Of a DNA stretch of 64,000 bases, positions 1 to 64,000 are shown piece after piece (position 1 is the first letter of the stretch; every line of letters starts with the position of its first letter). The stretch lies in NCBI GenBank assembly GCA_014804695.1, contig JAAUZJ010000024.1, positions 64,105 to 128,104 on the forward strand, read 5' to 3'. The position numbers were made by a program, and so were the translations under genes. The notes below the pieces were generated by a model, which worked only from the letters and a program-made list of their open reading frames with translations, had not been told where the DNA came from and did no database searches. This DNA comes from Lachnospiraceae bacterium (lineage in GTDB: Bacteria; Bacillota; Clostridia; Lachnospirales; Lachnospiraceae).

Positions 1-1426
1 GAATATCATCTTTTCCGTAAGTAATATTATCCCGTATCGTACCGGAAAATAAAATAGGCATCTGCGGAACTACCGCTATACCCCCGCGGTAACTTTTTAA
101 ATCAATGTCTTCCATATCATGGTTATCAATCAAAACCCTACCGGATGACGCATGGATAAAACCAATGACCATATTTAATATCGTTGTCTTTCCGGCTCCT
201 GATTCTCCTACTAATGCGATTGTCTCACCCTGCCGTATCTTAAGGTTTAGATGCTCAAAAACAGGCGTTTCACCACTTTTATACTGAAAACCAGCATCTT
301 CAAAAGCAATTTCCCCCCGTATGCAAGGCAGTTTCTTCTTATTAGAATAGTCCTCCACATCGTGGCAAAGAAGAACATCACCGATTGAGTCAACCGACTC
401 TAAGCCTTTTGCTATAGTAGGAAGCAGGGTTATCATATTGGAAACATAGGCTATTATTGAGGCAAAGTAGGTCTGGTACATAACTACTTCACCTACGCTT
501 ATTTTGCCCTGGCTTGCCAGATAACCGGTAAAGCCTAAGCATAACACCTGAAAAATCTGAAATGCCACCCAGCTGATTGATGAAAAATAAGATTGTACCA
601 TATCCAGACGCAAGCCGGATTTGGCCACATTGTAAAGCTGGCTATCCATTTTATCGGTTTCCCACTCCTCTAATCCATGCGCCCTTGTAACCGGTATCAT
701 CTCTATCATTTCCATCACATGCACCGAGGTTTCTTCAATATCTTTACGAAATTCCCTATTATAACTTTTAATCCTGCTCTTGAATGTGACCATGATACAG
801 ACCGCCACCGGTATTGTTCCTATAAAAAAAAGGAAAACCGTCAGACTTCTACTCACGACCACACCAAAAGCAACCGTTATATTCATAATTATACTAAGTA
901 CAGTAATAAAAATCTGCGAAGAGAGCGTTTCTATCTGTTCCACATCCCTCATAATTTTAGACTGCAGCCTGCCCGACTGCATCTCATTATGATACGAAAT
1001 AGATAATTGCTGTAATTTCCTTACCAGCGTGCTCCTTAAATCCCTCTCCACATTTCTGATCGATCTGGCATAAAATAAGGTATGAAAATAGTTCGTAAAC
1101 ACATTCTGTGCATATGCAAATACTATTATGACCACTTGAGTCAATATTCTTCTGCCGGCATCCTCCGCCGGATTTGTCGCTATGTTCACAATATTGGCAG
1201 TTACAATAGGCAGTATCCAGGCAGGACAATGCTTAATTGCAAAAAGCACTACAGCCATAAACAACTCAAGATAATGCCCCTTGTAAATCCCAATCAGCGT
1301 TTTCAAAGAACTGTTTTTATTTTTTCTAAAAGTATCCAGCAGTCTCTGTTCGGTATCATCTAAGTCACTCTCATGCCGGTACAATTTATATTGATATTTT
1401 CCCTTATTTTTTCCCGTATCAGACAT
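1..1426 (-). CDS. ABC exporter, fused permease and ATPase (3' end cut by window)
   Basis: This is the 5' part of a type I ABC exporter half-transporter of the multidrug/lipid (MsbA-like) type. Read on the minus strand it starts MSDTGKNKGKYQYKLYRHES and runs off the left edge, so about 475 codons are visible. An N-terminal cytoplasmic stretch is followed by a hydrophobic membrane domain to roughly residue 330 (for example LELFMAVVLFAIKHCPAWI). The nucleotide-binding domain begins in the last 100 codons: Walker A is ALVGESGAGKTT, encoded at about 183-217. The text stops just after the Q-loop region (VPQMPILFSGTIRDN), so the signature motif and Walker B lie outside. The gene lies 58 bases downstream of the GH13 gene and may be co-transcribed with it. 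Substrate cannot be read from the sequence. Confidence 0.85.
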   Translation of the reverse strand, partial: MSDTGKNKGKYQYKLYRHESDLDDTEQRLLDTFRKNKNSSLKTLIGIYKGHYLELFMAVVLFAIKHCPAWILPIVTANIVNIATNPAEDAGRRILTQVVIIVFAYAQNVFTNYFHTLFYARSIRNVERDLRSTLVRKLQQLSISYHNEMQSGRLQSKIMRDVEQIETLSSQIFITVLSIIMNITVAFGVVVSRSLTVFLFFIGTIPVAVCIMVTFKSRIKSYNREFRKDIEETSVHVMEMIEMIPVTRAHGLEEWETDKMDSQLYNVAKSGLRLDMVQSYFSSISWVAFQIFQVLCLGFTGYLASQGKISVGEVVMYQTYFASIIAYVSNMITLLPTIAKGLESVDSIGDVLLCHDVEDYSNKKKLPCIRGEIAFEDAGFQYKSGETPVFEHLNLKIRQGETIALVGESGAGKTTILNMVIGFIHASSGRVLIDNHDMEDIDLKSYRGGIAVVPQMPILFSGTIRDNITYGKDDI

Positions 1427-1484
1427 TCTTTAATTATCTCTCTTTACACTGTTCACACAACAGTAAGCATCTGAAATTGCCTGC

Positions 1485-2795
1485 TTATCTTTCCATCTTC
1501 CAGAAATAAGCGCTGTATGGCGGCAATTCGCTGCCTCCTCCAAAATCATGCTCTTTTCCGCTTATTAAATCAACTGCCATGCCACAGCCTGCGTCAAAGT
1601 GAGCCGTATAGCTTTCACTGTCCGCATTGATTGCTACAAGCACGCGCTCATTTCCGCTCTTTCTCTCAAAAATACACTGTTTATTGGTCAATACTACCGA
1701 ACGGAATTCTCCGTAATTAAGCGCTTCCGAACCTTTCTTAGCTTCTGCAAGCGCCGCAATATGATCGCACAGCTCAGTCCACTGCGGTTCATCGAAGCAG
1801 GCTCTGAGTGCCGGATCGCCTTCGCTCTTATTCGCTTTTGTTCCCCACTCACTGCCATAGTACACACATGGAATACCCGGCATACCGAAACAAAGCGCAT
1901 ATATGAGCGGCAGATGCTTTTCATTAGTTAAAACACTTGCAACCCTTGTAACATCATGGTTATCCACAAATGATAACAAATGCTTTCCTCTATATAACGT
2001 CCAGTTTTCCGGACCAAACTGACGAAGCAGTGAATGAACGATTTCAAACATATTCATACTGTTGAAGCTTGAAAAGAGCCCCTTATAACATTCATAGTTG
2101 GTAACCGAGTGAAGCATCTCCTCATTCATCCACTGGTTATAATCCCCATGAAGCGTCTCGCCAAGCAGATAAAAATCTTCTTTAAGTCCATTGCAGACGC
2201 CGCGCAGCCTGCGAAGGAAATCCTTATCCAGACAATATGCAACATCCAGACGCAGCCCGTCAATATCAAACTCTTCCACCCAGCCCTTTATGCTGTCAAA
2301 AATATGGTTTATAACTTCCTCGTTTCTTAAGTTAAGCTTTACCAAATCATAGTTGCCTTCCCAGCCTTCATACCACAGACCGTCATTATAATTAGAATTG
2401 CCATCGAAATTAATATGGAACCAGTCCTTATAACGTGAATCCCATCTGTTCTGAAGCACATCCTGAAAAGCCCAGAAGCCTCTGCCGACATGATTGAAAA
2501 CGCCATCCAGAACTACCTTAATTCCGTTCTCATGAAGCTTACTGCACACCTTGGCAAAATCTTCATTAGTTCCAAGCCTGCAGTCAATCTTATGGTAATC
2601 CCTTGTGTTATATCCATGAGTATCCGATTCAAAAACCGGAGAAAAGTATATTGCATTGATACCCAGTTTCTTAATATGCGGAATCCAATCGATCACCTTC
2701 AGGATCCTTGACTCCTGTACTCCGTCATTTTCAAACGGCGCTCCGCAGAATCCTAACGGATATATTTGATAAAAAACACTTTCGTATGCCCACAT
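1485..2795 (-). CDS. GH13 alpha-amylase family glycosidase (436 aa)
   Basis: A cytoplasmic alpha-glucan hydrolase of glycoside hydrolase family 13, with no signal peptide. All four family motifs are visible: DGVFNH (Asp97), GLRLDV with nucleophile Asp184, LLGET with acid/base Glu213 and FVDNHD with Asp281. At 436 residues it is compact: a (beta/alpha)8 barrel with a short C-terminal beta domain and no N-terminal carbohydrate-binding domain. The NHVGRGFWAFQDV stretch resembles neopullulanase/cyclomaltodextrinase-type enzymes, so maltodextrins are the likely substrate; the exact specificity is inferred. The start ATG has GAGGAG nine bases upstream. A TATAAT-like -10 lies about 60-70 bases before the start, with only a weak -35. 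Confidence 0.92.
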   Translation of the reverse strand: MWAYESVFYQIYPLGFCGAPFENDGVQESRILKVIDWIPHIKKLGINAIYFSPVFESDTHGYNTRDYHKIDCRLGTNEDFAKVCSKLHENGIKVVLDGVFNHVGRGFWAFQDVLQNRWDSRYKDWFHINFDGNSNYNDGLWYEGWEGNYDLVKLNLRNEEVINHIFDSIKGWVEEFDIDGLRLDVAYCLDKDFLRRLRGVCNGLKEDFYLLGETLHGDYNQWMNEEMLHSVTNYECYKGLFSSFNSMNMFEIVHSLLRQFGPENWTLYRGKHLLSFVDNHDVTRVASVLTNEKHLPLIYALCFGMPGIPCVYYGSEWGTKANKSEGDPALRACFDEPQWTELCDHIAALAEAKKGSEALNYGEFRSVVLTNKQCIFERKSGNERVLVAINADSESYTAHFDAGCGMAVDLISGKEHDFGGGSELPPYSAYFWKMER

Positions 2796-3297
2796 TTTCT
2801 TATTCTCCTCTTTAATTTATAGTATTTAGCAGATATTACTGCCATAAATCAATATCTTGTTTATTATATCATATATAATACAAAATAGGAAGCTCTGCTT
2901 TGCATTACATACGTTATGTTATTATGGTATTTATTTGCATTTTTATAATATTTTAAGTGTTATTTTATCATTTTGTGTCACTTTTATGCCATTGACTAAA
3001 TCGGTTCTAATTTTCATTCACGAATTACAGTAAACCGACTTTTCCACCGTTTTTATGACGATTTTGTTATAAAAGGGTAGTATTTTTGCAAAGAAATCCC
3101 CAATTTTCACATAGTTATCCACATATGACACATATGTCATATGGTTATGACTCATATTTCATTTTATGACAAATCTCTATGTCGTTTTCATTATTTCGTT
3201 TACAAATATTAAAAATCATTGACTATATTACTCAAAATCAGTAAAACTACCTCTTAAATCGCCGTATAGCATTACACTCGTAATATAATCACATTAT
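2796..3297. other. AT-rich intergenic region, about 500 bases
   Basis: No convincing gene is seen. The end next to the GH13 gene holds its likely promoter: a minus-strand TATAAT at about 2863-2868. Around 3001-3038 a TCGGTT/AACCGA pair could form a weak hairpin. A single perfect DnaA-box-like TTATCCACA sits at 3115-3123, next to several CATATG-type repeats at 3121-3145. One box without a cluster or a neighbouring dnaA gene is not an origin. The rest is AT-rich sequence without clear structure. Confidence 0.5.
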
Positions 3298-5700
3298 TTA
3301 CTCTTTCAATCTATTCCAAAAAATTTCCACCCTTTTTGCAATCTGCGCTGAGGTGACTACCTCGTAATTACTCCACTCCCTTGGAAACAGCCTTTTATAT
3401 GAAGCTGTCAGAAACCTCTCGTCTAACAAAACTACAATTCCGACATCCTCCGCCGTCCGGATTACACGCCCCGCTGCCTGTAGTACCTTGTTCATTCCCG
3501 GGTACTGATACGCATAGTCGAAGCCGTTTTCTCCAAAGCTGTCAAAATGCTTTTTCAAAATCTCCCTTTCATTGCATACCTGCGGTATACCTGTTCCGAC
3601 AATAATTACACCGATCAGGCTGTCATTCTTAAGGTCTATTCCCTCGCTGAAAATACCGCCCATAACACAGAAACCAAGCAGTGTCTTTTCTTCCTCTATT
3701 TCAATATCCATATTAATTGATTCGGATAAATTGCACTCCTCGTTTCCCATAAACCGTGCCAAAAATTCTTCTCTTGAATTCTCGCTCATATGATCTTTTT
3801 GTAAGATACACTCTATATTCTCATTTGCAAAATATTCCATAAAACTCTGATAGACATTCTGTAAAAAAGCATGAGATGGGAAGAAAACCATATAATTTCC
3901 GTATCTGTTCTTTACTGTTTCATATATATAACAGGCAATATTATAATATTCCATCTCGCTCCGCCTTGTATATTTGCTGGTTACATCACTCGCAATATAC
4001 AAACCTCTTTTTTCGGCTTTAAAAACTGACTTGGCATATACCTCATAATCGCCCTCCTGCGCTCCAAGCAGGCTTTTATAATATTGAATGGGCAAAAGCG
4101 TTGCCGAAAATAAAATACTGCTCCGCCCCCTCATCATACATTCCTGCAGATTTTTGGACGGATTTACGCAAAACAGCTTCAAGATAAAACTGCCATCATC
4201 ATTCATCTGGGAATATGTCACATAATTGTCATCCATTAAATCATTAATTCCAAGAAAATGTGAAACTTCAAAATAAAACTCAAGTATATCCTTGCGCACC
4301 GGGCTCTCATCGTGTTCTTCTAAATAATCCTCCATTGCTGAATTCAGTCTGTTAAGCGCCATAACAAAGGGCGATATGGAATCCTCGATTTTATAATTCT
4401 CACACTCCTTTTTAAGTGAAAGCATCTCTTTATTGCACTTTTCCAGGTACCTTTCCAGCTTAGGCGAATACGGTTTCACTGTCTTTTTCAACTTTAAAAA
4501 GTCTTCCTTACATAAAACGGCACTGTACATCTCCCTGCCACGTTCCACCAGATTGTGAGCCTCGTCAATTAGGAACAGATATTCATTCTGGCCTCCATCT
4601 GCAAAAAATCGTCTAAGATAAACATGCGGATCAAATACATAATTGTAATCGCATATTACGGCATCCGAAAAAAGACTCATGTCAAGACACATTTCAAACG
4701 GACATACCTGATGCTGTTTCGCATATTCTTCTACTTTTTCCCGACTAAAGCTTTCTTCGTTTGTAAGCAAATCATATATCGCCTCGTTTATTCTGTCATA
4801 ATGCCCCTTGGCATACGGACACGCTTCCGGATTACATTCTATTTCCTCCAAAAAGCAGATTTTCTCCTTCGCAGTCAGTATAACGGTCTTAAATTTAAGC
4901 CCACCATCCCGCAGCAGTTTAAATGTATCATCCGCTACAGTTCTGGTAATTGTCTTCGCCGTCAGGTAAAAAATCTTCTCTATAAGTCCCTCACCAACTG
5001 CCTTTATCCCCGGAAAAACTGTTGAAATTGTTTTACCAACTCCGGTGGGCGCTTCTATAAACAACTTTCTTCTATGGTATATGGTCTGATATACATAGGT
5101 AGCAAGCTCTTTTTGCCCCTCCCTGTATTCAAAAGGAAATGCCAGTTCCTTAATGGAGGCCTGACGAAGTTTTTGCCACTCAAAGCTATAGTCGGCCCAT
5201 TTTTCATACTTACCTATAACATCATCAAACCATGCCTTAAGCTCATCATACAAATAATCATAATGAAAATACCGGATTTCCTCCGTATCCAAATGGCAGT
5301 AAGTCATCCTCACCCTTATAGAATCAAGTTTGTTTTGTGTAGCATAAATATAAGCATAGCACTTCGCCTGTGCCAAATGCACCGGAATTGCCTGTTTCAT
5401 TTTGGTAAGGTCATGATATGTACCTTTTATTTCATCTATAGTTACGCTAGTATTTTCTAAACTTTCTATAATAATACCGTCGGCACGGCCATCTATCACA
5501 ATATCATAACGCTCAGTATTATGGATGTAGCGAAGCCCTACTTCGACATGATACTCCGCCCCCATCCTCCTTTGAATCATTCTATGAATACGCCCGCCTT
5601 CCTGCATTGCCTCCGGTGAAAAAGCAGCTTTACGATTATCAATATCACCTGAACGCAGGATAAACTCTACCAGACTTCTTACCGAAACGTGAATTTCCAT
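3298..5700 (-). CDS. XPD/DinG-like superfamily 2 helicase with N-terminal PD-(D/E)XK-like domain (800 aa)
   Basis: An ATP-dependent DNA helicase of the Rad3/XPD/DinG type. Residues 1-170 resemble a Cas4/RecB-like PD-(D/E)XK fold, with Asp74 (GRADG), Glu90-x-Lys92 (DEIKGTY) and Gln111...Tyr115 (QAKCYAY). Walker A is EAPTGVGKT (216-224) and the Walker B/DEAH box is LIDEAH (about 377-382). Cysteines at 282, 289, 294, 333 and 338 lie in the place of the XPD/DinG iron-sulphur domain. The C-terminal helicase motifs include AAGRVIRT. Neighbouring genes on both sides also concern DNA repair or are unrelated, and the gene is probably monocistronic. The fusion of a nuclease-like fold to the helicase is seen in Firmicutes relatives. 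Whether the nuclease site is active is not known. Confidence 0.88.
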   Translation of the reverse strand: MEIHVSVRSLVEFILRSGDIDNRKAAFSPEAMQEGGRIHRMIQRRMGAEYHVEVGLRYIHNTERYDIVIDGRADGIIIESLENTSVTIDEIKGTYHDLTKMKQAIPVHLAQAKCYAYIYATQNKLDSIRVRMTYCHLDTEEIRYFHYDYLYDELKAWFDDVIGKYEKWADYSFEWQKLRQASIKELAFPFEYREGQKELATYVYQTIYHRRKLFIEAPTGVGKTISTVFPGIKAVGEGLIEKIFYLTAKTITRTVADDTFKLLRDGGLKFKTVILTAKEKICFLEEIECNPEACPYAKGHYDRINEAIYDLLTNEESFSREKVEEYAKQHQVCPFEMCLDMSLFSDAVICDYNYVFDPHVYLRRFFADGGQNEYLFLIDEAHNLVERGREMYSAVLCKEDFLKLKKTVKPYSPKLERYLEKCNKEMLSLKKECENYKIEDSISPFVMALNRLNSAMEDYLEEHDESPVRKDILEFYFEVSHFLGINDLMDDNYVTYSQMNDDGSFILKLFCVNPSKNLQECMMRGRSSILFSATLLPIQYYKSLLGAQEGDYEVYAKSVFKAEKRGLYIASDVTSKYTRRSEMEYYNIACYIYETVKNRYGNYMVFFPSHAFLQNVYQSFMEYFANENIECILQKDHMSENSREEFLARFMGNEECNLSESINMDIEIEEEKTLLGFCVMGGIFSEGIDLKNDSLIGVIIVGTGIPQVCNEREILKKHFDSFGENGFDYAYQYPGMNKVLQAAGRVIRTAEDVGIVVLLDERFLTASYKRLFPREWSNYEVVTSAQIAKRVEIFWNRLKE

Positions 5701-5726
5701 ATGTTTTGTATTCCCTCTCTATAAGA

Positions 5727-5770
5727 TAAAAACTCCCTACCAAGATACTACGATATCATGAATAGGGAGT
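5727..5770 (-). terminator. Rho-independent terminator of the HPr-like gene
   Basis: On the minus strand ACTCCCTA (5763-5770) pairs with TAGGGAGT (5732-5739) around a 23-base loop, and the stem is followed directly by TTTTTATC. It sits about 40 bases after the stop of the HPr-like gene and just before the helicase gene, so it separates the two. Confidence 0.8.
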
Positions 5771-5810
5771 CAATGACGTTATAAAGTTATGTTCTGTCTG
5801 CCTATGCATT

Positions 5811-6035
5811 TTAAGACGCAACTGCAAATCTTTGTAAATACTTTTCAAAATCAGCATCATAGCCATTGCAAGAAACTGTTAGCACCTGATTGAAATTCAA
5901 TCCCATAACACCAATGATGGATTTGGCATCTACTATGAAACTGTTATAGGAAATGTCAATGTCAAATGTACACTTCTCAGCAGCTATTACAAAATCTTTT
6001 ACTTCGTCTGGTCTTAACTTAATTCTGTGTTGCAT
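5811..6035 (-). CDS. HPr/Crh-like protein lacking the active-site histidine (74 aa)
   Basis: A small protein of the HPr fold. It keeps the regulatory-serine segment (DAKSIIGVMGLNF, Ser39, which matches Ser46 of HPr) and the C-terminal NGYDADFEKYLQRF region. The histidine expected near residue 15 is absent: that stretch reads KLRPDEVKDFVIAAE. This is the pattern of Crh, which is phosphorylated on serine by HPr kinase but cannot carry PTS phosphate. A regulatory rather than sugar-transport role is therefore inferred. The ATG at 6035 is chosen over a longer TTG-started reading because GGAGGG lies 11 bases upstream. The gene stands alone, with an AT-rich promoter region above and a terminator below. 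Confidence 0.8.
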   Translation of the reverse strand: MQHRIKLRPDEVKDFVIAAEKCTFDIDISYNSFIVDAKSIIGVMGLNFNQVLTVSCNGYDADFEKYLQRFAVAS

Positions 6036-6276
6036 CACTATAAATACCCTCCTTTTCATTTTTCTTTGTGGCTTATACAATTATGATTCCAGACAGAATC
6101 ATTATGGTATTATAATACTCTATTCATTTTATTTTTGTAAATAAAAAATTTACCGAACATAAAATATCAAAATTTTGCACATTTTTACATTCTGCACATT
6201 TTTTTCACAATTTATTTTGTTTTTTTGTAAAATTTGTCAGCTGTCACTTTATTAATTTAAACCGGTAAATCACATA

Positions 6277-7065
6277 TCATTCACTTTTAATAAATTCCAC
6301 CATATATTCTCGGAATCTTAACGGAAGCATCTGCTGCTGCAGCTTCAGATTAACTCGCTCTTTTATGGCAATTGTCTGGCAAAACATGGTAAAAAGCTCC
6401 TGATACTGCTCCTCCCTTTCCGATATCTCAAACATCTCTTCTAACACCTTCTCTGTATCAGATACTATATACCACTCTCTATTGGCAGGATGAACTCCAT
6501 AAATATTGCGCTTATCATCATAAATAATGAAATTCTCCAAAGGAAGTCTGTCCGCAAAATGGGGCATTAAAAACGGTATGACATTGCATTTCGCTCCTAT
6601 TTTTGCAAATAATATCCCCTCTTTTGACTCCTTAAATCTCAAAAATTCCATAAAATGGTTTGTCTCATTCGACGTATTTCTCGACAATCGAAACACCCGC
6701 TCGACATAGGGATTTACAAGGTTCTCCATAACTCTTCTTCCACCTCCCTGTGTCAATCCGTTAACCACCGTCTTATAAACAGCCTCGCCCTTACCGCTGT
6801 CTTCTGTGGCAAGCGCACGGCATATACTCAAATACGCTTCATCACCAAGCCGTTTACAAATAGTTTCCACTACTTTTCTAGTTTTTACAGCGTCTGGAAT
6901 AATATTCATATACTGAGCAAATAATCTATAATTTTCTTCCTCTCCGATCTGAATATGAAGATGCGCATGTTCTTCCTTCAGTGCATAGGCATCATATATA
7001 CCTGTAAAAACACCTTCTATGGAATCTTCGCATATAAGATATTTTTCTTTCATAATTATAACCAT
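6277..7065 (-). CDS. TIGR03915/DUF4130-type DNA metabolism protein
   Basis: A soluble protein of about 260 residues that matches, by recognition, the family always found beside the radical-SAM protein encoded just upstream (TIGR03915, containing DUF4130). Typical stretches are QGGGRRVMENLVNPYV, FLRFKESKEGILFA and MPHFADRLPLENFIIYD. DUF4130 also occurs fused to uracil-DNA glycosylase, which points to DNA repair or base processing. The reaction is not known. The start is either the ATG at 7065 or a second one at 7053 (MKEKYLICED); the ribosome site AGAAAGG lies closer to the first. The gene follows the radical-SAM gene by 25 bases and should share its LexA-type control. Confidence 0.82.
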   Translation of the reverse strand: MVIIMKEKYLICEDSIEGVFTGIYDAYALKEEHAHLHIQIGEEENYRLFAQYMNIIPDAVKTRKVVETICKRLGDEAYLSICRALATEDSGKGEAVYKTVVNGLTQGGGRRVMENLVNPYVERVFRLSRNTSNETNHFMEFLRFKESKEGILFAKIGAKCNVIPFLMPHFADRLPLENFIIYDDKRNIYGVHPANREWYIVSDTEKVLEEMFEISEREEQYQELFTMFCQTIAIKERVNLKLQQQMLPLRFREYMVEFIKSE

Positions 7066-7090
7066 GCCTTTCTCTTAACCTCATACCATA

Positions 7091-8377
7091 CTAAGAAAAC
7101 AGCGACATCTGCTCATACCACATTCCGTCCGCAGCAAACGGTAGTCTCTCTTTCTGATAAGTCAAGTGTCTGACTATATAATTTTCCTCAATTTTAGTAG
7201 GATACATCATCTTTCCGTTGCATGTAATAAAGTATAAGGCTCTCTTAAGCACAACACCGATTTTCTTCAGATCGTCAAACGTTAAATTAGCAAATCGTCT
7301 TGCCCTTACTATGCGCTTAGCGCTTTTTACGCCTATGCCCGGTATTCTCAAAAGAAGTTTATAGTCTGCACGGTTAATTTCTATAGGAAATTGCTCTAAA
7401 TGCCTGACTGCCCAGTCCGCCTTCGGATCTATCATCATATTAAAATTAGGACGATCACTCGTTAAAAGTTCATCAACTGTGAAATCATAGAATCTAAGCA
7501 GCCAATCCGCCTGATACAGCCTGTGTTCCCGTAAAAGCGGCGGTCCTCCCGGTAGCGCCGGCAGTTCTTTATCCTCATTCACATTGACAAACGCGGAATA
7601 ATACACCCTTTTCAATGAAAATTTATTATATAAACTCTCCGCTACCGACATAATCTGATAATCGCTCTCAGGCGTAGCTCCGATTATCATCTGGGTTGAC
7701 TGTCCGGCTTCGCAAAAATGGGGCGAATGATCATACAATACCAGTTCCTCGCGATTAGCACTGATTCCATTCTGAATCTGCCTCATCGGTTTCAAAATAT
7801 TCTTTCTATTCTTATTAGGCGCAAGCTGCTTAAGGCTTTCGGCAGTGGGCAGCTCTAAATTTACACTCATTCTGTCAGCTAGAAATCCAGCTTTTTGTAT
7901 TAACATGGGATCAGCACCCGGAATTGCCTTCACATGAATATAACCTTGAAAATTATATATTGTACGCAGCTTGTAGAGAGTCTGGCATATCAACTCCATA
8001 GTATAATCGGGACTGTGTAAAATTCCGGAACTTAAAAACAAACCTTCTATATAATTACGCCTGTAAAATTCCATTGTCAGCTCACAGACCTCATCCGGTG
8101 TAAACGAAGCCCTCGGAACATCATTAGAGCGTCTGTTCATACAATATTTGCAGTCAAAAATACATTCATTTGTAAATAAGATTTTTAACAGGGAAATACA
8201 GCGCCCATCCGCTGCAAAGCTATGACAAAGCCCTGCTGCTACGGTATTTCCCATTCCCTTACCGTCACCGCTTCTGGAAGAACCGCTGGAACTGCATGAC
8301 ACATCATATTTGGCAGCATCTGCAAGTATATTAAGTTTGTCCATAATTGACATTTGTTCCGAGATTCTAAACTCCAT
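7091..8377 (-). CDS. Radical-SAM DNA modification/repair protein, TIGR03916 type (428 aa)
   Basis: A radical S-adenosylmethionine enzyme. The iron-sulphur motif is CIFDCKYC (Cys72, Cys76, Cys79), preceded by the family-typical FTNE. The core barrel continues with a YIHVKAIPGADP stretch. A helix-hairpin-helix DNA-binding motif is visible near residues 345-365 (RIPGIGVKSAKRIVRARRF). The combination matches the 'putative DNA modification/repair radical SAM protein' family, paired with DUF4130 proteins as here. Substrate and lesion are unknown. The start ATG has GGAG nine bases upstream. Two LexA-like palindromes bracket the likely promoter at 8440-8471, so induction by DNA damage is inferred. 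Confidence 0.88.
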   Translation of the reverse strand: MEFRISEQMSIMDKLNILADAAKYDVSCSSSGSSRSGDGKGMGNTVAAGLCHSFAADGRCISLLKILFTNECIFDCKYCMNRRSNDVPRASFTPDEVCELTMEFYRRNYIEGLFLSSGILHSPDYTMELICQTLYKLRTIYNFQGYIHVKAIPGADPMLIQKAGFLADRMSVNLELPTAESLKQLAPNKNRKNILKPMRQIQNGISANREELVLYDHSPHFCEAGQSTQMIIGATPESDYQIMSVAESLYNKFSLKRVYYSAFVNVNEDKELPALPGGPPLLREHRLYQADWLLRFYDFTVDELLTSDRPNFNMMIDPKADWAVRHLEQFPIEINRADYKLLLRIPGIGVKSAKRIVRARRFANLTFDDLKKIGVVLKRALYFITCNGKMMYPTKIEENYIVRHLTYQKERLPFAADGMWYEQMSLFS

Positions 8378-8423
8378 TTTGGGTACTCCGTTTCTGCTAT
8401 GAGTGATGGGATTAATATATTAA

Positions 8424-8435
8424 GAACATTTGTTC
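8424..8435. promoter_or_regulatory. LexA-like SOS box 1
   Basis: GAACATTTGTTC is a perfect GAAC-N4-GTTC palindrome, the core of the Bacillus/Clostridium LexA operator. It lies downstream of the -10 of the radical-SAM promoter, over or just after the expected transcription start, where LexA would block transcription. Confidence 0.7.
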
Positions 8436-8481
8436 TGGTGTTATACTATCACAATATAATTCTTATTGCAATACAATTTCA

Positions 8482-8493
8482 GAACATTTGTTT
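8482..8493. promoter_or_regulatory. LexA-like SOS box 2
   Basis: GAACATTTGTTT repeats box 1 with one change in the last base. It lies just upstream of the -35 (8466-8471), so the two boxes bracket the promoter with 46 bases between them. Confidence 0.55.
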
Positions 8494-8588
8494 TATTTTT
8501 ATAATCTCTTTAGTTATAGTGTGTCCGTTTTGCTTTTAAAGTAATTAATTCAACAATGAATTCTAAACCATTTTTACTTCACCTAATA

Positions 8589-8617
8589 TTGACGTACCAC
8601 CCCCTAAATAATATAAT
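8589..8617 (+). promoter_or_regulatory. Sigma-A-type promoter of the methyltransferase-asnA operon
   Basis: -35 TTGACG (8589-8594), spacer of 17, -10 TATAAT (8612-8617). The leader to the ATG at 8733 is about 110 bases, with AAGGATG as the ribosome site. Confidence 0.75.
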
Positions 8618-8732
8618 ATTACAGGTAATTGTAAAATTACTCTCCTATACTTAGAATTTAGTGCAATAACAGAAATTTTTCTGTATAAATTATTTGCTTT
8701 ATAAATTATCTACAACAAAAAAAGGATGACTA

Positions 8733-9503
8733 ATGAACAATAAATCATTTGATCATAAACGAATTGCCAACGGATATGCAAAAGACAGGCCTTGGCTGCA
8801 TAAATTAGTCATGGATAAAGTCAGATCCGACTGCACCCTTGATAAACCTTTTAAAAACGGGCTGGATGTGGGATGCGGGGCTGGGTTATCTACAAAGGCA
8901 CTGAAGCTTATTTGCGATAAAGTTACAGGTACGGATATTTCCGGCGAAATGATCTGGGTATGTAAATCTCTGTATGATACTCCGGAATTTACCTTTTATA
9001 CGGCAAAAGCAGAAGAAACCAAGCTTCCCGAAACGCCATATGATATTGTTACTGCCGCCGGAGTTGTGTGCTGGGTGGATAAAGACTTATTTTTAGACAA
9101 CATGAACTCTGTTATGGTTAAAAACGGCCTTCTTATAATATATGACTTCTGGATATCAGACAAAATGGCCGGGAACGCCGCTTATACAAAATGGTATCAT
9201 GACCAGTATCTTGCCAATTTCCCCAAACCGCCAAGGAAAGAAGATATCTGGCAGCAAAAGGACCTTCCTGATAGCTTTTTTATAAAAAATCAGGTGACTT
9301 ATGAGATTGAACATGAATTTGATATGGATTCCTTTATCCGGTTTATGATGATCCAGTCAAATGTAAATGCCCAAATTGAAGGCGGCCATAAGACAGAAAA
9401 AGAAATATATAACTGGATGTCAGATACGCTTAAACCTATATTTGACAACAAACAGCGCACCTTGATCTTTGAAGGATATAATTGGTATATTGAACATAAA
9501 TAA
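8733..9503 (+). CDS. Class I SAM-dependent methyltransferase (256 aa)
   Basis: A soluble methyltransferase of the Methyltransf_11/25 type. Motif I is GLDVGCGAGLSTKAL (about residues 44-58), followed by the acidic end of strand 2 (GTDISGEM) and a later ITAAGVVCWV-like strand 4 region (written TAAGVVCWVDKD). The C-terminal half carries many aromatic residues, which may form a substrate lid. No target can be named. It is first in a two-gene unit with asnA, 12 bases ahead of it, and is transcribed from the strong promoter at 8589-8617. The pairing with asparagine synthesis may be only co-transcription. Confidence 0.85.
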   Translation: MNNKSFDHKRIANGYAKDRPWLHKLVMDKVRSDCTLDKPFKNGLDVGCGAGLSTKALKLICDKVTGTDISGEMIWVCKSLYDTPEFTFYTAKAEETKLPETPYDIVTAAGVVCWVDKDLFLDNMNSVMVKNGLLIIYDFWISDKMAGNAAYTKWYHDQYLANFPKPPRKEDIWQQKDLPDSFFIKNQVTYEIEHEFDMDSFIRFMMIQSNVNAQIEGGHKTEKEIYNWMSDTLKPIFDNKQRTLIFEGYNWYIEHK

Positions 9504-9515
9504 AAGGAGGTTTCT

Positions 9516-10526
9516 ATGAACAACTTAATCATTCCAAAAGATTATCAATCTGCCCTTAATCTTCATGATACACAGGTTGGTATCAAAACGGTTAAAGACT
9601 TTTTTCAAAATCTGTTAGCCGAACGCCTGCATCTGCTGCGCGTCTCGGCTCCGCTCTTCGTTGATCCTGCATCCGGACTCAACGACAACCTAAACGGTGT
9701 GGAGCGTCCGGTAGTATTCGGCATCAAAGAGCAGAATGAGGCTCAGGCAGAAATTGTACATTCCCTTGCTAAATGGAAACGTTACGCTCTGCAAAAATAC
9801 GGTTTTTCGTATGGTGAAGGGCTGTATACCGACATGAGCGCTATTCGCCGCGATGAACAGACCGACAATATCCACTCTATCTATGTAGACCAGTGGGATT
9901 GGGAAAAAATCATTTCAAGTGAAGAACGGAGCATAGACTTTTTACAGGAGACGGTCCGCAGCGTATATAAAGTTCTTCGTAAAACCGAAAAGTATATGGC
10001 GATCCGTTATGATTACATAGAAGAAATCCTTCCGCATGATATTTTCTTCATCACAACCCAGGAGTTGGAGGATATGTACCCTGGCACTACTCCCAAAGAG
10101 CGTGAATATCTTATTGCGAAAGAAAAAGGCGCTGTCTGTCTTATGCAAATCGGGGATTTACTTAAATCCGGTGAAAAGCATGACGGCCGTGCTCCGGACT
10201 ATGATGACTGGGCTTTAAATGCTGATATCATTGTATATTATCCGGTTCTGGATATTTCACTGGAGCTGTCATCTATGGGTATCCGCGTGGATAAGGAAGC
10301 TATGCTCAGCCAGCTTGATAAGGCTGGGTGTCCGGAAAGAGCGGAATTGCCGTTCCAGAAAGCTATTATTAATGATGAGCTTCCTTTGACAATTGGGGGA
10401 GGAATTGGGCAGTCGCGTATTTGTATGTTTTTCCTGCGTAAGGCGCATATTGGGGAGGTGCAGTCTTCATTGTGGCCGGAGGATGTGACGAAGGCGGCGC
10501 TGGAGAACGGGATTCAGTTGCTGTAG
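9516..10526 (+). CDS. asnA: Aspartate-ammonia ligase AsnA
   Basis: Makes asparagine from aspartate, ammonia and ATP, releasing AMP and pyrophosphate. The 336 residues match the usual AsnA length. Family stretches include LRVSAPLFVDPASGLNDNLN, RPVVFGIK, EAQAEIVHSLAKWKR, EGLYTDMSAIRRDE and VDQWDWEK. The C-terminal class II aminoacyl-tRNA-synthetase-like core ends with TIGGGIGQSRICM. A strong AAAGGAGG site lies seven bases before the ATG. It follows the methyltransferase gene by 12 bases and ends at a strong terminator. This is the ammonia-dependent enzyme, distinct from the glutamine-dependent AsnB-like proteins encoded in the operon at 35-44 kb. Confidence 0.96.
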   Translation: MNNLIIPKDYQSALNLHDTQVGIKTVKDFFQNLLAERLHLLRVSAPLFVDPASGLNDNLNGVERPVVFGIKEQNEAQAEIVHSLAKWKRYALQKYGFSYGEGLYTDMSAIRRDEQTDNIHSIYVDQWDWEKIISSEERSIDFLQETVRSVYKVLRKTEKYMAIRYDYIEEILPHDIFFITTQELEDMYPGTTPKEREYLIAKEKGAVCLMQIGDLLKSGEKHDGRAPDYDDWALNADIIVYYPVLDISLELSSMGIRVDKEAMLSQLDKAGCPERAELPFQKAIINDELPLTIGGGIGQSRICMFFLRKAHIGEVQSSLWPEDVTKAALENGIQLL

Positions 10527-10533
10527 ATAGTAA

Positions 10534-10577
10534 AAAGGTGCATGATATTTGATTTGCTGTCTTTATCATGCACCTTT
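10534..10577. terminator. Bidirectional terminator between asnA and the 60-aa gene
   Basis: AAAGGTGCATGATA (10534-10547) pairs fully with TATCATGCACCTTT (10564-10577) around a 16-base loop. A-tract and T-tract flanks let it work on both strands, serving asnA and the converging small gene. Confidence 0.88.
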
Positions 10578-10606
10578 ATTACGTTGCTATTCAGTTGTAT
10601 AAAATG

Positions 10607-10789
10607 TTATTCTTTGATTCTGTCAATGTCTGTGAGGTTTACACCATAAATTTGTAAAATTGCTTTTAAATCTAAATAACGTATATACATAGTTTTATAT
10701 GCTTTTGCGTCTTTCCCATCTTCAATCATATAATCTTGAAGTCTGGAGAACTCTTCAATATTTCTTTGCATCATTTCTTTTTCAGACAT
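10607..10789 (-). CDS. Small conserved-looking hypothetical protein (60 aa)
   Basis: A predicted soluble, charged, helical protein of 60 residues, starting MSEKEMMQRNIEEFSRLQDY and ending IYGVNLTDIDRIKE. It is not recognised. Support for a real gene is an AGGTG ribosome site five bases before the ATG, its own upstream gap and the bidirectional terminator 30 bases after the stop. No transmembrane segment or metal motif is seen. It lies between asnA, which converges on it, and the end of the glycan operon, from which a gap of about 150 bases separates it. Confidence 0.6.
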   Translation of the reverse strand: MSEKEMMQRNIEEFSRLQDYMIEDGKDAKAYKTMYIRYLDLKAILQIYGVNLTDIDRIKE

Positions 10790-10944
10790 ATAATCACCTG
10801 CTTTTTTAGAAACGTTATTAACTTGTATTTACAATTATTTTAGCAATCTATGCCGAAAGTGTAAAGCCTTTATTCAATTACTGCACGATATGGGGAGTAT
10901 GAAAAAGGTTAATGCCAGCGGTACTAAGGCTTTTGCAAAAGATG

Positions 10945-11892
10945 TCAGCCTCGCAGCCCCTGCACCTCCCCTGCAAAATATTCTCCTAACTTTGCAATAA
11001 ATCTAAGTATTTCATCTTTCATCGGTTCTGGAAAAGCCGTCAATACAGGAGCTGTTTCAAAACTTAATACTTTGTCATAATGAATTCTCTTAAGTCCCCT
11101 TATGAACCCTTCCCAATCCGTTGAGGCCTTATTTTCACGCGCTCGCGAAAACGTATATGGAATCTGATGCAGATCTCCAATCCCATCGTTATCATGAATA
11201 TGCAGAACCTTCAGCCTATGTCCAAGCGTAGTGATGAAATCTTCAAAATCAAGGCCCACCAGATTTGCATGACCGGTATCAAAGCAAAAACCAAGCACCT
11301 GTGCACGATAAGCCTCATTAAACCTATCAATGCGTTCTGCTGCTTTCCTGGCATCACATCCCGGGCCTTCCACTAAATGACCTCCAATATTATCATAAAG
11401 ATTTTCAATGCAGAGCGTAATGCCCAGTTCTTTTGCCTGCGGCGCGATAAAATGAAGAAACTTTTCTGTCTGTTCCCATTCTTTCTCTTCCGTACCTAAA
11501 TACCTTGCCAGTTTAAAACCGTGAATCACGATATATGGACATTCCAGAAAAGCACATATCTGCAGACTTTTGACCGCCACTTCATGCCAAAGATAATCAT
11601 TTATACCCTGGTCCCCATCAGGAATATAAATCGGATAAGGCATATGCATCTGATTAATTGTGATACCAGCGGTTTTAGCTGCAAGCTTATGCGGCATAAA
11701 AAAATTTTCCAATTCTGAGATCGTGCGGTCAAAAAAACAATTAATATTCGACTGATAAATACTAATATTGTCCAGATACCCATTCAGTGAAAAGTCCGCA
11801 CAGGAAAAGCCTGTACGGGCAAGTGTTGCAAAACCTTCCTCCGGGCATCTGTCATTTACAATGTTATGGGTCTGTACACCGATGTGAAACAT
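10945..11892 (-). CDS. Sugar-phosphate isomerase/epimerase-like TIM barrel (315 aa)
   Basis: A xylose-isomerase-like TIM-barrel protein (AP endonuclease 2 superfamily), probably an isomerase or epimerase for a sugar or polyol phosphate. Likely metal ligands are visible in order: His in IVIHGFK, Glu in LCIENLYDN, Asp/His in CFDTGHANL, His in VLHIHDNDG and Glu in SFETAPV. The N-terminus starts directly with the first strand (FHIGVQTHN), with no signal peptide. A GGAGGAG site lies just before the ATG. It is the last gene of the operon, 47 bases after the CBS/SGNH/cytidylyltransferase gene. A paralogous barrel with an added C-terminal domain is encoded at 18871-20094. The substrate is not known. 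Confidence 0.82.
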   Translation of the reverse strand: MFHIGVQTHNIVNDRCPEEGFATLARTGFSCADFSLNGYLDNISIYQSNINCFFDRTISELENFFMPHKLAAKTAGITINQMHMPYPIYIPDGDQGINDYLWHEVAVKSLQICAFLECPYIVIHGFKLARYLGTEEKEWEQTEKFLHFIAPQAKELGITLCIENLYDNIGGHLVEGPGCDARKAAERIDRFNEAYRAQVLGFCFDTGHANLVGLDFEDFITTLGHRLKVLHIHDNDGIGDLHQIPYTFSRARENKASTDWEGFIRGLKRIHYDKVLSFETAPVLTAFPEPMKDEILRFIAKLGEYFAGEVQGLRG

Positions 11893-11939
11893 ATCTTTCT
11901 CCTCCTAAATACAATCCCTAACAATAAATCCCGTGGCTT

Positions 11940-13814
11940 TCAACCACTGGTATATTGCTTTTTCAGATACGCTACCGTACTCTCTGGGCAGAGTGTTTCA
12001 ACAATATTCCAATTCTTTTCCTCTAAAGCTTTCCTCACTAATGTTGCGCTAATAATGGCCCCCCCCTTCTCATCACAAGTCACTCTCGGTATCTCAACGA
12101 CAGCAATCCCATATTCAGGCAAAATACGCTTCATTGTCTCGTTATATGATTTGGTCACTTCATCAAATGGTTCCTCTCCCACGAACCGATATTGAATTCC
12201 CAAATTTCTGGCTACAACCTCACCAAAAATACGGATATCATAATCCATCTCTTCTATAACTTGTACTGTTTCTTTTTCAAAGTACTGAGCAAAAGTATCT
12301 TTTGATAAAATATATTTCCCGGACGGAACAACATGTACACCAACTAAATCCAAAACTCCCTGTTCCACCATCCTAAACCTGTCCTGAAATGAAAAATACG
12401 ATTTATCTTCCTCTACAACAAACAGATACAATTTATCCACTCTGCTCAATGCCTGTTCTATTAAATATCGATGCCCTTTGGTAAAAGGATTACAATTCAT
12501 GACAATTGCCCCGATCATAGGCCTGTTCGTTTCTTTGCACAATCCATATTGGGCAAAATATTCCATAAAATATTCATGTACGTCCCAACTAATATAATAA
12601 TCTTGTATTTTTTCAGGCACACTGAAATTTCTCGAAACCTCCAGTACTCTCTCCTTACAAAAATCTCTATAGATCCTCTCTGCGATTTTTTGGTTAACGA
12701 TATGATTACAATGCAATGGATGATTAATCAGATTATCTGTCAGAAATGGCATCTCTAAAAATACCTCTGTCAAATCTCCCTGAAAAAAAACATTCCGCGA
12801 CATTTTATCTATCTCCGGTTTTTTTATACACCAGATGATCACAATGTCATTTTCTGAAAGTTCTTCCTCAAACATACGCCCATAACATAAATCAGGATTA
12901 TACATCCCCTTATTCAATACTTTCCATTCCGTGTAATGATCCTCATTCAAACAATTCTGCAAATAATAAGCAATTGTAGATTCATCTTTATTATATCCCC
13001 CTACTATAATACATGGACCAAACATAATAATCCTCCGGTCTGCGCCGACCGGATTATTTGACGTAATACGGTATCCATCTCTAAAATGATAGTATTTTCC
13101 ATCCATATCAAGAAAAGTTGTAATTCCGTTCCTCACCACAGGCCTGCAAAGATCCATTTCGGATATCATAGTCTCGACTATACCTGTTTCATAATTTAAC
13201 TGATAAAAATTTCTCCACTCTTCATTTGAAAGCCCCAGTGGGTCAGAACATATCCCGCCATCTGCTTTTTCCCTGCGTTTTCTCAATATCTGTATTTCTT
13301 CCTCACTCAAATGCTCCATTACTTCTTTATTTGAATAGCTATAAAGCAAGACCCTTGCCTTTGTCTTACATACAAACCTCTCTATCTCCTGCATATGCCA
13401 TGCACTTGTCCTGACATATTTTAATGTGCGCCTTTGTTTACTTCTGAATTTTCCTTCCTTTTCATATCTTATAACCCCTGTCAATTCATTCCCATCTGTC
13501 ACTACAGGTATTTCATTGATAGTCTCTCTACGTTTAAAAAATTCTAACGCCATATGATAGTCAATCTTTTTTAGGAATATATATTGCTGATTGATTTTTA
13601 ACTCCTGTTCATTTCTCTCATAAAATCGTTCCAGATCCCCAATAGAACATACACCCAGCATTTTTCCCGCCTTATGAATGTACAGAACCTCATCTTCATA
13701 ATGCATGAAGTGATAATAGGCCACATCTGGCAAATCTAAAATATCCTCCAACTCATAAACAGATGTCATATCTTTTTTAGAAAGAAAAACAAGATCAGCT
13801 TCTTTTATATCCAT
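11940..13814 (-). CDS. CBS-like + SGNH-like + citrate-lyase-ligase-like cytidylyltransferase (624 aa, copy 2)
   Basis: Three parts can be seen. Residues about 10-120 look like a CBS pair (MLGVCSIGDLERFY and NEIPVVTDGNELTGVIRYEK). Residues about 240-400 resemble an SGNH hydrolase, but the block I serine is cysteine (MFGPCIIVGG); block V is HPLHCNHIVNQKIAE. From about residue 435 on lies a nucleotidyltransferase domain like the C-terminal half of citrate lyase ligase CitC, with NCNPFTKGH and ISATLVRKAL near the end. It probably activates a phosphorylated or acyl substrate with a nucleotide. The paralog at 16967-18844 has the same plan. The start codon overlaps the end of the interrupted SGNH gene by 20 bases. 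The overall function is unknown. Confidence 0.78.
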   Translation of the reverse strand: MDIKEADLVFLSKKDMTSVYELEDILDLPDVAYYHFMHYEDEVLYIHKAGKMLGVCSIGDLERFYERNEQELKINQQYIFLKKIDYHMALEFFKRRETINEIPVVTDGNELTGVIRYEKEGKFRSKQRRTLKYVRTSAWHMQEIERFVCKTKARVLLYSYSNKEVMEHLSEEEIQILRKRREKADGGICSDPLGLSNEEWRNFYQLNYETGIVETMISEMDLCRPVVRNGITTFLDMDGKYYHFRDGYRITSNNPVGADRRIIMFGPCIIVGGYNKDESTIAYYLQNCLNEDHYTEWKVLNKGMYNPDLCYGRMFEEELSENDIVIIWCIKKPEIDKMSRNVFFQGDLTEVFLEMPFLTDNLINHPLHCNHIVNQKIAERIYRDFCKERVLEVSRNFSVPEKIQDYYISWDVHEYFMEYFAQYGLCKETNRPMIGAIVMNCNPFTKGHRYLIEQALSRVDKLYLFVVEEDKSYFSFQDRFRMVEQGVLDLVGVHVVPSGKYILSKDTFAQYFEKETVQVIEEMDYDIRIFGEVVARNLGIQYRFVGEEPFDEVTKSYNETMKRILPEYGIAVVEIPRVTCDEKGGAIISATLVRKALEEKNWNIVETLCPESTVAYLKKQYTSG

Positions 13815-15180
13815 CTTTCATGCTCATTCCCTTCTGTCGGTTATCTAAATTAATTTCTGATAATATTATTTTTTTAATTTCTCTTGCTATTATTTGATTT
13901 CCCTTTTCCCAAACATGGCATATATCCATATAAATATCGTTTTCCCCATCGAAGACGTTTGACAGATCATAAATATAATCAGGTAGTTCCGGTGTCAACG
14001 CCATGTATTTTCGAAAGGATTCTTTTACCAGTTTTCTTCCTCTGTGACTTTGCATAGAAATTAATATGTTCTTTTCTTTTATTGTTTTTTCTTCCTTACT
14101 GCTAAGACACGGCTGACAAAAACTAAAAAATCTTATTTTTCTTTCACTAGCTATCGCGTACATTGTCCGTATGTTGGACAACCAATTATTAAATATATTC
14201 TGCGACGTCATAATCCCTGTGCACACATGATTTTCATCCTCATCTATAAAATCATTCTCTATTCGCTCTCTGGCATAATCAAAAAGTAACTTTGCATAAC
14301 CAAAAGCAAATGGATATTGCTCAATGTTATTTTCTTCAACTTCCGTATCTACAAGAAAACCAGCAAAATCAAAATCCATCAATTTTAAATATTTGGCAAA
14401 TTCTTTTTCAATATTACTATTCCCATAGATATATACCTTTTTATCTACAAATAAATTAAACATCCAAAAATTCGCAAGCGAAAAGATGCTTTTTCGAACA
14501 CCTTCATCCATATAAGTTATTCCATTCCGAAAATTATTACTCTCCAAACTGTAATGAAATCTATTCTCGCAGATTTCCCTAATACTCTCATCAAACGATT
14601 TCCATTTTTCCATAGCTTCCACAATGGTAACATTCTCTGTCAATTTTCCTAATCTATCCAGCGTATATACGGGCAGTCCGCATTTCATCATCCCAGCTAA
14701 CTTTTCATTAGAATCCACAAAACATTGTACTTGCATCCCACTGTCTGACAATATTTTATATACAGTTTCTCCTGTCACCCCACAGCCCCCAATAACAACA
14801 TATTCCGTGTTTATATCCGGATTCAGAATTCGAAGCTTTTGTCCTTTGGCAGATTTATCGATATCCGAGGCTACAAGGTATGGATTATAAAAGACAACAG
14901 AAAGTTCTTTATTCAAAGAATCGGCATCAACAATTCTTTTATTATACATTTTTAAGCCGAACAAAGACTCCGCATTAGTAGCAAATCAATCGACATACAC
15001 ATTTTTCTTTATTAAATGATTAAACATCAACTGCGCATACCTATGATCTTCATAAGAATCACTTATCCAAATATATTTTGCCAAATTACTATACACTAAT
15101 GGGTTCAAAACCAAAAACTCTTTTGCTATCATACCTATACACACAATCCTTTTTTCATTTATTATCTGTTGTTTCACCAT
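13795..15180 (-). pseudogene. SGNH/Rossmann protein interrupted by an in-frame TGA (copy 2)
   Basis: A homolog of the intact gene at 15232-16965, split by one in-frame stop. Codons from the ATG at 15180 read MVKQQIINEKRIVCIGMIAK and end IKKNVYVD before TGA (14986-14988). The same frame then continues FATNAESLFGLKMYNK to the stop at 13795; the downstream part has only a weak TTG start. Two Rossmann-like modules are seen (YVVIGGCGVTGETVYKIL and KVYIYGNSNIEKEFAKYL). The C-terminal end keeps the SGNH block V-like MDICHVWEKGNQIIA, but the GGSTS nucleophile block of the intact paralog is missing. It is likely a decaying duplicate, although the downstream part could still be translated as a shorter protein. 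Confidence 0.75.
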
Positions 15181-15216
15181 GGCATCTTCGAAAGTTATCT
15201 ATAGTAATGTTGCCAC

Positions 15217-15250
15217 CATCTTTCTTTTAGATTAGCTTCTTCTATATCCA
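15217..15250 (-). repeat. Remnant of a CBS/SGNH/cytidylyltransferase gene start
   Basis: After the SGNH gene ends (GGYRRS) the minus strand reads GTGGATATAGAAGAAGCTAA, nearly the same as the junction at 13800-13815, where the SGNH copy ends (DGYKRS) and the 624-aa gene starts ATGGATATAAAAGAAGCTGA. The second reading here gives VDIEEANL against MDIKEADL, then closes after ten more codons. It marks where a further copy of the large gene once began. Confidence 0.55.
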
Positions 15251-16965
15251 CCTTTCATTCCCTCCTGAATATACTGAAAAACAATATCCGCAAGCATCTC
15301 ATTTCCTTTATTGGAATAATGGCAGTAATCAATATACATTCCCTTTTCCGCATCAAATCTGTCAATAAGGTTTATAAAAATATCCGACATTTCATTTTGG
15401 GCTTTTTCTCTATAAATCCTGGTATTTTCTAACATATCTCTTTTTTCATGCATCGTAGTTTCAAATAAAGTCGTAGCAGGCTTTGCAATATTGCTTGGTT
15501 GCAGAAAACTGTAAAATTTCGCTCCATAGAACTCTGAAATCATTTTCATTATTTTGGTATTCCTGTACCAGAAATCATACAAAGGCTCTTCACTATGGAC
15601 ACCGCTTTCATACTCCTTCCCCGGTGCCAATGCATTTATCCAGTCAATGAATGTTGTAACACAGAACTGATTATTCGTTCTCCCCTTTTGAGCTATATTG
15701 TTCACACCACTCATACTAATAATATAATCAGGTTTCAAATACGGTCCATCCCGCAGCAAACGAAGCAACTCCTGTACAATATCATATCCACATGCAGAAC
15801 CGTTATATACAGTCACGCTATATCCGGCATTATTAAGCATTTTATAGAACCGATATGGCCAGGACAATGGCCGGTAATGTCCATCTGTCGATGTAGAACC
15901 GCCTAATATTAATATTTTTAAATCTGTTTCCTGATTGTTTCCATAAACTTCATACCCTTGCTGTCGTCCATTACCGATTTCGACATGCCCCACTAAGCAA
16001 TCAGTCAGGATTTTCATCTGGTTTTTAAATTCCGAAGCTTTCGAATAAATAGCAGTATAATTATGATCTTCCATGGAAAATCCCATTTGATCTAATATTT
16101 CACAAACATTTTGTGATTTTTGACGATTCCGTTCAGCAATAATAACCATTATGTTTTTAACATCTTCATATGCTAATTCATAAATGTTCTTGATACCCTT
16201 TTCTTCTATTTCTTCTTCATATACTTTTCCGCACACGGAAATATCATATTTTCCCAATATATTTTCTATCAATTGAGAATCTTCGTTATCATTCCCATAT
16301 AGCCAGATTTCTTTTCCCTCAGTGCATGCCTTATGAATAACCTGAAACAGATCTCCCTGTTCACTCCAAAACTCAGGCAAAAATTCATCTATATATTTTA
16401 CCAGCCTGCATTTCTCTATTTTTCCAAGCATTTCTTCCTGATATCTGTTTACCTTGGCTGCTATGATAATCGCCGTTTTGGAATCTTCCCGCAATTCCTC
16501 TATAGCATGTACTTCTAAGCCATTCCAAGTGTCCTGTTTCTTCTCCGTAACATAAACTGCCTCTATCGCAATTCCCCTTTGGCACAATAACTGATAAACT
16601 TCTTCTCCTCTCTCACCAATGCCATATAACAGTACCCTTTTATCTTTCAGTTCATAGTCTACATCTAATATTTCATTACTATAGAATACCTTCGTTTCCG
16701 GGAACTCCCCTTGTATCTCCGCCTTCGATTTACATGAATGAATAATAATTATATCTTTATTTCCGAACAGGGTATTCCCGCTCACAATTGGCCGGTTCAT
16801 AAAGTCAGAACCAACATATCTGCCAGATGGATCCACAAATCCGCTTACATTTATTCCACGATATGCCAAATCCGTAAAAACATTCACAGAATCTCTATTT
16901 ATTCCATATAGATAAATATTCTTATCCTGATATTCTTTCGAAAGCGTATACAATATTTTTAACAT
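15232..16965 (-). CDS. SGNH/GDSL hydrolase with three tandem Rossmann-like modules (577 aa, copy 1)
   Basis: Numbered from the MRRNDM reading five codons upstream, the C-terminal half is a complete SGNH esterase/acyltransferase-like domain. Block I is ILGGSTSTDG (about 358-367), a glycine-rich NGSACGYD follows, block III is SMSGVNNI and block V is YIDYCHYSNKGNEML. Ahead of it lie three Rossmann-like modules: IYLYGINRD (about 22-30), RVLLYGIGERGEEVY (115-129) and IWLYGNDNEDSQLI (225-238). A role in adding or removing an acyl group on the glycan is inferred. The ATG at 16965 is preferred because AGGAG lies seven bases before it. It follows the stop of the upstream gene by one base, so translation is probably coupled. 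Confidence 0.82.
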   Translation of the reverse strand: MLKILYTLSKEYQDKNIYLYGINRDSVNVFTDLAYRGINVSGFVDPSGRYVGSDFMNRPIVSGNTLFGNKDIIIIHSCKSKAEIQGEFPETKVFYSNEILDVDYELKDKRVLLYGIGERGEEVYQLLCQRGIAIEAVYVTEKKQDTWNGLEVHAIEELREDSKTAIIIAAKVNRYQEEMLGKIEKCRLVKYIDEFLPEFWSEQGDLFQVIHKACTEGKEIWLYGNDNEDSQLIENILGKYDISVCGKVYEEEIEEKGIKNIYELAYEDVKNIMVIIAERNRQKSQNVCEILDQMGFSMEDHNYTAIYSKASEFKNQMKILTDCLVGHVEIGNGRQQGYEVYGNNQETDLKILILGGSTSTDGHYRPLSWPYRFYKMLNNAGYSVTVYNGSACGYDIVQELLRLLRDGPYLKPDYIISMSGVNNIAQKGRTNNQFCVTTFIDWINALAPGKEYESGVHSEEPLYDFWYRNTKIMKMISEFYGAKFYSFLQPSNIAKPATTLFETTMHEKRDMLENTRIYREKAQNEMSDIFINLIDRFDAEKGMYIDYCHYSNKGNEMLADIVFQYIQEGMKGGYRRS

Positions 16966-16966
16966 G

Positions 16967-18844
16967 TCATTTCTCCTCATCGAACATATTTTTCAGATAC
17001 AATACCGTACTTTCCGGGCAAAGCGTTTCAATCATCTGCCAGTTCTTCTCTTCTAATGCCTTTCTGACCAACGTTGCACTAATAACATTTTCATTGGCTT
17101 CATCGTACATCACTCTTGGGATTTCAACGACAGCAACGCTGTATTCCGGCAAAATACGCTTCATTGTTTCATTATATGCTTTTGTTACTCTGTCAAACGG
17201 CTCTTCTCCTACAAAACGATATTTAATTCCCAACTCCTTTGCCACGACCTCACCGAAAATACGAATATCATAATCCATATTTTCTACGACCTGCACATTT
17301 TCCTTTTCAAAATACTGGGCAAAAGTATCTTTTGATAAAATATATTTTCCGGAGGGAATGACCCGGACATCCGATAAATCCCCAACCCCCCGCTGTACCA
17401 TCCTAAACCTGTCCTGAAAGGCAAAATATGACTTATCTTCTTCAACGACAAAGACATACAACTTATCTACTCTGTCCAATGCTTGTTCGATCAAATATCT
17501 GTGCCCTTTCGTAAACGGATTACAATTCATAATAATGGCTCCCTTTACAAGACTATCATCTTCCCTGTACAGTCCGTATTGACCGTAATATTCTATAAAA
17601 TACTCATGCACATCCCAGTTAATATAATAGTCCTGTATTTTCTCAGGCAGCTTAAAACCCTCAGTATCATTTACCGAATCGTTTAATATCTCTTTCGCAC
17701 AGATATCCTGATATATACTCTCTGCTATCTTTTGATTCGCTATGTAATTGCAATGCATCGGAGAATCTGCCAGATAGTCCGTTAATGGCTTTATCTCTAA
17801 AAAAACATCTGTCAAATTTCTTTCTAAAAGTAAATTGCTTAAATTCTTTTCTGATAGCCGCAAGAAATCCACATATCCAATAATTACAATATCATCTTTC
17901 GTCAATTCCTCTGTAAACATCCGGGCATAGCAATAATCCGGCCCGAATAAACCCATATTTAACACTTTACATTGCATATCATGATTCTCATTCAATTTAC
18001 TTTGTAAATAAAATGGAATTGTCTGATCATCTCTGCAGTATGCTCCCATAAAAAAGCATGGACCATAAAAATAAATTCTTCTGTTTGCATTTGAGGGGGG
18101 ATTTGGTGTAACGCGAAAACCATTTCTAAAATGATAACATTTTCCTTTTATATCAGGAAAAAATGCCACGCCATTTTCTATCCTTGGGACACATTGTTCC
18201 ATCTCCGCTTTCATTGCATCAACAATGCCTTCTTCGTATTCATCCTTCCAGAATCTCTTCCACTCTTCATCCGAAAGTCCGCGCCAATTGATATCATCTG
18301 CTTTTTCCTTACGTTCTTTCAATATTTGTCTTTCCGATTCACTTAATCGCTCTACAATCTCTTTATCGGAAATAGTATACAAAAAAACTTTCGCTTTTGT
18401 CTTATTGATAAATCGATAGATTTCTTTTTTATACCATAATTTCTTCCTCGCTTTTTTCAACTTCGTTCTCTGCGCATTTCTTACCGACTCTTCTTTTTCA
18501 TACCTTATAATACCCAGCAATTCATTGTCCTCTGTAAGAACAGGTATTTCATTTACAGTCGCCACACGTTCAAAGAAAGCTGCCGCATTATAATAATCAA
18601 TACCCTTTAGATATGTATATTTCCGGTTTATTTTCAGTTCATCTCTATCCTCCCTGTAAAAACGCTCCAAATCCCCAATCGAACAAACTCCAAGCATCTT
18701 CCCTTCATGTAAAATATACAGCACTTCTTCTCCATAATGCATAAAATGATCATATGCCTTCTCAGATAAATCTCGGATTTCTTCTAGCTCATAAACTGAT
18801 GTCATATTCTCTTTGTCCAGAAAAAGCAACTTTTCTACATCCAT
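16967..18844 (-). CDS. CBS-like + SGNH-like + citrate-lyase-ligase-like cytidylyltransferase (625 aa, copy 1)
   Basis: Paralog of the 624-aa protein at 11940-13814, alike from end to end. The CBS-like part has MLGVCSIGDLERFY and NEIPVLTEDNELLGIIRYEK. The SGNH-like part has FYGPCFFMGAY, again cysteine where serine is expected, and SPMHCNYIANQKIAE. The nucleotidyltransferase domain has NCNPFTKGHRYLIEQAL, FVVEEDKSYF and SATLVRKAL. Both copies keep the nucleotide-binding motif, so both may be active. The neighbour upstream is a TIM-barrel/Rossmann protein and downstream an SGNH protein one base away. Which substrate is activated cannot be told; glycerol-phosphate- or acyl-like acceptors are guesses. 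Confidence 0.78.
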   Translation of the reverse strand: MDVEKLLFLDKENMTSVYELEEIRDLSEKAYDHFMHYGEEVLYILHEGKMLGVCSIGDLERFYREDRDELKINRKYTYLKGIDYYNAAAFFERVATVNEIPVLTEDNELLGIIRYEKEESVRNAQRTKLKKARKKLWYKKEIYRFINKTKAKVFLYTISDKEIVERLSESERQILKERKEKADDINWRGLSDEEWKRFWKDEYEEGIVDAMKAEMEQCVPRIENGVAFFPDIKGKCYHFRNGFRVTPNPPSNANRRIYFYGPCFFMGAYCRDDQTIPFYLQSKLNENHDMQCKVLNMGLFGPDYCYARMFTEELTKDDIVIIGYVDFLRLSEKNLSNLLLERNLTDVFLEIKPLTDYLADSPMHCNYIANQKIAESIYQDICAKEILNDSVNDTEGFKLPEKIQDYYINWDVHEYFIEYYGQYGLYREDDSLVKGAIIMNCNPFTKGHRYLIEQALDRVDKLYVFVVEEDKSYFAFQDRFRMVQRGVGDLSDVRVIPSGKYILSKDTFAQYFEKENVQVVENMDYDIRIFGEVVAKELGIKYRFVGEEPFDRVTKAYNETMKRILPEYSVAVVEIPRVMYDEANENVISATLVRKALEEKNWQMIETLCPESTVLYLKNMFDEEK

Positions 18845-18870
18845 TACATATTCCTCTTATCTCCAATATG

Positions 18871-20094
18871 TTATTTGCAAACGGAACATTCCGGCAAATA
18901 TTCATCGCTATATGTTTCAATATTTTCAATTCCCATAGACTTTAGCTGCCCTGCAATCTCTGAATAAAACGTATTGCAAATAATAACGGCGCATTCCGGC
19001 GGCAGTTCTTTCAAAACCTCCGGTGCTTTTATCTCCAAGCCGCAGATTTCCCTTCCCCAGAGCTTTGAATCATTATCACAGACAAATAACGGCGGATATT
19101 CCTTTCCATAAAATTTCATATAATTTCTGCACATATTTCCTGCGCCAAAAAGCACTCTGACCGGATATCCCTTTATATTTTTTTCCATTTCAATCTGCCA
19201 TCGAAAATATTCGGCCGTAGATTTAATGACCGGATACATCTGCTGACGCAGTAAATGAGAAAATCCGCCAAGCGTATCTCCCGCGGCTATAATCAACATT
19301 CCGTCAAATGCAATCCTTCTTAACCCTCTTATCAAGCTTGGCCAGTCCGTACTCATACCACCCTCGTTTCTCCCTGTAAACGGAAGTCGGCTGGCTTCAT
19401 GAATTCCATCACATTCTCTTATCAAAACGGCTTTCAATCTATGACCAAGCGTAGCTGCCATTTCTCCCATATTTTGTCCGCATAAATTACAAACAGCCGT
19501 ATCAAGACAATAGCCGAAGATTTCTTTACCCAGCTCATTATTGAGTTCATCAATCCACTCCGACGCAGTCACAGCATCTGCGCATACTCCTCTGACAAGA
19601 TGGCCATTTATGTTGTTACACTGATTTTCTATGAGAATACAGACATTCTTTTCTGCTGCTATTCTACCCAATTCATAGTAATAGCGGTGATTTTCTTTCC
19701 ATTCATCCACTTTGGAAACACCTGCAAACAAAGGCTGAATAATGATATTCCTTCTTCCGCTATTTCCGCAATTCATAATACATTCTTGTCCTATCTGCAA
19801 CATCAATGCATTCAGATCAGACCTTTTCGTGTCCCATTTCAAATGCGGTGCACGCATAATCTCAATTTGAATGGTGCCCTTGCTGCAGTAATGCATCAAT
19901 TTCTCATAGCGTCCTCTCATTTCTTTTATATCAAGAGAAGAACCATTTTCCCCATGTGTCTCAAGATGTCCCTTTGCATAAAATATAGAAAGGTCAAGCA
20001 TCATTTCCCCAAATCCCGCATTGACCATATTATTTATACTCTTCTCCAGTCTGGATAAATCTAACAGACCCTTTGATGAATAACAGACCTGCAT
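18871..20094 (-). CDS. TIM-barrel isomerase-like protein with C-terminal Rossmann-like module (407 aa)
   Basis: Residues 1-300 form a xylose-isomerase-like TIM barrel, a distant paralog of the protein at 10945-11892: compare ILIENQCNNINGHLV with LCIENLYDNIGGHLV, and ATLGHRLKAVLI with TTLGHRLKVLHI. Several ligand positions differ (GYCLDTAVCNL in place of CFDTGHANL, and LIRECDG in place of HIHDNDG), so metal binding or catalysis may be altered. Residues about 305-400 are a Rossmann-like module (VLFGAGNMCRNYMKFYG, VCDNDSKLWG, EVLKEL). It could be a degenerate or re-purposed isomerase. It follows the four-part TagD-like gene by 13 bases. Confidence 0.75.
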   Translation of the reverse strand: MQVCYSSKGLLDLSRLEKSINNMVNAGFGEMMLDLSIFYAKGHLETHGENGSSLDIKEMRGRYEKLMHYCSKGTIQIEIMRAPHLKWDTKRSDLNALMLQIGQECIMNCGNSGRRNIIIQPLFAGVSKVDEWKENHRYYYELGRIAAEKNVCILIENQCNNINGHLVRGVCADAVTASEWIDELNNELGKEIFGYCLDTAVCNLCGQNMGEMAATLGHRLKAVLIRECDGIHEASRLPFTGRNEGGMSTDWPSLIRGLRRIAFDGMLIIAAGDTLGGFSHLLRQQMYPVIKSTAEYFRWQIEMEKNIKGYPVRVLFGAGNMCRNYMKFYGKEYPPLFVCDNDSKLWGREICGLEIKAPEVLKELPPECAVIICNTFYSEIAGQLKSMGIENIETYSDEYLPECSVCK

Positions 20095-20107
20095 TTTACG
20101 TCCTCTC

Positions 20108-22441
20108 TTATATCAACCGTTTATCGATCATCTTTTTAATTTTGGTGGAACTGGTAGATTGTGTATAGGGAAAAAATACCAGATCAGAACCTCTCTTTCT
20201 CAGATATTCCCTTTTAGCCGCCCATTCCGGATCATCAGCATAGTCGCTTCCTGAAAACTGTACATCAAATTGATACCTGCGGTATGCTTCATCTGTATTA
20301 TAATATTCCAGTGGTATCTCCACAGCCTCATCCACATACCTGCATGAGCGTACCATCTCTATCCTCTCTTCAAAAGGAATAAAGGGCTTCGTATGCTTGT
20401 TCTTTATCACACCTTCATCTGTTACCACTCCTACAATCAGGTAATTACACTGTTCTTTTGCACGCTTGAACATATTCAAATGCCCTATATGAAATAGATC
20501 AAAAACACCTGCCAGATACCCAACGTTATATTTTTTCTTTTCCTTCTGCCCATTATCATTGCTTATGCTTACAGCTTTTCGTCTATTATATGTCATATTG
20601 CAATCGTAAACGCTGAAATCCGCAATCCCCAGCTCCATAAGCTGACGCATAACTGCAATATAATTTTTGATGCAAATAATCACTTTATAGGTTCCCTGTG
20701 CCTGCATTTTTAGGATTTCCGGTGAATCAATTGGAATCCCTTTCAAATCACTCCCCCATTTATGTGAATTATTATCCAAAATTCCTGTAATATCATACTC
20801 CTTCCCAAACTGAGAAAGAAACATGTCGGCAAATTGTCCAGACCCAAACAGGTACAGCTTACGGCTGTCAGCCCCTCTGAAAATATCCCTGAATATACGT
20901 TCATATTCCTCTGCAGAGAAATTCATCCTCTGCCGGTTCGCGTGAATAACTCCCATGTTTCTGCGAACCTTTTTATGATATTCTTTCAAAATACGGTCAT
21001 TTCTTAAATTATTTAAAAAAGTATTGGTAAATCTGTAAAAAAGCTGTTTACAGCGAAGCAGACCATATCGTTCCTTTAACTCATTGATAGGCAGTATATG
21101 TTCCAGATTACTATTGGACATATATATCACATCAATCGTTCTCATCATGATCACTTTCGCCGGAAGATTATCTATATATAACTCCTGATCATAAAAAACA
21201 TATCTTCCATTTTCATAGAATGAATTCAGTGGAATCAGGTCAATATAACCCCTCTTTAATATAACGCCAATACTATCCTGTTCTTCCTTCGTACCGAATG
21301 CGAGTTTTTTCCAACGGTACTTTTCCTCTTCGTCAAAAATCCTGTTTTCCCAACCGGGCTCATACCTTTCCCAGTCAATTTCCTCATATGGAACATGTTC
21401 AGAAGACTGAAGAATCATCTTCCAAAAGGTATCCAGCGCTGTAAGAAACAATCCTTTATCTTTCAAAAGTAATTCCCGGAAATATTCCAATGTTGACTGT
21501 GCACGTACATATGGCATGACGCAAATATCATCTTTCTGTTCTTCATAAACCATATTTATATTATGATGTTCAAGATAAATACGATTCTCCAGAAGTTTTT
21601 GTATCTTATATTCTCCTTCCTTATATACGGGCTTCTTCTCTACTCTGTCATTCTGATATAGAATGGTGAACATTGCATTCTCCCTACCCCTGTCCATTGA
21701 CATAGTCACCTGATCCGCCTTTGATAAACCACCGCTTAACGTACATTCTATCCAAAAAGCATTGGCCATCGTATGAAATAAATTATTCTTCAGCAAAGTA
21801 TCATATAATCTTTCTTCTTCAAGAAAAACCGTATCGGCATGATTATACTGAGGGGAGATTCTGATATCGAGCTGCTCATTTGGCGTATAGCTGTCTGCAA
21901 ATAAGATTTGAGGTCTTTCCAGCAGAGGGAATACCGAATAAAATTTGAATACAGGGAATCCGGATTCTATAAGCATTTCCTGTATTTCTGCTTTGGCATA
22001 GTTCCTGCACTCCATGTGATCAAAAACAGAAATATCCGCTCTGACATAATTTTCTATTCCATCAAAATTTCTATTAGTATATTTATCCCTGTCACCGCAG
22101 AAATAACGGATACCGAGTCGATTGTCCATTCCTAAGAACAACGTCCCATTCTCACTCAAAACATTTCGGATCCCAGCCAGAAGTCTTATCGCTTCCCTAA
22201 CATCTTTTGTGTGCTCTATTGCTGCGGTAATTACAGCCAAATCATATCTTGTCCCACCGGAACACTCCAGTTCATCCGGCTGTACACAATCAACAAAAAG
22301 TCCACTTTCCCTAAGTGCATCCACCAAAGCCAGATCTACTTGCGTTCCGGCAGTAATAAAAAGTACCCTCTGCCCTTCTTTAAAATCATACCACTTTATT
22401 AATCCCTTAGGAAGCTCCCTTATAATTTCCTCTGCTGTCAT
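20108..22441 (-). CDS. Four-part protein: methyltransferase-like, unknown middle, Rossmann-like, TagD-like cytidylyltransferase (777 aa)
   Basis: Residues 1-190 look like a class I methyltransferase-type fold (RVLFITAGTQVDLALVDAL, DLAVITAAIEHTKD, NGTLFLGMDNR) with a poor glycine motif. Residues about 200-480 are not recognised; they contain EGEYKIQKLLENRIYLE and VMPYVRAQSTLEYF, vaguely like a small-molecule kinase. Residues about 545-640 are the Rossmann-like module (LYLFGSGQFADMFL, ILDNNSHKWG). From about 645 on lies a TagD-like cytidylyltransferase with GVFDLFHIGHLN (HxGH), RSCRYVDE and STSSTKIKK. The last domain should form a CDP-linked alcohol. Joining these in one chain is unusual. RBS and start are ordinary. 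Confidence 0.75.
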   Translation of the reverse strand: MTAEEIIRELPKGLIKWYDFKEGQRVLFITAGTQVDLALVDALRESGLFVDCVQPDELECSGGTRYDLAVITAAIEHTKDVREAIRLLAGIRNVLSENGTLFLGMDNRLGIRYFCGDRDKYTNRNFDGIENYVRADISVFDHMECRNYAKAEIQEMLIESGFPVFKFYSVFPLLERPQILFADSYTPNEQLDIRISPQYNHADTVFLEEERLYDTLLKNNLFHTMANAFWIECTLSGGLSKADQVTMSMDRGRENAMFTILYQNDRVEKKPVYKEGEYKIQKLLENRIYLEHHNINMVYEEQKDDICVMPYVRAQSTLEYFRELLLKDKGLFLTALDTFWKMILQSSEHVPYEEIDWERYEPGWENRIFDEEEKYRWKKLAFGTKEEQDSIGVILKRGYIDLIPLNSFYENGRYVFYDQELYIDNLPAKVIMMRTIDVIYMSNSNLEHILPINELKERYGLLRCKQLFYRFTNTFLNNLRNDRILKEYHKKVRRNMGVIHANRQRMNFSAEEYERIFRDIFRGADSRKLYLFGSGQFADMFLSQFGKEYDITGILDNNSHKWGSDLKGIPIDSPEILKMQAQGTYKVIICIKNYIAVMRQLMELGIADFSVYDCNMTYNRRKAVSISNDNGQKEKKKYNVGYLAGVFDLFHIGHLNMFKRAKEQCNYLIVGVVTDEGVIKNKHTKPFIPFEERIEMVRSCRYVDEAVEIPLEYYNTDEAYRRYQFDVQFSGSDYADDPEWAAKREYLRKRGSDLVFFPYTQSTSSTKIKKMIDKRLI

Positions 22442-22476
22442 TTGATGCCTATCTCCTTACTTACATTGGAATCATA

Positions 22477-23835
22477 TCATCTGTCATCCAATAATAAAAA
22501 ATTAAATAATCCATTTTCTATAGAAATTCTCTCTTTATATATATAAATATTTGTTTTCATGATTCCCAGTTCTTCCAACTGTACGGCTAATTCCTGTGCA
22601 TGTTTCTTATTTGCTATGATAAAAAAAGCTTTGGCATATTCATGTACCGCCTCTTCCACTGATATTACCTTCATATCCTCTATGAATTCTCCCTGCCGTA
22701 AAAGAGAATTATCACATACAGCACATATTCTGCCTGTGCCTAATTTCTTGTCAAGTTTCAACAAAGAACTTCCCCAATCTCCTGCCGATACCACAACAAT
22801 CCGAGTGGCATTTCGGAAAACTTCCAGCAATTCTTTTGCATTGGCACGCTTTATTCTATCTATCTCATTTTGTATTGGCAAATCGCTCCAGTCGCCTTTC
22901 CATAAAGCAATCATCCTGTCTTTTCCCGGAATATAATGACCGACCGTTTCTTCATCAAATGAAAAAATTTCTTCCTTTTTCAGATTTTCAAGAAAGTGCC
23001 GGCGTCCATCAGGATAAAGCCTCCTGTAATTCCACAGATACGAATGAATCTTCATCGCCATAAAGAATGACCGGCTGATTTCATCTATAAAGCCCCGTTC
23101 CTGCATTTGCTGCCATATCCATTGATATTCTGTTATGATATGGCTATGCTTTTCCTGAGAACTGACAGAAGCTCCTCCGTGCCCCTGCCTGTAACGATAA
23201 AAAAAATCATCCAGAAACATAACGCGTTCTGCCTCTAAAGAACACAATATTGCAAACCCAGTATCCTGGTAAGATGCCCCTCCGCTCTCATGAAAGCTGA
23301 TATGCTTCTCCAAAAGAAACTTTCTTTTGTATATTCCGGACCATATATTTCCATGGTCTCCATAGACAAGTACTGACAGGTTTCCTTTCGGCACCAGCAG
23401 TTTATTATAATTTTCTTCTACTTTTCTTATATATTTCCGATAATGTCTTCTTCCCTCATAATCCATAAAAAGGTAATAATCAGATTTTACAAAATCCAAA
23501 TCATACGTATATGCCGCATTATACAATCTTTCAAACATATCCTCCGCCACATAATCATCCGGCTCAACAATTCCGATATACTCTCCTTTGGCAGCACGTA
23601 TCCCGATATTCATCTGATATCCATAACTTTTTTTATCAGAATCTAATATGTGGATTCTGATATCCAATTTTTCATATTCTTTCAGAATATCAAGCGTTCC
23701 ATCCACAGAACCGGCATCCACACATATAATCTCTATTTCTGATAAAGTCTGTATCCTGATACTATCAATACATTGTTTCAAATACTCCTCTGCATTTAAC
23801 AGTGGAACGATCACTGATACTTTTATATTATCCAT
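22477..23835 (-). CDS. Family 2 glycosyltransferase with C-terminal Rossmann-like module (452 aa)
   Basis: The N-terminal 230 residues are a GT-A fold family 2 glycosyltransferase: VSVIVPLLNAEEYLKQC, ICVDAGSVDGTLDI and the metal-site region GIVEPDDYVAED. A helical middle part follows. From about residue 340 comes a diverged Rossmann-like module (RIVVVSAGDWGSSLLKL, AVCDNS, YAKAFFIIANKKH). No membrane segment is seen, so it works in the cytosol or at the membrane surface. Donor and acceptor are unknown. It lies 35 bases ahead of the four-part TagD-like gene and 15 bases after another glycosyltransferase of the same plan. Confidence 0.85.
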   Translation of the reverse strand: MDNIKVSVIVPLLNAEEYLKQCIDSIRIQTLSEIEIICVDAGSVDGTLDILKEYEKLDIRIHILDSDKKSYGYQMNIGIRAAKGEYIGIVEPDDYVAEDMFERLYNAAYTYDLDFVKSDYYLFMDYEGRRHYRKYIRKVEENYNKLLVPKGNLSVLVYGDHGNIWSGIYKRKFLLEKHISFHESGGASYQDTGFAILCSLEAERVMFLDDFFYRYRQGHGGASVSSQEKHSHIITEYQWIWQQMQERGFIDEISRSFFMAMKIHSYLWNYRRLYPDGRRHFLENLKKEEIFSFDEETVGHYIPGKDRMIALWKGDWSDLPIQNEIDRIKRANAKELLEVFRNATRIVVVSAGDWGSSLLKLDKKLGTGRICAVCDNSLLRQGEFIEDMKVISVEEAVHEYAKAFFIIANKKHAQELAVQLEELGIMKTNIYIYKERISIENGLFNFLLLDDR

Positions 23836-23850
23836 TCATTACCGCCTTCT

Positions 23851-25029
23851 TCATACCTGCACATCACAAGGTCTTCCCCAAATGATCTTATCTGCCGGGA
23901 CCGCATATGCAGTTAATTCGGATTTAATCTCTTGAAAAATAAGTTCATTCTTAACCGCTACCAATAAATAATCATATTCCAGTTCACGGACCTGTTCCAC
24001 CGGCCTTACTTCTAATCCTTCCGCACATAGCTTTTCCCACTCTTTATCTATCCATGCACACACGTCGATATTCTGACTTGCTTTCAGAAATTCATAATAA
24101 TCACGCCCTACTACTCCGGCTCCATATAAAATGATACGTTTTACTCCTTTTAAAAAAACAGATGTATCCAATACATATTTATTACGCAAAAGATTATTTT
24201 CAGAAAGTCCCAGTTTCCAGCGTAAGCCTGTCTGTATACACCGAAGGACATAATAATCGAGTTGTTCCTTTAAAACTTTATCTTCCTTTTCAAATAAATG
24301 ACTCATATAACGATAAAAATAATTTACTTTTGCAAGATACATATCGTCTTTAGAACGAACAAGCCCATTCTCCCTCTGACAATAATAATATTCTATATCA
24401 TCTATAAAAATCGCCGTTATATCCTGCATAAGGCATGTCCAGACCAATGCCCTGTCTTCATCATATTGTATCTGGTCCCCTATTTTATTCATGGTATCCA
24501 CAAGCAAATTCCTGCGATACAATTTGGCAAATATAAATGGCATGATTCCATAATCACAATTCCTGCCATAATAAAATAAATTTCTAACAGCATCGGCCGG
24601 GTTCTTATATATACCCGCCTCAATAAGATTTTTTCTTTCTATCTTCCTGCCATCCGGATATATCATGTATACATTGGAAATTACCATATCCGCGCAGCTG
24701 TCTTCTGCTGCTTCCTTCAACAATTCAAGCAGGCGGCTCCCAATCCAGTCGTCAGAATCCACAAAAGTGATATAGTCGCCTGTACTGGCCAGAAGCCCTG
24801 CCTTTCTGGCCGCATTGTTTCCCTGATTTTCCTGTTCTATGATCCGTATCCGATCATCCATTTCCGCATACTTACGACATACGGAAAGCGAATGATCAGT
24901 GGAACCATCATCCACCAAAATGATCTCTGTATTCTTATACGACTGCATCCGTATACTTTCTATGCATCTTGGCAGATAATCCGCCGTATTATATATTGGG
25001 ACAATAATAGAAATCCGAAATTCCTGCAT
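23851..25029 (-). CDS. Family 2 glycosyltransferase with C-terminal Rossmann-like module (392 aa)
   Basis: GT-A family 2 enzyme: ISIIVPIYNTADYLPRC, ILVDDGSTDHSLSVC and the DxD-type YITFVDSDDWIGS. The end of the protein is a clear Rossmann-like module (KRIILYGAGVVGRDYYEFL, AWIDKEWEKL, YLLVAVKNE). The ATG at 25029 is preferred to a GTG four codons earlier because GAGG lies six bases before it. The order of domains matches the neighbours at 22477 and 29064. The donor sugar is not known. Confidence 0.86.
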   Translation of the reverse strand: MQEFRISIIVPIYNTADYLPRCIESIRMQSYKNTEIILVDDGSTDHSLSVCRKYAEMDDRIRIIEQENQGNNAARKAGLLASTGDYITFVDSDDWIGSRLLELLKEAAEDSCADMVISNVYMIYPDGRKIERKNLIEAGIYKNPADAVRNLFYYGRNCDYGIMPFIFAKLYRRNLLVDTMNKIGDQIQYDEDRALVWTCLMQDITAIFIDDIEYYYCQRENGLVRSKDDMYLAKVNYFYRYMSHLFEKEDKVLKEQLDYYVLRCIQTGLRWKLGLSENNLLRNKYVLDTSVFLKGVKRIILYGAGVVGRDYYEFLKASQNIDVCAWIDKEWEKLCAEGLEVRPVEQVRELEYDYLLVAVKNELIFQEIKSELTAYAVPADKIIWGRPCDVQV

Positions 25030-25071
25030 GGCCTTCCTCACAAATCATCTCTATTCTGTATAAAAAAATTC

Positions 25072-26703
25072 TTAATCGACATCTCCATTTTGCGATACCA
25101 AACTATCGAGGAACTCCACAATTCTTTGACAAGAATTCCCATCTTCCATCAAACGATAGCCCGATAAAAACTGATCCAGCTGCTGCCGATAATCCTCATA
25201 ATTAAATGTGCGTATCACCTCAGCCAACTCTTCATTATTCTCCGCCAACGGAAATGGCAGGGCTCGGATATCCAACAGCAGATCATAATCATGCGCCAAG
25301 TATTCATCAATGTCAGCCGCATAAAGAAAAACCGGTTTTTTAACATATGCAGGTTCGAACATAATGCTTGAGTAATCCGAAATTAATATATCGCTCGCTG
25401 CAACAAACTCTTCTCCGTCCGGATATGAACTGATATTGATAACTCTGTCCATCAGGCAGGCCTGCTCACTGTATTTTCGTAATCCCGGATGAAGCCGGAG
25501 CAGGATATACCACTGTCCATGGAATTTCTTTTCCAGTTCTTCAATTAAAAATTTATAATCTATGTCGTACTCCGGAAGCTTCTGCTCATAACTTGATCCG
25601 CTCCATTTAAAGCGGTATGTCGGCGCATACAACAGTATTTTAGCATCCTGCGGCAGATTTAACATCTCTCTGATCTTAAAACGGTATTTCTGCTCATCAA
25701 ATAAAATATCTGTTCTTGCCGACCCCAGTTCGACACACTTCCCTTTAGGACAAAATCCCCTTAAACAACTTTGTGTATCAAAATCGCTTGCCGTAATGAT
25801 ATAATCCATCATTTTTGCGTTCTTCTTCCACAATTTGACGCGTTCTTTATTCTTTGTTACTGTAGCAGCATCCAGGTAAAATCTTTTCAGTGTAATTCCA
25901 GTCCAATGTTTTGTCTGAATATAAATCTGCCCTTTTCTTTTCCGTACAAATGCTTCCACCGGTGAATTAAATATCCAGATTCCTGCCGTAGCCATCTCAT
26001 AAATATATTTTTCCACATCCCCGCGCATCACTGTCCTGGCTCCCTGCGGCACATTGACGCTGCTATCCGATACGGCCCATACAATTTCATATCCCTTCTT
26101 TTGCCTTAGCAATTCTTCTGTTATATACTTCCCATGATCACAGTAGGTTCCGAACGCAGAAAATACGATTTTCCGTTTATTGATCCGGTATTTTTTGTTC
26201 CGATAGAACTCATATACCTTAAACCATTCGTATACTCCCTTTTTTCCCATAAACATCTGCACTCTGCATCGAATCGTTTTTGATTCCATAAGGAAATAAG
26301 AATATATATTACGGCCTCCATATGCACGCAGCTGCTTTTCCAAAGTTCCGTATCCACGTATAGGCGTAATGAGAAAAATTCCATTTTCATAATCTTCCGA
26401 TGCTAATTCGCCAAGTAAAGATACCTTCAATTTTGCGATTTGTTTATTATTTCCACACTGATACAGCTCCTCTAATGACCTTCCACGCTTTCCCTCATCA
26501 TTATCCAACACACCGGCAATCCGATATTTCTTTCCAAACTTATCAAGAAATTCTCCGGTCTTTTTACCACAGCCAACAAGATAAATACTCCGTTTTCTAC
26601 TGGCTGTCCGAAAATCCCTCCAGCTCCTGTTACGCAGATCCGGGGTTGTCTCTTCCATTTTCTGAGTTAAATTTAAGTATGCCAGTACACTGATTTCTCT
26701 CAT
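25072..26703 (-). CDS. CDP-glycerol glycerophosphotransferase family protein with N-terminal Rossmann-like module (543 aa)
   Basis: Residues about 33-140 are the Rossmann-like module (SIYLVGCGKKTGEFLDKFG, VLDNDEGKRG). The rest is a TagB/TagF-type transferase: IQTKHWTGITLKRFY, ILLYAPTYRFKWSG, LRLHPG and the nucleotide-binding ISDYSSIMFEPAYVKKPVFL. These enzymes pass glycerol or ribitol phosphate from a CDP donor to a teichoic-acid-like acceptor. The family usually has an amphipathic membrane-binding N-terminus; here that place is taken by the extra module. It lies between the radical-SAM gene and the glycosyltransferase pair. Confidence 0.86.
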   Translation of the reverse strand: MREISVLAYLNLTQKMEETTPDLRNRSWRDFRTASRKRSIYLVGCGKKTGEFLDKFGKKYRIAGVLDNDEGKRGRSLEELYQCGNNKQIAKLKVSLLGELASEDYENGIFLITPIRGYGTLEKQLRAYGGRNIYSYFLMESKTIRCRVQMFMGKKGVYEWFKVYEFYRNKKYRINKRKIVFSAFGTYCDHGKYITEELLRQKKGYEIVWAVSDSSVNVPQGARTVMRGDVEKYIYEMATAGIWIFNSPVEAFVRKRKGQIYIQTKHWTGITLKRFYLDAATVTKNKERVKLWKKNAKMMDYIITASDFDTQSCLRGFCPKGKCVELGSARTDILFDEQKYRFKIREMLNLPQDAKILLYAPTYRFKWSGSSYEQKLPEYDIDYKFLIEELEKKFHGQWYILLRLHPGLRKYSEQACLMDRVINISSYPDGEEFVAASDILISDYSSIMFEPAYVKKPVFLYAADIDEYLAHDYDLLLDIRALPFPLAENNEELAEVIRTFNYEDYRQQLDQFLSGYRLMEDGNSCQRIVEFLDSLVSQNGDVD

Positions 26704-26749
26704 AGGAATCCCCCCTCCCGTCTGAACTGCAATATTTATATGCCATATC

Positions 26750-27865
26750 TCATCCGTCTATTAGCCATTCACTACTTTCCGGCTGATTGGAAACTTTCCA
26801 TGAAAACCGTTCTTCCCTGCCACAATATCTGCACTGCTCAATTGGGTCTGTATCCAACGCCCTCAATGCTTTACGTAAATCTGTTTTATCATCATAGATA
26901 TCCACCCCTTCTTCAAAATGAAGCGGTATTTCATATCGTGTAAAAAAGTGATTTCCCAAAGCAGAAAAAGGGCACTTATAAATTTTTCCGTTTCGCAGGA
27001 AATGGCATCTGAATTCCCTACATTCCGTCTGTGCTTTATAAGGATCATTTTTTCCGCTCAAATCTATATTCTTTCCAAATGTCTCTACATGTCCACGAAA
27101 CTCATACCGAATACCGAATTTTTCCAACGTATCAAGAATCTTATCCTTCAATTTTGCCGTCGGCGGATATTCCGTTATACTTACAAGTACATCCTCTTCC
27201 TTTATATAAGACAGTAGGTCCTCACTCTGTTTTGGAATCAAAAGACCATTGGATACAACAGATATACTGGTCTTTGGCATATACTTCCTCAAACATTCTA
27301 TATACTTGCCAAGCTGCCCGGACAGAAATGCCTCGCCTCCAAGCAGATCGAAATGGGTGATATAAACTTTATTTGATAAATATTGAATATCCTTCTCGAA
27401 AGATTCATATCCGACTGAATCACCTTTCTGAAAAATATTAGAAAAATGACTGCATCCCTTGCAATTCATGTTGCAATAATCAACTACATTCGTCTCCAGT
27501 TTTTTCATAAAAGCTTCTTTATTTTCCAGTTCACCCTTCCATACTATATGGGTATCTTTTAAAATATCTTCCGCCAAATTCAACCGATAGTAATATACTA
27601 CACCATTCACTACGCCACAATTATCTATCTCCATTTCGCATAGTTCCTGCCAGATTTCCTGCCATTCCAATACTGCAACTAAAAGGACATCCATATTATT
27701 TTTATAGCATTTCATATATTCGGATAGTGAAACCACTTTTGTTCCCATAACACTATTGATGCTTTCCGCGTTATGATCGATAAAAATAACTGTATGCTGC
27801 TTTTCCATCAGCCTTTCGCAGATATATGTCCCAAATTTTCCTGCTCCCCATATCGCAATATTCAT
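26750..27865 (-). CDS. Radical-SAM protein with N-terminal Rossmann-like module (371 aa)
   Basis: Residues 1-90 are a Rossmann-like module (MNIAIWGAGKFGTYICERL, FIDHNAES, VLLVAVLEW). The radical-SAM iron-sulphur motif follows at CNMNCKGC, with LLGGEAFLSG as the GGE motif and SVVSNG downstream. Near the C-terminus are CREFRCHFLRNGKIYKCPF and CRYCG, cysteines of a SPASM-like auxiliary region. The reaction is unknown; epimerisation or dehydrogenation of a sugar or polyol is possible. The ATG at 27865 is chosen because GGAGG lies eight bases upstream; an earlier ATG at 27907 would overlap the previous gene. Confidence 0.82.
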   Translation of the reverse strand: MNIAIWGAGKFGTYICERLMEKQHTVIFIDHNAESINSVMGTKVVSLSEYMKCYKNNMDVLLVAVLEWQEIWQELCEMEIDNCGVVNGVVYYYRLNLAEDILKDTHIVWKGELENKEAFMKKLETNVVDYCNMNCKGCSHFSNIFQKGDSVGYESFEKDIQYLSNKVYITHFDLLGGEAFLSGQLGKYIECLRKYMPKTSISVVSNGLLIPKQSEDLLSYIKEEDVLVSITEYPPTAKLKDKILDTLEKFGIRYEFRGHVETFGKNIDLSGKNDPYKAQTECREFRCHFLRNGKIYKCPFSALGNHFFTRYEIPLHFEEGVDIYDDKTDLRKALRALDTDPIEQCRYCGREERFSWKVSNQPESSEWLIDG

Positions 27866-27903
27866 AACATTATCCTCCAAAATCTTATTGATGTATTGCA
27901 AAA

Positions 27904-29067
27904 TCATTTGACGAACTCTTCAAAATATCTTCCGAACCTCTGTATATCCAGTTCAATACACTGATAATCATATTCTTTTAAGCAATTCTCTATTTTTTCT
28001 CTATAGATTTCACTGACGCCAAAAACGAGACTAAATTTTTTGTTTTTGCTTATTTCTGTTAATTCCCTAACTTTCACGCCTTTTAGCTCTAACGGATTAT
28101 TAGATTTACTCGTAACAATTACTGCTGCTATTTGTTCGGTCAGATCAAGAATCGATAATATATCCAGGATATATTTTGCCCTCTGCCCAGCCCCATACAA
28201 ATAGACCGGCATATTTCCTGCCTGATTAAAAGAATCTGAAAAAATATGATAAAAATATCTTTTTTTCTTCTCAATATATTCTTTTCTATTCATCAAACCC
28301 TGGAACCAATTATTATAGCATCCTAAATCTCTATCTTTCAGCATCATAAGCAAATTTGCGGCACATCTGTCATTCACATTATGATATAAATTACAAGCGC
28401 TTAAATTTTCTTTCTGTGAATCTTCTATAGTAATATCTTTCTGAGTTGCTCCCACATAGACAACCGGTATATCATTCATGATTTCACTATATTTTATCCA
28501 CAAATCATCCTGTCCTTCGGCTGCACTGATAATATCCTGCATGACAAACCAGTTATCACTTCCTGCCCCAGGTGGATAAAGTACACCTCCCACTCCAATT
28601 GCACATAAATCTCCTCTGGGCATACCTTTATATTCATCGGGATACCGATCCCACTTCACATACTCCTCTAATCCCGTTTCCTGCCTGAATATCATTCTCA
28701 CTGACCGAGCCGATACCGCACCAGGAAAGCACTCGAACCCTTTCATCAAATCTTCGATCATAGACCGGGCATATATTGTATCATCATCTACTGTAATGAT
28801 TACATCGTCACGATATTCCTGTAAAGCATAATAATACTTCTTATGTGATTTCAAATTTCCCTTTACCCATATAATCCGAAAACCGTGTTTTCCGTTCATT
28901 TCAATTAGAAGCTCAGGAAGATCTGACTCCGCATTCGGAAATTCATCCAAACTCAAATAAAGAAGAATTGCATCTGCCCGTATCGTTTGCTCCAATAGAC
29001 TCTCAACGACTTTATGCACCATTTCTATCCTCTTGGGATACGATGTAAATGAAACGATCACTTTCAT
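27904..29067 (-). CDS. GT-A type glycosyltransferase with C-terminal Rossmann-like module (387 aa)
   Basis: A glycosyltransferase-like protein starting MKVIVSFTSYPKRIEMVHKV, with the metal-binding VIITVDDDTIYARS. Other stretches (DNWFVMQDIISAAEGQDDLW and VYVGATQKDI) are typical of clostridial GT-A enzymes of uncertain class. The C-terminus from about residue 275 is the Rossmann-like module (MPVYLYGAGQRAKYILDIL, SLVFGVSEIY). Its ATG overlaps the stop of the upstream glycosyltransferase by four bases, so translation is coupled. Donor and acceptor are unknown. Confidence 0.8.
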   Translation of the reverse strand: MKVIVSFTSYPKRIEMVHKVVESLLEQTIRADAILLYLSLDEFPNAESDLPELLIEMNGKHGFRIIWVKGNLKSHKKYYYALQEYRDDVIITVDDDTIYARSMIEDLMKGFECFPGAVSARSVRMIFRQETGLEEYVKWDRYPDEYKGMPRGDLCAIGVGGVLYPPGAGSDNWFVMQDIISAAEGQDDLWIKYSEIMNDIPVVYVGATQKDITIEDSQKENLSACNLYHNVNDRCAANLLMMLKDRDLGCYNNWFQGLMNRKEYIEKKKRYFYHIFSDSFNQAGNMPVYLYGAGQRAKYILDILSILDLTEQIAAVIVTSKSNNPLELKGVKVRELTEISKNKKFSLVFGVSEIYREKIENCLKEYDYQCIELDIQRFGRYFEEFVK

Positions 29068-30416
29068 GATTCCAATTCCTCTTCTGTCAGCATTGCAAGA
29101 ACATTTACTAACGTGATTCCGGCATTCCTGACCATATTTTTTATATCCAGATATATTACTTTAGATGCTGTCAAAATACAACCTGCTCTCTCCCATAAAT
29201 CATCCGGTCCTACAATTTCATATCCGCAGACGATCGTACCCTGTTTTTCAGCATCCTTATCCACGACCGCCGATATTTTTATAGAATTTTCATTTAAATA
29301 ATCCAGCAGAGCCCGGCCATAAACCCCTGCTCCCCATAAGATAACTTCCCTATTTTGCATAAGCTTGTCTTTTATCAGTTGGCAGACGATTCTCCCATTT
29401 CTTTTCAAATGAAATTGAAAATACATATCCAAAGTATTAAACCAACCACTTTCATAGGTGTTATGTAAAAAACACTCCAAAATATATCTGTCATAACTGT
29501 CAACTTTCGTATAATACGCTTTTCCATGGTCGATTAGCTTTGCAATCCCTTCCTGATGCAGAAACTGATAAAAATCCTTCCTTCGTTCTGCATTTTTTTC
29601 ATCTCTTACCGCTGCTAATATTTTCGACGTTAAAATATAAAACAAAGAATCCTCCAGATCACAAAGCATATTCCTTTCATTTAACTCTATGACCAGTTTT
29701 TCCATCGCATAATATACACACATGGGGTCTCTGTTCGACGAGATTCGAGACGGTTCAAAATGGTCTCTTGCATAGACCATCACTCTTTCATCGTTCAAAA
29801 TGACTATTTTCTGTGCACAAAAAACAGCCATTTTAGCATAAAATACATCATTACAACAGGTCAGATTCTGAAACTCTATCCGATTATCTTCAATAAACTG
29901 TCTTCTCATCATCTTATCGCAGGGTGAACTGGACCAGTTCGGAAAATCCCTTGGTTTAAAATCCCTTACGGAAAAAGGTTCATTACAATAATACTCCGCA
30001 AAATATTTCGGGCGTTTTACGCTTTTTTTCTCATATATCGATTCACTTGGAACGTGCATATACTCGAACAATACAATATCAGCTTGATATTTTTCCATGG
30101 CCTCATAAGCCTTTTCCAACATCTCCTCTTCGAATATATCATCACCATCCAAAAACAATATATATTTTCCATGGGCATTTTTCAGGCCTTTATTTCTTGA
30201 TACTGCTGCTCCCGAATGTATTTCATTAGATAAGATCTTTATTCTCTTATCCTTTTCTTTAAACTCTAATAATATATTTTTGGTATCATCTGTGGAACAA
30301 TCATCTATACAGATTAACTCAAAATCCACATAGGTTTGCTTTAGAACACTTTCTAATGCTTCCTTTAAATATTTCGCTGCGTTATACAACGGCATAATAA
30401 CTGATATTGTTCCCAT
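29064..30416 (-). CDS. Family 2 glycosyltransferase with C-terminal Rossmann-like module (450 aa)
   Basis: GT-A family 2 enzyme: ISVIMPLYNAAKYLKEAL, ICIDDCSTDDTKNIL and YILFLDGDDIFEEEM. A helical linker leads to a Rossmann-like module in the last 90 residues (REVILWGAGVYGRALLDYL, VVDKDAEKQG, GYEIVGPDDL). The ATG at 30416 is taken as the start; a TTG reading ten codons longer has no better ribosome site. A GGGGAAAGAGG stretch precedes the ATG. It lies 35 bases after the small 118-aa gene and overlaps the next gene by four bases. Confidence 0.86.
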   Translation of the reverse strand: MGTISVIMPLYNAAKYLKEALESVLKQTYVDFELICIDDCSTDDTKNILLEFKEKDKRIKILSNEIHSGAAVSRNKGLKNAHGKYILFLDGDDIFEEEMLEKAYEAMEKYQADIVLFEYMHVPSESIYEKKSVKRPKYFAEYYCNEPFSVRDFKPRDFPNWSSSPCDKMMRRQFIEDNRIEFQNLTCCNDVFYAKMAVFCAQKIVILNDERVMVYARDHFEPSRISSNRDPMCVYYAMEKLVIELNERNMLCDLEDSLFYILTSKILAAVRDEKNAERRKDFYQFLHQEGIAKLIDHGKAYYTKVDSYDRYILECFLHNTYESGWFNTLDMYFQFHLKRNGRIVCQLIKDKLMQNREVILWGAGVYGRALLDYLNENSIKISAVVDKDAEKQGTIVCGYEIVGPDDLWERAGCILTASKVIYLDIKNMVRNAGITLVNVLAMLTEEELES

Positions 30417-30451
30417 ATCCTCTTTCCCCACGTTAATAAAATGCAAACTTT

Positions 30452-30808
30452 CTAAAAATTATAAATATATTTTGGCAGCTTATCCTGCTCATTCAATTTT
30501 TCCCCGGCATTCGCTGCTGTACTTTCGTTATATTCTTTAAACGAATCATATGATATTCTATTTTTCATGGCAGCTACCCCGACTATCTTTTTCACCTGTT
30601 CCATTTCTTCATGATCTTTCCACAACTGATTTAGTTCCTCCATTAACTGTGGAAGAGTTTCAAACCCATATTCTCTTATATATGGCTTCGGATCCATTTC
30701 AATAAAATAACTTTCTTTCTCCTTGTCACTTTTCTGAAATTGATACTGCTGACAATTTGACAGTCCCCATTCCTTTAGCTTTTTCTTTTCAGTTTCATTT
30801 TTATCCAT
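30452..30808 (-). CDS. Hypothetical protein next to the carbamoyltransferase (118 aa)
   Basis: Not recognised. A charged soluble protein with no membrane segment and no cysteine pair. It starts MDKNETEKKKLKEWGLSNCQ; the middle (KPYIREYGFETLPQLMEEL) looks like a small folded helical domain and the ends look disordered. It starts 15 bases after the carbamoyltransferase gene, with an AAGGGATGAG site before the ATG. The position suggests a partner of the carbamoyltransferase or of the next glycosyltransferase, but that is inference from place alone. Confidence 0.65.
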   Translation of the reverse strand: MDKNETEKKKLKEWGLSNCQQYQFQKSDKEKESYFIEMDPKPYIREYGFETLPQLMEELNQLWKDHEEMEQVKKIVGVAAMKNRISYDSFKEYNESTAANAGEKLNEQDKLPKYIYNF

Positions 30809-30823
30809 ATTCTCATCCCTTTC

Positions 30824-32659
30824 CTAATCAAGAGCATATAAATTACGCCAATCCTGTGTTTCAACAAATTCCGGCTGCTCTTCTTTATACAACACGCAAT
30901 TTTCCAGAACCAAAACATCCATATCCGTCCGCATAAAACACTCATATGCGTTCTTTGGCGTACAAACAATGGGTTCCCCCCTAACATTAAAGGATGTATT
31001 TACAATAACACTATATCCTGTTAACTTCTTGAATTCATTCAGCACATGATAGTAATATGGATTACTTTCCTCAGCCACCGTCTGTATACGCGCACTGTAA
31101 TCCACATGCGTCACAGCCGGAATATCTGAACGCTTCTGCTTTACGATTTCAAGCATATTGCCCTGGTACTTTTTCAGATCCTCTTGAACGAAGCTGTCAT
31201 TACAACGCTCTTCTTTCACATTTTCAACAATAAGCATATAGGGGCTTTCATCATCCAACTCAAAATACTCCGATACATCCTCCCTTAGCACGGAAGGCGC
31301 AAAAGGTCTGAATGATTCCCTGTATTTGATTTTCCTGTTCAATTTTACCTGCATGGTTTCAGAGCGTGCATCAGCAATAATACTTCGATTTCCCAACGCT
31401 CTCGGTCCAAACTCCATGCGTCCATGAAAGAGTCCTATCACTTTCTCTCCGGCAAGCAATTCCGCTATTTTTTTAAATATATCATCGCCATACACATGAT
31501 ATGGAAGCTTATTTTCCTTTAAATATTTCTCAATTTCCTCCATGGAATATTCAGGTCCCAGATAACTTCCCTTCTGGGAATCTGTAATTGTTACATTCCG
31601 ATCGATGCATTCGCACTGATACGCCGCATATAACGCACATCCCAAGCTTCCCCCGGCATCACCTGCCGCAGGCTGAATCCATAAATTTTCGAAAATCCCG
31701 CTATTCTTGATTTTTCCGTTAGCCACACAATTTAACGCAACTCCGCCTGCCAGAACAAGATTATCAATACCCTTTCCATACTTTTCTTTTGCATGTTTAA
31801 CCAGCTTTAAAATTATTTCCTCTACCACTTTTTGGGCTGAGGCAGCAATATCCATTTCCCTTTTGGTTATTTCCGTCTCCGGTTCTCTTCTCGGTCCTCC
31901 AAATAAATCGGCAAATTTATCATTTGTCATGGTCCTGCCATACTGATAATCAAAATACTCCATATTCATACAGAAAGAACCATCTTCTTTGATGTCAATT
32001 AACTCTTTTTTAATCAACTCTTCATAAACAGGTTCTCCATATGGCGCCAGGCCCATGAATTTATAATCACCAGAGTTCACCTTAAAACCACAAAAATAAG
32101 TAAAAGCACTATATAATAACCCTAATGAATGAGGAAAATCTATTTTCTCTTTCATGACAATATCTTTTCCACTTCCAACACTGATTGCAGTTGTAGCCCA
32201 TTCCCCAACTCCGTCAAGTGTGATAATGACCGCATTTTCATATGGTGACGGGTAAAATGCAGAAGCAGCATGAGAAATATGATGCTCACACACCATAAAC
32301 TTTCTTTTCTCATTCTCCCCTAATATACTGTCTACAACTTTATGTATCCATATTTTAGCTCCGAACATGGATTCAAAGCTTCTGCCTATGACATCATCAG
32401 AGTCCCCGCCCGCTGCAAGAATATTTTTGATATACCTATCAAGCGTCAGAAAAGGATTATCGTAAAATATGACAATGTCAATATCTTCCGCCGCTATTTT
32501 GCCCTCTTTCAAACAATATGAAATTGCATTCACAGGCATATTGAAGTCATGTTTTATTCTTGTGAACCTCTCTTCCTGCGCTGCTGCAACTATTTTCCCA
32601 TCAATAACCAAACTGGCCGCCGAGTCATGATATAATGCAGATATACCTAAAATTTTCAT
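30824..32659 (-). CDS. NodU/CmcH-family O-carbamoyltransferase (611 aa)
   Basis: Transfers a carbamoyl group from carbamoyl phosphate, via carbamoyl-adenylate, to a hydroxyl of a sugar or related acceptor. Family motifs run through the chain: MKILGISALYHDSAASLV, AAAQEERFTRIKHD, CEHHISHAASAFYPSPYE, VIITLDGVGEW, LVLAGGVALNCVANG, FHGRMEFGPRALGNRSI and NTSFNVRGEPIVCTP. The length of 611 fits the family. In this operon it probably decorates the glycan. It follows the GT4 gene by 21 bases. Confidence 0.92.
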   Translation of the reverse strand: MKILGISALYHDSAASLVIDGKIVAAAQEERFTRIKHDFNMPVNAISYCLKEGKIAAEDIDIVIFYDNPFLTLDRYIKNILAAGGDSDDVIGRSFESMFGAKIWIHKVVDSILGENEKRKFMVCEHHISHAASAFYPSPYENAVIITLDGVGEWATTAISVGSGKDIVMKEKIDFPHSLGLLYSAFTYFCGFKVNSGDYKFMGLAPYGEPVYEELIKKELIDIKEDGSFCMNMEYFDYQYGRTMTNDKFADLFGGPRREPETEITKREMDIAASAQKVVEEIILKLVKHAKEKYGKGIDNLVLAGGVALNCVANGKIKNSGIFENLWIQPAAGDAGGSLGCALYAAYQCECIDRNVTITDSQKGSYLGPEYSMEEIEKYLKENKLPYHVYGDDIFKKIAELLAGEKVIGLFHGRMEFGPRALGNRSIIADARSETMQVKLNRKIKYRESFRPFAPSVLREDVSEYFELDDESPYMLIVENVKEERCNDSFVQEDLKKYQGNMLEIVKQKRSDIPAVTHVDYSARIQTVAEESNPYYYHVLNEFKKLTGYSVIVNTSFNVRGEPIVCTPKNAYECFMRTDMDVLVLENCVLYKEEQPEFVETQDWRNLYALD

Positions 32660-32680
32660 ATTTTTCTCCCTGTATCATCT

Positions 32681-34288
32681 TTAAATATTTTCACACCAAT
32701 CCAATAACTCTGAGAGCATTACAATTGTGTAACTGTATTTTGCTTTCATAAAATCAATAAGTTCCTTTACTTCACCTAGAACAGTCACAACAATTGCATC
32801 AACTTCCGGTAACATTTCTCTCATATCTACGATTTTTATGAGACCATCAGGATCTGTTATTCTCTGATCCATAACATATTCTACTGTAATTCTACTGTTT
32901 TCCAGTTCATCATACAGACAACATCCCAAATATCCCATTCCATAAATTGCTATTGAATAAATTCCTTTTTCAATCAAAGCAGTTTCCAGTGATTTATGTT
33001 CCAGTTTATTACATAGCCAGCGCTGTACAGTTTTCTGAAGCGCCTGTTGCTTTTCGAATCCTCCAGAATCATATACATACTCAGTTTTATCCTGTAAGGA
33101 ACTATATCGATTGTTCAACTTATTCAACAATTCCGCTTTTTGTTCCCTGCCGGAAACTTCATTCCCCTGTGTCAGACCTTCATATACTTTAATAATGTTT
33201 TCCAGATATTTTGCAGCGTCAAACGTATCTACACTATATTGCTGTGCCGCTTTCTGAATTTCCTCATTATTTTCCTGATGCTCTATTGCATATTGCATCA
33301 CTCTTGCCAGATCTTTATAATCTCCCTGTCTGTATAAATAACCTCTACTGCAGTCTTGCCCGATGATTTCTGCCGTTCCACCCGTATCGGCTCCAATCAC
33401 AATACATCCTGCCATCATGGCCTCTATCGTCACTCTTCCCAATGCCTCCATTTTGGAAGCGGTAATAGAATACAGACATTTATCCCTCAACTGCCCCAAA
33501 TCTTTTTTAAAATCCAGAAAATAAATATTACGTTCCAGTCCGTATTTTTTTACATATTTTTTCAGAAGCCAGATGTATTGATAATTTCCGGTTCCCACAA
33601 TATATAGCTGAATATCTGTCCCGTTCTTAATTATTTCATGCGCCGCCTTAACAGCATCAGCCTGACCCTTTTGCGGAGAGATCACGCCTGCAAACATAAA
33701 GCAGTGTCCGTTCTTCGTCTCATAGTTTCTTGACAAAAATCTATCAATGTTCACGCCATTATATATACAAATAGAATCAATTCCATACTTGGTCTTATAA
33801 GCATTTTTTACACAATTGGAAATCGCGATTATTTTATCGCTGCACTCAAACAACTCCCTTTTTAACTCCTTATCCGAGAATTCAAATCCGAAATGCTCTT
33901 CCAACAGTTCTCTTATATGCCATACATGTGGAATATCAGCCATTAAAGCCGCTATTATCCCTACATTACTCACACTGGAATTGGTATGGATCAATTCTAT
34001 TTTTTTCTGCTTTATAATGTCCTGCAGTTTCAAAGCCGCAGCATAATTACTGGCAAAAATCGTATCCATTTCCGCCGTCGTATGTGTACCGATTTTTCTA
34101 TGGTCTGTTTTGAACGGAACAACATAGTATTCAATATCTATTTGCCGTAAGCGTTCTTCAATAATGCCCTCGGAAGGTATGACCACTACAGCACAAATCC
34201 GATTCCTGCTTACTGTCAGCATATCCAACAAAGATTGTGCTGCTCCACCAGCTTCTGATTCATTTATTATGTACAACACATTTATCAT
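32681..34288 (-). CDS. Family 4 glycosyltransferase with C-terminal Rossmann-like module (535 aa)
   Basis: A GT-B family 4 enzyme: INVLYIINESEAGGAAQSLL at the start, FMFAGVISPQKGQADAV before the donor site and the E-x7-E-type RVTIEAMMAGCIVIGADTGG. The last 100 residues are the Rossmann-like module (YSIAIYGMGYLGCCLYDEL, EYVMDQRITDPDG). The ATG at 34288 is chosen over one 22 codons earlier, since it opens with the first strand of the fold, avoids overlap with the upstream gene and has GGGAG ahead of it. It is the first gene, in reading order, that carries the shared module. Confidence 0.86.
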   Translation of the reverse strand: MINVLYIINESEAGGAAQSLLDMLTVSRNRICAVVVIPSEGIIEERLRQIDIEYYVVPFKTDHRKIGTHTTAEMDTIFASNYAAALKLQDIIKQKKIELIHTNSSVSNVGIIAALMADIPHVWHIRELLEEHFGFEFSDKELKRELFECSDKIIAISNCVKNAYKTKYGIDSICIYNGVNIDRFLSRNYETKNGHCFMFAGVISPQKGQADAVKAAHEIIKNGTDIQLYIVGTGNYQYIWLLKKYVKKYGLERNIYFLDFKKDLGQLRDKCLYSITASKMEALGRVTIEAMMAGCIVIGADTGGTAEIIGQDCSRGYLYRQGDYKDLARVMQYAIEHQENNEEIQKAAQQYSVDTFDAAKYLENIIKVYEGLTQGNEVSGREQKAELLNKLNNRYSSLQDKTEYVYDSGGFEKQQALQKTVQRWLCNKLEHKSLETALIEKGIYSIAIYGMGYLGCCLYDELENSRITVEYVMDQRITDPDGLIKIVDMREMLPEVDAIVVTVLGEVKELIDFMKAKYSYTIVMLSELLDWCENI

Positions 34289-34314
34289 ACTTCTTCTGCT
34301 CCCTATCAGACTGC

Positions 34315-35463
34315 CTACACATCTTTTAACATTTTCTCTACCTGAGGAACCCATACACGATAATCAAATCGTTCCTCCGCTGTCTTTCTCGCATTATCTG
34401 AATACCTAAGATAATCTTCCGCATCCAAAGAAATTGCCCTGCGAACTGCTTTTTTAATCTCCTGAACGCTGTCACCATCAATAAAGAGGCTATCGTATCC
34501 ATTTTTTAAATAATATTTCGTATAATCACCTACATCAGAAACAACTGGTACAACGCCATAAATCATCCCTTCCGGCACCTTGCTCGGAAAATTTGCAAGA
34601 GTTCTTTGACATATATTTCTTGCTATAACCATAAAATTCATCTGTTGATATAGCGCAAGCAGCGCATCATACCTCATCCAATCATGCAGGATTATAACTC
34701 CGCTCATTCGTTCATATTCCGATGTTGTAAGATACCCTTTTATTGCTTCTTTGCTTATTCCGCACAGATGGAGTTCAATCCTGTCAATTTCCGCTTCTTC
34801 CAGACCCGCAAACGCCTTTAACATGAATTGCAAAGAATCCTTTGCAGATGGAATAATGAACTTATATTTTTCTGTTGTTTTAGGCTTTAGAGAATGCTCT
34901 TTGCTATCTATCATGGGAGGAAAGCGATATGTTGCCATCCCTCTGCCCATATAATAATGGTCTATATATTCGCTGATTGAAAGAATGGCATCCGCATTTA
35001 AATAGACATTTCCTTCTATATGCACTGCCTCTTTATATTTTTCTATCGTCGGGTAATCTTCTTTATCAAATAATTCTAACATACCACATATCGTTTTAAA
35101 TCCTGCCTGCTTTTCGAATCGAAATAATTCATTGAGAAAATACTCACTCTTAAGCCAAAACACCAATACCCGGTCTTCACTTGTTATTTCATATTCCCTT
35201 AACAGTCCAAGCCTTTCCTCACAAAAGCCTGTGGCTTTTTGAGTCTGATATACTGCCTCATCTTCACTTGGCACAACAGGAATGACTGTAATCGGTATGT
35301 TCAAGCGCTCAATCGTTGAAAAATCATATTCTTCATTAATATCTGTCGCTATGATCACTTCATATCCGGCACATAAAACTGCTTTTGCCAGATTCTGAAT
35401 ATAATTGGCAAGCGCTTCGCCATGTGGATATTTGCATTTTACCTGTATAAATACACGACTCAT
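34315..35463 (-). CDS. Family 4-like glycosyltransferase (382 aa)
   Basis: A GT-B glycosyltransferase without added domain. The N-terminus is MSRVFIQVKCKYPHGEALAN; the donor-binding half has FPSKVPEGMIYGVVPVVSDV, the place of the family 4 E-x7-E loop, and the protein ends RVWVPQVEKMLKDV. Motifs are weaker than in the two other family 4 enzymes of the locus, so assignment to the exact family is less sure. It starts 18 bases after the AsnB-like gene. Confidence 0.75.
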   Translation of the reverse strand: MSRVFIQVKCKYPHGEALANYIQNLAKAVLCAGYEVIIATDINEEYDFSTIERLNIPITVIPVVPSEDEAVYQTQKATGFCEERLGLLREYEITSEDRVLVFWLKSEYFLNELFRFEKQAGFKTICGMLELFDKEDYPTIEKYKEAVHIEGNVYLNADAILSISEYIDHYYMGRGMATYRFPPMIDSKEHSLKPKTTEKYKFIIPSAKDSLQFMLKAFAGLEEAEIDRIELHLCGISKEAIKGYLTTSEYERMSGVIILHDWMRYDALLALYQQMNFMVIARNICQRTLANFPSKVPEGMIYGVVPVVSDVGDYTKYYLKNGYDSLFIDGDSVQEIKKAVRRAISLDAEDYLRYSDNARKTAEERFDYRVWVPQVEKMLKDV

Positions 35464-35481
35464 AATTATCCACCCCGCTTT

Positions 35482-37377
35482 TTATGCCCGTTCTTTATCG
35501 AGATTGAAATAATGATCATACCACTGCTGAAATATGAAGTATGGCCATATTATTTTAGAATAATTTGCTCCACTATCTTTTCCCTTATCTCCCTCTCTGA
35601 TATAAGACAAGACAAGCTTTCTGACATTATCTGCATTAAAAATCCCCTGACGCTTTAAAAAATCCATTTCAACATAGGATTCCAGCTGTTCCCGCAACTG
35701 ATTCCTAAGCCAGAAATCAACGGGTACGCCAAAGCCCTTTTTCGGTCTGTCCAAAAACGGCGCAGGAATATAGTCATATGCAATACTCTTTAAAATCTTC
35801 TTTTGATTTCCCTGATCATCCTTCATATTCTGCGGCAGCCGGAAGGAATATTCCATAACATTCTTATCTAAGATCGGGCAACGGCATTCCAGAGAATATT
35901 TCATAGATGCTCTGTCTACCTTGCACAGAATATCATTGGGCAGATAAGTATCCATATCCAGAAGCATCCTTCGTATATCCCATTCTTTCACCTGATATTT
36001 TGATTCAATCGGATAATAATAACTGATACCCTCATGCAATAATATTTGCCTTATGATTTCTATATAGCTATTTACACCAATCTGTGTCTTAATTTCCCGT
36101 TCCCTGCTGTCGGAAACCATTCGCTGGATCAAAGTCCGGTTCTGAAAACATCTCTTTCCAAACAAAGGCATTTTTCTAATATAATAGATCCATGCTCCTT
36201 CTAAATCTTTCTTTTGTGCCTGCTGTAATTTTGAATAAATATTATAGCCGCCAAAAAATTCATCTCCACCATCTCCGGATAGGACTACACTTACCTCGCT
36301 TTTCGCCAGCTTAGCAACTAACATTGTAGCTATCTGAGAGGAATCCGCGAACGGCTCGTCATAATAACGAGGAATATCTGCCAATAAGCTATACATATCT
36401 TCATCCGATATATATAGTTCTGTATGGTCTGTTCCCAGATATTCAGCTATTTTTCCGGCATAATCTGCCTCATTCAGCTCTTTCTGATTAAATCCGATAC
36501 AATACGTTTTGACCGCTCTACCCGTTAATTTCTGTGCAATAGCACAGATTAAACTGGAATCATAGCCACCGCTTAAAAAAGCGCCTACCGGAACATCCGC
36601 AATCATCCTTGCCTTAACGGCATCCTCCAGTTTTTCCTTTAACCCATTCTTTGCTATCTGAAAATCTGTTATCTTCTCTCCTGCATAATGGTGATATTGC
36701 TGGGAAATATCCCAATATTTCCATATTGCCAGTTCTCCATATCGGAACTTTAAAATACTTCCCGGGCAAAGCTTAAATACATTTTCAAATATACTATAAG
36801 GTGCCGGTACACACATATGGTGTAAGTAATTCCCCAGAATATCGACTGCAATCTCTTTTGAAAAGCCATCGATTTCCATAATTGGCTTTAACTCAGATGC
36901 AAAATATATATTATCATCTTTTCTATAATAATACAGCGGTTTCTTTCCTATTCTGTCACGTACCAGATACAAGCTGTCATCCGCCCTGTCCAAAAGTGCC
37001 AGCGCGAACATACCATTGAGCTTGTCTATACAGGATATTCCCCATTTCAAATACGCCGCAATAATTATTTCCGTATCACAATTTGATTGGAACGGATAAT
37101 CCGTCAATTCATTTTTCAAATCACGGTAATTATATATCTCACCATTAAATACTATCGTGACACGCCCATCTATTGAATGCATTGGCTGATGTCCGCTATT
37201 GGATAAATCAATGATCGACAGCCGCCGGTGACCAAATCCCACAGTATATGATTTATGCAATTCATATAATTCTTCACCATGATCATCCGGACCTCTATGT
37301 ACCATTGTGCTGTTCATCCTGATCAAATCATCAATATGTTCTGCTCTCTTTGAATAAAACCCACATATACCACACAT
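35482..37377 (-). CDS. asnB: Glutamine-dependent asparagine synthetase-like amidotransferase (631 aa)
   Basis: Two domains. The N-terminal class II glutaminase has Cys2 (MCGICGF), MVHRGPDDHG, HRRLSIIDLS and FNGEIYNYRDL. The C-terminal synthetase has the PP-loop GAFLSGGYDSSLICAIAQ and VVLSGDGGDEFFGGY. In glycan loci such proteins often amidate a sugar carboxyl group rather than aspartate. That is favoured here because asnA is present at 9516 and three related genes lie in the operon. It is about as similar in plan to the protein at 38691 as a recent paralog. Confidence 0.9.
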   Translation of the reverse strand: MCGICGFYSKRAEHIDDLIRMNSTMVHRGPDDHGEELYELHKSYTVGFGHRRLSIIDLSNSGHQPMHSIDGRVTIVFNGEIYNYRDLKNELTDYPFQSNCDTEIIIAAYLKWGISCIDKLNGMFALALLDRADDSLYLVRDRIGKKPLYYYRKDDNIYFASELKPIMEIDGFSKEIAVDILGNYLHHMCVPAPYSIFENVFKLCPGSILKFRYGELAIWKYWDISQQYHHYAGEKITDFQIAKNGLKEKLEDAVKARMIADVPVGAFLSGGYDSSLICAIAQKLTGRAVKTYCIGFNQKELNEADYAGKIAEYLGTDHTELYISDEDMYSLLADIPRYYDEPFADSSQIATMLVAKLAKSEVSVVLSGDGGDEFFGGYNIYSKLQQAQKKDLEGAWIYYIRKMPLFGKRCFQNRTLIQRMVSDSREREIKTQIGVNSYIEIIRQILLHEGISYYYPIESKYQVKEWDIRRMLLDMDTYLPNDILCKVDRASMKYSLECRCPILDKNVMEYSFRLPQNMKDDQGNQKKILKSIAYDYIPAPFLDRPKKGFGVPVDFWLRNQLREQLESYVEMDFLKRQGIFNADNVRKLVLSYIREGDKGKDSGANYSKIIWPYFIFQQWYDHYFNLDKERA

Positions 37378-37414
37378 AGCATTTACACTTTCCGCTCTGA
37401 CATCATTTCGCTAA

Positions 37415-38677
37415 TCATTTTCTATTCCAGTTCCTTATCACTTTCTGGTAATATTTCAAATATTTTTTATAAACTACATCAGGGGCTAATTTTTTGATTC
37501 TTTCAACAGCTTTTTCTGACATCATCTGCTTTTCTTCCTCACACATATTTAATGCCCTATCTACTGCCTGCAAATAGGATAAGGGATTATCTCTCTCACA
37601 CAGATATCCGCTGACTCCGTCATCAATCAATTGTTCAAAACTGGCCTTATTTGTTCCAATTACAATCCGCCCCATCGCCATTGCTTCAATACAGGCATTT
37701 GATAAATTTTCTATTCTGGAGGGTAACAGACAGACCTGCGCATTTTGAATCAGAGGATATAATTGTTCTCGTACCAGACAACCGACATAAAGAACCCTGT
37801 TCGAATGTTCCTTTGCCGCTTTCTTCACGAATTCATGCGCCTTAATTTTTCCTCCCTCTTCATCAAACATTTCTGAATCTGCTCCTGCAAGTACGATCAA
37901 TATATCTGAATGAGCATCCAATATTGTATGTGCCATTTGGGCAACAATATGCGTCCCTTTCAAATACTTTAAACTTCCATAATGGATGATATATCTTTTT
38001 TCTCTCAACAAAGCATCATAGACACTGTAATCCCAGTCTGCCCTGTTCAAAACAAACGGGCTTTCTATTACCACAGGCCGTATCCTCAGATTCTTCTTTG
38101 CAATTTCTGCTAAAAAATAACTGGGCGAAATTACATGTTTTGCCCTTTTTAGAGCAAAATACTCTAATCTGTGCCTCACTGACAGCTTATTATCTTCAAA
38201 TGATATATTTCCGTTCAGCTGATTTGCGCCGCCATTACACATATTCAAAAAACCTGAAATACGCACGACATACGGTATCCTTTTATCCGCAAACAATGAT
38301 AATGCTCCAAGATTACAAAAATGAACTATATCAATCCTTTTCTTCTTTTCTATTTTGTCGATTACTTTCCTGACTCTCCAGCTTTTATATAAATTCATAA
38401 AGAAACGTCTGATTTCATCTTTTTCTTCATTTGTTATAGACGCGCCGATTCCAGCTATCCGCTCAAATTTGTCCCATAAAGACTTTTCAACAAAGATCTC
38501 ATATAAATCAATATCCTTATCAAATATAATATTTTCCTTTTTGGTCGTTGCCAAAATAATCGATACGGTATGTCCGTTTTTTTTAAATATTCTGGCTAAA
38601 TTTGCGCTAAAACTAGCCAATCCGCCCGACGAATGATTGATCGCCGCCAACTCTGTCGTCACAATAACTATATGCAT
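37415..38677 (-). CDS. Family 4 glycosyltransferase (420 aa)
   Basis: GT-B family 4 enzyme. It begins MHIVIVTTELAAINHSSGGL, a glycogen-synthase-like loop. Donor-site stretches are IIHYGSLKYLKGTHIVAQM and PSRIENLSNACIEAMAMGRI, with the two glutamates of the E-x7-E motif. The ATG at 38677 is preferred to a TTG 17 codons earlier: GAGG lies six bases upstream and the choice avoids overlap with the AsnB-like gene before it. It stands between the two AsnB-like genes. Donor unknown. Confidence 0.87.
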   Translation of the reverse strand: MHIVIVTTELAAINHSSGGLASFSANLARIFKKNGHTVSIILATTKKENIIFDKDIDLYEIFVEKSLWDKFERIAGIGASITNEEKDEIRRFFMNLYKSWRVRKVIDKIEKKKRIDIVHFCNLGALSLFADKRIPYVVRISGFLNMCNGGANQLNGNISFEDNKLSVRHRLEYFALKRAKHVISPSYFLAEIAKKNLRIRPVVIESPFVLNRADWDYSVYDALLREKRYIIHYGSLKYLKGTHIVAQMAHTILDAHSDILIVLAGADSEMFDEEGGKIKAHEFVKKAAKEHSNRVLYVGCLVREQLYPLIQNAQVCLLPSRIENLSNACIEAMAMGRIVIGTNKASFEQLIDDGVSGYLCERDNPLSYLQAVDRALNMCEEEKQMMSEKAVERIKKLAPDVVYKKYLKYYQKVIRNWNRK

Positions 38678-38690
38678 TTTGACCTCACCG

Positions 38691-40571
38691 CTATTTTCTA
38701 TTTTTTTCATACCATTGTTGAAATACAAAATAAGACCAACATATTCTCGAAAAATTATGTCCGCTCCATTTTCCCTGATCGCCCGTATTAAAATAATCTA
38801 AAATAAATTTTTGCGTTGCTTCCGGATCAAAAATTCCCTGTTCCTTCAAATAGGCTTCCTCTGTCCAGTCTAACAGTTTCTCTCTCAATACCCCCCGCAG
38901 CCATTTATCCATTGGCACACAAAATCCTTTTTTAGGTCTTTGCATAATCTTTTCCGGTATATAATCATGCGTTATATCTTTTAAAATTTTCTTACTTTCT
39001 CCATCGACTTTAAAGCTAACTGGAAGCCTCAGGGAAAATTCCAGTATTTCTTTATCCAATAAAGGGCATCTGCACTCCAACGCATATTTCATGGACGCTC
39101 TGTCTACTTTTGTCAGAATATCTTCCGGCAAATAAGTATCCATATCCAATAACATTCTCGTAACATCATACCTCTTCTCACCGTATTTTGATTCAACTTC
39201 ATAATAATAATTATTTACCGGCTCATTCAATATCCTATTTACAACATCTATATAAGTTTTAATACCTGTCTGCGTCTTTGCTTCTTTATTGATATCATCG
39301 GAAGCGATTCTTTCCGCAATATTCATCTTTTCCCAAAACTGTAGTTCTTTTATGCCCGGCGCACTGCGTATACAATGTACAGCCTTTCCCCACAAAGCCT
39401 TCTTCTGCACCTTTTGCAAAATAGAATAAATTGGATATCCACCAAATAATTCATCGCCTCCATCACCTGATAATACAACCGAAACACTCCGTTTTGCTAA
39501 TTCAGAAACAATCATTGTTGGTATCTGTGAGGGATCTGCAAATGGCTCATCATAATATACTGGTATACTATCAAGCACCGAAAACATATCCTGTTCGGTA
39601 ATGTAAAGTTCTTCATGTTCCGCGCCAATATGATTTGCAACTTCCTTTGCGTACACTGCTTCATTTAATTCTTCTTCATAAAACCCTATGCTAAAAGTTT
39701 TAACAGGCTCCGATGACAATTCCTGTGCAACAGCACATACCAAAGAAGAATCGTAGCCTCCACTCAAAAATGCGCCAATCGGAACATCTGCAGAAAGTCT
39801 TCTTGAAACCGCATCCTTTAATAGCTTTTTTAATTCGTCTTTAGCCTCATCATAATCCTTTATCTGATTATCTTTTTCTTCTTTATATTTCCGGGCAATA
39901 TCCCAATATTTATATTGTTTCAGCTCACTTTCCCGAATTCTCAGAATGCTGCCGGATTCCAGTTTATAAGTGTTCTTATAAATAGTATCCGGTGCTGTAA
40001 TATATTGTCTGTATAAATATCTTCCGACAATATCTTTATTCACTTCCTGCTGAAAAAGAGGACATTCAACAATTGCCTTTAATTCCGAGCCGAACACGAT
40101 ATTGTTTTCGTCCTGTTTATAATAATACAAAGGTTTTTTCCCAATTCTATCCCTTATCAGATATATGGAATTATCATATCGGTCCAAAAGCGCGATTGCG
40201 AACATTCCATTTACCCTGTTCACAAAATCAATTCCCCATTTTAAATAGGCCGCAAGAATTACCTCTGTGTCACAGTCACTCTGGAATGGATAATCACGGA
40301 TTTCATCTTTCAACTCCCTGAAATTGTAAATTTCACCGTTAAAAATAACGCTGACTCTTTTATCTGCAGAATGCATCGGTTGATGTCCTTTTTCAGACAA
40401 ATCCATGATTGCCAGACGTCTTTGCGCAAATCCAACACACAGGTTTGTTCCCAATTGATATATTTCCTCACCATGATCATCCGGACCTCTATGCGCCAAC
40501 ACATTATTCATTTCAATCAAATCATTTATATTCAAATTTTTATTTGAAATGAATCCGCATATTCCGCACAT
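38691..40571 (-). CDS. asnB: Glutamine-dependent asparagine synthetase-like amidotransferase, second copy (626 aa)
   Basis: Same two-domain plan as the protein at 35482: Cys2 glutaminase (MCGICGFIS, LAHRGPDDHG, FNGEIYNFREL) and PP-loop synthetase (GAFLSGGYDSSLVCAVAQ, VVLSGDGGDELFGGY). The two proteins align along their length, which points to duplication within or before this operon. All active-site stretches are kept in both. The likely role is amidation of carboxyl groups in the glycan; a true asparagine synthetase cannot be excluded. Confidence 0.9.
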   Translation of the reverse strand: MCGICGFISNKNLNINDLIEMNNVLAHRGPDDHGEEIYQLGTNLCVGFAQRRLAIMDLSEKGHQPMHSADKRVSVIFNGEIYNFRELKDEIRDYPFQSDCDTEVILAAYLKWGIDFVNRVNGMFAIALLDRYDNSIYLIRDRIGKKPLYYYKQDENNIVFGSELKAIVECPLFQQEVNKDIVGRYLYRQYITAPDTIYKNTYKLESGSILRIRESELKQYKYWDIARKYKEEKDNQIKDYDEAKDELKKLLKDAVSRRLSADVPIGAFLSGGYDSSLVCAVAQELSSEPVKTFSIGFYEEELNEAVYAKEVANHIGAEHEELYITEQDMFSVLDSIPVYYDEPFADPSQIPTMIVSELAKRSVSVVLSGDGGDELFGGYPIYSILQKVQKKALWGKAVHCIRSAPGIKELQFWEKMNIAERIASDDINKEAKTQTGIKTYIDVVNRILNEPVNNYYYEVESKYGEKRYDVTRMLLDMDTYLPEDILTKVDRASMKYALECRCPLLDKEILEFSLRLPVSFKVDGESKKILKDITHDYIPEKIMQRPKKGFCVPMDKWLRGVLREKLLDWTEEAYLKEQGIFDPEATQKFILDYFNTGDQGKWSGHNFSRICWSYFVFQQWYEKNRK

Positions 40572-40594
40572 ATGACCGGCTCCTTACCAGAAAA

Positions 40595-41716
40595 TTATGA
40601 TCTACTGCTCAAATAAATCTCTTCCAATTTTTTTATTTCATATCTAATATCATATCCTGCACTTCGTATCTGCTCATCAACTTTCGTTCGCACATATCCA
40701 TCTCCATGATCCAGAATTGCATTGACCCATTGGGACTTATCTAAAGCAAGGAACTGTATATTATCTGTTATTCCGACTTCTTTTGTAATTCGGTCGCTGC
40801 ATAAACATTTCAATCCGGCCGCCTGCGCCTCCACCAGTGCATTAGGAAGCCCCTCAAAAAGAGTTGGGAAAGCAAATAAATCCATCGCCTGCAAATAATC
40901 TTCAACGTTATCTACAGCCCCAGCAAAGATAACTTTATTTTCCATACCATACTGCATGACCTGATTCCGTATTTCCTCTTCCAAATATCCGTCCCCTATT
41001 AACAGCAACACCGCGTCTTTATCATTTTTCTGTACTTCATAAAAGCAATCAACTAAAAACTTATGATTCTTTTGATATGCCATTCTGCCTACATTTCCAA
41101 TGACATATTTATCAGATACATTTAGTTTATTGCGAAGATTATTTCTCTTTTCTTCATCATATGTATATCTGCTGATATCCAACGCATTGTGAAGAATCAT
41201 AATTTTTTTTCTTGGAATCTGCGGTCCAAATAAAAAGTCTGCAGCCATATGTGAACACGCCATGAAATGTGTTGCTGTTTTTTCTGAAAATTCTTCCTTG
41301 CACTTTTCGTGTATAGCAGCCTCTCTTTCTCTTTGTACATCATCATTGACATCCACAAAAGTATTTCTGGCATGCACGAGAATCATCTTAACGCCGGCTT
41401 CCTTCGCCGCCTGTTCCGCTTCAAAGCTTTTCCACCAGTTCGTATTTAAATGAACAACATCGTAATCATCCTCTAATATCTTCCGGAATTCTTTACGGAA
41501 TTGTTCCGGATTCTGCTCAGCATAACAGGAAATATAATGTACTTTACAGCCTTGGTCGATAATATCCTGTTCAAAATCCAGTTTCGTGCAGGTAGCAAAA
41601 TCAAATTGGAACCTATCATGGTCTATAAACTTCCAGAATTTCATGGCACTTCTGGTAACTCCTCCATTTGTATTACGAATCGGGAAATGCAGGATTTTTA
41701 TTTTTCCATTTTCCAT
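40595..41716 (-). CDS. Family 4 glycosyltransferase (373 aa)
   Basis: GT-B family 4 enzyme: ILHFPIRNTNGGVTRSAMKF near the start, YVIGNVGRMAYQKNHKFLVD and FPTLFEGLPNALVEAQAAGL, the E-x7-E motif of the donor site. This resembles EpsF/CapM-like transferases. The ATG at 41716 is preferred to one five codons earlier because GAGGAG lies seven bases before it. It is followed after 23 bases by the AsnB-like gene. Confidence 0.88.
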   Translation of the reverse strand: MENGKIKILHFPIRNTNGGVTRSAMKFWKFIDHDRFQFDFATCTKLDFEQDIIDQGCKVHYISCYAEQNPEQFRKEFRKILEDDYDVVHLNTNWWKSFEAEQAAKEAGVKMILVHARNTFVDVNDDVQREREAAIHEKCKEEFSEKTATHFMACSHMAADFLFGPQIPRKKIMILHNALDISRYTYDEEKRNNLRNKLNVSDKYVIGNVGRMAYQKNHKFLVDCFYEVQKNDKDAVLLLIGDGYLEEEIRNQVMQYGMENKVIFAGAVDNVEDYLQAMDLFAFPTLFEGLPNALVEAQAAGLKCLCSDRITKEVGITDNIQFLALDKSQWVNAILDHGDGYVRTKVDEQIRSAGYDIRYEIKKLEEIYLSSRS

Positions 41717-41759
41717 AAAAGAACTCCTCATCTTTCATTCTTAAATTAATCTTAATTGC

Positions 41760-42986
41760 TCAATTCTTTTTTTCAGCAATACCTTCTATCAAATCCACCA
41801 CTCTGCCGCTTGCCATGCCATCCTCGAACATCCCCAGCATTTCCATAAACTTTTTTAAATCCGATTCATACTGCGTCTGGTCAAACATTTCAATATGCCT
41901 TTCCAAGCCTTCCATATCATAGGCAACCGGAAAAGGCAGTTCTTTTAATCGGAACACCAACTCTCCCCGATCCTTTACATATTCCTCTTCATCCTCTACG
42001 AAAAGGAATCCAGGCTGCATCATAATGGCACTTTCAAATATAGAGCTGGAATAATCTGTCAAAAATACATCACTCGCCGCTATCAGTTCATTCATATCCG
42101 CATAATGGCTTACATCAATCACACGGCCGTTCTTTTCTTTTTCGATTATACTATGGCTTTCCTCTGCGACCTGAGGATGTAGTCGAAGAAATACATACCA
42201 TGTCCCGCCAAATCTACGCTCCAGGGCATCTATCAGTTTTTCAAAATTCAAAGAACCTATATCTGCATTGACACTTCGTCTTCCACTTTGGCTTCCACCT
42301 CTAAAGGTAGGGGCATATAAAATAATGGAAACATCCTGTGGCAGGTCATATTTCTCTCTATATTTCCTGTGCATCTGATCTTTCCCATAAAAGAGCACAT
42401 CACATCTTGGAACTCCTGTCTGTAACATTGCTCCATAATACAGCAGGCCATCCGGCCACATTTTATTGCTCCATTCATTACCGGACAGCACATAGTCAAT
42501 CAGTCCTGAATCATATTCACTGACAATACGAGCCATACGCGGCAAGCGACTTCCTCTCTGTTTTCCGATTGGCTTGAGTCCTACGATTGCATGCCATGTC
42601 TGGATATATATGGTATTATGCCTTTTTCTGGTCCCGTAATCTGTTCTTGTATTTCCGATCCAGAAAGCGGCAGTAGAAAGATGATATGCCCTTTTCCACA
42701 AAGTATTCCTGACAGTTTTGATATAAGCGGGAAATTCTTTTTCCGGATCATCTGCCAGCCAGATAATTTCGTACTTTTCTTTTCCGCCCCTATTTCTTTT
42801 TATAATTTCCTCTGCAATATATTTCGGGCTGTCACCATACCCACCCTTTCCTTCCAATGTCCACATGACTATTTTATGTGTATTTATAGGAAAAACGCGG
42901 CATATATAAAAAGGCAGACTATGAAAAAAAGCTTTCAGTTTTCTTTTATAGATGTACCACTCTTCTTGAAATTCTTGCTTCTTCAT
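41760..42986 (-). CDS. CDP-glycerol glycerophosphotransferase family protein (408 aa)
   Basis: A TagB/TagF-like transferase of normal length. Visible motifs are KIVMWTLEGKGGYGDSPKYI near the start, TIYIQTWHAIVGLKPIGKQ, ILYAPTFRGG, FLRLHPQ and the nucleotide-site LTDYSSSIFESAIMMQPGF. It should pass a polyol phosphate from a CDP donor. The CDP donor could be made by the TagD-like protein encoded two genes upstream at 44023. Its ATG overlaps the upstream gene by four bases. Confidence 0.9.
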   Translation of the reverse strand: MKKQEFQEEWYIYKRKLKAFFHSLPFYICRVFPINTHKIVMWTLEGKGGYGDSPKYIAEEIIKRNRGGKEKYEIIWLADDPEKEFPAYIKTVRNTLWKRAYHLSTAAFWIGNTRTDYGTRKRHNTIYIQTWHAIVGLKPIGKQRGSRLPRMARIVSEYDSGLIDYVLSGNEWSNKMWPDGLLYYGAMLQTGVPRCDVLFYGKDQMHRKYREKYDLPQDVSIILYAPTFRGGSQSGRRSVNADIGSLNFEKLIDALERRFGGTWYVFLRLHPQVAEESHSIIEKEKNGRVIDVSHYADMNELIAASDVFLTDYSSSIFESAIMMQPGFLFVEDEEEYVKDRGELVFRLKELPFPVAYDMEGLERHIEMFDQTQYESDLKKFMEMLGMFEDGMASGRVVDLIEGIAEKKN

Positions 42987-44026
42987 GATTCATCCAACAG
43001 ATTTAAAAATCTCTCCAAACTAAATAATAACAATTTCTGCTCCCCCGATAAGCCATTTACACATCCTGACAGAAATTCCTCTCTCTTTGGACCTTCCCAG
43101 TCTTTCATCCATTCCTCTGCCGGCCGTGACATCCCTAATTTTTCAGGAACAGGCAACATTGGGTATTTTTTACGGAACAATTCACGAAGCAGATATTTGC
43201 TCTCGCCTGCCCTTACCCTGTTTAAGTCAAGCGGATCGGCCATTCTTAATTTCTCATAAGGATCAAGATAGGACAGTCCAGCCAATTTACAGGCGTTTGT
43301 ATATGCCGCTGAAGAAGATTCCGCATATATGTCTTTCATAAATTTTATGAAATCAATTCCCGTATCCCCTATACGATAACGGTCATAAACCTCTTTTACA
43401 TCTCCCGGGGTTTTCAAGACTCTGTCCGGAGATAAAAAAGTAAATCGTTCTACCCATCCATCATAATCCCAATCCCTGGAAAGTAATTTATCCATACCGC
43501 CAAATTCCGTATCCGCACAATTCCCATAGATAACAAACTTTGCGCCATCTTCTTTAATTTTTCTTGCCATTACATAGGCCTGTGGTTCATTTGGAATAAA
43601 CGGCGAGCCATTACGCTGCATAAGAGCATCCATTGTATCCAAATAGTCATCCCATGTGACATCTACGATAACATGCTCTAATCCATTGATCCTGCAGTAT
43701 TCAGCTGCCCGCTCTGTTTCATCGATTGCACTTTTTGCTACACATCTTGCAGTATAGGCTTTTGTTCCTTTTGGCATATACGAAGCCAGAATAGCCGAGT
43801 CCATTCCTCCGCTCAAAAAAATAGCAGCATTTGATAAATCCACTTCTTCCAGTATTTTCTTTATGTATTCATCTATATCGTCAGCACTCTTGCATGGAAA
43901 TTTATCTTCCACCGGTATCTGATTGTGATCGTCATGATTTACACCTTCTTTGAACACAATCTCAGGATCTGCTACATATCTGAAACAAAGATATGAACTC
44001 ATGCAATAATTTTTATCAACTTTCAT
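42983..44026 (-). CDS. Stand-alone asparagine-synthetase-type PP-loop protein without glutaminase (347 aa)
   Basis: Matches only the synthetase half of AsnB: AAIFLSGGMDSAILASYM is the PP-loop and FVIYGNCADTEFGGMDKLL is the second ATP-site stretch. The glutaminase domain with its N-terminal cysteine is absent. It must use free ammonia, borrow ammonia from another protein, or do a different adenylation. ATG overlaps both link it to its neighbours: 4 bases with the TagD-like gene upstream and 4 with the CDP-glycerol transferase downstream. Substrate unknown. Confidence 0.83.
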   Translation of the reverse strand: MKVDKNYCMSSYLCFRYVADPEIVFKEGVNHDDHNQIPVEDKFPCKSADDIDEYIKKILEEVDLSNAAIFLSGGMDSAILASYMPKGTKAYTARCVAKSAIDETERAAEYCRINGLEHVIVDVTWDDYLDTMDALMQRNGSPFIPNEPQAYVMARKIKEDGAKFVIYGNCADTEFGGMDKLLSRDWDYDGWVERFTFLSPDRVLKTPGDVKEVYDRYRIGDTGIDFIKFMKDIYAESSSAAYTNACKLAGLSYLDPYEKLRMADPLDLNRVRAGESKYLLRELFRKKYPMLPVPEKLGMSRPAEEWMKDWEGPKREEFLSGCVNGLSGEQKLLLFSLERFLNLLDES

Positions 44027-44445
44027 CTATGGCCACCTACCTTTTCCGTAATTTCTGTTGATGAAATTCCCTCTGTATATGGAAAATAGCAAACATCAAC
44101 ACCCATTTCCTTTAATTTTTCCTCATATATCTTGTAATTATCTTTCTTTTTCGCATCACTACCCTTAAAAAGGACATCATAATGGAGCTGGTTCCACGCT
44201 GCAAGCTTATCCACATCTTTTTCCGGAACAACCTGATCTACATATTTAATGCTCTCTATAATTCTCGCCCTCTGTGAGAATGGAATCGCCGGAAAAAAGC
44301 CCTTCAACTCATAAGTAAGCTCATCCGTGCTTACTCCCACAATTAAAAAATCACATTTCTCTTTTGCACGCTGTAAAATATTCAGATGTCCAATGTGAAA
44401 TAAGTCAAAAACACCTGTCGTATATCCCACCTTATATGTTTTCAT
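44023..44445 (-). CDS. TagD-like glycerol-3-phosphate cytidylyltransferase (140 aa)
   Basis: A single-domain cytidylyltransferase of typical TagD length. Motifs are GYTTGVFDLFHIGHLN (HxGH), IESIKYVDQV and YFPYTEGISSTEI, the ISST element of the family. It should make CDP-glycerol or a CDP-activated relative, the donor for the CDP-glycerol-type transferases of the operon. The ATG at 44445 is preferred since GAGGAG lies eight bases ahead. A longer in-frame ATG at 44472 would leave almost no ribosome site. Confidence 0.9.
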   Translation of the reverse strand: MKTYKVGYTTGVFDLFHIGHLNILQRAKEKCDFLIVGVSTDELTYELKGFFPAIPFSQRARIIESIKYVDQVVPEKDVDKLAAWNQLHYDVLFKGSDAKKKDNYKIYEEKLKEMGVDVCYFPYTEGISSTEITEKVGGHR

Positions 44446-44495
44446 ATAGAATTCCTCCTCATAAGCCGCCATACCGCTAAAAATACCTTTTCACT

Positions 44496-45236
44496 TTACG
44501 ATAAATACACCTCTGGCTCATTTAAAAATACATCCGTAATTCCATAGCATTCCAGCTGTCCTAAATCCAACTTTTTCCCGGTAGGCAATTCAGGATATAA
44601 ATGCCCTGAAAACCACGCCCGCACCGTCTGACCTTTTAACTCGTTCCTGGACATATCCATTCTTTTCCAAAACGGATGTAATGCCACAGATACATCCTCA
44701 CCGTCAAACGCTCCATTTTTTTTATAGAAACAATCCGATACATTTGTATCCAATACACCGACAGATACAGCCGATTCTCGTTTCCTGATCCGCTCTAATG
44801 ATCTTACATAAAAAGACGAAAATATAACTTCTTTTAGCAGACATCTTTGTCCAATTAAATCAAGTATTTTATCTTCCATACCTTCATAAGGAATTATACT
44901 ATTCTTCAATTCGATATTCAGCAACATTCCCTGTGCCATCTTATCCCGAAGGAAGTCTAAAACTTCCTGAATGGAAGGAATTTTCTCTTTTTTTTCTTCA
45001 CCGGCATCTATTATCAACTGTCTGAGTTGCCGATAAGTAAAATCCTTCACATAGCCAATACCATCTGTTGTCCTATCCACACGTTCATCATGTATTACGA
45101 CAATTTCTCCATCTTTCGTCATCTGGATATCTAACTCTATTCCCGTTAATCCCGGAATTTCCACTGCCTTTGAGAAAGCTGTCATCGTATTCTCCGGAAA
45201 GCTTTGACTACAGCCCCTGTGTGCCCATATTTTCAT
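44496..45236 (-). CDS. Glycerophosphodiester phosphodiesterase (246 aa)
   Basis: A cytoplasmic GDPD/UgpQ-like enzyme without signal peptide. Active-site stretches are WAHRGCSQSFPENT (His, Arg, Glu), GIELDIQMTKDG (Glu, Asp) and IVVIHDE (His). It hydrolyses glycerophosphodiesters to glycerol 3-phosphate and an alcohol. In this operon it could feed glycerol 3-phosphate to TagD-like enzymes or trim the polymer. The ATG overlaps the stop of the cytidylyltransferase-oxidoreductase gene by four bases. Confidence 0.92.
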   Translation of the reverse strand: MKIWAHRGCSQSFPENTMTAFSKAVEIPGLTGIELDIQMTKDGEIVVIHDERVDRTTDGIGYVKDFTYRQLRQLIIDAGEEKKEKIPSIQEVLDFLRDKMAQGMLLNIELKNSIIPYEGMEDKILDLIGQRCLLKEVIFSSFYVRSLERIRKRESAVSVGVLDTNVSDCFYKKNGAFDGEDVSVALHPFWKRMDMSRNELKGQTVRAWFSGHLYPELPTGKKLDLGQLECYGITDVFLNEPEVYLS

Positions 45237-46573
45237 ACCACACCATTCCTCTCCGCCAAGAACTGATCCATAATCCCTGCTATCGTTTCAGAATCACCTC
45301 TTGTAAGTTTGAAATCTTTTCTCGTATCTCCATTTATCATAGACAGTAAATCAGAGATCTCATACCGCAGACCATCTCCAAGGAATCTTTCCGAGAGCCG
45401 CTCAATCTCATTTGGATCCTCATGATGTACTTCAAAATAGCTTGTCTTCCACCATGGCGCTTCTACTACAATATACCCTGTAGTTCCTGAAATCAGTAAT
45501 TTCCCTTCAGATTTAACCCCTAGTCCACATGTTGCAGTTGCCAACCCGTTAGCATATCTCATATGCGCCTTCGTATAAATATCAATACCATTACTATCCT
45601 TGATAGTCTCAAATCTTACTTCTTCATAATCATGCCCGAATATCTTTAATATCGGAAGCAGACAATAACTTCCAAGCTCCGTAAAACTTCCACCATATTG
45701 GATGTCTTTTAACTCTCTGCTATTCTCATCTTCCAGTTTTGTAAAACAGGCTTCCAGGCTTCTAATGTTTCCTATAGCTCCACTGCAGGCTATACCCAGA
45801 AGTTTTGTAAAACCAGGGCAATAGGCTGTTTTGATTCCCTCAAAAAGAATAAGCTTTTTCTCTTTTGCATACTCAAATAACTCCCGCGCCTGTTCTTTAT
45901 GAAAACACATTGGCTTTTCACACAAAACATGTTTTCCATGCTCCAGCGACTGTTTAATATAAGAATAATGTGTCTCATGAGGAGATGCGATATATACGAT
46001 ATCAGACGAGTTGAAGAACTCTTCTATTCCCTTACATGCATCTATTCCCCACTTCTTCGCAAATATTTCCGCACTTTCAAAATGAGGGTTATACACACAC
46101 TGGGTATTGACCCCGCTGACTAATGCCGCTTCAGGTATAAAACGATTGGCTATACGCCCTGTTCCTATGATCCCGATTCTTTGTATTGGCGTTTCTTTGG
46201 TTCTCAGCATCGTACTTGATATATTTTTGGTTCTATCCAAATAAACAACTTTACAATAATCCTGCAAGTAGTCAAACACACCTACCCAGTCGGAACCTAC
46301 TGTAAAAATATCGATATCATATTTTTTAATATCACTGAATTTTTGCCCCTGAGATTCCTCAACTATAATTTCATCCGCAAATCCGGTCTTCTTTACATTC
46401 TCAATTCTTGTCATCAAAGAATCTACTACATTCAGTTTTCCTCTTGCCTGATCATATTCTTCTGTCGTCACTCCAACAATGAGATAATCCCCTAATTCTT
46501 TAGCCCTCTGCAATAGTTTATAGTGACCTTCATGAAATAAATCAAAGGTTCCATATGTAATTACTTTTATCAT
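45233..46573 (-). CDS. TagD-like cytidylyltransferase fused to Gfo/Idh/MocA oxidoreductase (446 aa)
   Basis: Residues 1-130 are a cytidylyltransferase: VITYGTFDLFHEGHYKLL (HxGH) and NISSTMLRTK. From about 132 comes an NAD(P)-dependent oxidoreductase: RIGIIGTGRIANRF is the Rossmann glycine motif, and HVLCEKPMCFHKEQA holds the conserved EKP lysine. A C-terminal substrate domain completes it. A fused pair can make a polyol phosphate by reduction and load it with CMP in one protein, as for CDP-ribitol in other bacteria (there with a different reductase). The substrate here is inferred only. Confidence 0.87.
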   Translation of the reverse strand: MIKVITYGTFDLFHEGHYKLLQRAKELGDYLIVGVTTEEYDQARGKLNVVDSLMTRIENVKKTGFADEIIVEESQGQKFSDIKKYDIDIFTVGSDWVGVFDYLQDYCKVVYLDRTKNISSTMLRTKETPIQRIGIIGTGRIANRFIPEAALVSGVNTQCVYNPHFESAEIFAKKWGIDACKGIEEFFNSSDIVYIASPHETHYSYIKQSLEHGKHVLCEKPMCFHKEQARELFEYAKEKKLILFEGIKTAYCPGFTKLLGIACSGAIGNIRSLEACFTKLEDENSRELKDIQYGGSFTELGSYCLLPILKIFGHDYEEVRFETIKDSNGIDIYTKAHMRYANGLATATCGLGVKSEGKLLISGTTGYIVVEAPWWKTSYFEVHHEDPNEIERLSERFLGDGLRYEISDLLSMINGDTRKDFKLTRGDSETIAGIMDQFLAERNGVV

Positions 46574-46585
46574 ATTGTCTCCATC

Positions 46586-49111
46586 TCAAATTCTGTTTTT
46601 TATAAATTCATATACTTTCTTTCCACAACTTCCATCAGGATTAGCTACAATTTCATTATATACTGCCAACTGCCTGTCTTTATCAAATTGTCTTCCTGCA
46701 ATTGCTTCATCAAGAAATTCCTTCAGTGAATTAAAAGAATTCTCCATGCATACATTCTTTAGTTCTTTGGAATAATCATAAAATCCCGCCCGATGTTTCC
46801 GAAGTTCCTCTTTACAGAATTGAATTTCTATTTCTCGATATATATTGGTTTCTGGAGAAATAGTGTAAAGCTTGCGCTTTGGATATGAATATATCTTGAT
46901 ATCAGAAGATTGCTTCTCTGTACCCTGCATAAGAAAATCTCCTTTTGCCGTTGTAAAAAAATACTCTCTTCCTTCTCCTTCCTCAAAAGGGGGATTCCAT
47001 TGTACAAGTTCGCCCGTATCGATATTCAGCTTCAGATACATATTCCCCCAGTTAGGCGCTAAATACATATATTCTTCATAAAATGACGGAGTACTAAACA
47101 AATATTCTTCACACTCACACCCATTCGTCGGGTTGATACCCTTAAAATTCTCAGGAAATTCTGTATATTCTCTTGTTTCTCCTGTTACCGGATTCCAACG
47201 CACAATAAACTTTCCTATATAAGGCAACAGCCATATTTCATCTCTGTATTCCACCATAATGACATAACCACCGGTATTTTCTACGGGTAGCTTAATAAGT
47301 CGTATCTCACCGCTCTCAATATGCAATGTATACAACATATTATTCACAGGCGAAGCAACATACAGTGTATCCCGATAAATCAAAGAACCTCCGACAATAT
47401 TCCGTCCATCTTTTTTTTGTGTAAACACCTCTATATTCTCGTAAAAATACTCAATTTTTCCTTTCGCTGTATCGTATCTGACAACAGCCGAATATTTCAT
47501 CGGTAAAAGGAGCAAATAATTACGATACTTCCACGATACGTAAAAAGCCTGTTCTTTCTCTGCCTTTTTGTCTAATGCAATTCTTCTCTCAATACCATTT
47601 TCTCCTATTTCCAAAATATCCAACGCATTAGACGGGCAAGCGTATTTTTTTCCGTCTATTTCATATAGAGTCGTATACACATTTCCATAATTGTTATCTG
47701 AAAGGCTGCAGAAAAACTTATAATTATATTGATATGGTTCTGAAATGTATAGTTTATTGTCCCGCGTTATCAGAAATCTGTCCTGCTCCAAAAAATTGAA
47801 AGACATATTGATTTCTCCACGCCAACTGTCTTCTGCGGGTTCACTGTGAATCCGGTTATTTAAAATAAAAACCGGTTTTCCAGCAATCCCAAAAAGCGAT
47901 GTGACAGATGTTCCCGCATCCCCGATATATGCGTCACATAATGCAATGGAATCCGTAATATCAGGGGTATCATCATAAACTCCTGCGTTTCTTTCCAGAA
48001 ATAATTTTTTCAATGCCTCAAAGACCGGCAGATACTGAGGTCTCATAGAGCGAAACGTAGATTCCAGTAATGGATGCGGTCGCCATAAAAGACAGGAATC
48101 CGCTCTCCCTTTAAAAGTATTAAAAACATACATTATTTTCCTTAGAAAATTCTCTGTATCCGCCAGCATCCCCGAAATACTCGTATTATAAAAATACACT
48201 TTCTTTCCCTCCAGCTTTTCCTTCCATTCAGCGGGCGGCAGCGGCGGATTCTGACACTTCCTGATTACTCTGTCAAACTTTGGTGAACCGAACGGCAGAA
48301 ATTTCTTATCAGGTATCCTTTCGTCGAAATAATCTCTGAATTTCGGTGCCTGAATCACAATATAATCAGCATAAATATAGGCAGGACACAAGCTCTGTGC
48401 TTCATTCATTCCTCCTGAAGTGCTGTAATATGGAATATAAACTAATAAATCCGTATACTTTTTAAGATTCGAAGAGTAATATCTCGGATGTACACTCGTA
48501 ACATGATTCCAGTCATCATATGGATTATGTATATAAATAGCATCCGGTTTTCTTTCTTCAAGGTTATAGGCAGTCCAGTCAACTACTTCAATATCCCTTG
48601 GATAATCCTTGCCCTCATAATGCATCTTTCCAAAACTATGATCAGGATTTAAGTCATAATAAGGAATCGGTACACAGTATGCATCACATTCCGAATCTTC
48701 CTTTGCCGCAAGATACACGCTTTCCAGACTATCCCACATAGACGCCTTATATGGGAAAAAAACAATCTCTTTTCTGATCTGAATGTCATTTCTAACGCTG
48801 TTTTCTACTTTGAGAAGCTGCTTTCTTAAAACTTTATACTCTTTATTTTCATTCACTGACCGATTATTCAAGTCTTGAAAAACACAGAATAATGTTTCAC
48901 AGTATTGCTCCACAAAAGATACTGTGATATGTCCTTCTCCCTCCAACTGTTCAATGTTTTCACCAAGCGTTACTGCAAACTCCTGACACTCACTGAGCAT
49001 ATTCTGTGCCAAGACATAATTTTTTTGTTTTAATGCCCCTTTAATCTCTTCATGCGCCTGATGTAAGCTGTCTATGAAATTGAGTATTTCCTGTTTCTGC
49101 GCTTTTCTCAT
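46586..49111 (-). CDS. CDP-glycerol-transferase-like protein with C-terminal beta-propeller-like part (841 aa)
   Basis: Residues 1-110 are helical, perhaps coiled coil. Residues about 110-430 look like a diverged CDP-glycerol glycerophosphotransferase: FFPYKASMWDSLESVYLAA, SCLLWRPHPLLEST (the RxHP motif) and GDAGTSVTSLFGIAGKPVFI in place of SDYSS. From about 440 to 790 the chain has repeating beta-rich stretches (VVRYDTAKGKIEYF, MLYTLHIESGEIRLI, FIVRWNPVTGETREY, YLKLNIDTGELVQW) like propeller blades. It is the first gene of the operon, with AGGAG ahead of the ATG. Confidence 0.8.
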   Translation of the reverse strand: MRKAQKQEILNFIDSLHQAHEEIKGALKQKNYVLAQNMLSECQEFAVTLGENIEQLEGEGHITVSFVEQYCETLFCVFQDLNNRSVNENKEYKVLRKQLLKVENSVRNDIQIRKEIVFFPYKASMWDSLESVYLAAKEDSECDAYCVPIPYYDLNPDHSFGKMHYEGKDYPRDIEVVDWTAYNLEERKPDAIYIHNPYDDWNHVTSVHPRYYSSNLKKYTDLLVYIPYYSTSGGMNEAQSLCPAYIYADYIVIQAPKFRDYFDERIPDKKFLPFGSPKFDRVIRKCQNPPLPPAEWKEKLEGKKVYFYNTSISGMLADTENFLRKIMYVFNTFKGRADSCLLWRPHPLLESTFRSMRPQYLPVFEALKKLFLERNAGVYDDTPDITDSIALCDAYIGDAGTSVTSLFGIAGKPVFILNNRIHSEPAEDSWRGEINMSFNFLEQDRFLITRDNKLYISEPYQYNYKFFCSLSDNNYGNVYTTLYEIDGKKYACPSNALDILEIGENGIERRIALDKKAEKEQAFYVSWKYRNYLLLLPMKYSAVVRYDTAKGKIEYFYENIEVFTQKKDGRNIVGGSLIYRDTLYVASPVNNMLYTLHIESGEIRLIKLPVENTGGYVIMVEYRDEIWLLPYIGKFIVRWNPVTGETREYTEFPENFKGINPTNGCECEEYLFSTPSFYEEYMYLAPNWGNMYLKLNIDTGELVQWNPPFEEGEGREYFFTTAKGDFLMQGTEKQSSDIKIYSYPKRKLYTISPETNIYREIEIQFCKEELRKHRAGFYDYSKELKNVCMENSFNSLKEFLDEAIAGRQFDKDRQLAVYNEIVANPDGSCGKKVYEFIKNRI

Positions 49112-49463
49112 AAGCCGCTCCTGTTTAATACTTCTTTATTTAATTAATAAGGCACATTGGTTACTCTTACGAGTATTGTCAATTTTCTATACATTCTCCA
49201 AATATGCTATGCGATATTCTGATTCCTGTTTTGAAAACTGGCTTCGCACCCTTATACATCATTGAATGTCCTTCAATGTTCTAAAGGCCTTGGCATGTCC
49301 AACTTACGTTTCCGTAATACTCACACCGTATTGCATATTCATGAGGTGAACACATCACAAGAACTCTTCTAATGTGTTCACCTCATGAATATGCCTTTTA
49401 TATTTCAGGAAATCTTATGCAGTCTGAAATTCATCAGTCAAAAGGCAATATCACAGCATTGAA
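49112..49463. other. Upstream region of the glycan operon
   Basis: No gene is seen in these 352 bases. It should contain the operon promoter. A minus-strand TTGACA lies at 49177-49182 with an ACTC/GAGT palindrome at 49163-49174 just downstream, but no good -10 at the usual distance. A second possible -10 (TGTATAAG) is near 49250. A perfect 23-base inverted repeat fills 49333-49394. The start site could not be fixed. Confidence 0.45.
49333..49394. repeat. Perfect 23-bp inverted repeat (hairpin)
   Basis: Arms 49333-49355 and 49372-49394 are exact reverse complements around a 16-base loop; the arm begins GCATATTCATGAGGTGAA. No strong T-run follows on the minus strand, where it lies 70 bases after the TnpB-like remnant. 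On the plus strand CTTTTATATTTC follows. It may be a terminator, the end of a lost element or an RNA element ahead of the operon. Confidence 0.75.
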
Positions 49464-50607
49464 TTATGCCGCATTTCGTTTTTTATCCGTCTCATATCCG
49501 CATTTACTGCATCTAAAAACATCTTTTACATAGATTCCTTCTGCCCGGCACCTGCTGCACTTCCGTGTAAAACGTTTTCTGATATACCCTCTCTGCCATA
49601 TGCTCAGAGAATAATTGATATAGTCATGAATCCTTGCTTCCAATCTTGCTTTTTTATCCTGATATTTCTTTCTCCACGGATTATTCTGCCTTTCCCTATG
49701 ATAAGTCCTGTCGCTATCTCTAATAAAATTCACAAGCTCTGTATGCATCTCTCCCAGATTTTCTCCATATATATGCCATTCATGAGTCGTGAACATCTGC
49801 CAGATTCCCATGGAAATCCCTATTTCATTGATAAATTCGTCATAATACTGTATTTCAACCGTTTTAGGGATTGCAACATCTACTGTATTGTCTTCTTTAT
49901 TCAATTTGATATACAGCTGCTTTTTATATTGGTTTGCGTCTGTCAACGGTACAAATACGCGCTTTCGTTTTTCTTTGGTAGAAATATAAATCCCATGGCA
50001 TTTACCGTTTCCTTCATTATTCTCTCCATATCGATATGCTCTCTCGGTTATGAAAAATCCCTATGCCTTATCCGTATGCATCTTATACAGATTTTTACGA
50101 ACCTGCCTGCACAAATATCAATGAAGCTTCTCCATATCGGATACGTCCGACCTAAGTTCTGCATATCTACTTTCCATTTCTTTCGGAATCTCTATTTTTT
50201 TCCTGCATAAGATACTGGAAAGGCTGACGTCAATCTTTAATACAAACCTTAAATAATGTCTGTCTTCATGCGTAAGCCCTTCATTCCTATTAATTCGCTT
50301 AAGTATTTCCGACCTCACTTTTGCCCATTGAGTCTTTATATCTCCCAAGGCATCAAATATAGCAAGATAAAAAAATACGGACGGCATCTCCAGCTCAGCC
50401 CGCTTCGTGTCATCTCATTCTGCACCGTATAACCGGGATAAATCTTAGAAAGACTGTTAATACCTCCATACCGCTGATAGACATAATTTTTTACTCTGCT
50501 GTAATCATCCGCAATCTCCTGAAGTTTCCGCATATCTTCACCTGAAAGCGATGCTTTGCTATGCTGGTGAATCGTTTTAACAATTGTACCAGACTCTATA
50601 TTTCTCC
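49464..50607 (-). pseudogene. Decayed TnpB-like (IS605 OrfB-type) transposon gene
   Basis: Pieces in different frames join into one degenerate gene. N-terminal: KLQEIADDYSRVKNYVYQRY, with reading back to about 50607. Middle: FYLAIFDALGDIKTQWAKVR (50118-50387), then QVRKNLYKMHTDKA, a stop and ERAYRYGEN. C-terminal: KQLYIKLNKEDN, EIGISMGIWQMF, KKARLEARIHDYIN and a zinc ribbon CSRC...CSKCGYETDKKRNAA. At least two frameshifts, stops and probable internal deletions are present. GISMG lies where active TnpB has GID-G, and no RuvC-II glutamate region is visible. It is non-functional. Family naming rests on the zinc ribbon and overall order. Confidence 0.6.
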
Positions 50608-50610
50608 TGC

Positions 50611-50908
50611 CTTCATGGCATAAAATTTACAAGCTGCACATGATTTTCGCAGATTAAAATAATCTGCGAAAAATATATAAAAACAAAAATAGTTTATTTA
50701 GAGAAATGATAGGAACGCCATTTTTTTTTACACGTAAATTATACCTGTGTCGATAGGATTTGTCAAATGGAAAATGAATCCTGATATAAGGGCTGATGCG
50801 ATATATTTCTGGTATTGTGGCATAATGTATAGAATTCTGTCAGAATTTTACCTATGATTCATAGAAAAAATATTATGGGTCAAAAAAATGGTCAGGAGGG
50901 AATCGAAA
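50611..50908. other. Region between the two decayed mobile genes
   Basis: No gene is seen. It holds hairpin copy 1 (50644-50673), a poly-T stretch at about 50720, a perfect 15-base palindrome AATTCTGTCAGAATT at about 50833-50847 that could be an operator, and the ribosome site (GGAGGG) of the recombinase remnant. A weak -10-like CATAAT lies near 50821. Confidence 0.45.
50644..50673. repeat. Hairpin repeat, copy 1
   Basis: Thirty bases: TTTTCGCAGATTA, centre AAA, then TAATCTGCGAAAAA. The arms pair over 13 bases or more. Copy 2 at 52058-52087 has the same arms with centre TTT, and so is the reverse complement of this one. Flanks (ATGATTT) are partly shared as well. Confidence 0.8.
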
Positions 50909-52029
50909 ATGCCACGACGAGGAGAAAATATTCGGAAACGGAAAGATGGACGATGGGAAGGGCGCTACTATGTGCAGGAAATAGGAAGCGACAGAAAAAT
51001 CAGTCATTCCGTATATGCCAAGACCTACACAGATGTAAAGGCAAAACTGGCAATAGCAAAATTATCTATGGAAGCTGCAAAAAAAGAACAGGGATTAGAT
51101 GTGGAGCTTGACTTTTGCAGGACAGCCGAAGAATGGCTTGGCGTTATTGAACATTCTCAAAAACATGCTACTTATATTAAGTATTCTTCTATCTATGAAA
51201 ATCATATCAGAAAAAGTTAGAACATCTTTCATTTGCACAGTTAAATGAAAATATTTTGACAGCGGTTTTTCAGGAAAAAGAAAATCTGCTGTTATCTGAC
51301 AGCATGCAAAAAAGCATTTCCTGCGTTCTAAATCAGATATTTGTTTATGCGTCTTTACATTATCATGTAAAAATGCCCTATTATACATATCAAAAAGAAA
51401 AAAACAAAAATGTCCTAGCTTTGAATCAGTCAGAACAAATGAAACTGCTGCAATATTTATATGAGGAAATGGATATTTATAAACTTGAAATTATCATCTG
51501 TATATCAACCGGACTTCGTTTAGGTGAAATATGCGCTCTGAAATGGAATGATATTGATTTACAAGGCGGTCTGCTTCATGTGAACACAACCGTACAAAGA
51601 ATTGCAATGAATGGATATAATACCAGAACGATTCTTTTGGAGGGGGAACCCAAAAGTATATTTTCTAAACGTGAAATTCCTTTATCGGATGAGATAACGA
51701 AACTGCTGTTTTCTTATCATAACGTCGGGGAAACCTATGTGATTAACAGAAATAAACCTATGGAACCGAGAACCTATCAAAATAAATTCCAAAAATATCT
51801 GCGGCTGGCAGACATACAAAAAAAGAATTTTCACAGCCTTCGCCATACTTTTGCGACTAATTGCATTAGCAGCGGTATGGATATCAAAAGCCTCAGTGAG
51901 ATTCTAGGACATTCAGATGTAAGGATAACACTAGACCGCTATATACATCCAACGGTCGAAACAAAGCGTTATCATATGAATTCATTATCTGAAATTTATG
52001 GTCAATATATGGGTCGGCAAAGCAAATAA
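50909..52029 (+). pseudogene. Frameshifted tyrosine recombinase (integrase)
   Basis: Two frames make one integrase. The first, from MPRRGENIRKRKDGRWEGRY to YENHIRKS and a stop at 51218-51220, holds the AP2-like DNA-binding domain and the start of the SAM-like core-binding domain. A one-base slip at GAAAAAG (about 51213-51219) leads to the second frame: KKLEHLSFAQLNENILTAVF. The catalytic domain is complete: STGLRLGEICALKW (Arg), HSLRHTFATN (His-x-x-Arg), LGHSDVRIT (His) and DRYIHP (Tyr). It resembles Tn916/phage-type integrases of Clostridia. As read it is broken, but ribosomal or polymerase slippage on the A-tract could restore it. Confidence 0.85.
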
Positions 52030-52270
52030 ATGCCTTATTCATGGTGAAACCGCCGCCTTTTCGCAGATTATTTTAATCTGCGAAAAATCATTATATTATC
52101 CCGTATTCATCCCCCGCCTCAAGCGGGGGTAAAATTGTCTGTTTTAGGGGGAAAAATAATTTTTTCATCCGCTAGTTTTGTGCTAAAACACTTTTAACAT
52201 TACCCAAACATCGCAGATTTTGGGTAACGCATGGAAGTTAGTGTGCAGGTAATAAATCTTATCAAGCCAA
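52030..52270. other. Region between the recombinase remnant and gltD
   Basis: No gene is seen. It holds hairpin copy 2 (52058-52087), a GC-rich hairpin CCCCCGC-CTCAA-GCGGGGG at 52111-52129 and a 9-bp hairpin TTACCCAAA/TTTGGGTAA at 52200-52227. The last lies 44 bases after the gltD stop and may be its terminator, although it lacks a clear T-run. Confidence 0.5.
52058..52087. repeat. Hairpin repeat, copy 2 (inverted relative to copy 1)
   Basis: TTTTCGCAGATTA, centre TTT, TAATCTGCGAAAAA. It lies about 30 bases after the recombinase stop, with copy 1 about 240 bases before its start, so the pair flanks the recombinase at 1.4 kb distance in inverted orientation. Confidence 0.8.
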
Positions 52271-53764
52271 TCACTGCACGTAAAGATTAGAGTATCCCAT
52301 TAGGCTTTCATCTACTTTTCTGGCACATTCACGTCCCTGGCGGATTGCTTTTACTACAAGGGACTGCCCGGTATACATATCGCCTGTAACGAATACGTTA
52401 TCTACGCTGGTCTTGAACTCTCCTTCAGCAGTCTTTACGTTAGTGCGCTGGTCTGTCTCCACCTTGAAGGCGTCGGTTACATATTTCTGGCTTCCGAGGA
52501 AACCGGCGGCGATGAGGACGATTTCGGCATCGAGAACTTTTTCGGAGCCGGCAACTTCTTTCATATTCATGCGGCCGGTGGATTCGTCTTTTTCCCATGT
52601 AAGGTTTACAATTTTGACACCCTTCAGATTTCCTTCCTTATCTTTAATAAATTCCTTAACGGTAGATTCATATATGCGTGGATCATGGCCGTATACGGCG
52701 ATGGCTTCTTGTTGGCCGTAGTCGGTTTTACAGATTTTGGGCCATTCGGGCCAAGGGTTGTTTTCGGCTCTTTTATCGGGTGCCTTGGGCATCATTTCTA
52801 TCTGGGTGACTGATTTGGCGCCGTGGCGGATTGCAGTGCCTACGCAGTCGTTTCCGGTATCACCGCCGCCGATTATGATTACGTTTTTATCCTTGGTGTC
52901 TATGTATTTTTTGTCTTTGAAGTCAGAATCTAAGAGACTTTTAGTATTCCTTGTGAGGAAATCGACTGCGAAGTAAATTCCTTTGGCATCTCTGCCGGGG
53001 GCATTTATATCTCTTGGGTTAGAGGAACCGCAGGCAAGCACTACACAGTCAAATTCTTTTAAAAGTTTTTCCGCTTTTACGCTTTTTCCGATATCAGCGT
53101 TAGTGACAAAGGAAACTCCTTCCTCTTCCATTACTTTAATCTTCCGCTCTATTATATTCTTTTCCAGTTTCATATTCGGAATACCGTACATTAATAAACC
53201 GCCTATTCTATCTGAACGTTCAAATACGGTTACCAGATGTCCTCTTCTGTTTAACTGGTCTGCCACCGCAAGACCGGATGGGCCGCTGCCTACAACCGCA
53301 ACGCTTTTTCCGGTCCTCGTCACGGGCGGTTTTGCAGCCGCGTAGCCTTTCTCATAGGCATTTTCTATGATTGCATATTCATTTTCCTTTGTAGAAACCG
53401 GCTCTCCCGTAATATTACAGGTACATGCTGCCTCACACAACGCAGGACACACTCTCGATGTAAATTCAGGGAAATTATTGGTTTTGTGAAGGCGGTAATA
53501 TGCCTGCTCCCAGTTTCCTGTATACACTAAGTCGTTCCACTCCGGAACAAGGTTATGCAGTGGGCAGCCTGAGGTCATACCGGCAATCGTCATTCCCGAC
53601 TGGCAGAAAGGCACGCCGCAGTCCATGCATCTTGCGCCCTGAAGCTGTTGTTCTTCCATAGAAAGATGTTCGTGAAATTCATTAAAGTTTTTTATTCGCT
53701 GTTTCGGTCCCACATCCTTTGAGACCTTGCGTTCATAATCTAAAAATCCGGTAGGTTTTCCCAT
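52271..53764 (-). CDS. gltD: Glutamate synthase small subunit GltD
   Basis: Supplies electrons from NAD(P)H to the large subunit for the synthesis of glutamate from glutamine and 2-oxoglutarate. Iron-sulphur cysteines lie in CMDCGVPFCQSG and VCPALCEAACTCNI. The FAD site is VAVVGSGPSGLAVADQL and the nucleotide site is IIIGGGDTGNDCVGTAI. The ATG at 53764 (MGKPTGFLDYERK) is the usual family start; one four codons earlier is possible. It follows gltB by about 26 bases in one operon. Length of about 497 residues is normal. Confidence 0.95.
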   Translation of the reverse strand: MGKPTGFLDYERKVSKDVGPKQRIKNFNEFHEHLSMEEQQLQGARCMDCGVPFCQSGMTIAGMTSGCPLHNLVPEWNDLVYTGNWEQAYYRLHKTNNFPEFTSRVCPALCEAACTCNITGEPVSTKENEYAIIENAYEKGYAAAKPPVTRTGKSVAVVGSGPSGLAVADQLNRRGHLVTVFERSDRIGGLLMYGIPNMKLEKNIIERKIKVMEEEGVSFVTNADIGKSVKAEKLLKEFDCVVLACGSSNPRDINAPGRDAKGIYFAVDFLTRNTKSLLDSDFKDKKYIDTKDKNVIIIGGGDTGNDCVGTAIRHGAKSVTQIEMMPKAPDKRAENNPWPEWPKICKTDYGQQEAIAVYGHDPRIYESTVKEFIKDKEGNLKGVKIVNLTWEKDESTGRMNMKEVAGSEKVLDAEIVLIAAGFLGSQKYVTDAFKVETDQRTNVKTAEGEFKTSVDNVFVTGDMYTGQSLVVKAIRQGRECARKVDESLMGYSNLYVQ

Positions 53765-53790
53765 TTTAATCAACATTCCTTTCTCTGATT

Positions 53791-56700
53791 CTAAGCCTTG
53801 TTAGCGTAAAATGCTTCAATCTGTGCCTGTTCTGCGCTAAGTCCCTTTTCTTCCATCTGAACGATCAGTTTCAGCATACGCTCGTAGTCATGAGGGATTA
53901 TTTTCTTAAACTTCGGAAGATATTCGCCGAAATTATCCAGAATCTCTTTCCCTTTGACCGAATTAGTCAAAGCTACATGTTCTTTAATCATATCCTTAAG
54001 CTCAAGAACATCATATTTGGAAGTAATTTCATAAGAAGAAACCATTTCCTTATTTACCTTGGTGTATAAATCGTTGTTTTCATCAAGCACATAAGCAACG
54101 CCGCCGCTCATTCCTGCCGAAAAGTTCTTACCTGTCGCACCAAGTACTACTACACGTCCTCCGGTCATATATTCGCATCCATGATCGCCCAGCCCTTCAA
54201 CAACCGCAACAGCGCCTGAATTACGGACGCAGAAACGCTCTCCTGCTACGCCGTTTATAAAAGCTTTGCCAGATGTTGCACCGTAAAGTGCGACATTTCC
54301 TATAATAATGTTTTCATCCTGCTTAAACTTAGAGCCTTTAGGTGGATAGACAATAAGTTTCCCGCCGGATAAGCCTTTACCAAAGTAGTCATTGGAATCT
54401 CCGACAAGCTCCAGAGTAAGTCCGCTGGGAATAAAAGCGCCAAAACTTTGTCCGCCGGAGCCGTTGCACAAAATACGATAGGTATCCTCCGCCAGCGTGT
54501 CTCCGTATTTTCTGGTAATTTCCGAGCCCAGAATCGTTCCGAAAGTTCTGTCCGTATTGCTTACATCCACTTCAATACTTCTCTTTTGTCCGGTTTCCAA
54601 CGCCTTGCCAAGCTGCTTAAGCAGTACCTTTTCATCCAGCGTCTTTTCTAATTCAAAGTCATATACCTGTTTAGCGTCAAAAATCACTTTTTCTTTGCTT
54701 TTTTCATAAGGATTTTCAAGTATCATGCTTAAATCTATCTTTCTTTGTTTTTCAGATAAATCTTCTTTCATTCTTAATAAATCGCTTCTTCCGACCAGCT
54801 CATCCACTGTGCGCACGCCTAATTTAGACATATACTCACGCAGCTCCTGCGCAATGAATCTCATAAAGTTTTCCACATATTCAGGTTTGCCCTTAAAACG
54901 TTTGCGCAGCTCCGGATTCTGGGTTGCCACGCCCACCGGACAGGTATCTAAGTTGCAGACTCTCATCATTACACAGCCCATCGTTACAAGCGGCGCCGTT
55001 GCAAAACCAAACTCTTCCGCGCCAAGTATTGCAGCAATTGCAACATCACGTCCACTCATAAGCTTACCGTCTGTCTCTATGCGCACCTTATTTCTAAGTC
55101 CGTTTTGAATCAAGGTCTGGTGCGTCTCAGCAAGTCCAAGTTCCCAGGGAAGACCTGCATTGTGGATAGAGGTACGCGGCGCCGCTCCTGTTCCACCGTC
55201 GTATCCGGAAACCAGAATTACCTGTGCTCCCGCTTTGGCAACGCCTGCGGCTACCGTACCGACTCCTGCTTCCGAAACCAGCTTAACGGAAATTCTTGCC
55301 TTTGTATTGGCATTTTTCAGATCATAAATTAACTGCGCCAAATCCTCAATTGAGTAAATATCATGATGCGGTGGCGGTGAGATCAGGCTGACTCCAGCTG
55401 TTGAATGTCTTGTCTTGGCAATCCAGGGATATACCTTACCGCCCGGAAGGTGGCCGCCTTCTCCTGGCTTTGCACCCTGCGCCATCTTAATCTGGATTTC
55501 TACCGCGCTGTTTAGATATTCGCTTGTCACTCCAAAACGTCCGCTTGCTACCTGCTTAATTGCAGAACATCTGTTCAACCCATCAGCTCCAACCGTTAAC
55601 CTCTCCTTGTCTTCTCCACCTTCGCCCGAATTGGATTTCCCATGAAGTCGGTTCATGGCTATTGCCATTGTCTCATGCGCTTCCTTAGAAATAGAACCAT
55701 ACGACATCGCACCTGTTTTAAATCTTGTGACAATAGTGTCAACACTCTCTACTTCCTCTATTGGCACGGGTTTCCTGGCATAATTGAAATCCATCAGCCC
55801 TCGCAGAGTCTTAATGCTCTTTTCATTATTGACCGCTTGAGTATATTTTTTAAACATTTCGTAGTCACCACGTTTGGTTGACTCCTGTAGTAAATGTATG
55901 GTCTCAGGATTGTATAGATGCTCGTCCGCACCACTCCTCATCTGGTGATGTCCTGCGGCATCCAGCTCTAAGTCCGTTGATAGACCGAGTGGGTCAAAGG
56001 CCATTGAGTGTAAAGTATCGACCTCATTTTCAATATCCTTTAGTGTAATGCCTCCTATACGGCACACTGTATTGGTAAAATATTTATTTATAACCTCTTT
56101 GTCAATTCCAATCGCTTCAAAAATCTTCGAGCCTTGGTAGGACTGAATAGTGGAAATACCCATTTTAGAAGCAATCTTTACAATACCATGCAATACTGCG
56201 TCATTATAATCGTTGACTGCCGCATAGTAATCCTTATCCAGCATACGGTTATCAATCAGCTCCTTGATGCTCTCCTGTGCCAGATATGGGTTGATTGCCG
56301 AAGCCCCGAATCCAAGCAAGGTCGCAAAGTGATGTACTTCTCTTGGTTCCGCCGACTCAAGTACGATCGCCACACTGGTTCTCTTTTTCGTATTTACTAA
56401 GTGTTGCTGCAATGCCGAAACTGCCAATAGTGACGGTATCGCCACACGATTTTCATCCACTCCCCTATCGGAAAGAATAAGTATATTTACACCGCCTCTA
56501 AAGGCTCTGTCTACTTCCACAAAAAGCCTGTCAATCGCCTTTTCCAAGCTTGTATTCTTATAATATGTAATCGGAACAACTTCTACTTTAAAGCCCTCTG
56601 ACTTCATATTTTTGATTTTTAATAAGTCCGTACTAGTCAATATCGGATTATGAACCCTTAGCATATTGCAGTTTTCTGGCTTTTCCTCTAACAGGTTGCC

Positions 56701-58335
56701 GTCTGTACCCAGATAAACCGTCGTCGAAGTGACCACTTCCTCACGTATTGCATCGATAGGCGGATTCGTCACCTGTGCAAAAAGCTGTTTAAAATAGTGG
56801 AAAAGCGGATGGTGGGCCTTAGAAAGCACCGGAAGCGGCGTATCTACGCCCATAGCCGCAATCGCTTCCGAACCGCTTTTTGCCATCGGGAGTATACTGG
56901 ACTTTAAATCCTCGTAGGTGTAGCCGAATGCTTTCTGCATACGCTGTCGCTCTTCATCGCTGAATTCCGGCACTCTCATGTTCGGAATCTTCAACTCTTT
57001 TAACGCAACAAGGTGATTGTCCAGCCATTCACCGTAGGGCTGCGCAGATGCATATTTCTCTTTTAACTCATCATCGTCAATCACCCTGCCCTGAAGCGTA
57101 TCAACTAAAAGCATCTTGCCCGGATGCAGCCTTTCTTTTACGACGATACTGGTTGGGTCAATGTCTAAAACCCCGACTTCTGAGGAAAGAATAAGCGTAT
57201 CATCATCCGTGATCATGTACCTTGAAGGACGTAGACCGTTTCGGTCAAGAACCGCTCCCATAATATCTCCGTCTGAGAACAGGATGGATGCAGGACCGTC
57301 CCAAGGCTCCATCATTGTTGCATAATATTGATAGAAATCTTTCTTTTTCTGAGTCATGGTCTTATTGTTCTCCCAAGGCTCAGGAATAGTGATCATAACC
57401 GCAAGCGGCAGCGGCATCCCGCTCATAACAAGGAATTCCAAAGTATTATCGAGCATTGCCGAGTCCGAACCTGAGGCGCTTATCGCCGGAAGCACCTTAT
57501 GAAGCTGCCCTGCCAAATGCTCGGATTCCATTGTTTCCTCACGCGCCAGCATTTTATCCGCATTACCACGTATTGTATTAATCTCACCGTTATGCACTAT
57601 AAAACGGTTCGGATGCGCACGCTCCCAGCTTGGATTCGTATTTGTGGAAAAGCGTGAATGCACGATCGCAATCGCGGATTCGTAATCTTTATCCTGAAGA
57701 TCCATAAAGAAGGTACGAAGCTGCCCTACCAAAAACATTCCTTTGTATACAATCGTTCGGCTTGACAACGAAACCACATATGTCACATCCGTAGACTGTT
57801 CAAAAGTTCTTCTTAATATATAAAGCTTCCTGTCAAAATCCAATCCCTTATGTATATTGTCAGGTTTCTTTACAAACGCCTGCATAATACAGGGCATACA
57901 CTCAACCGCCTTATGTCCAAGCACCGAAGGATCGATAGGCACTGTTCTCCAGCCTAGAAACTTAAGCCCTTCTTTTTCCACGATGATCTCAAACATTTTC
58001 TTGGACTGGTTGCGCTGAAGCTCATCCTGTGGGAAGAAAAACATGCCTATTCCGTATTCACGCTCCTTACCTATTGAAATTCCCAGCTTTTCCGTTGCCT
58101 TTACCATAAACTTATGTGGAATCTGTGTAAGGATTCCAACACCGTCACCGGTCTTGCCTTCTGCATCTTTACCGGCTCTGTGTTCCAGATTTTCTACTAT
58201 TTTAAGAGCATTTTCTACTGTGGCGCGGCTTTTTTCGCCTTTGATATTAACGCAGGCTCCGATACCGCAGTTGTCATGCTCAAATTCCATCCTATGCAGG
58301 GGCGCATGGGGGATATTAGATTTTGCATCAAACAT
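53791..58335 (-). CDS. gltB: Glutamate synthase large subunit GltB
   Basis: About 1514 residues, full length. The N-terminal class II glutaminase begins after a short pro-sequence, with the nucleophile cysteine in HDNCGIGACV. The central and FMN domains follow, with GEGGEDKERLTVGADGLNR, SGYDGGTGAAPRTSI and the 3Fe-4S cysteines in CVMMRVCNLDTCPVGVATQ. The C-terminal beta-helix (GXGXG) domain has GLSGGKLIVYPP. The ATG at 58335 is chosen because AAAGGAG lies eight bases before it. Its leader contains two large hairpins that may control expression. Confidence 0.96.
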   Translation of the reverse strand: MFDAKSNIPHAPLHRMEFEHDNCGIGACVNIKGEKSRATVENALKIVENLEHRAGKDAEGKTGDGVGILTQIPHKFMVKATEKLGISIGKEREYGIGMFFFPQDELQRNQSKKMFEIIVEKEGLKFLGWRTVPIDPSVLGHKAVECMPCIMQAFVKKPDNIHKGLDFDRKLYILRRTFEQSTDVTYVVSLSSRTIVYKGMFLVGQLRTFFMDLQDKDYESAIAIVHSRFSTNTNPSWERAHPNRFIVHNGEINTIRGNADKMLAREETMESEHLAGQLHKVLPAISASGSDSAMLDNTLEFLVMSGMPLPLAVMITIPEPWENNKTMTQKKKDFYQYYATMMEPWDGPASILFSDGDIMGAVLDRNGLRPSRYMITDDDTLILSSEVGVLDIDPTSIVVKERLHPGKMLLVDTLQGRVIDDDELKEKYASAQPYGEWLDNHLVALKELKIPNMRVPEFSDEERQRMQKAFGYTYEDLKSSILPMAKSGSEAIAAMGVDTPLPVLSKAHHPLFHYFKQLFAQVTNPPIDAIREEVVTSTTVYLGTDGNLLEEKPENCNMLRVHNPILTSTDLLKIKNMKSEGFKVEVVPITYYKNTSLEKAIDRLFVEVDRAFRGGVNILILSDRGVDENRVAIPSLLAVSALQQHLVNTKKRTSVAIVLESAEPREVHHFATLLGFGASAINPYLAQESIKELIDNRMLDKDYYAAVNDYNDAVLHGIVKIASKMGISTIQSYQGSKIFEAIGIDKEVINKYFTNTVCRIGGITLKDIENEVDTLHSMAFDPLGLSTDLELDAAGHHQMRSGADEHLYNPETIHLLQESTKRGDYEMFKKYTQAVNNEKSIKTLRGLMDFNYARKPVPIEEVESVDTIVTRFKTGAMSYGSISKEAHETMAIAMNRLHGKSNSGEGGEDKERLTVGADGLNRCSAIKQVASGRFGVTSEYLNSAVEIQIKMAQGAKPGEGGHLPGGKVYPWIAKTRHSTAGVSLISPPPHHDIYSIEDLAQLIYDLKNANTKARISVKLVSEAGVGTVAAGVAKAGAQVILVSGYDGGTGAAPRTSIHNAGLPWELGLAETHQTLIQNGLRNKVRIETDGKLMSGRDVAIAAILGAEEFGFATAPLVTMGCVMMRVCNLDTCPVGVATQNPELRKRFKGKPEYVENFMRFIAQELREYMSKLGVRTVDELVGRSDLLRMKEDLSEKQRKIDLSMILENPYEKSKEKVIFDAKQVYDFELEKTLDEKVLLKQLGKALETGQKRSIEVDVSNTDRTFGTILGSEITRKYGDTLAEDTYRILCNGSGGQSFGAFIPSGLTLELVGDSNDYFGKGLSGGKLIVYPPKGSKFKQDENIIIGNVALYGATSGKAFINGVAGERFCVRNSGAVAVVEGLGDHGCEYMTGGRVVVLGATGKNFSAGMSGGVAYVLDENNDLYTKVNKEMVSSYEITSKYDVLELKDMIKEHVALTNSVKGKEILDNFGEYLPKFKKIIPHDYERMLKLIVQMEEKGLSAEQAQIEAFYANKA

Positions 58336-58394
58336 AGTTTTGTCTCCTTTCAAGAGGGTATTTATTAGATAATTGTGGGGGTATGCAATGTCAC

Positions 58395-58476
58395 GAACTT
58401 AGAACATATAAACAAAAACGGGGCTCTAACCGCGGGAGCGAAGGTCGCCCCGTTTTTGTTTATATGTTCTAAGTTC
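58395..58476. terminator. 30-bp perfect inverted repeat with terminator core (hairpin B)
   Basis: Arms 58395-58424 and 58447-58476 are exact reverse complements around 22 bases. The inner part is AAAAACGGGGC...GCCCCGTTTTT, a bidirectional intrinsic terminator; the outer part extends the pairing to GAACTTAGAACATATAAAC. It ends 59 bases before the gltB start codon. Confidence 0.85.
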
Positions 58477-58533
58477 TGGGTATTGGAATGGGGGCACAAT
58501 TATCTATGGGATGGGTGTAAGGCATCCATGAAT

Positions 58534-58582
58534 TTAAAAAAGTCGCAAAAGTATCAGCTGTTGCTGCGCTCCTTTGCGACTT
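58534..58582 (-). terminator. Intrinsic terminator-like hairpin A of the gltB leader
   Basis: On the minus strand AAGTCGCAAA pairs with TTTGCGACTT around a 23-base loop (GGAGCGCAGCAACAGCTGAT and beyond), followed by a run of T. It lies just after the -10 TATAGT, so an RNA from that promoter would be only about 60 bases long if it stops here. Confidence 0.75.
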
Positions 58583-58737
58583 AAACTATTCATTACTATA
58601 CACCCTTTTTGGGGGATTGTAAATATAGAATTTTTATGAAATTGTCAGATAATTTGTCAATTTAATTATTATACAAGTTTTGTCTGGCAATCTATCCATT
58701 ATCAGCACACTTTTCTTACAAATCATCATTTTTACTA

Positions 58738-59274
58738 TTAGTCTATATCGCTCTTTATTCTTGAATTATATTTTTCACACTCAGCTTCTAATTTGGGAAA
58801 ATTCAGACACCGATTCTTCCCGGTAAATGATTCATTAGAGATGTACTTTTTATATAAGACATTTGCTTTATTACAAATTATTTCACTGTTTTCATGACAC
58901 CATTCTAATTCAAGAACGCACAATCGCTTGTAATATTTGATATTTTCCCTATCTCTTTTAAAAATAGTTGTATCAACAAGCTGCAATTGTGCTTCTTCAA
59001 TAGGTATCATCAAATTAAAATTCAAAACACCTAATAATTTCCCACACACTTCAATCTTAGAAAAATCTATAGAGTTCTTCATTTTTTTATGCTTTTCCTT
59101 TGGCGATGAAAGTGGTATGCAATATTTATGATCACCACAAATAATAACAATTCCAACGAAAACTCTGTTATCTTTTCCCTCCTGTGGTGAAACAGATAGC
59201 ACTTTATCATCTATATTATGTAGGTTACGGATATATTTCATATCCACCTTGTATAATTTAAAATCCGTCTGCAT
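58738..59274 (-). CDS. toxN: Type III toxin-antitoxin endoribonuclease, ToxN/AbiQ family (178 aa)
   Basis: The protein fits the ToxN/AbiQ toxin family: FKLYKVDMKYIRNLHNIDDK at the start, VFVGIVIICGDHKYCIPL, the conserved SSPKEKHKKMKNSIDF (Ser and Lys of the active site) and GVLNFNLMIPIEEAQLQLVD. Length fits ToxN (about 170). Such toxins cut cellular and phage RNA unless held by their RNA antitoxin. The ATG at 59274 is chosen because GAGGAG lies five bases before it. A longer reading from 59469 runs through the antitoxin RNA gene and is not a protein. Antitoxin, terminator hairpins and promoter lie directly upstream. Confidence 0.88.
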   Translation of the reverse strand: MQTDFKLYKVDMKYIRNLHNIDDKVLSVSPQEGKDNRVFVGIVIICGDHKYCIPLSSPKEKHKKMKNSIDFSKIEVCGKLLGVLNFNLMIPIEEAQLQLVDTTIFKRDRENIKYYKRLCVLELEWCHENSEIICNKANVLYKKYISNESFTGKNRCLNFPKLEAECEKYNSRIKSDID

Positions 59275-59287
59275 ATATCTCCTCGTT

Positions 59288-59315
59288 AAAAAAATCGCGT
59301 GCCAGCGCACTCGAT
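59288..59315 (-). terminator. Terminator between antitoxin RNA and toxin
   Basis: On the minus strand ATCG-A-GTGC, loop GCTG, GCAC-G-CGAT is followed by seven T, directly before the toxin ribosome site. A second short hairpin GAGAATGC-GAA-GCATTCTC lies at 59319-59337. Such a terminator lets most transcripts end as antitoxin and a few read into the toxin. Confidence 0.75.
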
Positions 59316-59377
59316 TCTGAGAATGCTTCGCATTCTCATTGAAATAATTTACACTGCTGCGTAATTTCCTATAAGAT

Positions 59378-59474
59378 AAAATGGCTATGCGTTTCCACAT
59401 AGCCATTTGTGTAGTAACTCCATTAGAGTTGCTAACGCTTTTAGCAGTCCACTTTACGGTAGGACTCACCGTTA
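59378..59474 (-). ncRNA. Type III antitoxin RNA (ToxI-like) with one clear pseudoknot unit
   Basis: From about 59474 the minus strand reads AACGGTGAGTCCTACCGT, then AAAGTGGACT. ACGGT pairs with ACCGT, and loop AGTCC can pair with the following GGACT, giving an H-type pseudoknot. The order GGTGA...TACC...AAGTG is that of known ToxI repeats as I recall them. Only one unit (59444-59470) is clear; the next 40 bases form other hairpins (TAGCAACTC/GAGTTACTA). The RNA may end at the hairpin AAATGGCTATG...CATAGCCATTT (59378-59408). Confidence 0.75.
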
Positions 59475-59479
59475 ATAGT

Positions 59480-59507
59480 ATAATACCATATTAATGAAAA
59501 TAGTCAA
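59480..59507 (-). promoter_or_regulatory. Promoter of the type III toxin-antitoxin locus
   Basis: Minus-strand -35 TTGACT (59502-59507), spacer of 16, -10 TATTAT (59480-59485). The predicted start at about 59474 is six bases before the antitoxin pseudoknot. Confidence 0.7.
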
Positions 59508-59523
59508 TATTTTTTGTCCTCTC

Positions 59524-59730
59524 CTAGAAATAGAAGAGTTCCTCAAACTTCTTATCCAAAGCAATACATAGAATAAGCGCCAATTTAGCAGTAGGATTAA
59601 ACTGTCCTGTTTCGATAGAGCTGATTGTATTACGGGATACACCAACCAATTCCGCCAGTTGATTTTGTGACAACTTCCGCTCTGCCCGTGCTTCCTTGAG
59701 ATTGTTTTTTAATACTAGTTTATCGTCCAA
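59524..59730 (-). CDS. XRE-family HTH regulator (68 aa)
   Basis: A single helix-turn-helix domain of the Xre/Cro type: NNLKEARAERKLSQNQLAEL, then VGVSRNTISSIETGQFNPT, with no other domain. It resembles the short regulators paired with a small membrane protein in Firmicutes, and here follows such a gene by 12 bases. It probably represses its own operon from the palindromes at 60157-60213. Confidence 0.88.
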   Translation of the reverse strand: MDDKLVLKNNLKEARAERKLSQNQLAELVGVSRNTISSIETGQFNPTAKLALILCIALDKKFEELFYF

Positions 59731-59742
59731 GTCATCACCGCC

Positions 59743-60078
59743 TTATAATATCGTAGAAGATGTAACAAGATTATATATATGACATCCGGACATTGCGGAT
59801 ACCAATACTGTATAGGCAATTGCCATCAAAAGCTCATGCTTACGACGAAGCTTGATGTATTTCACCCAGAAAGTCGTCATATTAGCGCTGAAAACAATCG
59901 CCCATAAGCCCCAATTCGTACCACCGCCGACAAATATCTGCGCTGAAAAAAAGATTGCCGCAAGAGCCATCATTACTATGACAGTACTTGTACCCGACTG
60001 CTTCAAAACCTCTAGCTCATAGATGTCCTTATTCTTATTTTCCGCTCTGCTCATTTCCAATATTTCTTCCTTATTCAT
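59743..60078 (-). CDS. Small membrane protein, DUF6442-like (111 aa)
   Basis: A soluble, charged N-terminus (MNKEEILEMSRAENKNKDIY) is followed by three likely membrane segments: VIVMMALAAIFFSAQIFV, WGLWAIVFSANMTTFW and LLMAIAYTVLVSAMSGC. The plan fits a family paired with Xre regulators (DUF6442, by recognition). Function unknown. The ATG at 60078 has AGGAG 11 bases ahead; a TTG reading 20 codons longer crosses the hairpin GTGTGAAA/TTTCACAC in the leader and is less likely. Confidence 0.78.
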   Translation of the reverse strand: MNKEEILEMSRAENKNKDIYELEVLKQSGTSTVIVMMALAAIFFSAQIFVGGGTNWGLWAIVFSANMTTFWVKYIKLRRKHELLMAIAYTVLVSAMSGCHIYNLVTSSTIL

Positions 60079-60156
60079 AAAAATAATCGCTCCTTTCTCC
60101 CAAAGTGTGAAAAATTCATCTTTCACACTAACCTTCAATCCGTGTTGACAAGTACA

Positions 60157-60213
60157 CTTGGCACATTCCTATTATATCGCTGCCAAGTTTTCTTGTCAAC
60201 ACTTTTTGACAAG
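60157..60213 (-). promoter_or_regulatory. Consensus promoter with two palindromic operators
   Basis: Minus-strand -35 TTGACA (60194-60199), spacer of 17, -10 TATAAT (60171-60176). Palindrome 1, CTTGTCAA...TTGACAAG (60192-60213), covers the -35. Palindrome 2, CTTGGCA...TGCCAAG (60157-60163 and 60181-60187), brackets the -10. A further half site TTGACAAGT lies at about 60145-60153. This is the likely target of the 68-aa Xre protein. Confidence 0.75.
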
Positions 60214-60283
60214 TTTTCTTTGCAAAAGTAACGGACAGAACGCTTAGCGAACTGTCCTTATGTTAAGCAAAGCCAGTGAATAA

Positions 60284-61114
60284 TCACCTATCTTCCATTT
60301 TCTGTGCAATAAGCGTATCCATACAATGTTTATGCGGTATACCTCCGCTGTTGCAGTCAAATACTTCTTCCTTGCAGGTATGGAACAGCCAGTCATGATA
60401 ATATCCAAATAATTCTCCTGAATACCAGGGGTCTCTTTTTTCTTCATCCTTTGTACTGTCCGGAGCACGCCCTATAAAAGGTTTTTTAACAAAAACATTC
60501 AAAGCATTTATGCCGCCGTCCGCAGTGTGTTCTTTCAGGCTGTCACAAAGCTCTTTTTGCTCAGCCTGCTGTGCAAAGTGCAGCACTCCACTGCTAAATA
60601 CAATGTCATATTCCGCATCGGGACGATAATCAAACAGGTCGGCTTTAAAAAAGTTAACATCAACCTTGTTGTATTCCGCAAGTCTCTTGGCTTTCTCAAT
60701 GCCCTGTTCAGATATATCAAATGCAGTTACTGCATAGCCGCATTTTGCAAAGAAAACAGCATCCTTGCCTTCTCCACAGCCAATATCCAGTAAACGATAG
60801 GGCTTGACCGGTGGAAGAATTTTCATGATGTCATAGCAAAGACAGTTAGGCATAAGACCCCAGTAATATTCCTGCATATTGTAGCGTCTATCATAATCCG
60901 TCACAACACTTTCATAGCCAAGCAGCGCGTCCACTGTTGTATTAAGGGCTGCTGCCAGTTTCGGAAGCATCTCGATATCGGGATACGCAGAATTGTTTTC
61001 CCATTTTGAGACTGCCTGAAATGATATGTTAAGCGATTTGGCAAGCTGATTTTGCGTTAATCCCAGTTCTTTGCGCCTTTTACAAATTACTTCTCCTGTT
61101 TTCAGATTATCCAT
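60284..61114 (-). CDS. XRE-family HTH protein fused to a SAM methyltransferase (276 aa)
   Basis: Residues 1-68 are an Xre helix-turn-helix (LGLTQNQLAKSLNISFQAVS, KWENNSAYPDIEMLPKLA). From about 75 comes a class I methyltransferase with RLLDIGCGEGKDAVFFAKCG as motif I, VTAFDISEQGIEKAK and DIVFSSGVLHF, close to TehB-like enzymes. The fusion is known in Clostridia; the effector or substrate is not. GAAGGAG precedes the ATG. A TATACT -10 at about 61165-61170 and the inverted repeat GTTAT/ATAAC at about 61185-61200 lie upstream. Confidence 0.85.
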   Translation of the reverse strand: MDNLKTGEVICKRRKELGLTQNQLAKSLNISFQAVSKWENNSAYPDIEMLPKLAAALNTTVDALLGYESVVTDYDRRYNMQEYYWGLMPNCLCYDIMKILPPVKPYRLLDIGCGEGKDAVFFAKCGYAVTAFDISEQGIEKAKRLAEYNKVDVNFFKADLFDYRPDAEYDIVFSSGVLHFAQQAEQKELCDSLKEHTADGGINALNVFVKKPFIGRAPDSTKDEEKRDPWYSGELFGYYHDWLFHTCKEEVFDCNSGGIPHKHCMDTLIAQKMEDR

Positions 61115-61310
61115 TCTTATTTTTTCTCCTTCACTGATAAATTGAATACTGCCTTGTATTACCCTTATCTTAGTATAATGGAACAGTTATCACAATAACG
61201 TGGTAAGAGAATGTGAAATATTAATTCAACTGATAGTTGAGTAGGGTGAAAAAAATTATTCTCCGCACCTTGAAGTTGCGCGACTCAGCAAAATAGCGCA
61301 TATAGATTGG

Positions 61311-61339
61311 TTGAAGCCTGTAGAGGAAAATACTATACT
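61311..61339 (+). promoter_or_regulatory. Promoter of the HTH/GyrI-like gene
   Basis: -35 TTGAAG (61311-61316), spacer of 17, -10 TATACT (61334-61339). It ends 42 bases before the ATG at 61382, which supports that start over the longer TTG reading. Confidence 0.65.
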
Positions 61340-61381
61340 AATACTGTGCCGCGGCGAAGGAAAATAGAAGGAGAATATTTT

Positions 61382-62050
61382 ATGAGCTTTGGAAAAAATT
61401 TGCAGTTTTTAAGACATCTGAAAGGAAATATGACGCAGGAAGATTTAGCTGAAAAAATGAATATCAGCCGTCAAACCGTATCAAAATGGGAGTTAGATAC
61501 AGCGCAGCCTGAAATGGACAAGGCTATAGAGCTTTGCAGGCTTTTCAATTGCTCGCTGGACAACCTGTTCCGAGGTGACATGGTCGCTTGTAGCGAAGCG
61601 TATACAAATTTGCGTGTAGAGACCGTCCCCGCTTTCCGCTATATAAAGCATGCCGTTATAAGCTCCGATCCTGAGGGGGACGCTATCGACAGAGTATTTT
61701 ACATTGCCCGTAGCTACGGCGTGGATAAACCTCGTGTCATTGGCTGGGATTTTCCCAATGTGTCACAGGAGCAGATAAATGTTTTCAATATGCACGGATA
61801 CGAAGCGGCATGGATACTGCCCGATGGAGTCGTCCCTCCTGACATTGAAATACACGAGCAGGCAGCCCACAAATATGCGGCGATACACATTGAAAAGCCC
61901 TTTGAAAACCCTTTTGTTACCATTCCCAACGGCTATAAAACACTTATGGAGTATATGCGCGTGAACGGTCTGGAACGCACGAAAAAAGACGTTATCCCCT
62001 GTTTTGAAACTGATGGTGAGAGTATGGATATTTATATTGCCTGTAAGTAG
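61382..62050 (+). CDS. HTH regulator with GyrI-like effector-binding domain (222 aa)
   Basis: The first 65 residues are an Xre helix-turn-helix (GNMTQEDLAEKMNISRQTVS, KWELDTAQPEMDKAIELCR). The rest looks like a GyrI/AraC-type small-molecule binding domain (RVETVPAFRYIKHAVISS, KYAAIHIEKPFENPFVTIP, CFETDGESMDIYIACK). It probably senses an amphiphile or drug; the ligand is unknown. The ATG at 61382 has GGAG eight bases ahead. It is divergent from the Xre-methyltransferase gene. Confidence 0.85.
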   Translation: MSFGKNLQFLRHLKGNMTQEDLAEKMNISRQTVSKWELDTAQPEMDKAIELCRLFNCSLDNLFRGDMVACSEAYTNLRVETVPAFRYIKHAVISSDPEGDAIDRVFYIARSYGVDKPRVIGWDFPNVSQEQINVFNMHGYEAAWILPDGVVPPDIEIHEQAAHKYAAIHIEKPFENPFVTIPNGYKTLMEYMRVNGLERTKKDVIPCFETDGESMDIYIACK

Positions 62051-62077
62051 GGCATTTTAGAAGTTTTCACAAAACAT

Positions 62078-62119
62078 AAAGGCTGTTCACGACATATTAC
62101 CATGCCATGAACAGCCTTT
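62078..62119. terminator. Bidirectional terminator
   Basis: AAAGGCTGTTCA (62078-62089) pairs with TGAACAGCCTTT (62108-62119) around 18 bases, between the two converging genes. Confidence 0.85.
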
Positions 62120-62153
62120 ACTATCAACCTTTATTTTGTTTCAGTTTCTCTAA

Positions 62154-64000
62154 TCAGAAAATCCCGCTCCAGATCAACTTATTGTCAGCGGACGCAATCT
62201 TGAAGGTTATGCTCTTCACGCCGCTGTAAGCGCCTGTTCCACGTATTAGGACCGTTGCGGTTCCGCACTTTATATTGTTATAATAACCGATGATCTCGTA
62301 GTCTTTTTCGGTCAGGTAGGTCTTTGTCTTTCCGGTCATTGTGTAGAGTTTCACTTCGGGTTCGACGCTGCTTCCCGTGTACTGCTGTGCCGCTATCTTA
62401 TCGTTTTTAGCTTTGGAGATGTCTTTGACATCTTTTACATCGCGGACTAAGTAGGTCATACTCAGTGCGCCTTCATAACAGCTGTTATCTTTTGCTGTCA
62501 CCATCACGCGGATCTGTGTGCCATTCTCTACTGTGTCTGTCTTGCCAATCGGCTGACCGGTGGCTTCGTTGGTATATTGTACGGTGTAGTCTTTGCCTGA
62601 CTTAAGCTGCTTTCCGTCAAAGTCATATACCTTAGGAACGGAATAATAATAGCTTCCTTTCTTTTTGCTGTTGTAGGCTTTATCCGCCACAGTAATCTCC
62701 AGTTTCCCGATATCCTGTACGACGATGTCAAAATTCTCTGTGATGGTTCCACTGTAATTACCAATGCCTGTAATCTTCAGGCTCGGTTTTTTCGTGCTGC
62801 CGGACGATGTACTGCTGTACTTAGCTGCATTGTTGCTGTATTTCAGCGTGTAATCGACGCCTTCCCGCAAAGTGCGGGCCGTTCCGTTATAGCTGTGGGT
62901 TATCACTGGCTGGGGCTTTGTGCCGCCTTTTGCGTATTTTATGTCGTCGGGCATTGTGACCGTTATGCTGCCGGCGGCTTTTTCGGTGGCGATATTGAGT
63001 TTTCCGATGCTGTAGGTCGCCTTTAAGCTGCCGGAACAGCCTTTCTCCGGTATACCTGTGACGGTCACTGTGGCTTTACCCTGATTAGTATAATTACTGT
63101 ACTGAACGGTATATGCGTCAGCTGATATCTGCGTACCTATTCCGTTTTTGCCGGTGTATACATTAATTTCCGGCATGACCGGTTCACCAGTATAAGGGTA
63201 TGACTTTGCCAGACCCGTGATGAAGCATTTCTTTATGTTCGTTCCTGTGATATTGAACGGAATTCTCTTTTCTCCGGCATAGGCGCTCGTCTGCGTTGGT
63301 TCGATCACAACATAGCCAGTTCCTACTGCACCCGTGTTTTCTGTGCGCACTGTATAGTCAGTACCTTTTGTCAGCGTAGTGGTGCCGACTTTTACGGTAA
63401 TTGTTGCAATGTCTGCTTCCAGACCTTTCGTAATTTCGTTTACTTCCGCCTGAGTCGTGCTCTGTCCCTCCGTATTTCCATTTTGTTCGGCATTCATTTC
63501 ACCGCTCTGATACTCGTAGCTCTTTTTGATCCCTGTCACCTTTGCGCTGCTTAAAAGCGGCGTTCCTTTGGGTACAACAAGGAATTTTTTCACAATAGTG
63601 CCTGTATAGTTTCCCTTTCCGTTTATAGTCACATCATAGCCTTCTGCAGAAGCTGTTTTTATATTCGCTTCATAGGTAAGCGTGTAGTCCGTCTTTTCTT
63701 TTAGTTTTTTGCCATTCCATGTGACGGTTACTGTGGGTTTAAGGTTTTTACCTGTTTCCGCGACAGTTGCAATGAACGCTGAAACATTCGTATCTGTATT
63801 TATATTAACCGCTTCAATCGTAAATTCCGCCGTGGCTTTTCCTTTATAACTGCCTTTTCCTGTCACAATGACCTGTGCTGTGCCTGCCTTGATGTTATTC
63901 TTATAGGAAATAGTATACTCTGCCTTCTCGCGCAGCAGCGTATTGCCATGGTACACACTGATGCCTTCCGGTTTGACCGCGCTGCCAGTGTAGGGTACAG
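62154..64000 (-). CDS. Surface protein of Ig-like repeats, C-terminal part (5' end beyond window)
   Basis: The frame is open to the right edge (VPYTGSAVKPEGISVYHG just before 63956), so the start lies outside; at least 615 codons are visible. It is made of beta-rich repeats of about 70-100 residues with the pattern PYTG...EP-I-VY-G, DYTISYKNN, GTATV-V-GKG-Y-G and F-I. Examples are DYTLTYEANIKTA, AYTVQYSNYTNQGKATVTVT and DYTLKYSNNAAKYSS. Such repeats stand in large secreted or wall-bound proteins of Lachnospiraceae. No LPxTG or other anchor is seen at this C-terminus (ends KLIWSGIF), so anchoring must lie upstream or be absent. By eye its base composition is richer in GC than the glycan locus. 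Confidence 0.85.
   Translation of the reverse strand, partial: VPYTGSAVKPEGISVYHGNTLLREKAEYTISYKNNIKAGTAQVIVTGKGSYKGKATAEFTIEAVNINTDTNVSAFIATVAETGKNLKPTVTVTWNGKKLKEKTDYTLTYEANIKTASAEGYDVTINGKGNYTGTIVKKFLVVPKGTPLLSSAKVTGIKKSYEYQSGEMNAEQNGNTEGQSTTQAEVNEITKGLEADIATITVKVGTTTLTKGTDYTVRTENTGAVGTGYVVIEPTQTSAYAGEKRIPFNITGTNIKKCFITGLAKSYPYTGEPVMPEINVYTGKNGIGTQISADAYTVQYSNYTNQGKATVTVTGIPEKGCSGSLKATYSIGKLNIATEKAAGSITVTMPDDIKYAKGGTKPQPVITHSYNGTARTLREGVDYTLKYSNNAAKYSSTSSGSTKKPSLKITGIGNYSGTITENFDIVVQDIGKLEITVADKAYNSKKKGSYYYSVPKVYDFDGKQLKSGKDYTVQYTNEATGQPIGKTDTVENGTQIRVMVTAKDNSCYEGALSMTYLVRDVKDVKDISKAKNDKIAAQQYTGSSVEPEVKLYTMTGKTKTYLTEKDYEIIGYYNNIKCGTATVLIRGTGAYSGVKSITFKIASADNKLIWSGIF

Follow-up and report, generated by a model that had tools for sequence, protein, structure and literature searches.

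The window (the whole stretch analysed, 64,000 nucleotides of contig JAAUZJ010000024.1 of a Lachnospiraceae bacterium) contains a same-strand, operon-like run of 27 genes. No ORF of the run (0/27) has two or more predicted transmembrane helices by hydropathy count, and a Pfam scan of the 27 at E ≤ 0.1 gave no match to PF01973, which we take to be the Maf domain. Eleven of the 16 ORFs in the distal half carry a small Rossmann-type module, in 14 copies; by iterated profile, the other five (10945, 11940, 16967, 30452 and 30824) lack it. The preliminary description had stated that the promoter-proximal half is devoid of the module, and none of its 11 ORFs (34315 to 49111) gave a copy in either the leave-one-out or the iterated profile search. 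The features are as follows, with the basis of each in brackets.

10945..49111, minus strand: the operon-like run of 27 genes (gaps of at most 47 nt except one of 267 nt)
14155..14445, minus strand: module copy 2 of 13795, residues 174-270, degenerate (iterated profile, E 1e-4)
14554..14811, minus strand: module copy 1 of 13795, residues 52-137 (profile)
16042..16317, minus strand: module copy 3 of 15232, residues 222-313, non-significant alone (same-place counterparts in related proteins)
16381..16644, minus strand: module copy 2 of 15232, residues 113-200, strand-2 Asp absent (profile)
16678..16926, minus strand: module copy 1 of 15232, residues 19-101, degenerate loop (iterated profile, E 2e-9)
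18901..19170, minus strand: module at the C-terminus of TIM-barrel protein 18871, the modelled copy, pLDDT 94 (profile)
20600..20866, minus strand: module of 20108, flanked by a methyltransferase-like part and a cytidylyltransferase (profile)
22531..22809, minus strand: module at the C-terminus of GT2 protein 22477 (profile)
23872..24144, minus strand: module at the C-terminus of GT2 protein 23851 (profile)
26290..26595, minus strand: module at the N-terminus of CDP-glycerol phosphotransferase-type protein 25072 (profile)
27593..27868, minus strand: module at the N-terminus of radical SAM protein 26750 (profile)
27934..28215, minus strand: module at the C-terminus of GT2-like protein 27904, V[ST][DE]-type subclass, strand-2 Asp absent (profile)
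29088..29354, minus strand: module at the C-terminus of GT2 protein 29064 (profile)
32705..32962, minus strand: module at the C-terminus of GT4 protein 32681 (iterated profile, E 2e-9)
41760..42986, minus strand: 41760, a module-free enzyme of the CDP-glycerol phosphotransferase type (genome G223 has a 42% homologue in its flagellar locus)
45233..46573, minus strand: 45233, a cytidylyltransferase-Gfo/Idh/MocA fusion (its homologue in the G223 flagellar locus is 72% identical)
46586..49111, minus strand: 46586, the leading gene of the run (20 of the 67 genomes searched have a homologue)

One module at the N-terminus, at the C-terminus or in the middle of eleven genes had been proposed, and the ORFs and segments were located as claimed. 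In a leave-one-out profile test among the 37 ORFs of the window, with sister copies of the same protein kept in the profile, 10 of the 14 copies were recovered at E ≤ 5e-6; 13795 copy 2 (0.02), 15232 copy 1 (0.09) and 15232 copy 3 (0.48) were weak, and the 32681 copy gave no match. Chance likeness of the segments is ruled out by this test. The profile iterated over 31 stretches recovered 13 of the 14 window copies, missing 15232 copy 3 (3.3 bits, E 0.006 with 15232 as the sole target), the structure model of which is of low confidence (pLDDT 48). A recognisable copy occupies the same place in four of the eight proteins of its SGNH cluster (G040, 8.8e-9; G031, 1.5e-9 and 1.3e-7; G052, 2.6e-5). 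Of the three copies claimed for 15232, the first two therefore stand by profile and the third only through these counterparts, and the 14 segments are confirmed as one homologous Rossmann-type module, 13 of them supported by profile.

Pfam bears out that the carriers belong to unrelated enzyme classes: GT2, GT4, CDP-glycerol phosphotransferase-type, radical SAM, TIM barrel, methyltransferase-cytidylyltransferase fusion and GDSL/SGNH hydrolase. The 29064 protein also lies above the Pfam cut-off for Methyltransf_14 (25.2 versus 23.5 bits). Within its own genome the module is restricted to this operon; each of the operon's four GT2 matches has it, against 0 of 38 elsewhere (Fisher 9e-6; GT2 matches, and related modules, count as independent in our Fisher tests). 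The module is not a normal part of the carrier enzyme classes, an explanation ruled out by the module-free GT2 proteins elsewhere in the genome. In the 31 stretches, 295 module copies were found, on carriers that form 85 sequence clusters, with two short ORFs besides. In 194 of 239 cases, a module had its nearest counterpart of another genome on the same carrier cluster, against a mean of 26 and a maximum of 41 in 200 shuffles. The fusion with each carrier is old, and recent copying within the operon as the source of the spread is ruled out by these same-carrier neighbours. Carriers of at least 150 aa number 276, and by hydropathy count each has at most one predicted transmembrane helix. As 25 non-carrier ORFs, in 13 of the 31 stretches, have at least four such helices, membrane steps may exist elsewhere.

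The modelled copy adopts a fold whose nearest relatives are 2g6t, the CapD-type 3nkl, the WbaP DUF, Rex and the PerB/PglD-type N-domains. Several unrelated folds are ruled out by the model and the structure comparison; what was found is one fold, foreign to the enzyme families that carry it. The kinship to PglD-like and methyltransferase C-terminal domains, named in the preliminary description, is supported by profile and by modelled fold. The best explanation places the module in one superfamily with PglD-type N-domains, CapD/WbaP-type DUFs and C-methyltransferase C-domains. Its fold relatives include PerB, VioB and KijD1, whose structure titles state bound NDP-sugars or TDP. Rex is matched in sequence (5zz5, 1.7e-7; 2vt2, 3.7e-7). 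Since the profile matches TrkA as well as Rex, NAD or an adenine nucleotide is no less possible as ligand than a pyrimidine nucleotide. In the window's genus, a background of CapD- and TrkA-like proteins is included in the profile counts at E ≤ 1e-3.

The CapD/WbaP-type DUF (PF13727; 8t53, 3nkl) has its fold in common with the module. According to excerpts of the WbaP study (PMC10942596), PF13727 is the DUF of large phosphoglycosyl transferases and PglF/CapD-type dehydratases, and the sharing of this domain by functionally unrelated glycan enzymes was termed puzzling. In WbaP the DUF follows a membrane helix bundle, whereas the module sits on soluble carriers, at either terminus or internally, with up to three per protein; PF13727 was absent from the Pfam matches of the modules. 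The N-domain of PglD/NeuD/PerB-type proteins (PF17836, TIGR03570) is, like the module, a small Rossmann domain with a G-x-G/S loop. However, PglD/NeuD-type proteins have a left-handed β-helix acyltransferase fused to it, and the window's 11 carriers have no such Pfam match at E ≤ 0.1. Rex has an NAD-binding Rossmann domain related to the module in sequence; in general Pfam scans of the carriers, which were not aimed at the Rex-type N-terminal winged helix, no winged-helix family appeared. C2185-like_N (PF22674) is another relative, represented by 2g6t, an uncharacterised protein of C. acetobutylicum; no pertinent paper on CAC2185/2G6T was found in the open-licence PMC literature, and the CAC2185 region is presumably flagellar. 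The C-methyltransferase C-terminal domain (PF08484; KijD1, MtmC) is also related, although Pfam classes none of the window's carriers as a C-methyltransferase.

The best conserved features outside the core are the G-x-G-xx-G loop and the acid ending strand 2. In 194 modules of less than 50% identity, the canonical nucleotide site had a mean relative entropy of 1.57 bits versus 0.70 bits at the other non-core positions (p 0.0002 in 20,000 permutations, with site and core positions chosen after profile inspection), and its residues were kept in 96% (G), 89% (G) and 81% (D). Positions outside the core and the site are poorly conserved. All four motif positions are intact in 188 of the 295 modules, and at least one is missing in 107, including all eight of one carrier cluster. 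PglD-type domains have an Asp-Asp pair after strand 2, the second Asp of which reads uracil (excerpts of PMC8040287). This Asp is not kept in the module, where D or E occurs in 9 of 295 copies (N 132, S 51, K 31, R 31, T 15, D 6, E 3). At this base-reading position, Asn is present in 19 of 21 non-redundant modules adjoining phosphotransferase or methyltransferase-cytidylyltransferase parts versus 67 of 207 elsewhere, a pattern drawn from two or three lineages. The earlier proposal of a common nucleotide-linked intermediate was partly upheld: the conserved site motif makes a nucleotide or nucleotide-linked ligand plausible on sequence grounds, while the ligand itself is one that we infer.

The module's relatives in other genera are associated with flagella, a link that was not anticipated in the preliminary description. 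In other genera of the family, flagellin was present in 36 of 40 module-positive versus 7 of 20 module-negative genomes (p 2e-5). The positive set consists of all 39 other-genus positives of one search plus G190 from another; the negative control is the first 20 of 109 genomes without a match at E ≤ 1e-10. One 20-genome flagellin set was hand-picked among genomes with at least two profile matches (some Rex- or CapD-like), the others being left out; G277, G278 and further genomes that had two or three matches were assigned to the second set. Outside the window's genus, 16 of 43 genomes had their best module no farther than 25 kb from flagellin, where at most 2.1 were expected (P 5e-11), three of the 43 being from one genus (G070, G150, G179); draft contigs depress the proximity observed. 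As a small control, Rex-like matches within 50 kb of flagellin were seen by eye in 0 of 5 of the same genomes (G070, G143, G150, G179, G196). All 60 genomes of the window's genus have flagellin, so its presence says nothing within the genus; in 29 of these 60, the best module was within 50 kb of flagellin in at least 2, among the flagellin matches listed. The window's contig (C24) contains none of the genome's six PF00669 matches in a draft of 55 contigs. Homologues of 46586 occur only in genomes with flagellin (20/20), and in 9 of these genomes no more than 10 kb separates the best homologue from flagellin; two of the 20 genomes (G213, G220) are module-negative, and four of the 20 best matches contain in-frame stops. 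Three head genes of the run recur right behind fliD-fliS-flagellin in G223, which is of another genus and has two PF01973-type proteins carrying the module.

The C. difficile type A flagellin locus, as given in excerpts of PMC10714395, comprises cytidylyltransferase, methyltransferase, CDP-linked phosphotransferase and GT steps, and the same kinds occur in the window's operon. However, this operon is far larger and not beside flagellin, and the two are likened by kinds of step, not by cd0240-cd0244 sequences. Flagellin glycosylation islands lie beside flagellin genes, whereas none is on the operon's contig; their enzymes are soluble and cytoplasmic, as in the run; their Maf-type transferase has no PF01973 counterpart in the run but has in G223; and the run's head genes are conserved beside flagellin in other genera. 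In open-licence PMC papers, we found no description of this module pattern or of flagellin-glycan loci of motile Lachnospiraceae.

With about even confidence, we favour an accessory module that binds nucleotides and serves a soluble glycan pathway of the flagellin type, holding the donor or product nucleotide and tuning its carriers. According to this explanation: the module would have become attached to the soluble enzymes of such a cytoplasmic pathway by fusions that are ancient and took place more than once; each module would hold a nucleotide of the pathway, from donor or product (CMP, CDP- or UDP-linked); and this nucleotide would tune the carrier, giving enzymes that are not brought together at a membrane a shared means of feedback or of retaining the donor. 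By analogy with the WbaP DUF, the module is probably a sensor of donor or product nucleotide. Excerpts of PMC10942596 report that the isolated DUF is stabilised by UMP, UDP and UTP, and that UMP inhibits WbaP with an apparent IC50 of 4.1 µM. We infer a nucleotide ligand, an allosteric action, and flagellin or another cytosolic protein as the acceptor of the window's glycan.

It is rather unlikely that the module instead completes the carrier's active site by binding the nucleotide moiety of the donor or of a nucleotide-linked acceptor, as in PglD-type acetyltransferases and C-methyltransferases. The N-domain of the PglD-type protein Pcryo_0637 is a platform for UDP (excerpts of PMC8040287), and the ligands in the titles of the PerB, VioB and KijD1 structures and the Asn preference beside CDP-type parts agree with such a role. 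However, that preference amounts to two or three lineages, and module-free relatives exist, both in the TIM barrel cluster (19 of 42 without it) and in the operon itself, with 10945 beside 18871. GT-A glycosyltransferases, moreover, possess a donor site of their own.

A docking role, with modules pairing mutually and gathering the enzymes in one complex, had also been suggested; it received no support here, and we consider it unlikely. WbaP does dimerise mostly via this kind of domain (excerpts of PMC10942596 and PMC12802240), eleven carriers lie in one operon, and the run has no membrane protein to gather its enzymes. However, modules on different carriers of one genome are no more alike than those of different genomes (0.112, 1599 pairs, versus 0.113, 35245 pairs), conservation is poor at positions outside the core and the site, and the WbaP contact is a β-hairpin, which the model of the module alone does not show.

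Very unlikely is acceptor recognition, in which the module would bind flagellin or its chaperone and direct all the enzymes to the same protein. FlmG is reportedly a modular transferase with a flagellin-binding part, and the flagellar neighbourhoods and the two module-bearing PF01973-type (Maf-like) proteins of G223 fit this idea, but conservation is concentrated at the nucleotide site, and small molecules are the probable substrates of the cytidylyltransferase and radical SAM carriers. Most improbable is that the modules are relics of a nucleotide-binding ancestor, left fused to the enzymes without a current function: degenerate copies such as those in 13795 and 15232 exist, but most copies keep the whole motif, and copies persist with their carriers across genomes.

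The accessory nucleotide-binding module could also act on a larger scale, although we think this quite unlikely: the same pocket on most distal-half enzymes of a soluble, CDP-using pathway, its base-reading position tuned (Asn for CDP-using carriers, other residues for other donors), would let free CMP or UDP that the pathway releases throttle all of them jointly. If true, this would extend what is known of WbaP to dozens of enzymes, and flagellin-glycan islands would gain a recognisable signature. As the same fold occurs on many unrelated enzymes within single operons, the role of the module can be asked across the carriers of one organism. The module names enzymes worth testing, and it may mark flagellin-glycan loci in motile Lachnospiraceae.

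The copies of the module lie within the following gene run.

49111 down to 10945, minus strand: run of 27 genes, with gaps of no more than 47 nt and a single exception of 267 nt

It had been proposed that 14 copies of one Rossmann-type segment are distributed over 11 ORFs in the distal half of this run, and that the promoter-proximal half lacks it. When the segments were excised at the proposed places, 10 of the 14 were recovered among the window proteins at E ≤ 5e-6 by a profile built from the other 13. The profile was then iterated on a set made up of the window, six further loci (L002-L007) and 24 stretches taken from 22 congeneric genomes; it converged on 295 copies in 282 ORFs and found 13 of the 14 window copies. 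The exception is the third copy in the SGNH-type protein 15232; four of the eight proteins in the cluster of 15232 have a recognisable counterpart at the same place, and the structure model of the copy itself is of low confidence. As proposed, no ORF of the promoter-proximal half was matched by the module profile, either leave-one-out or iterated.

By eye, ORF 13795-14964 resembles a paralogue of 15232 and similar SGNH proteins that has lost most of its hydrolase core through internal shortening; what remains is the C-terminal end and two copies of the module. The run also includes three paralogous pairs: 11940-13814 and 16967-18844 (citrate-lyase-ligase-like), 35482-37377 and 38691-40571 (asparagine-synthase-like), and the TIM barrels 10945-11892 and 18871-20094, one with the module and the other without it. 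Just upstream of the run are a short ORF (49464-49946) with a Cas12f1-like TNB match of 5e-5, below its cut-off, and a phage-integrase-family ORF (51256-52029; match 1e-28). Judged by sequence, these two ORFs hint at a mobile or island origin of the run.

The module is not part of the carrier enzymes as such. A profile search of the whole genome gave 13 matches at E ≤ 0.01, 11 of them in this operon, and the other two read as a TrkA-like and a CapD-type protein. Of the genome's 42 GT2 matches, all four in the operon bear the module, versus none of the 38 elsewhere (Fisher 9e-6). After masking of the module, the carriers fell into 85 sequence clusters, some of which share a family, plus two short ORFs. 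A Pfam scan of 83 representatives (81 clusters and the two short ORFs, with four clusters left out) matched 46 partly overlapping models at E ≤ 1e-5, and the 25 listed include Glycos_transf_1, GT2, GT8, GT11, WbsX, RgpF, LicD, FkbM and other methyltransferases, radical SAM, TupA ATP-grasp, DUF1919, DUF4422 and WcbI. The module is C-terminal in 133 copies, N-terminal in 107, internal in 53 and alone in two, and its presence varies inside clusters (72 of 85, 23 of 42 and 8 of 18 members of three clusters). As the nearest module in another genome is on the same carrier cluster in 194 of 239 cases, the fusions are old. Modules akin to that of the GT4 protein 32681 also occur on ORFs of 157, 159 and 163 codons (L108, G329:C5:1447101-1448089; L085:15536-16027), possibly near-stand-alone forms.

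Across the 295 copies, G5 (95%), G7 (91%), D29 (83%) and L73 (82%) are conserved, and the whole motif is present in 188. Positions of the canonical nucleotide site reach a mean of 1.57 bits in 194 copies of <50% identity, versus 0.70 for other non-core positions, both lists having been drawn up after residue conservation had been seen. A subclass of 26 copies, spread over several carriers, has a hydrophobic residue followed by S, T or N in place of the acid. In a PglD-type enzyme, two consecutive Asp residues follow strand 2, the first holding the ribose and the second the uracil (PMC8040287), whereas D or E stands at this second position in just 9 of the 295 modules, the others including N (132), S (51), K (31), R (31) and T (15). 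Among non-redundant modules, Asn occupies it in 19 of the 21 that adjoin phosphotransferase or methyltransferase-cytidylyltransferase parts, with few lineages behind this fraction, versus 67 of 207 others.

Within the genus, all 60 genomes had a match at E ≤ 1e-3, CapD/TrkA background included, and 39 had ten or more (maximum 36). Matches were found in 41 of 150 family genomes (149 genera) at E ≤ 1e-10 and in 51 of 149 phylum genomes at E ≤ 1e-6, many of the latter having a single hit, in an ORF of about 210-235 codons that we read as Rex.

In other genera of the family, flagellin was present in 36 of 40 module-positive versus 7 of 20 module-negative genomes. All 20 genomes hand-picked outside the genus for two or more module matches also have flagellin. 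When one module, the best, was counted per genome in 43 flagellin-positive genomes, its distance to a flagellin was no more than 10 kb in 4 (at most 0.9 expected, P 0.013), 25 kb in 16 (at most 2.1) and 50 kb in 23 (at most 4.1). The window's genus did not show this closeness, with at least 2 of 29 best modules within 50 kb among the flagellin matches listed. No flagellin was found on the window's own contig; elsewhere in its genome, a flagellin match reaches a contig end (G000:C51:6-251).

The head genes of the run also occur in flagellar loci. Homologues of its first gene, 46586, were present in four of eight module-flagellin neighbourhoods read. A search of 67 genomes at E ≤ 1e-20 found such homologues in 20, each of which is one of the 50 flagellin-positive genomes; the best homologue was within 10 kb of flagellin in nine of the 20 (at most 0.5 expected). 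In genome G223, a gene with a weak Flagellin_N match comes first, followed by fliD, fliS, flagellin and a GT2 protein. Next come homologues of 46586 (49%) and of the cytidylyltransferase fusion 45233 (72%), then a module gene and a homologue of the phosphotransferase 41760 (42%), and after these further module genes, among them a homologue of the radical SAM protein 26750 (42%) and two module-bearing PF01973-type proteins. Such proteins, which we take to be Maf-like, carry an N-terminal module in a flagellar locus (L116:3520-4830 and G223:C54:85353-86669). In genome G271, a module-rich run begins with homologues of 45233, 44496, 46586 and 41760, and the flagellins are on other contigs; there, 20108 (methyltransferase-like plus cytidylyltransferase) is best matched by two separate ORFs, both without a module match.

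Each of the 27 run proteins has at most one predicted membrane helix, and the run therefore shows no apparent flippase, polymerase or exporter. Across the 31 stretches, 25 non-carrier ORFs with four or more predicted helices were found in 13.

The module fold and its relatives are already known. In open-licence PMC papers, we found no description of the copy number per operon, the carrier breadth or the flagellar association. The module might be a docking element, or a substrate arm of its carrier. Most likely, however, it would act as a sensor of the product or donor nucleotide, a reading in which we infer ligand, regulation and acceptor alike, and which we favor because of the following parallels. 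The isolated WbaP DUF, a related domain of a phosphoglycosyl transferase, is stabilised by UMP, UDP and UTP and destabilised by UDP-Gal, whole WbaP is inhibited by UMP (apparent IC50 4.1 uM), and the authors of that work propose one-size-fits-all regulation (PMC10942596). The C. difficile type A model has CDP-threonine made by a cytidylyltransferase and phosphothreonine put on the flagellin glycan by a phosphotransferase, with release of CMP (PMC10714395); Aeromonas flagellin is glycosylated in the cytoplasm, prior to export (PMC4065374). The window's enzyme set (cytidylyltransferases, CDP-glycerol-type phosphotransferases, a methyltransferase-like part and glycosyltransferases) is of the same kind as that of C. 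difficile type A but much larger.
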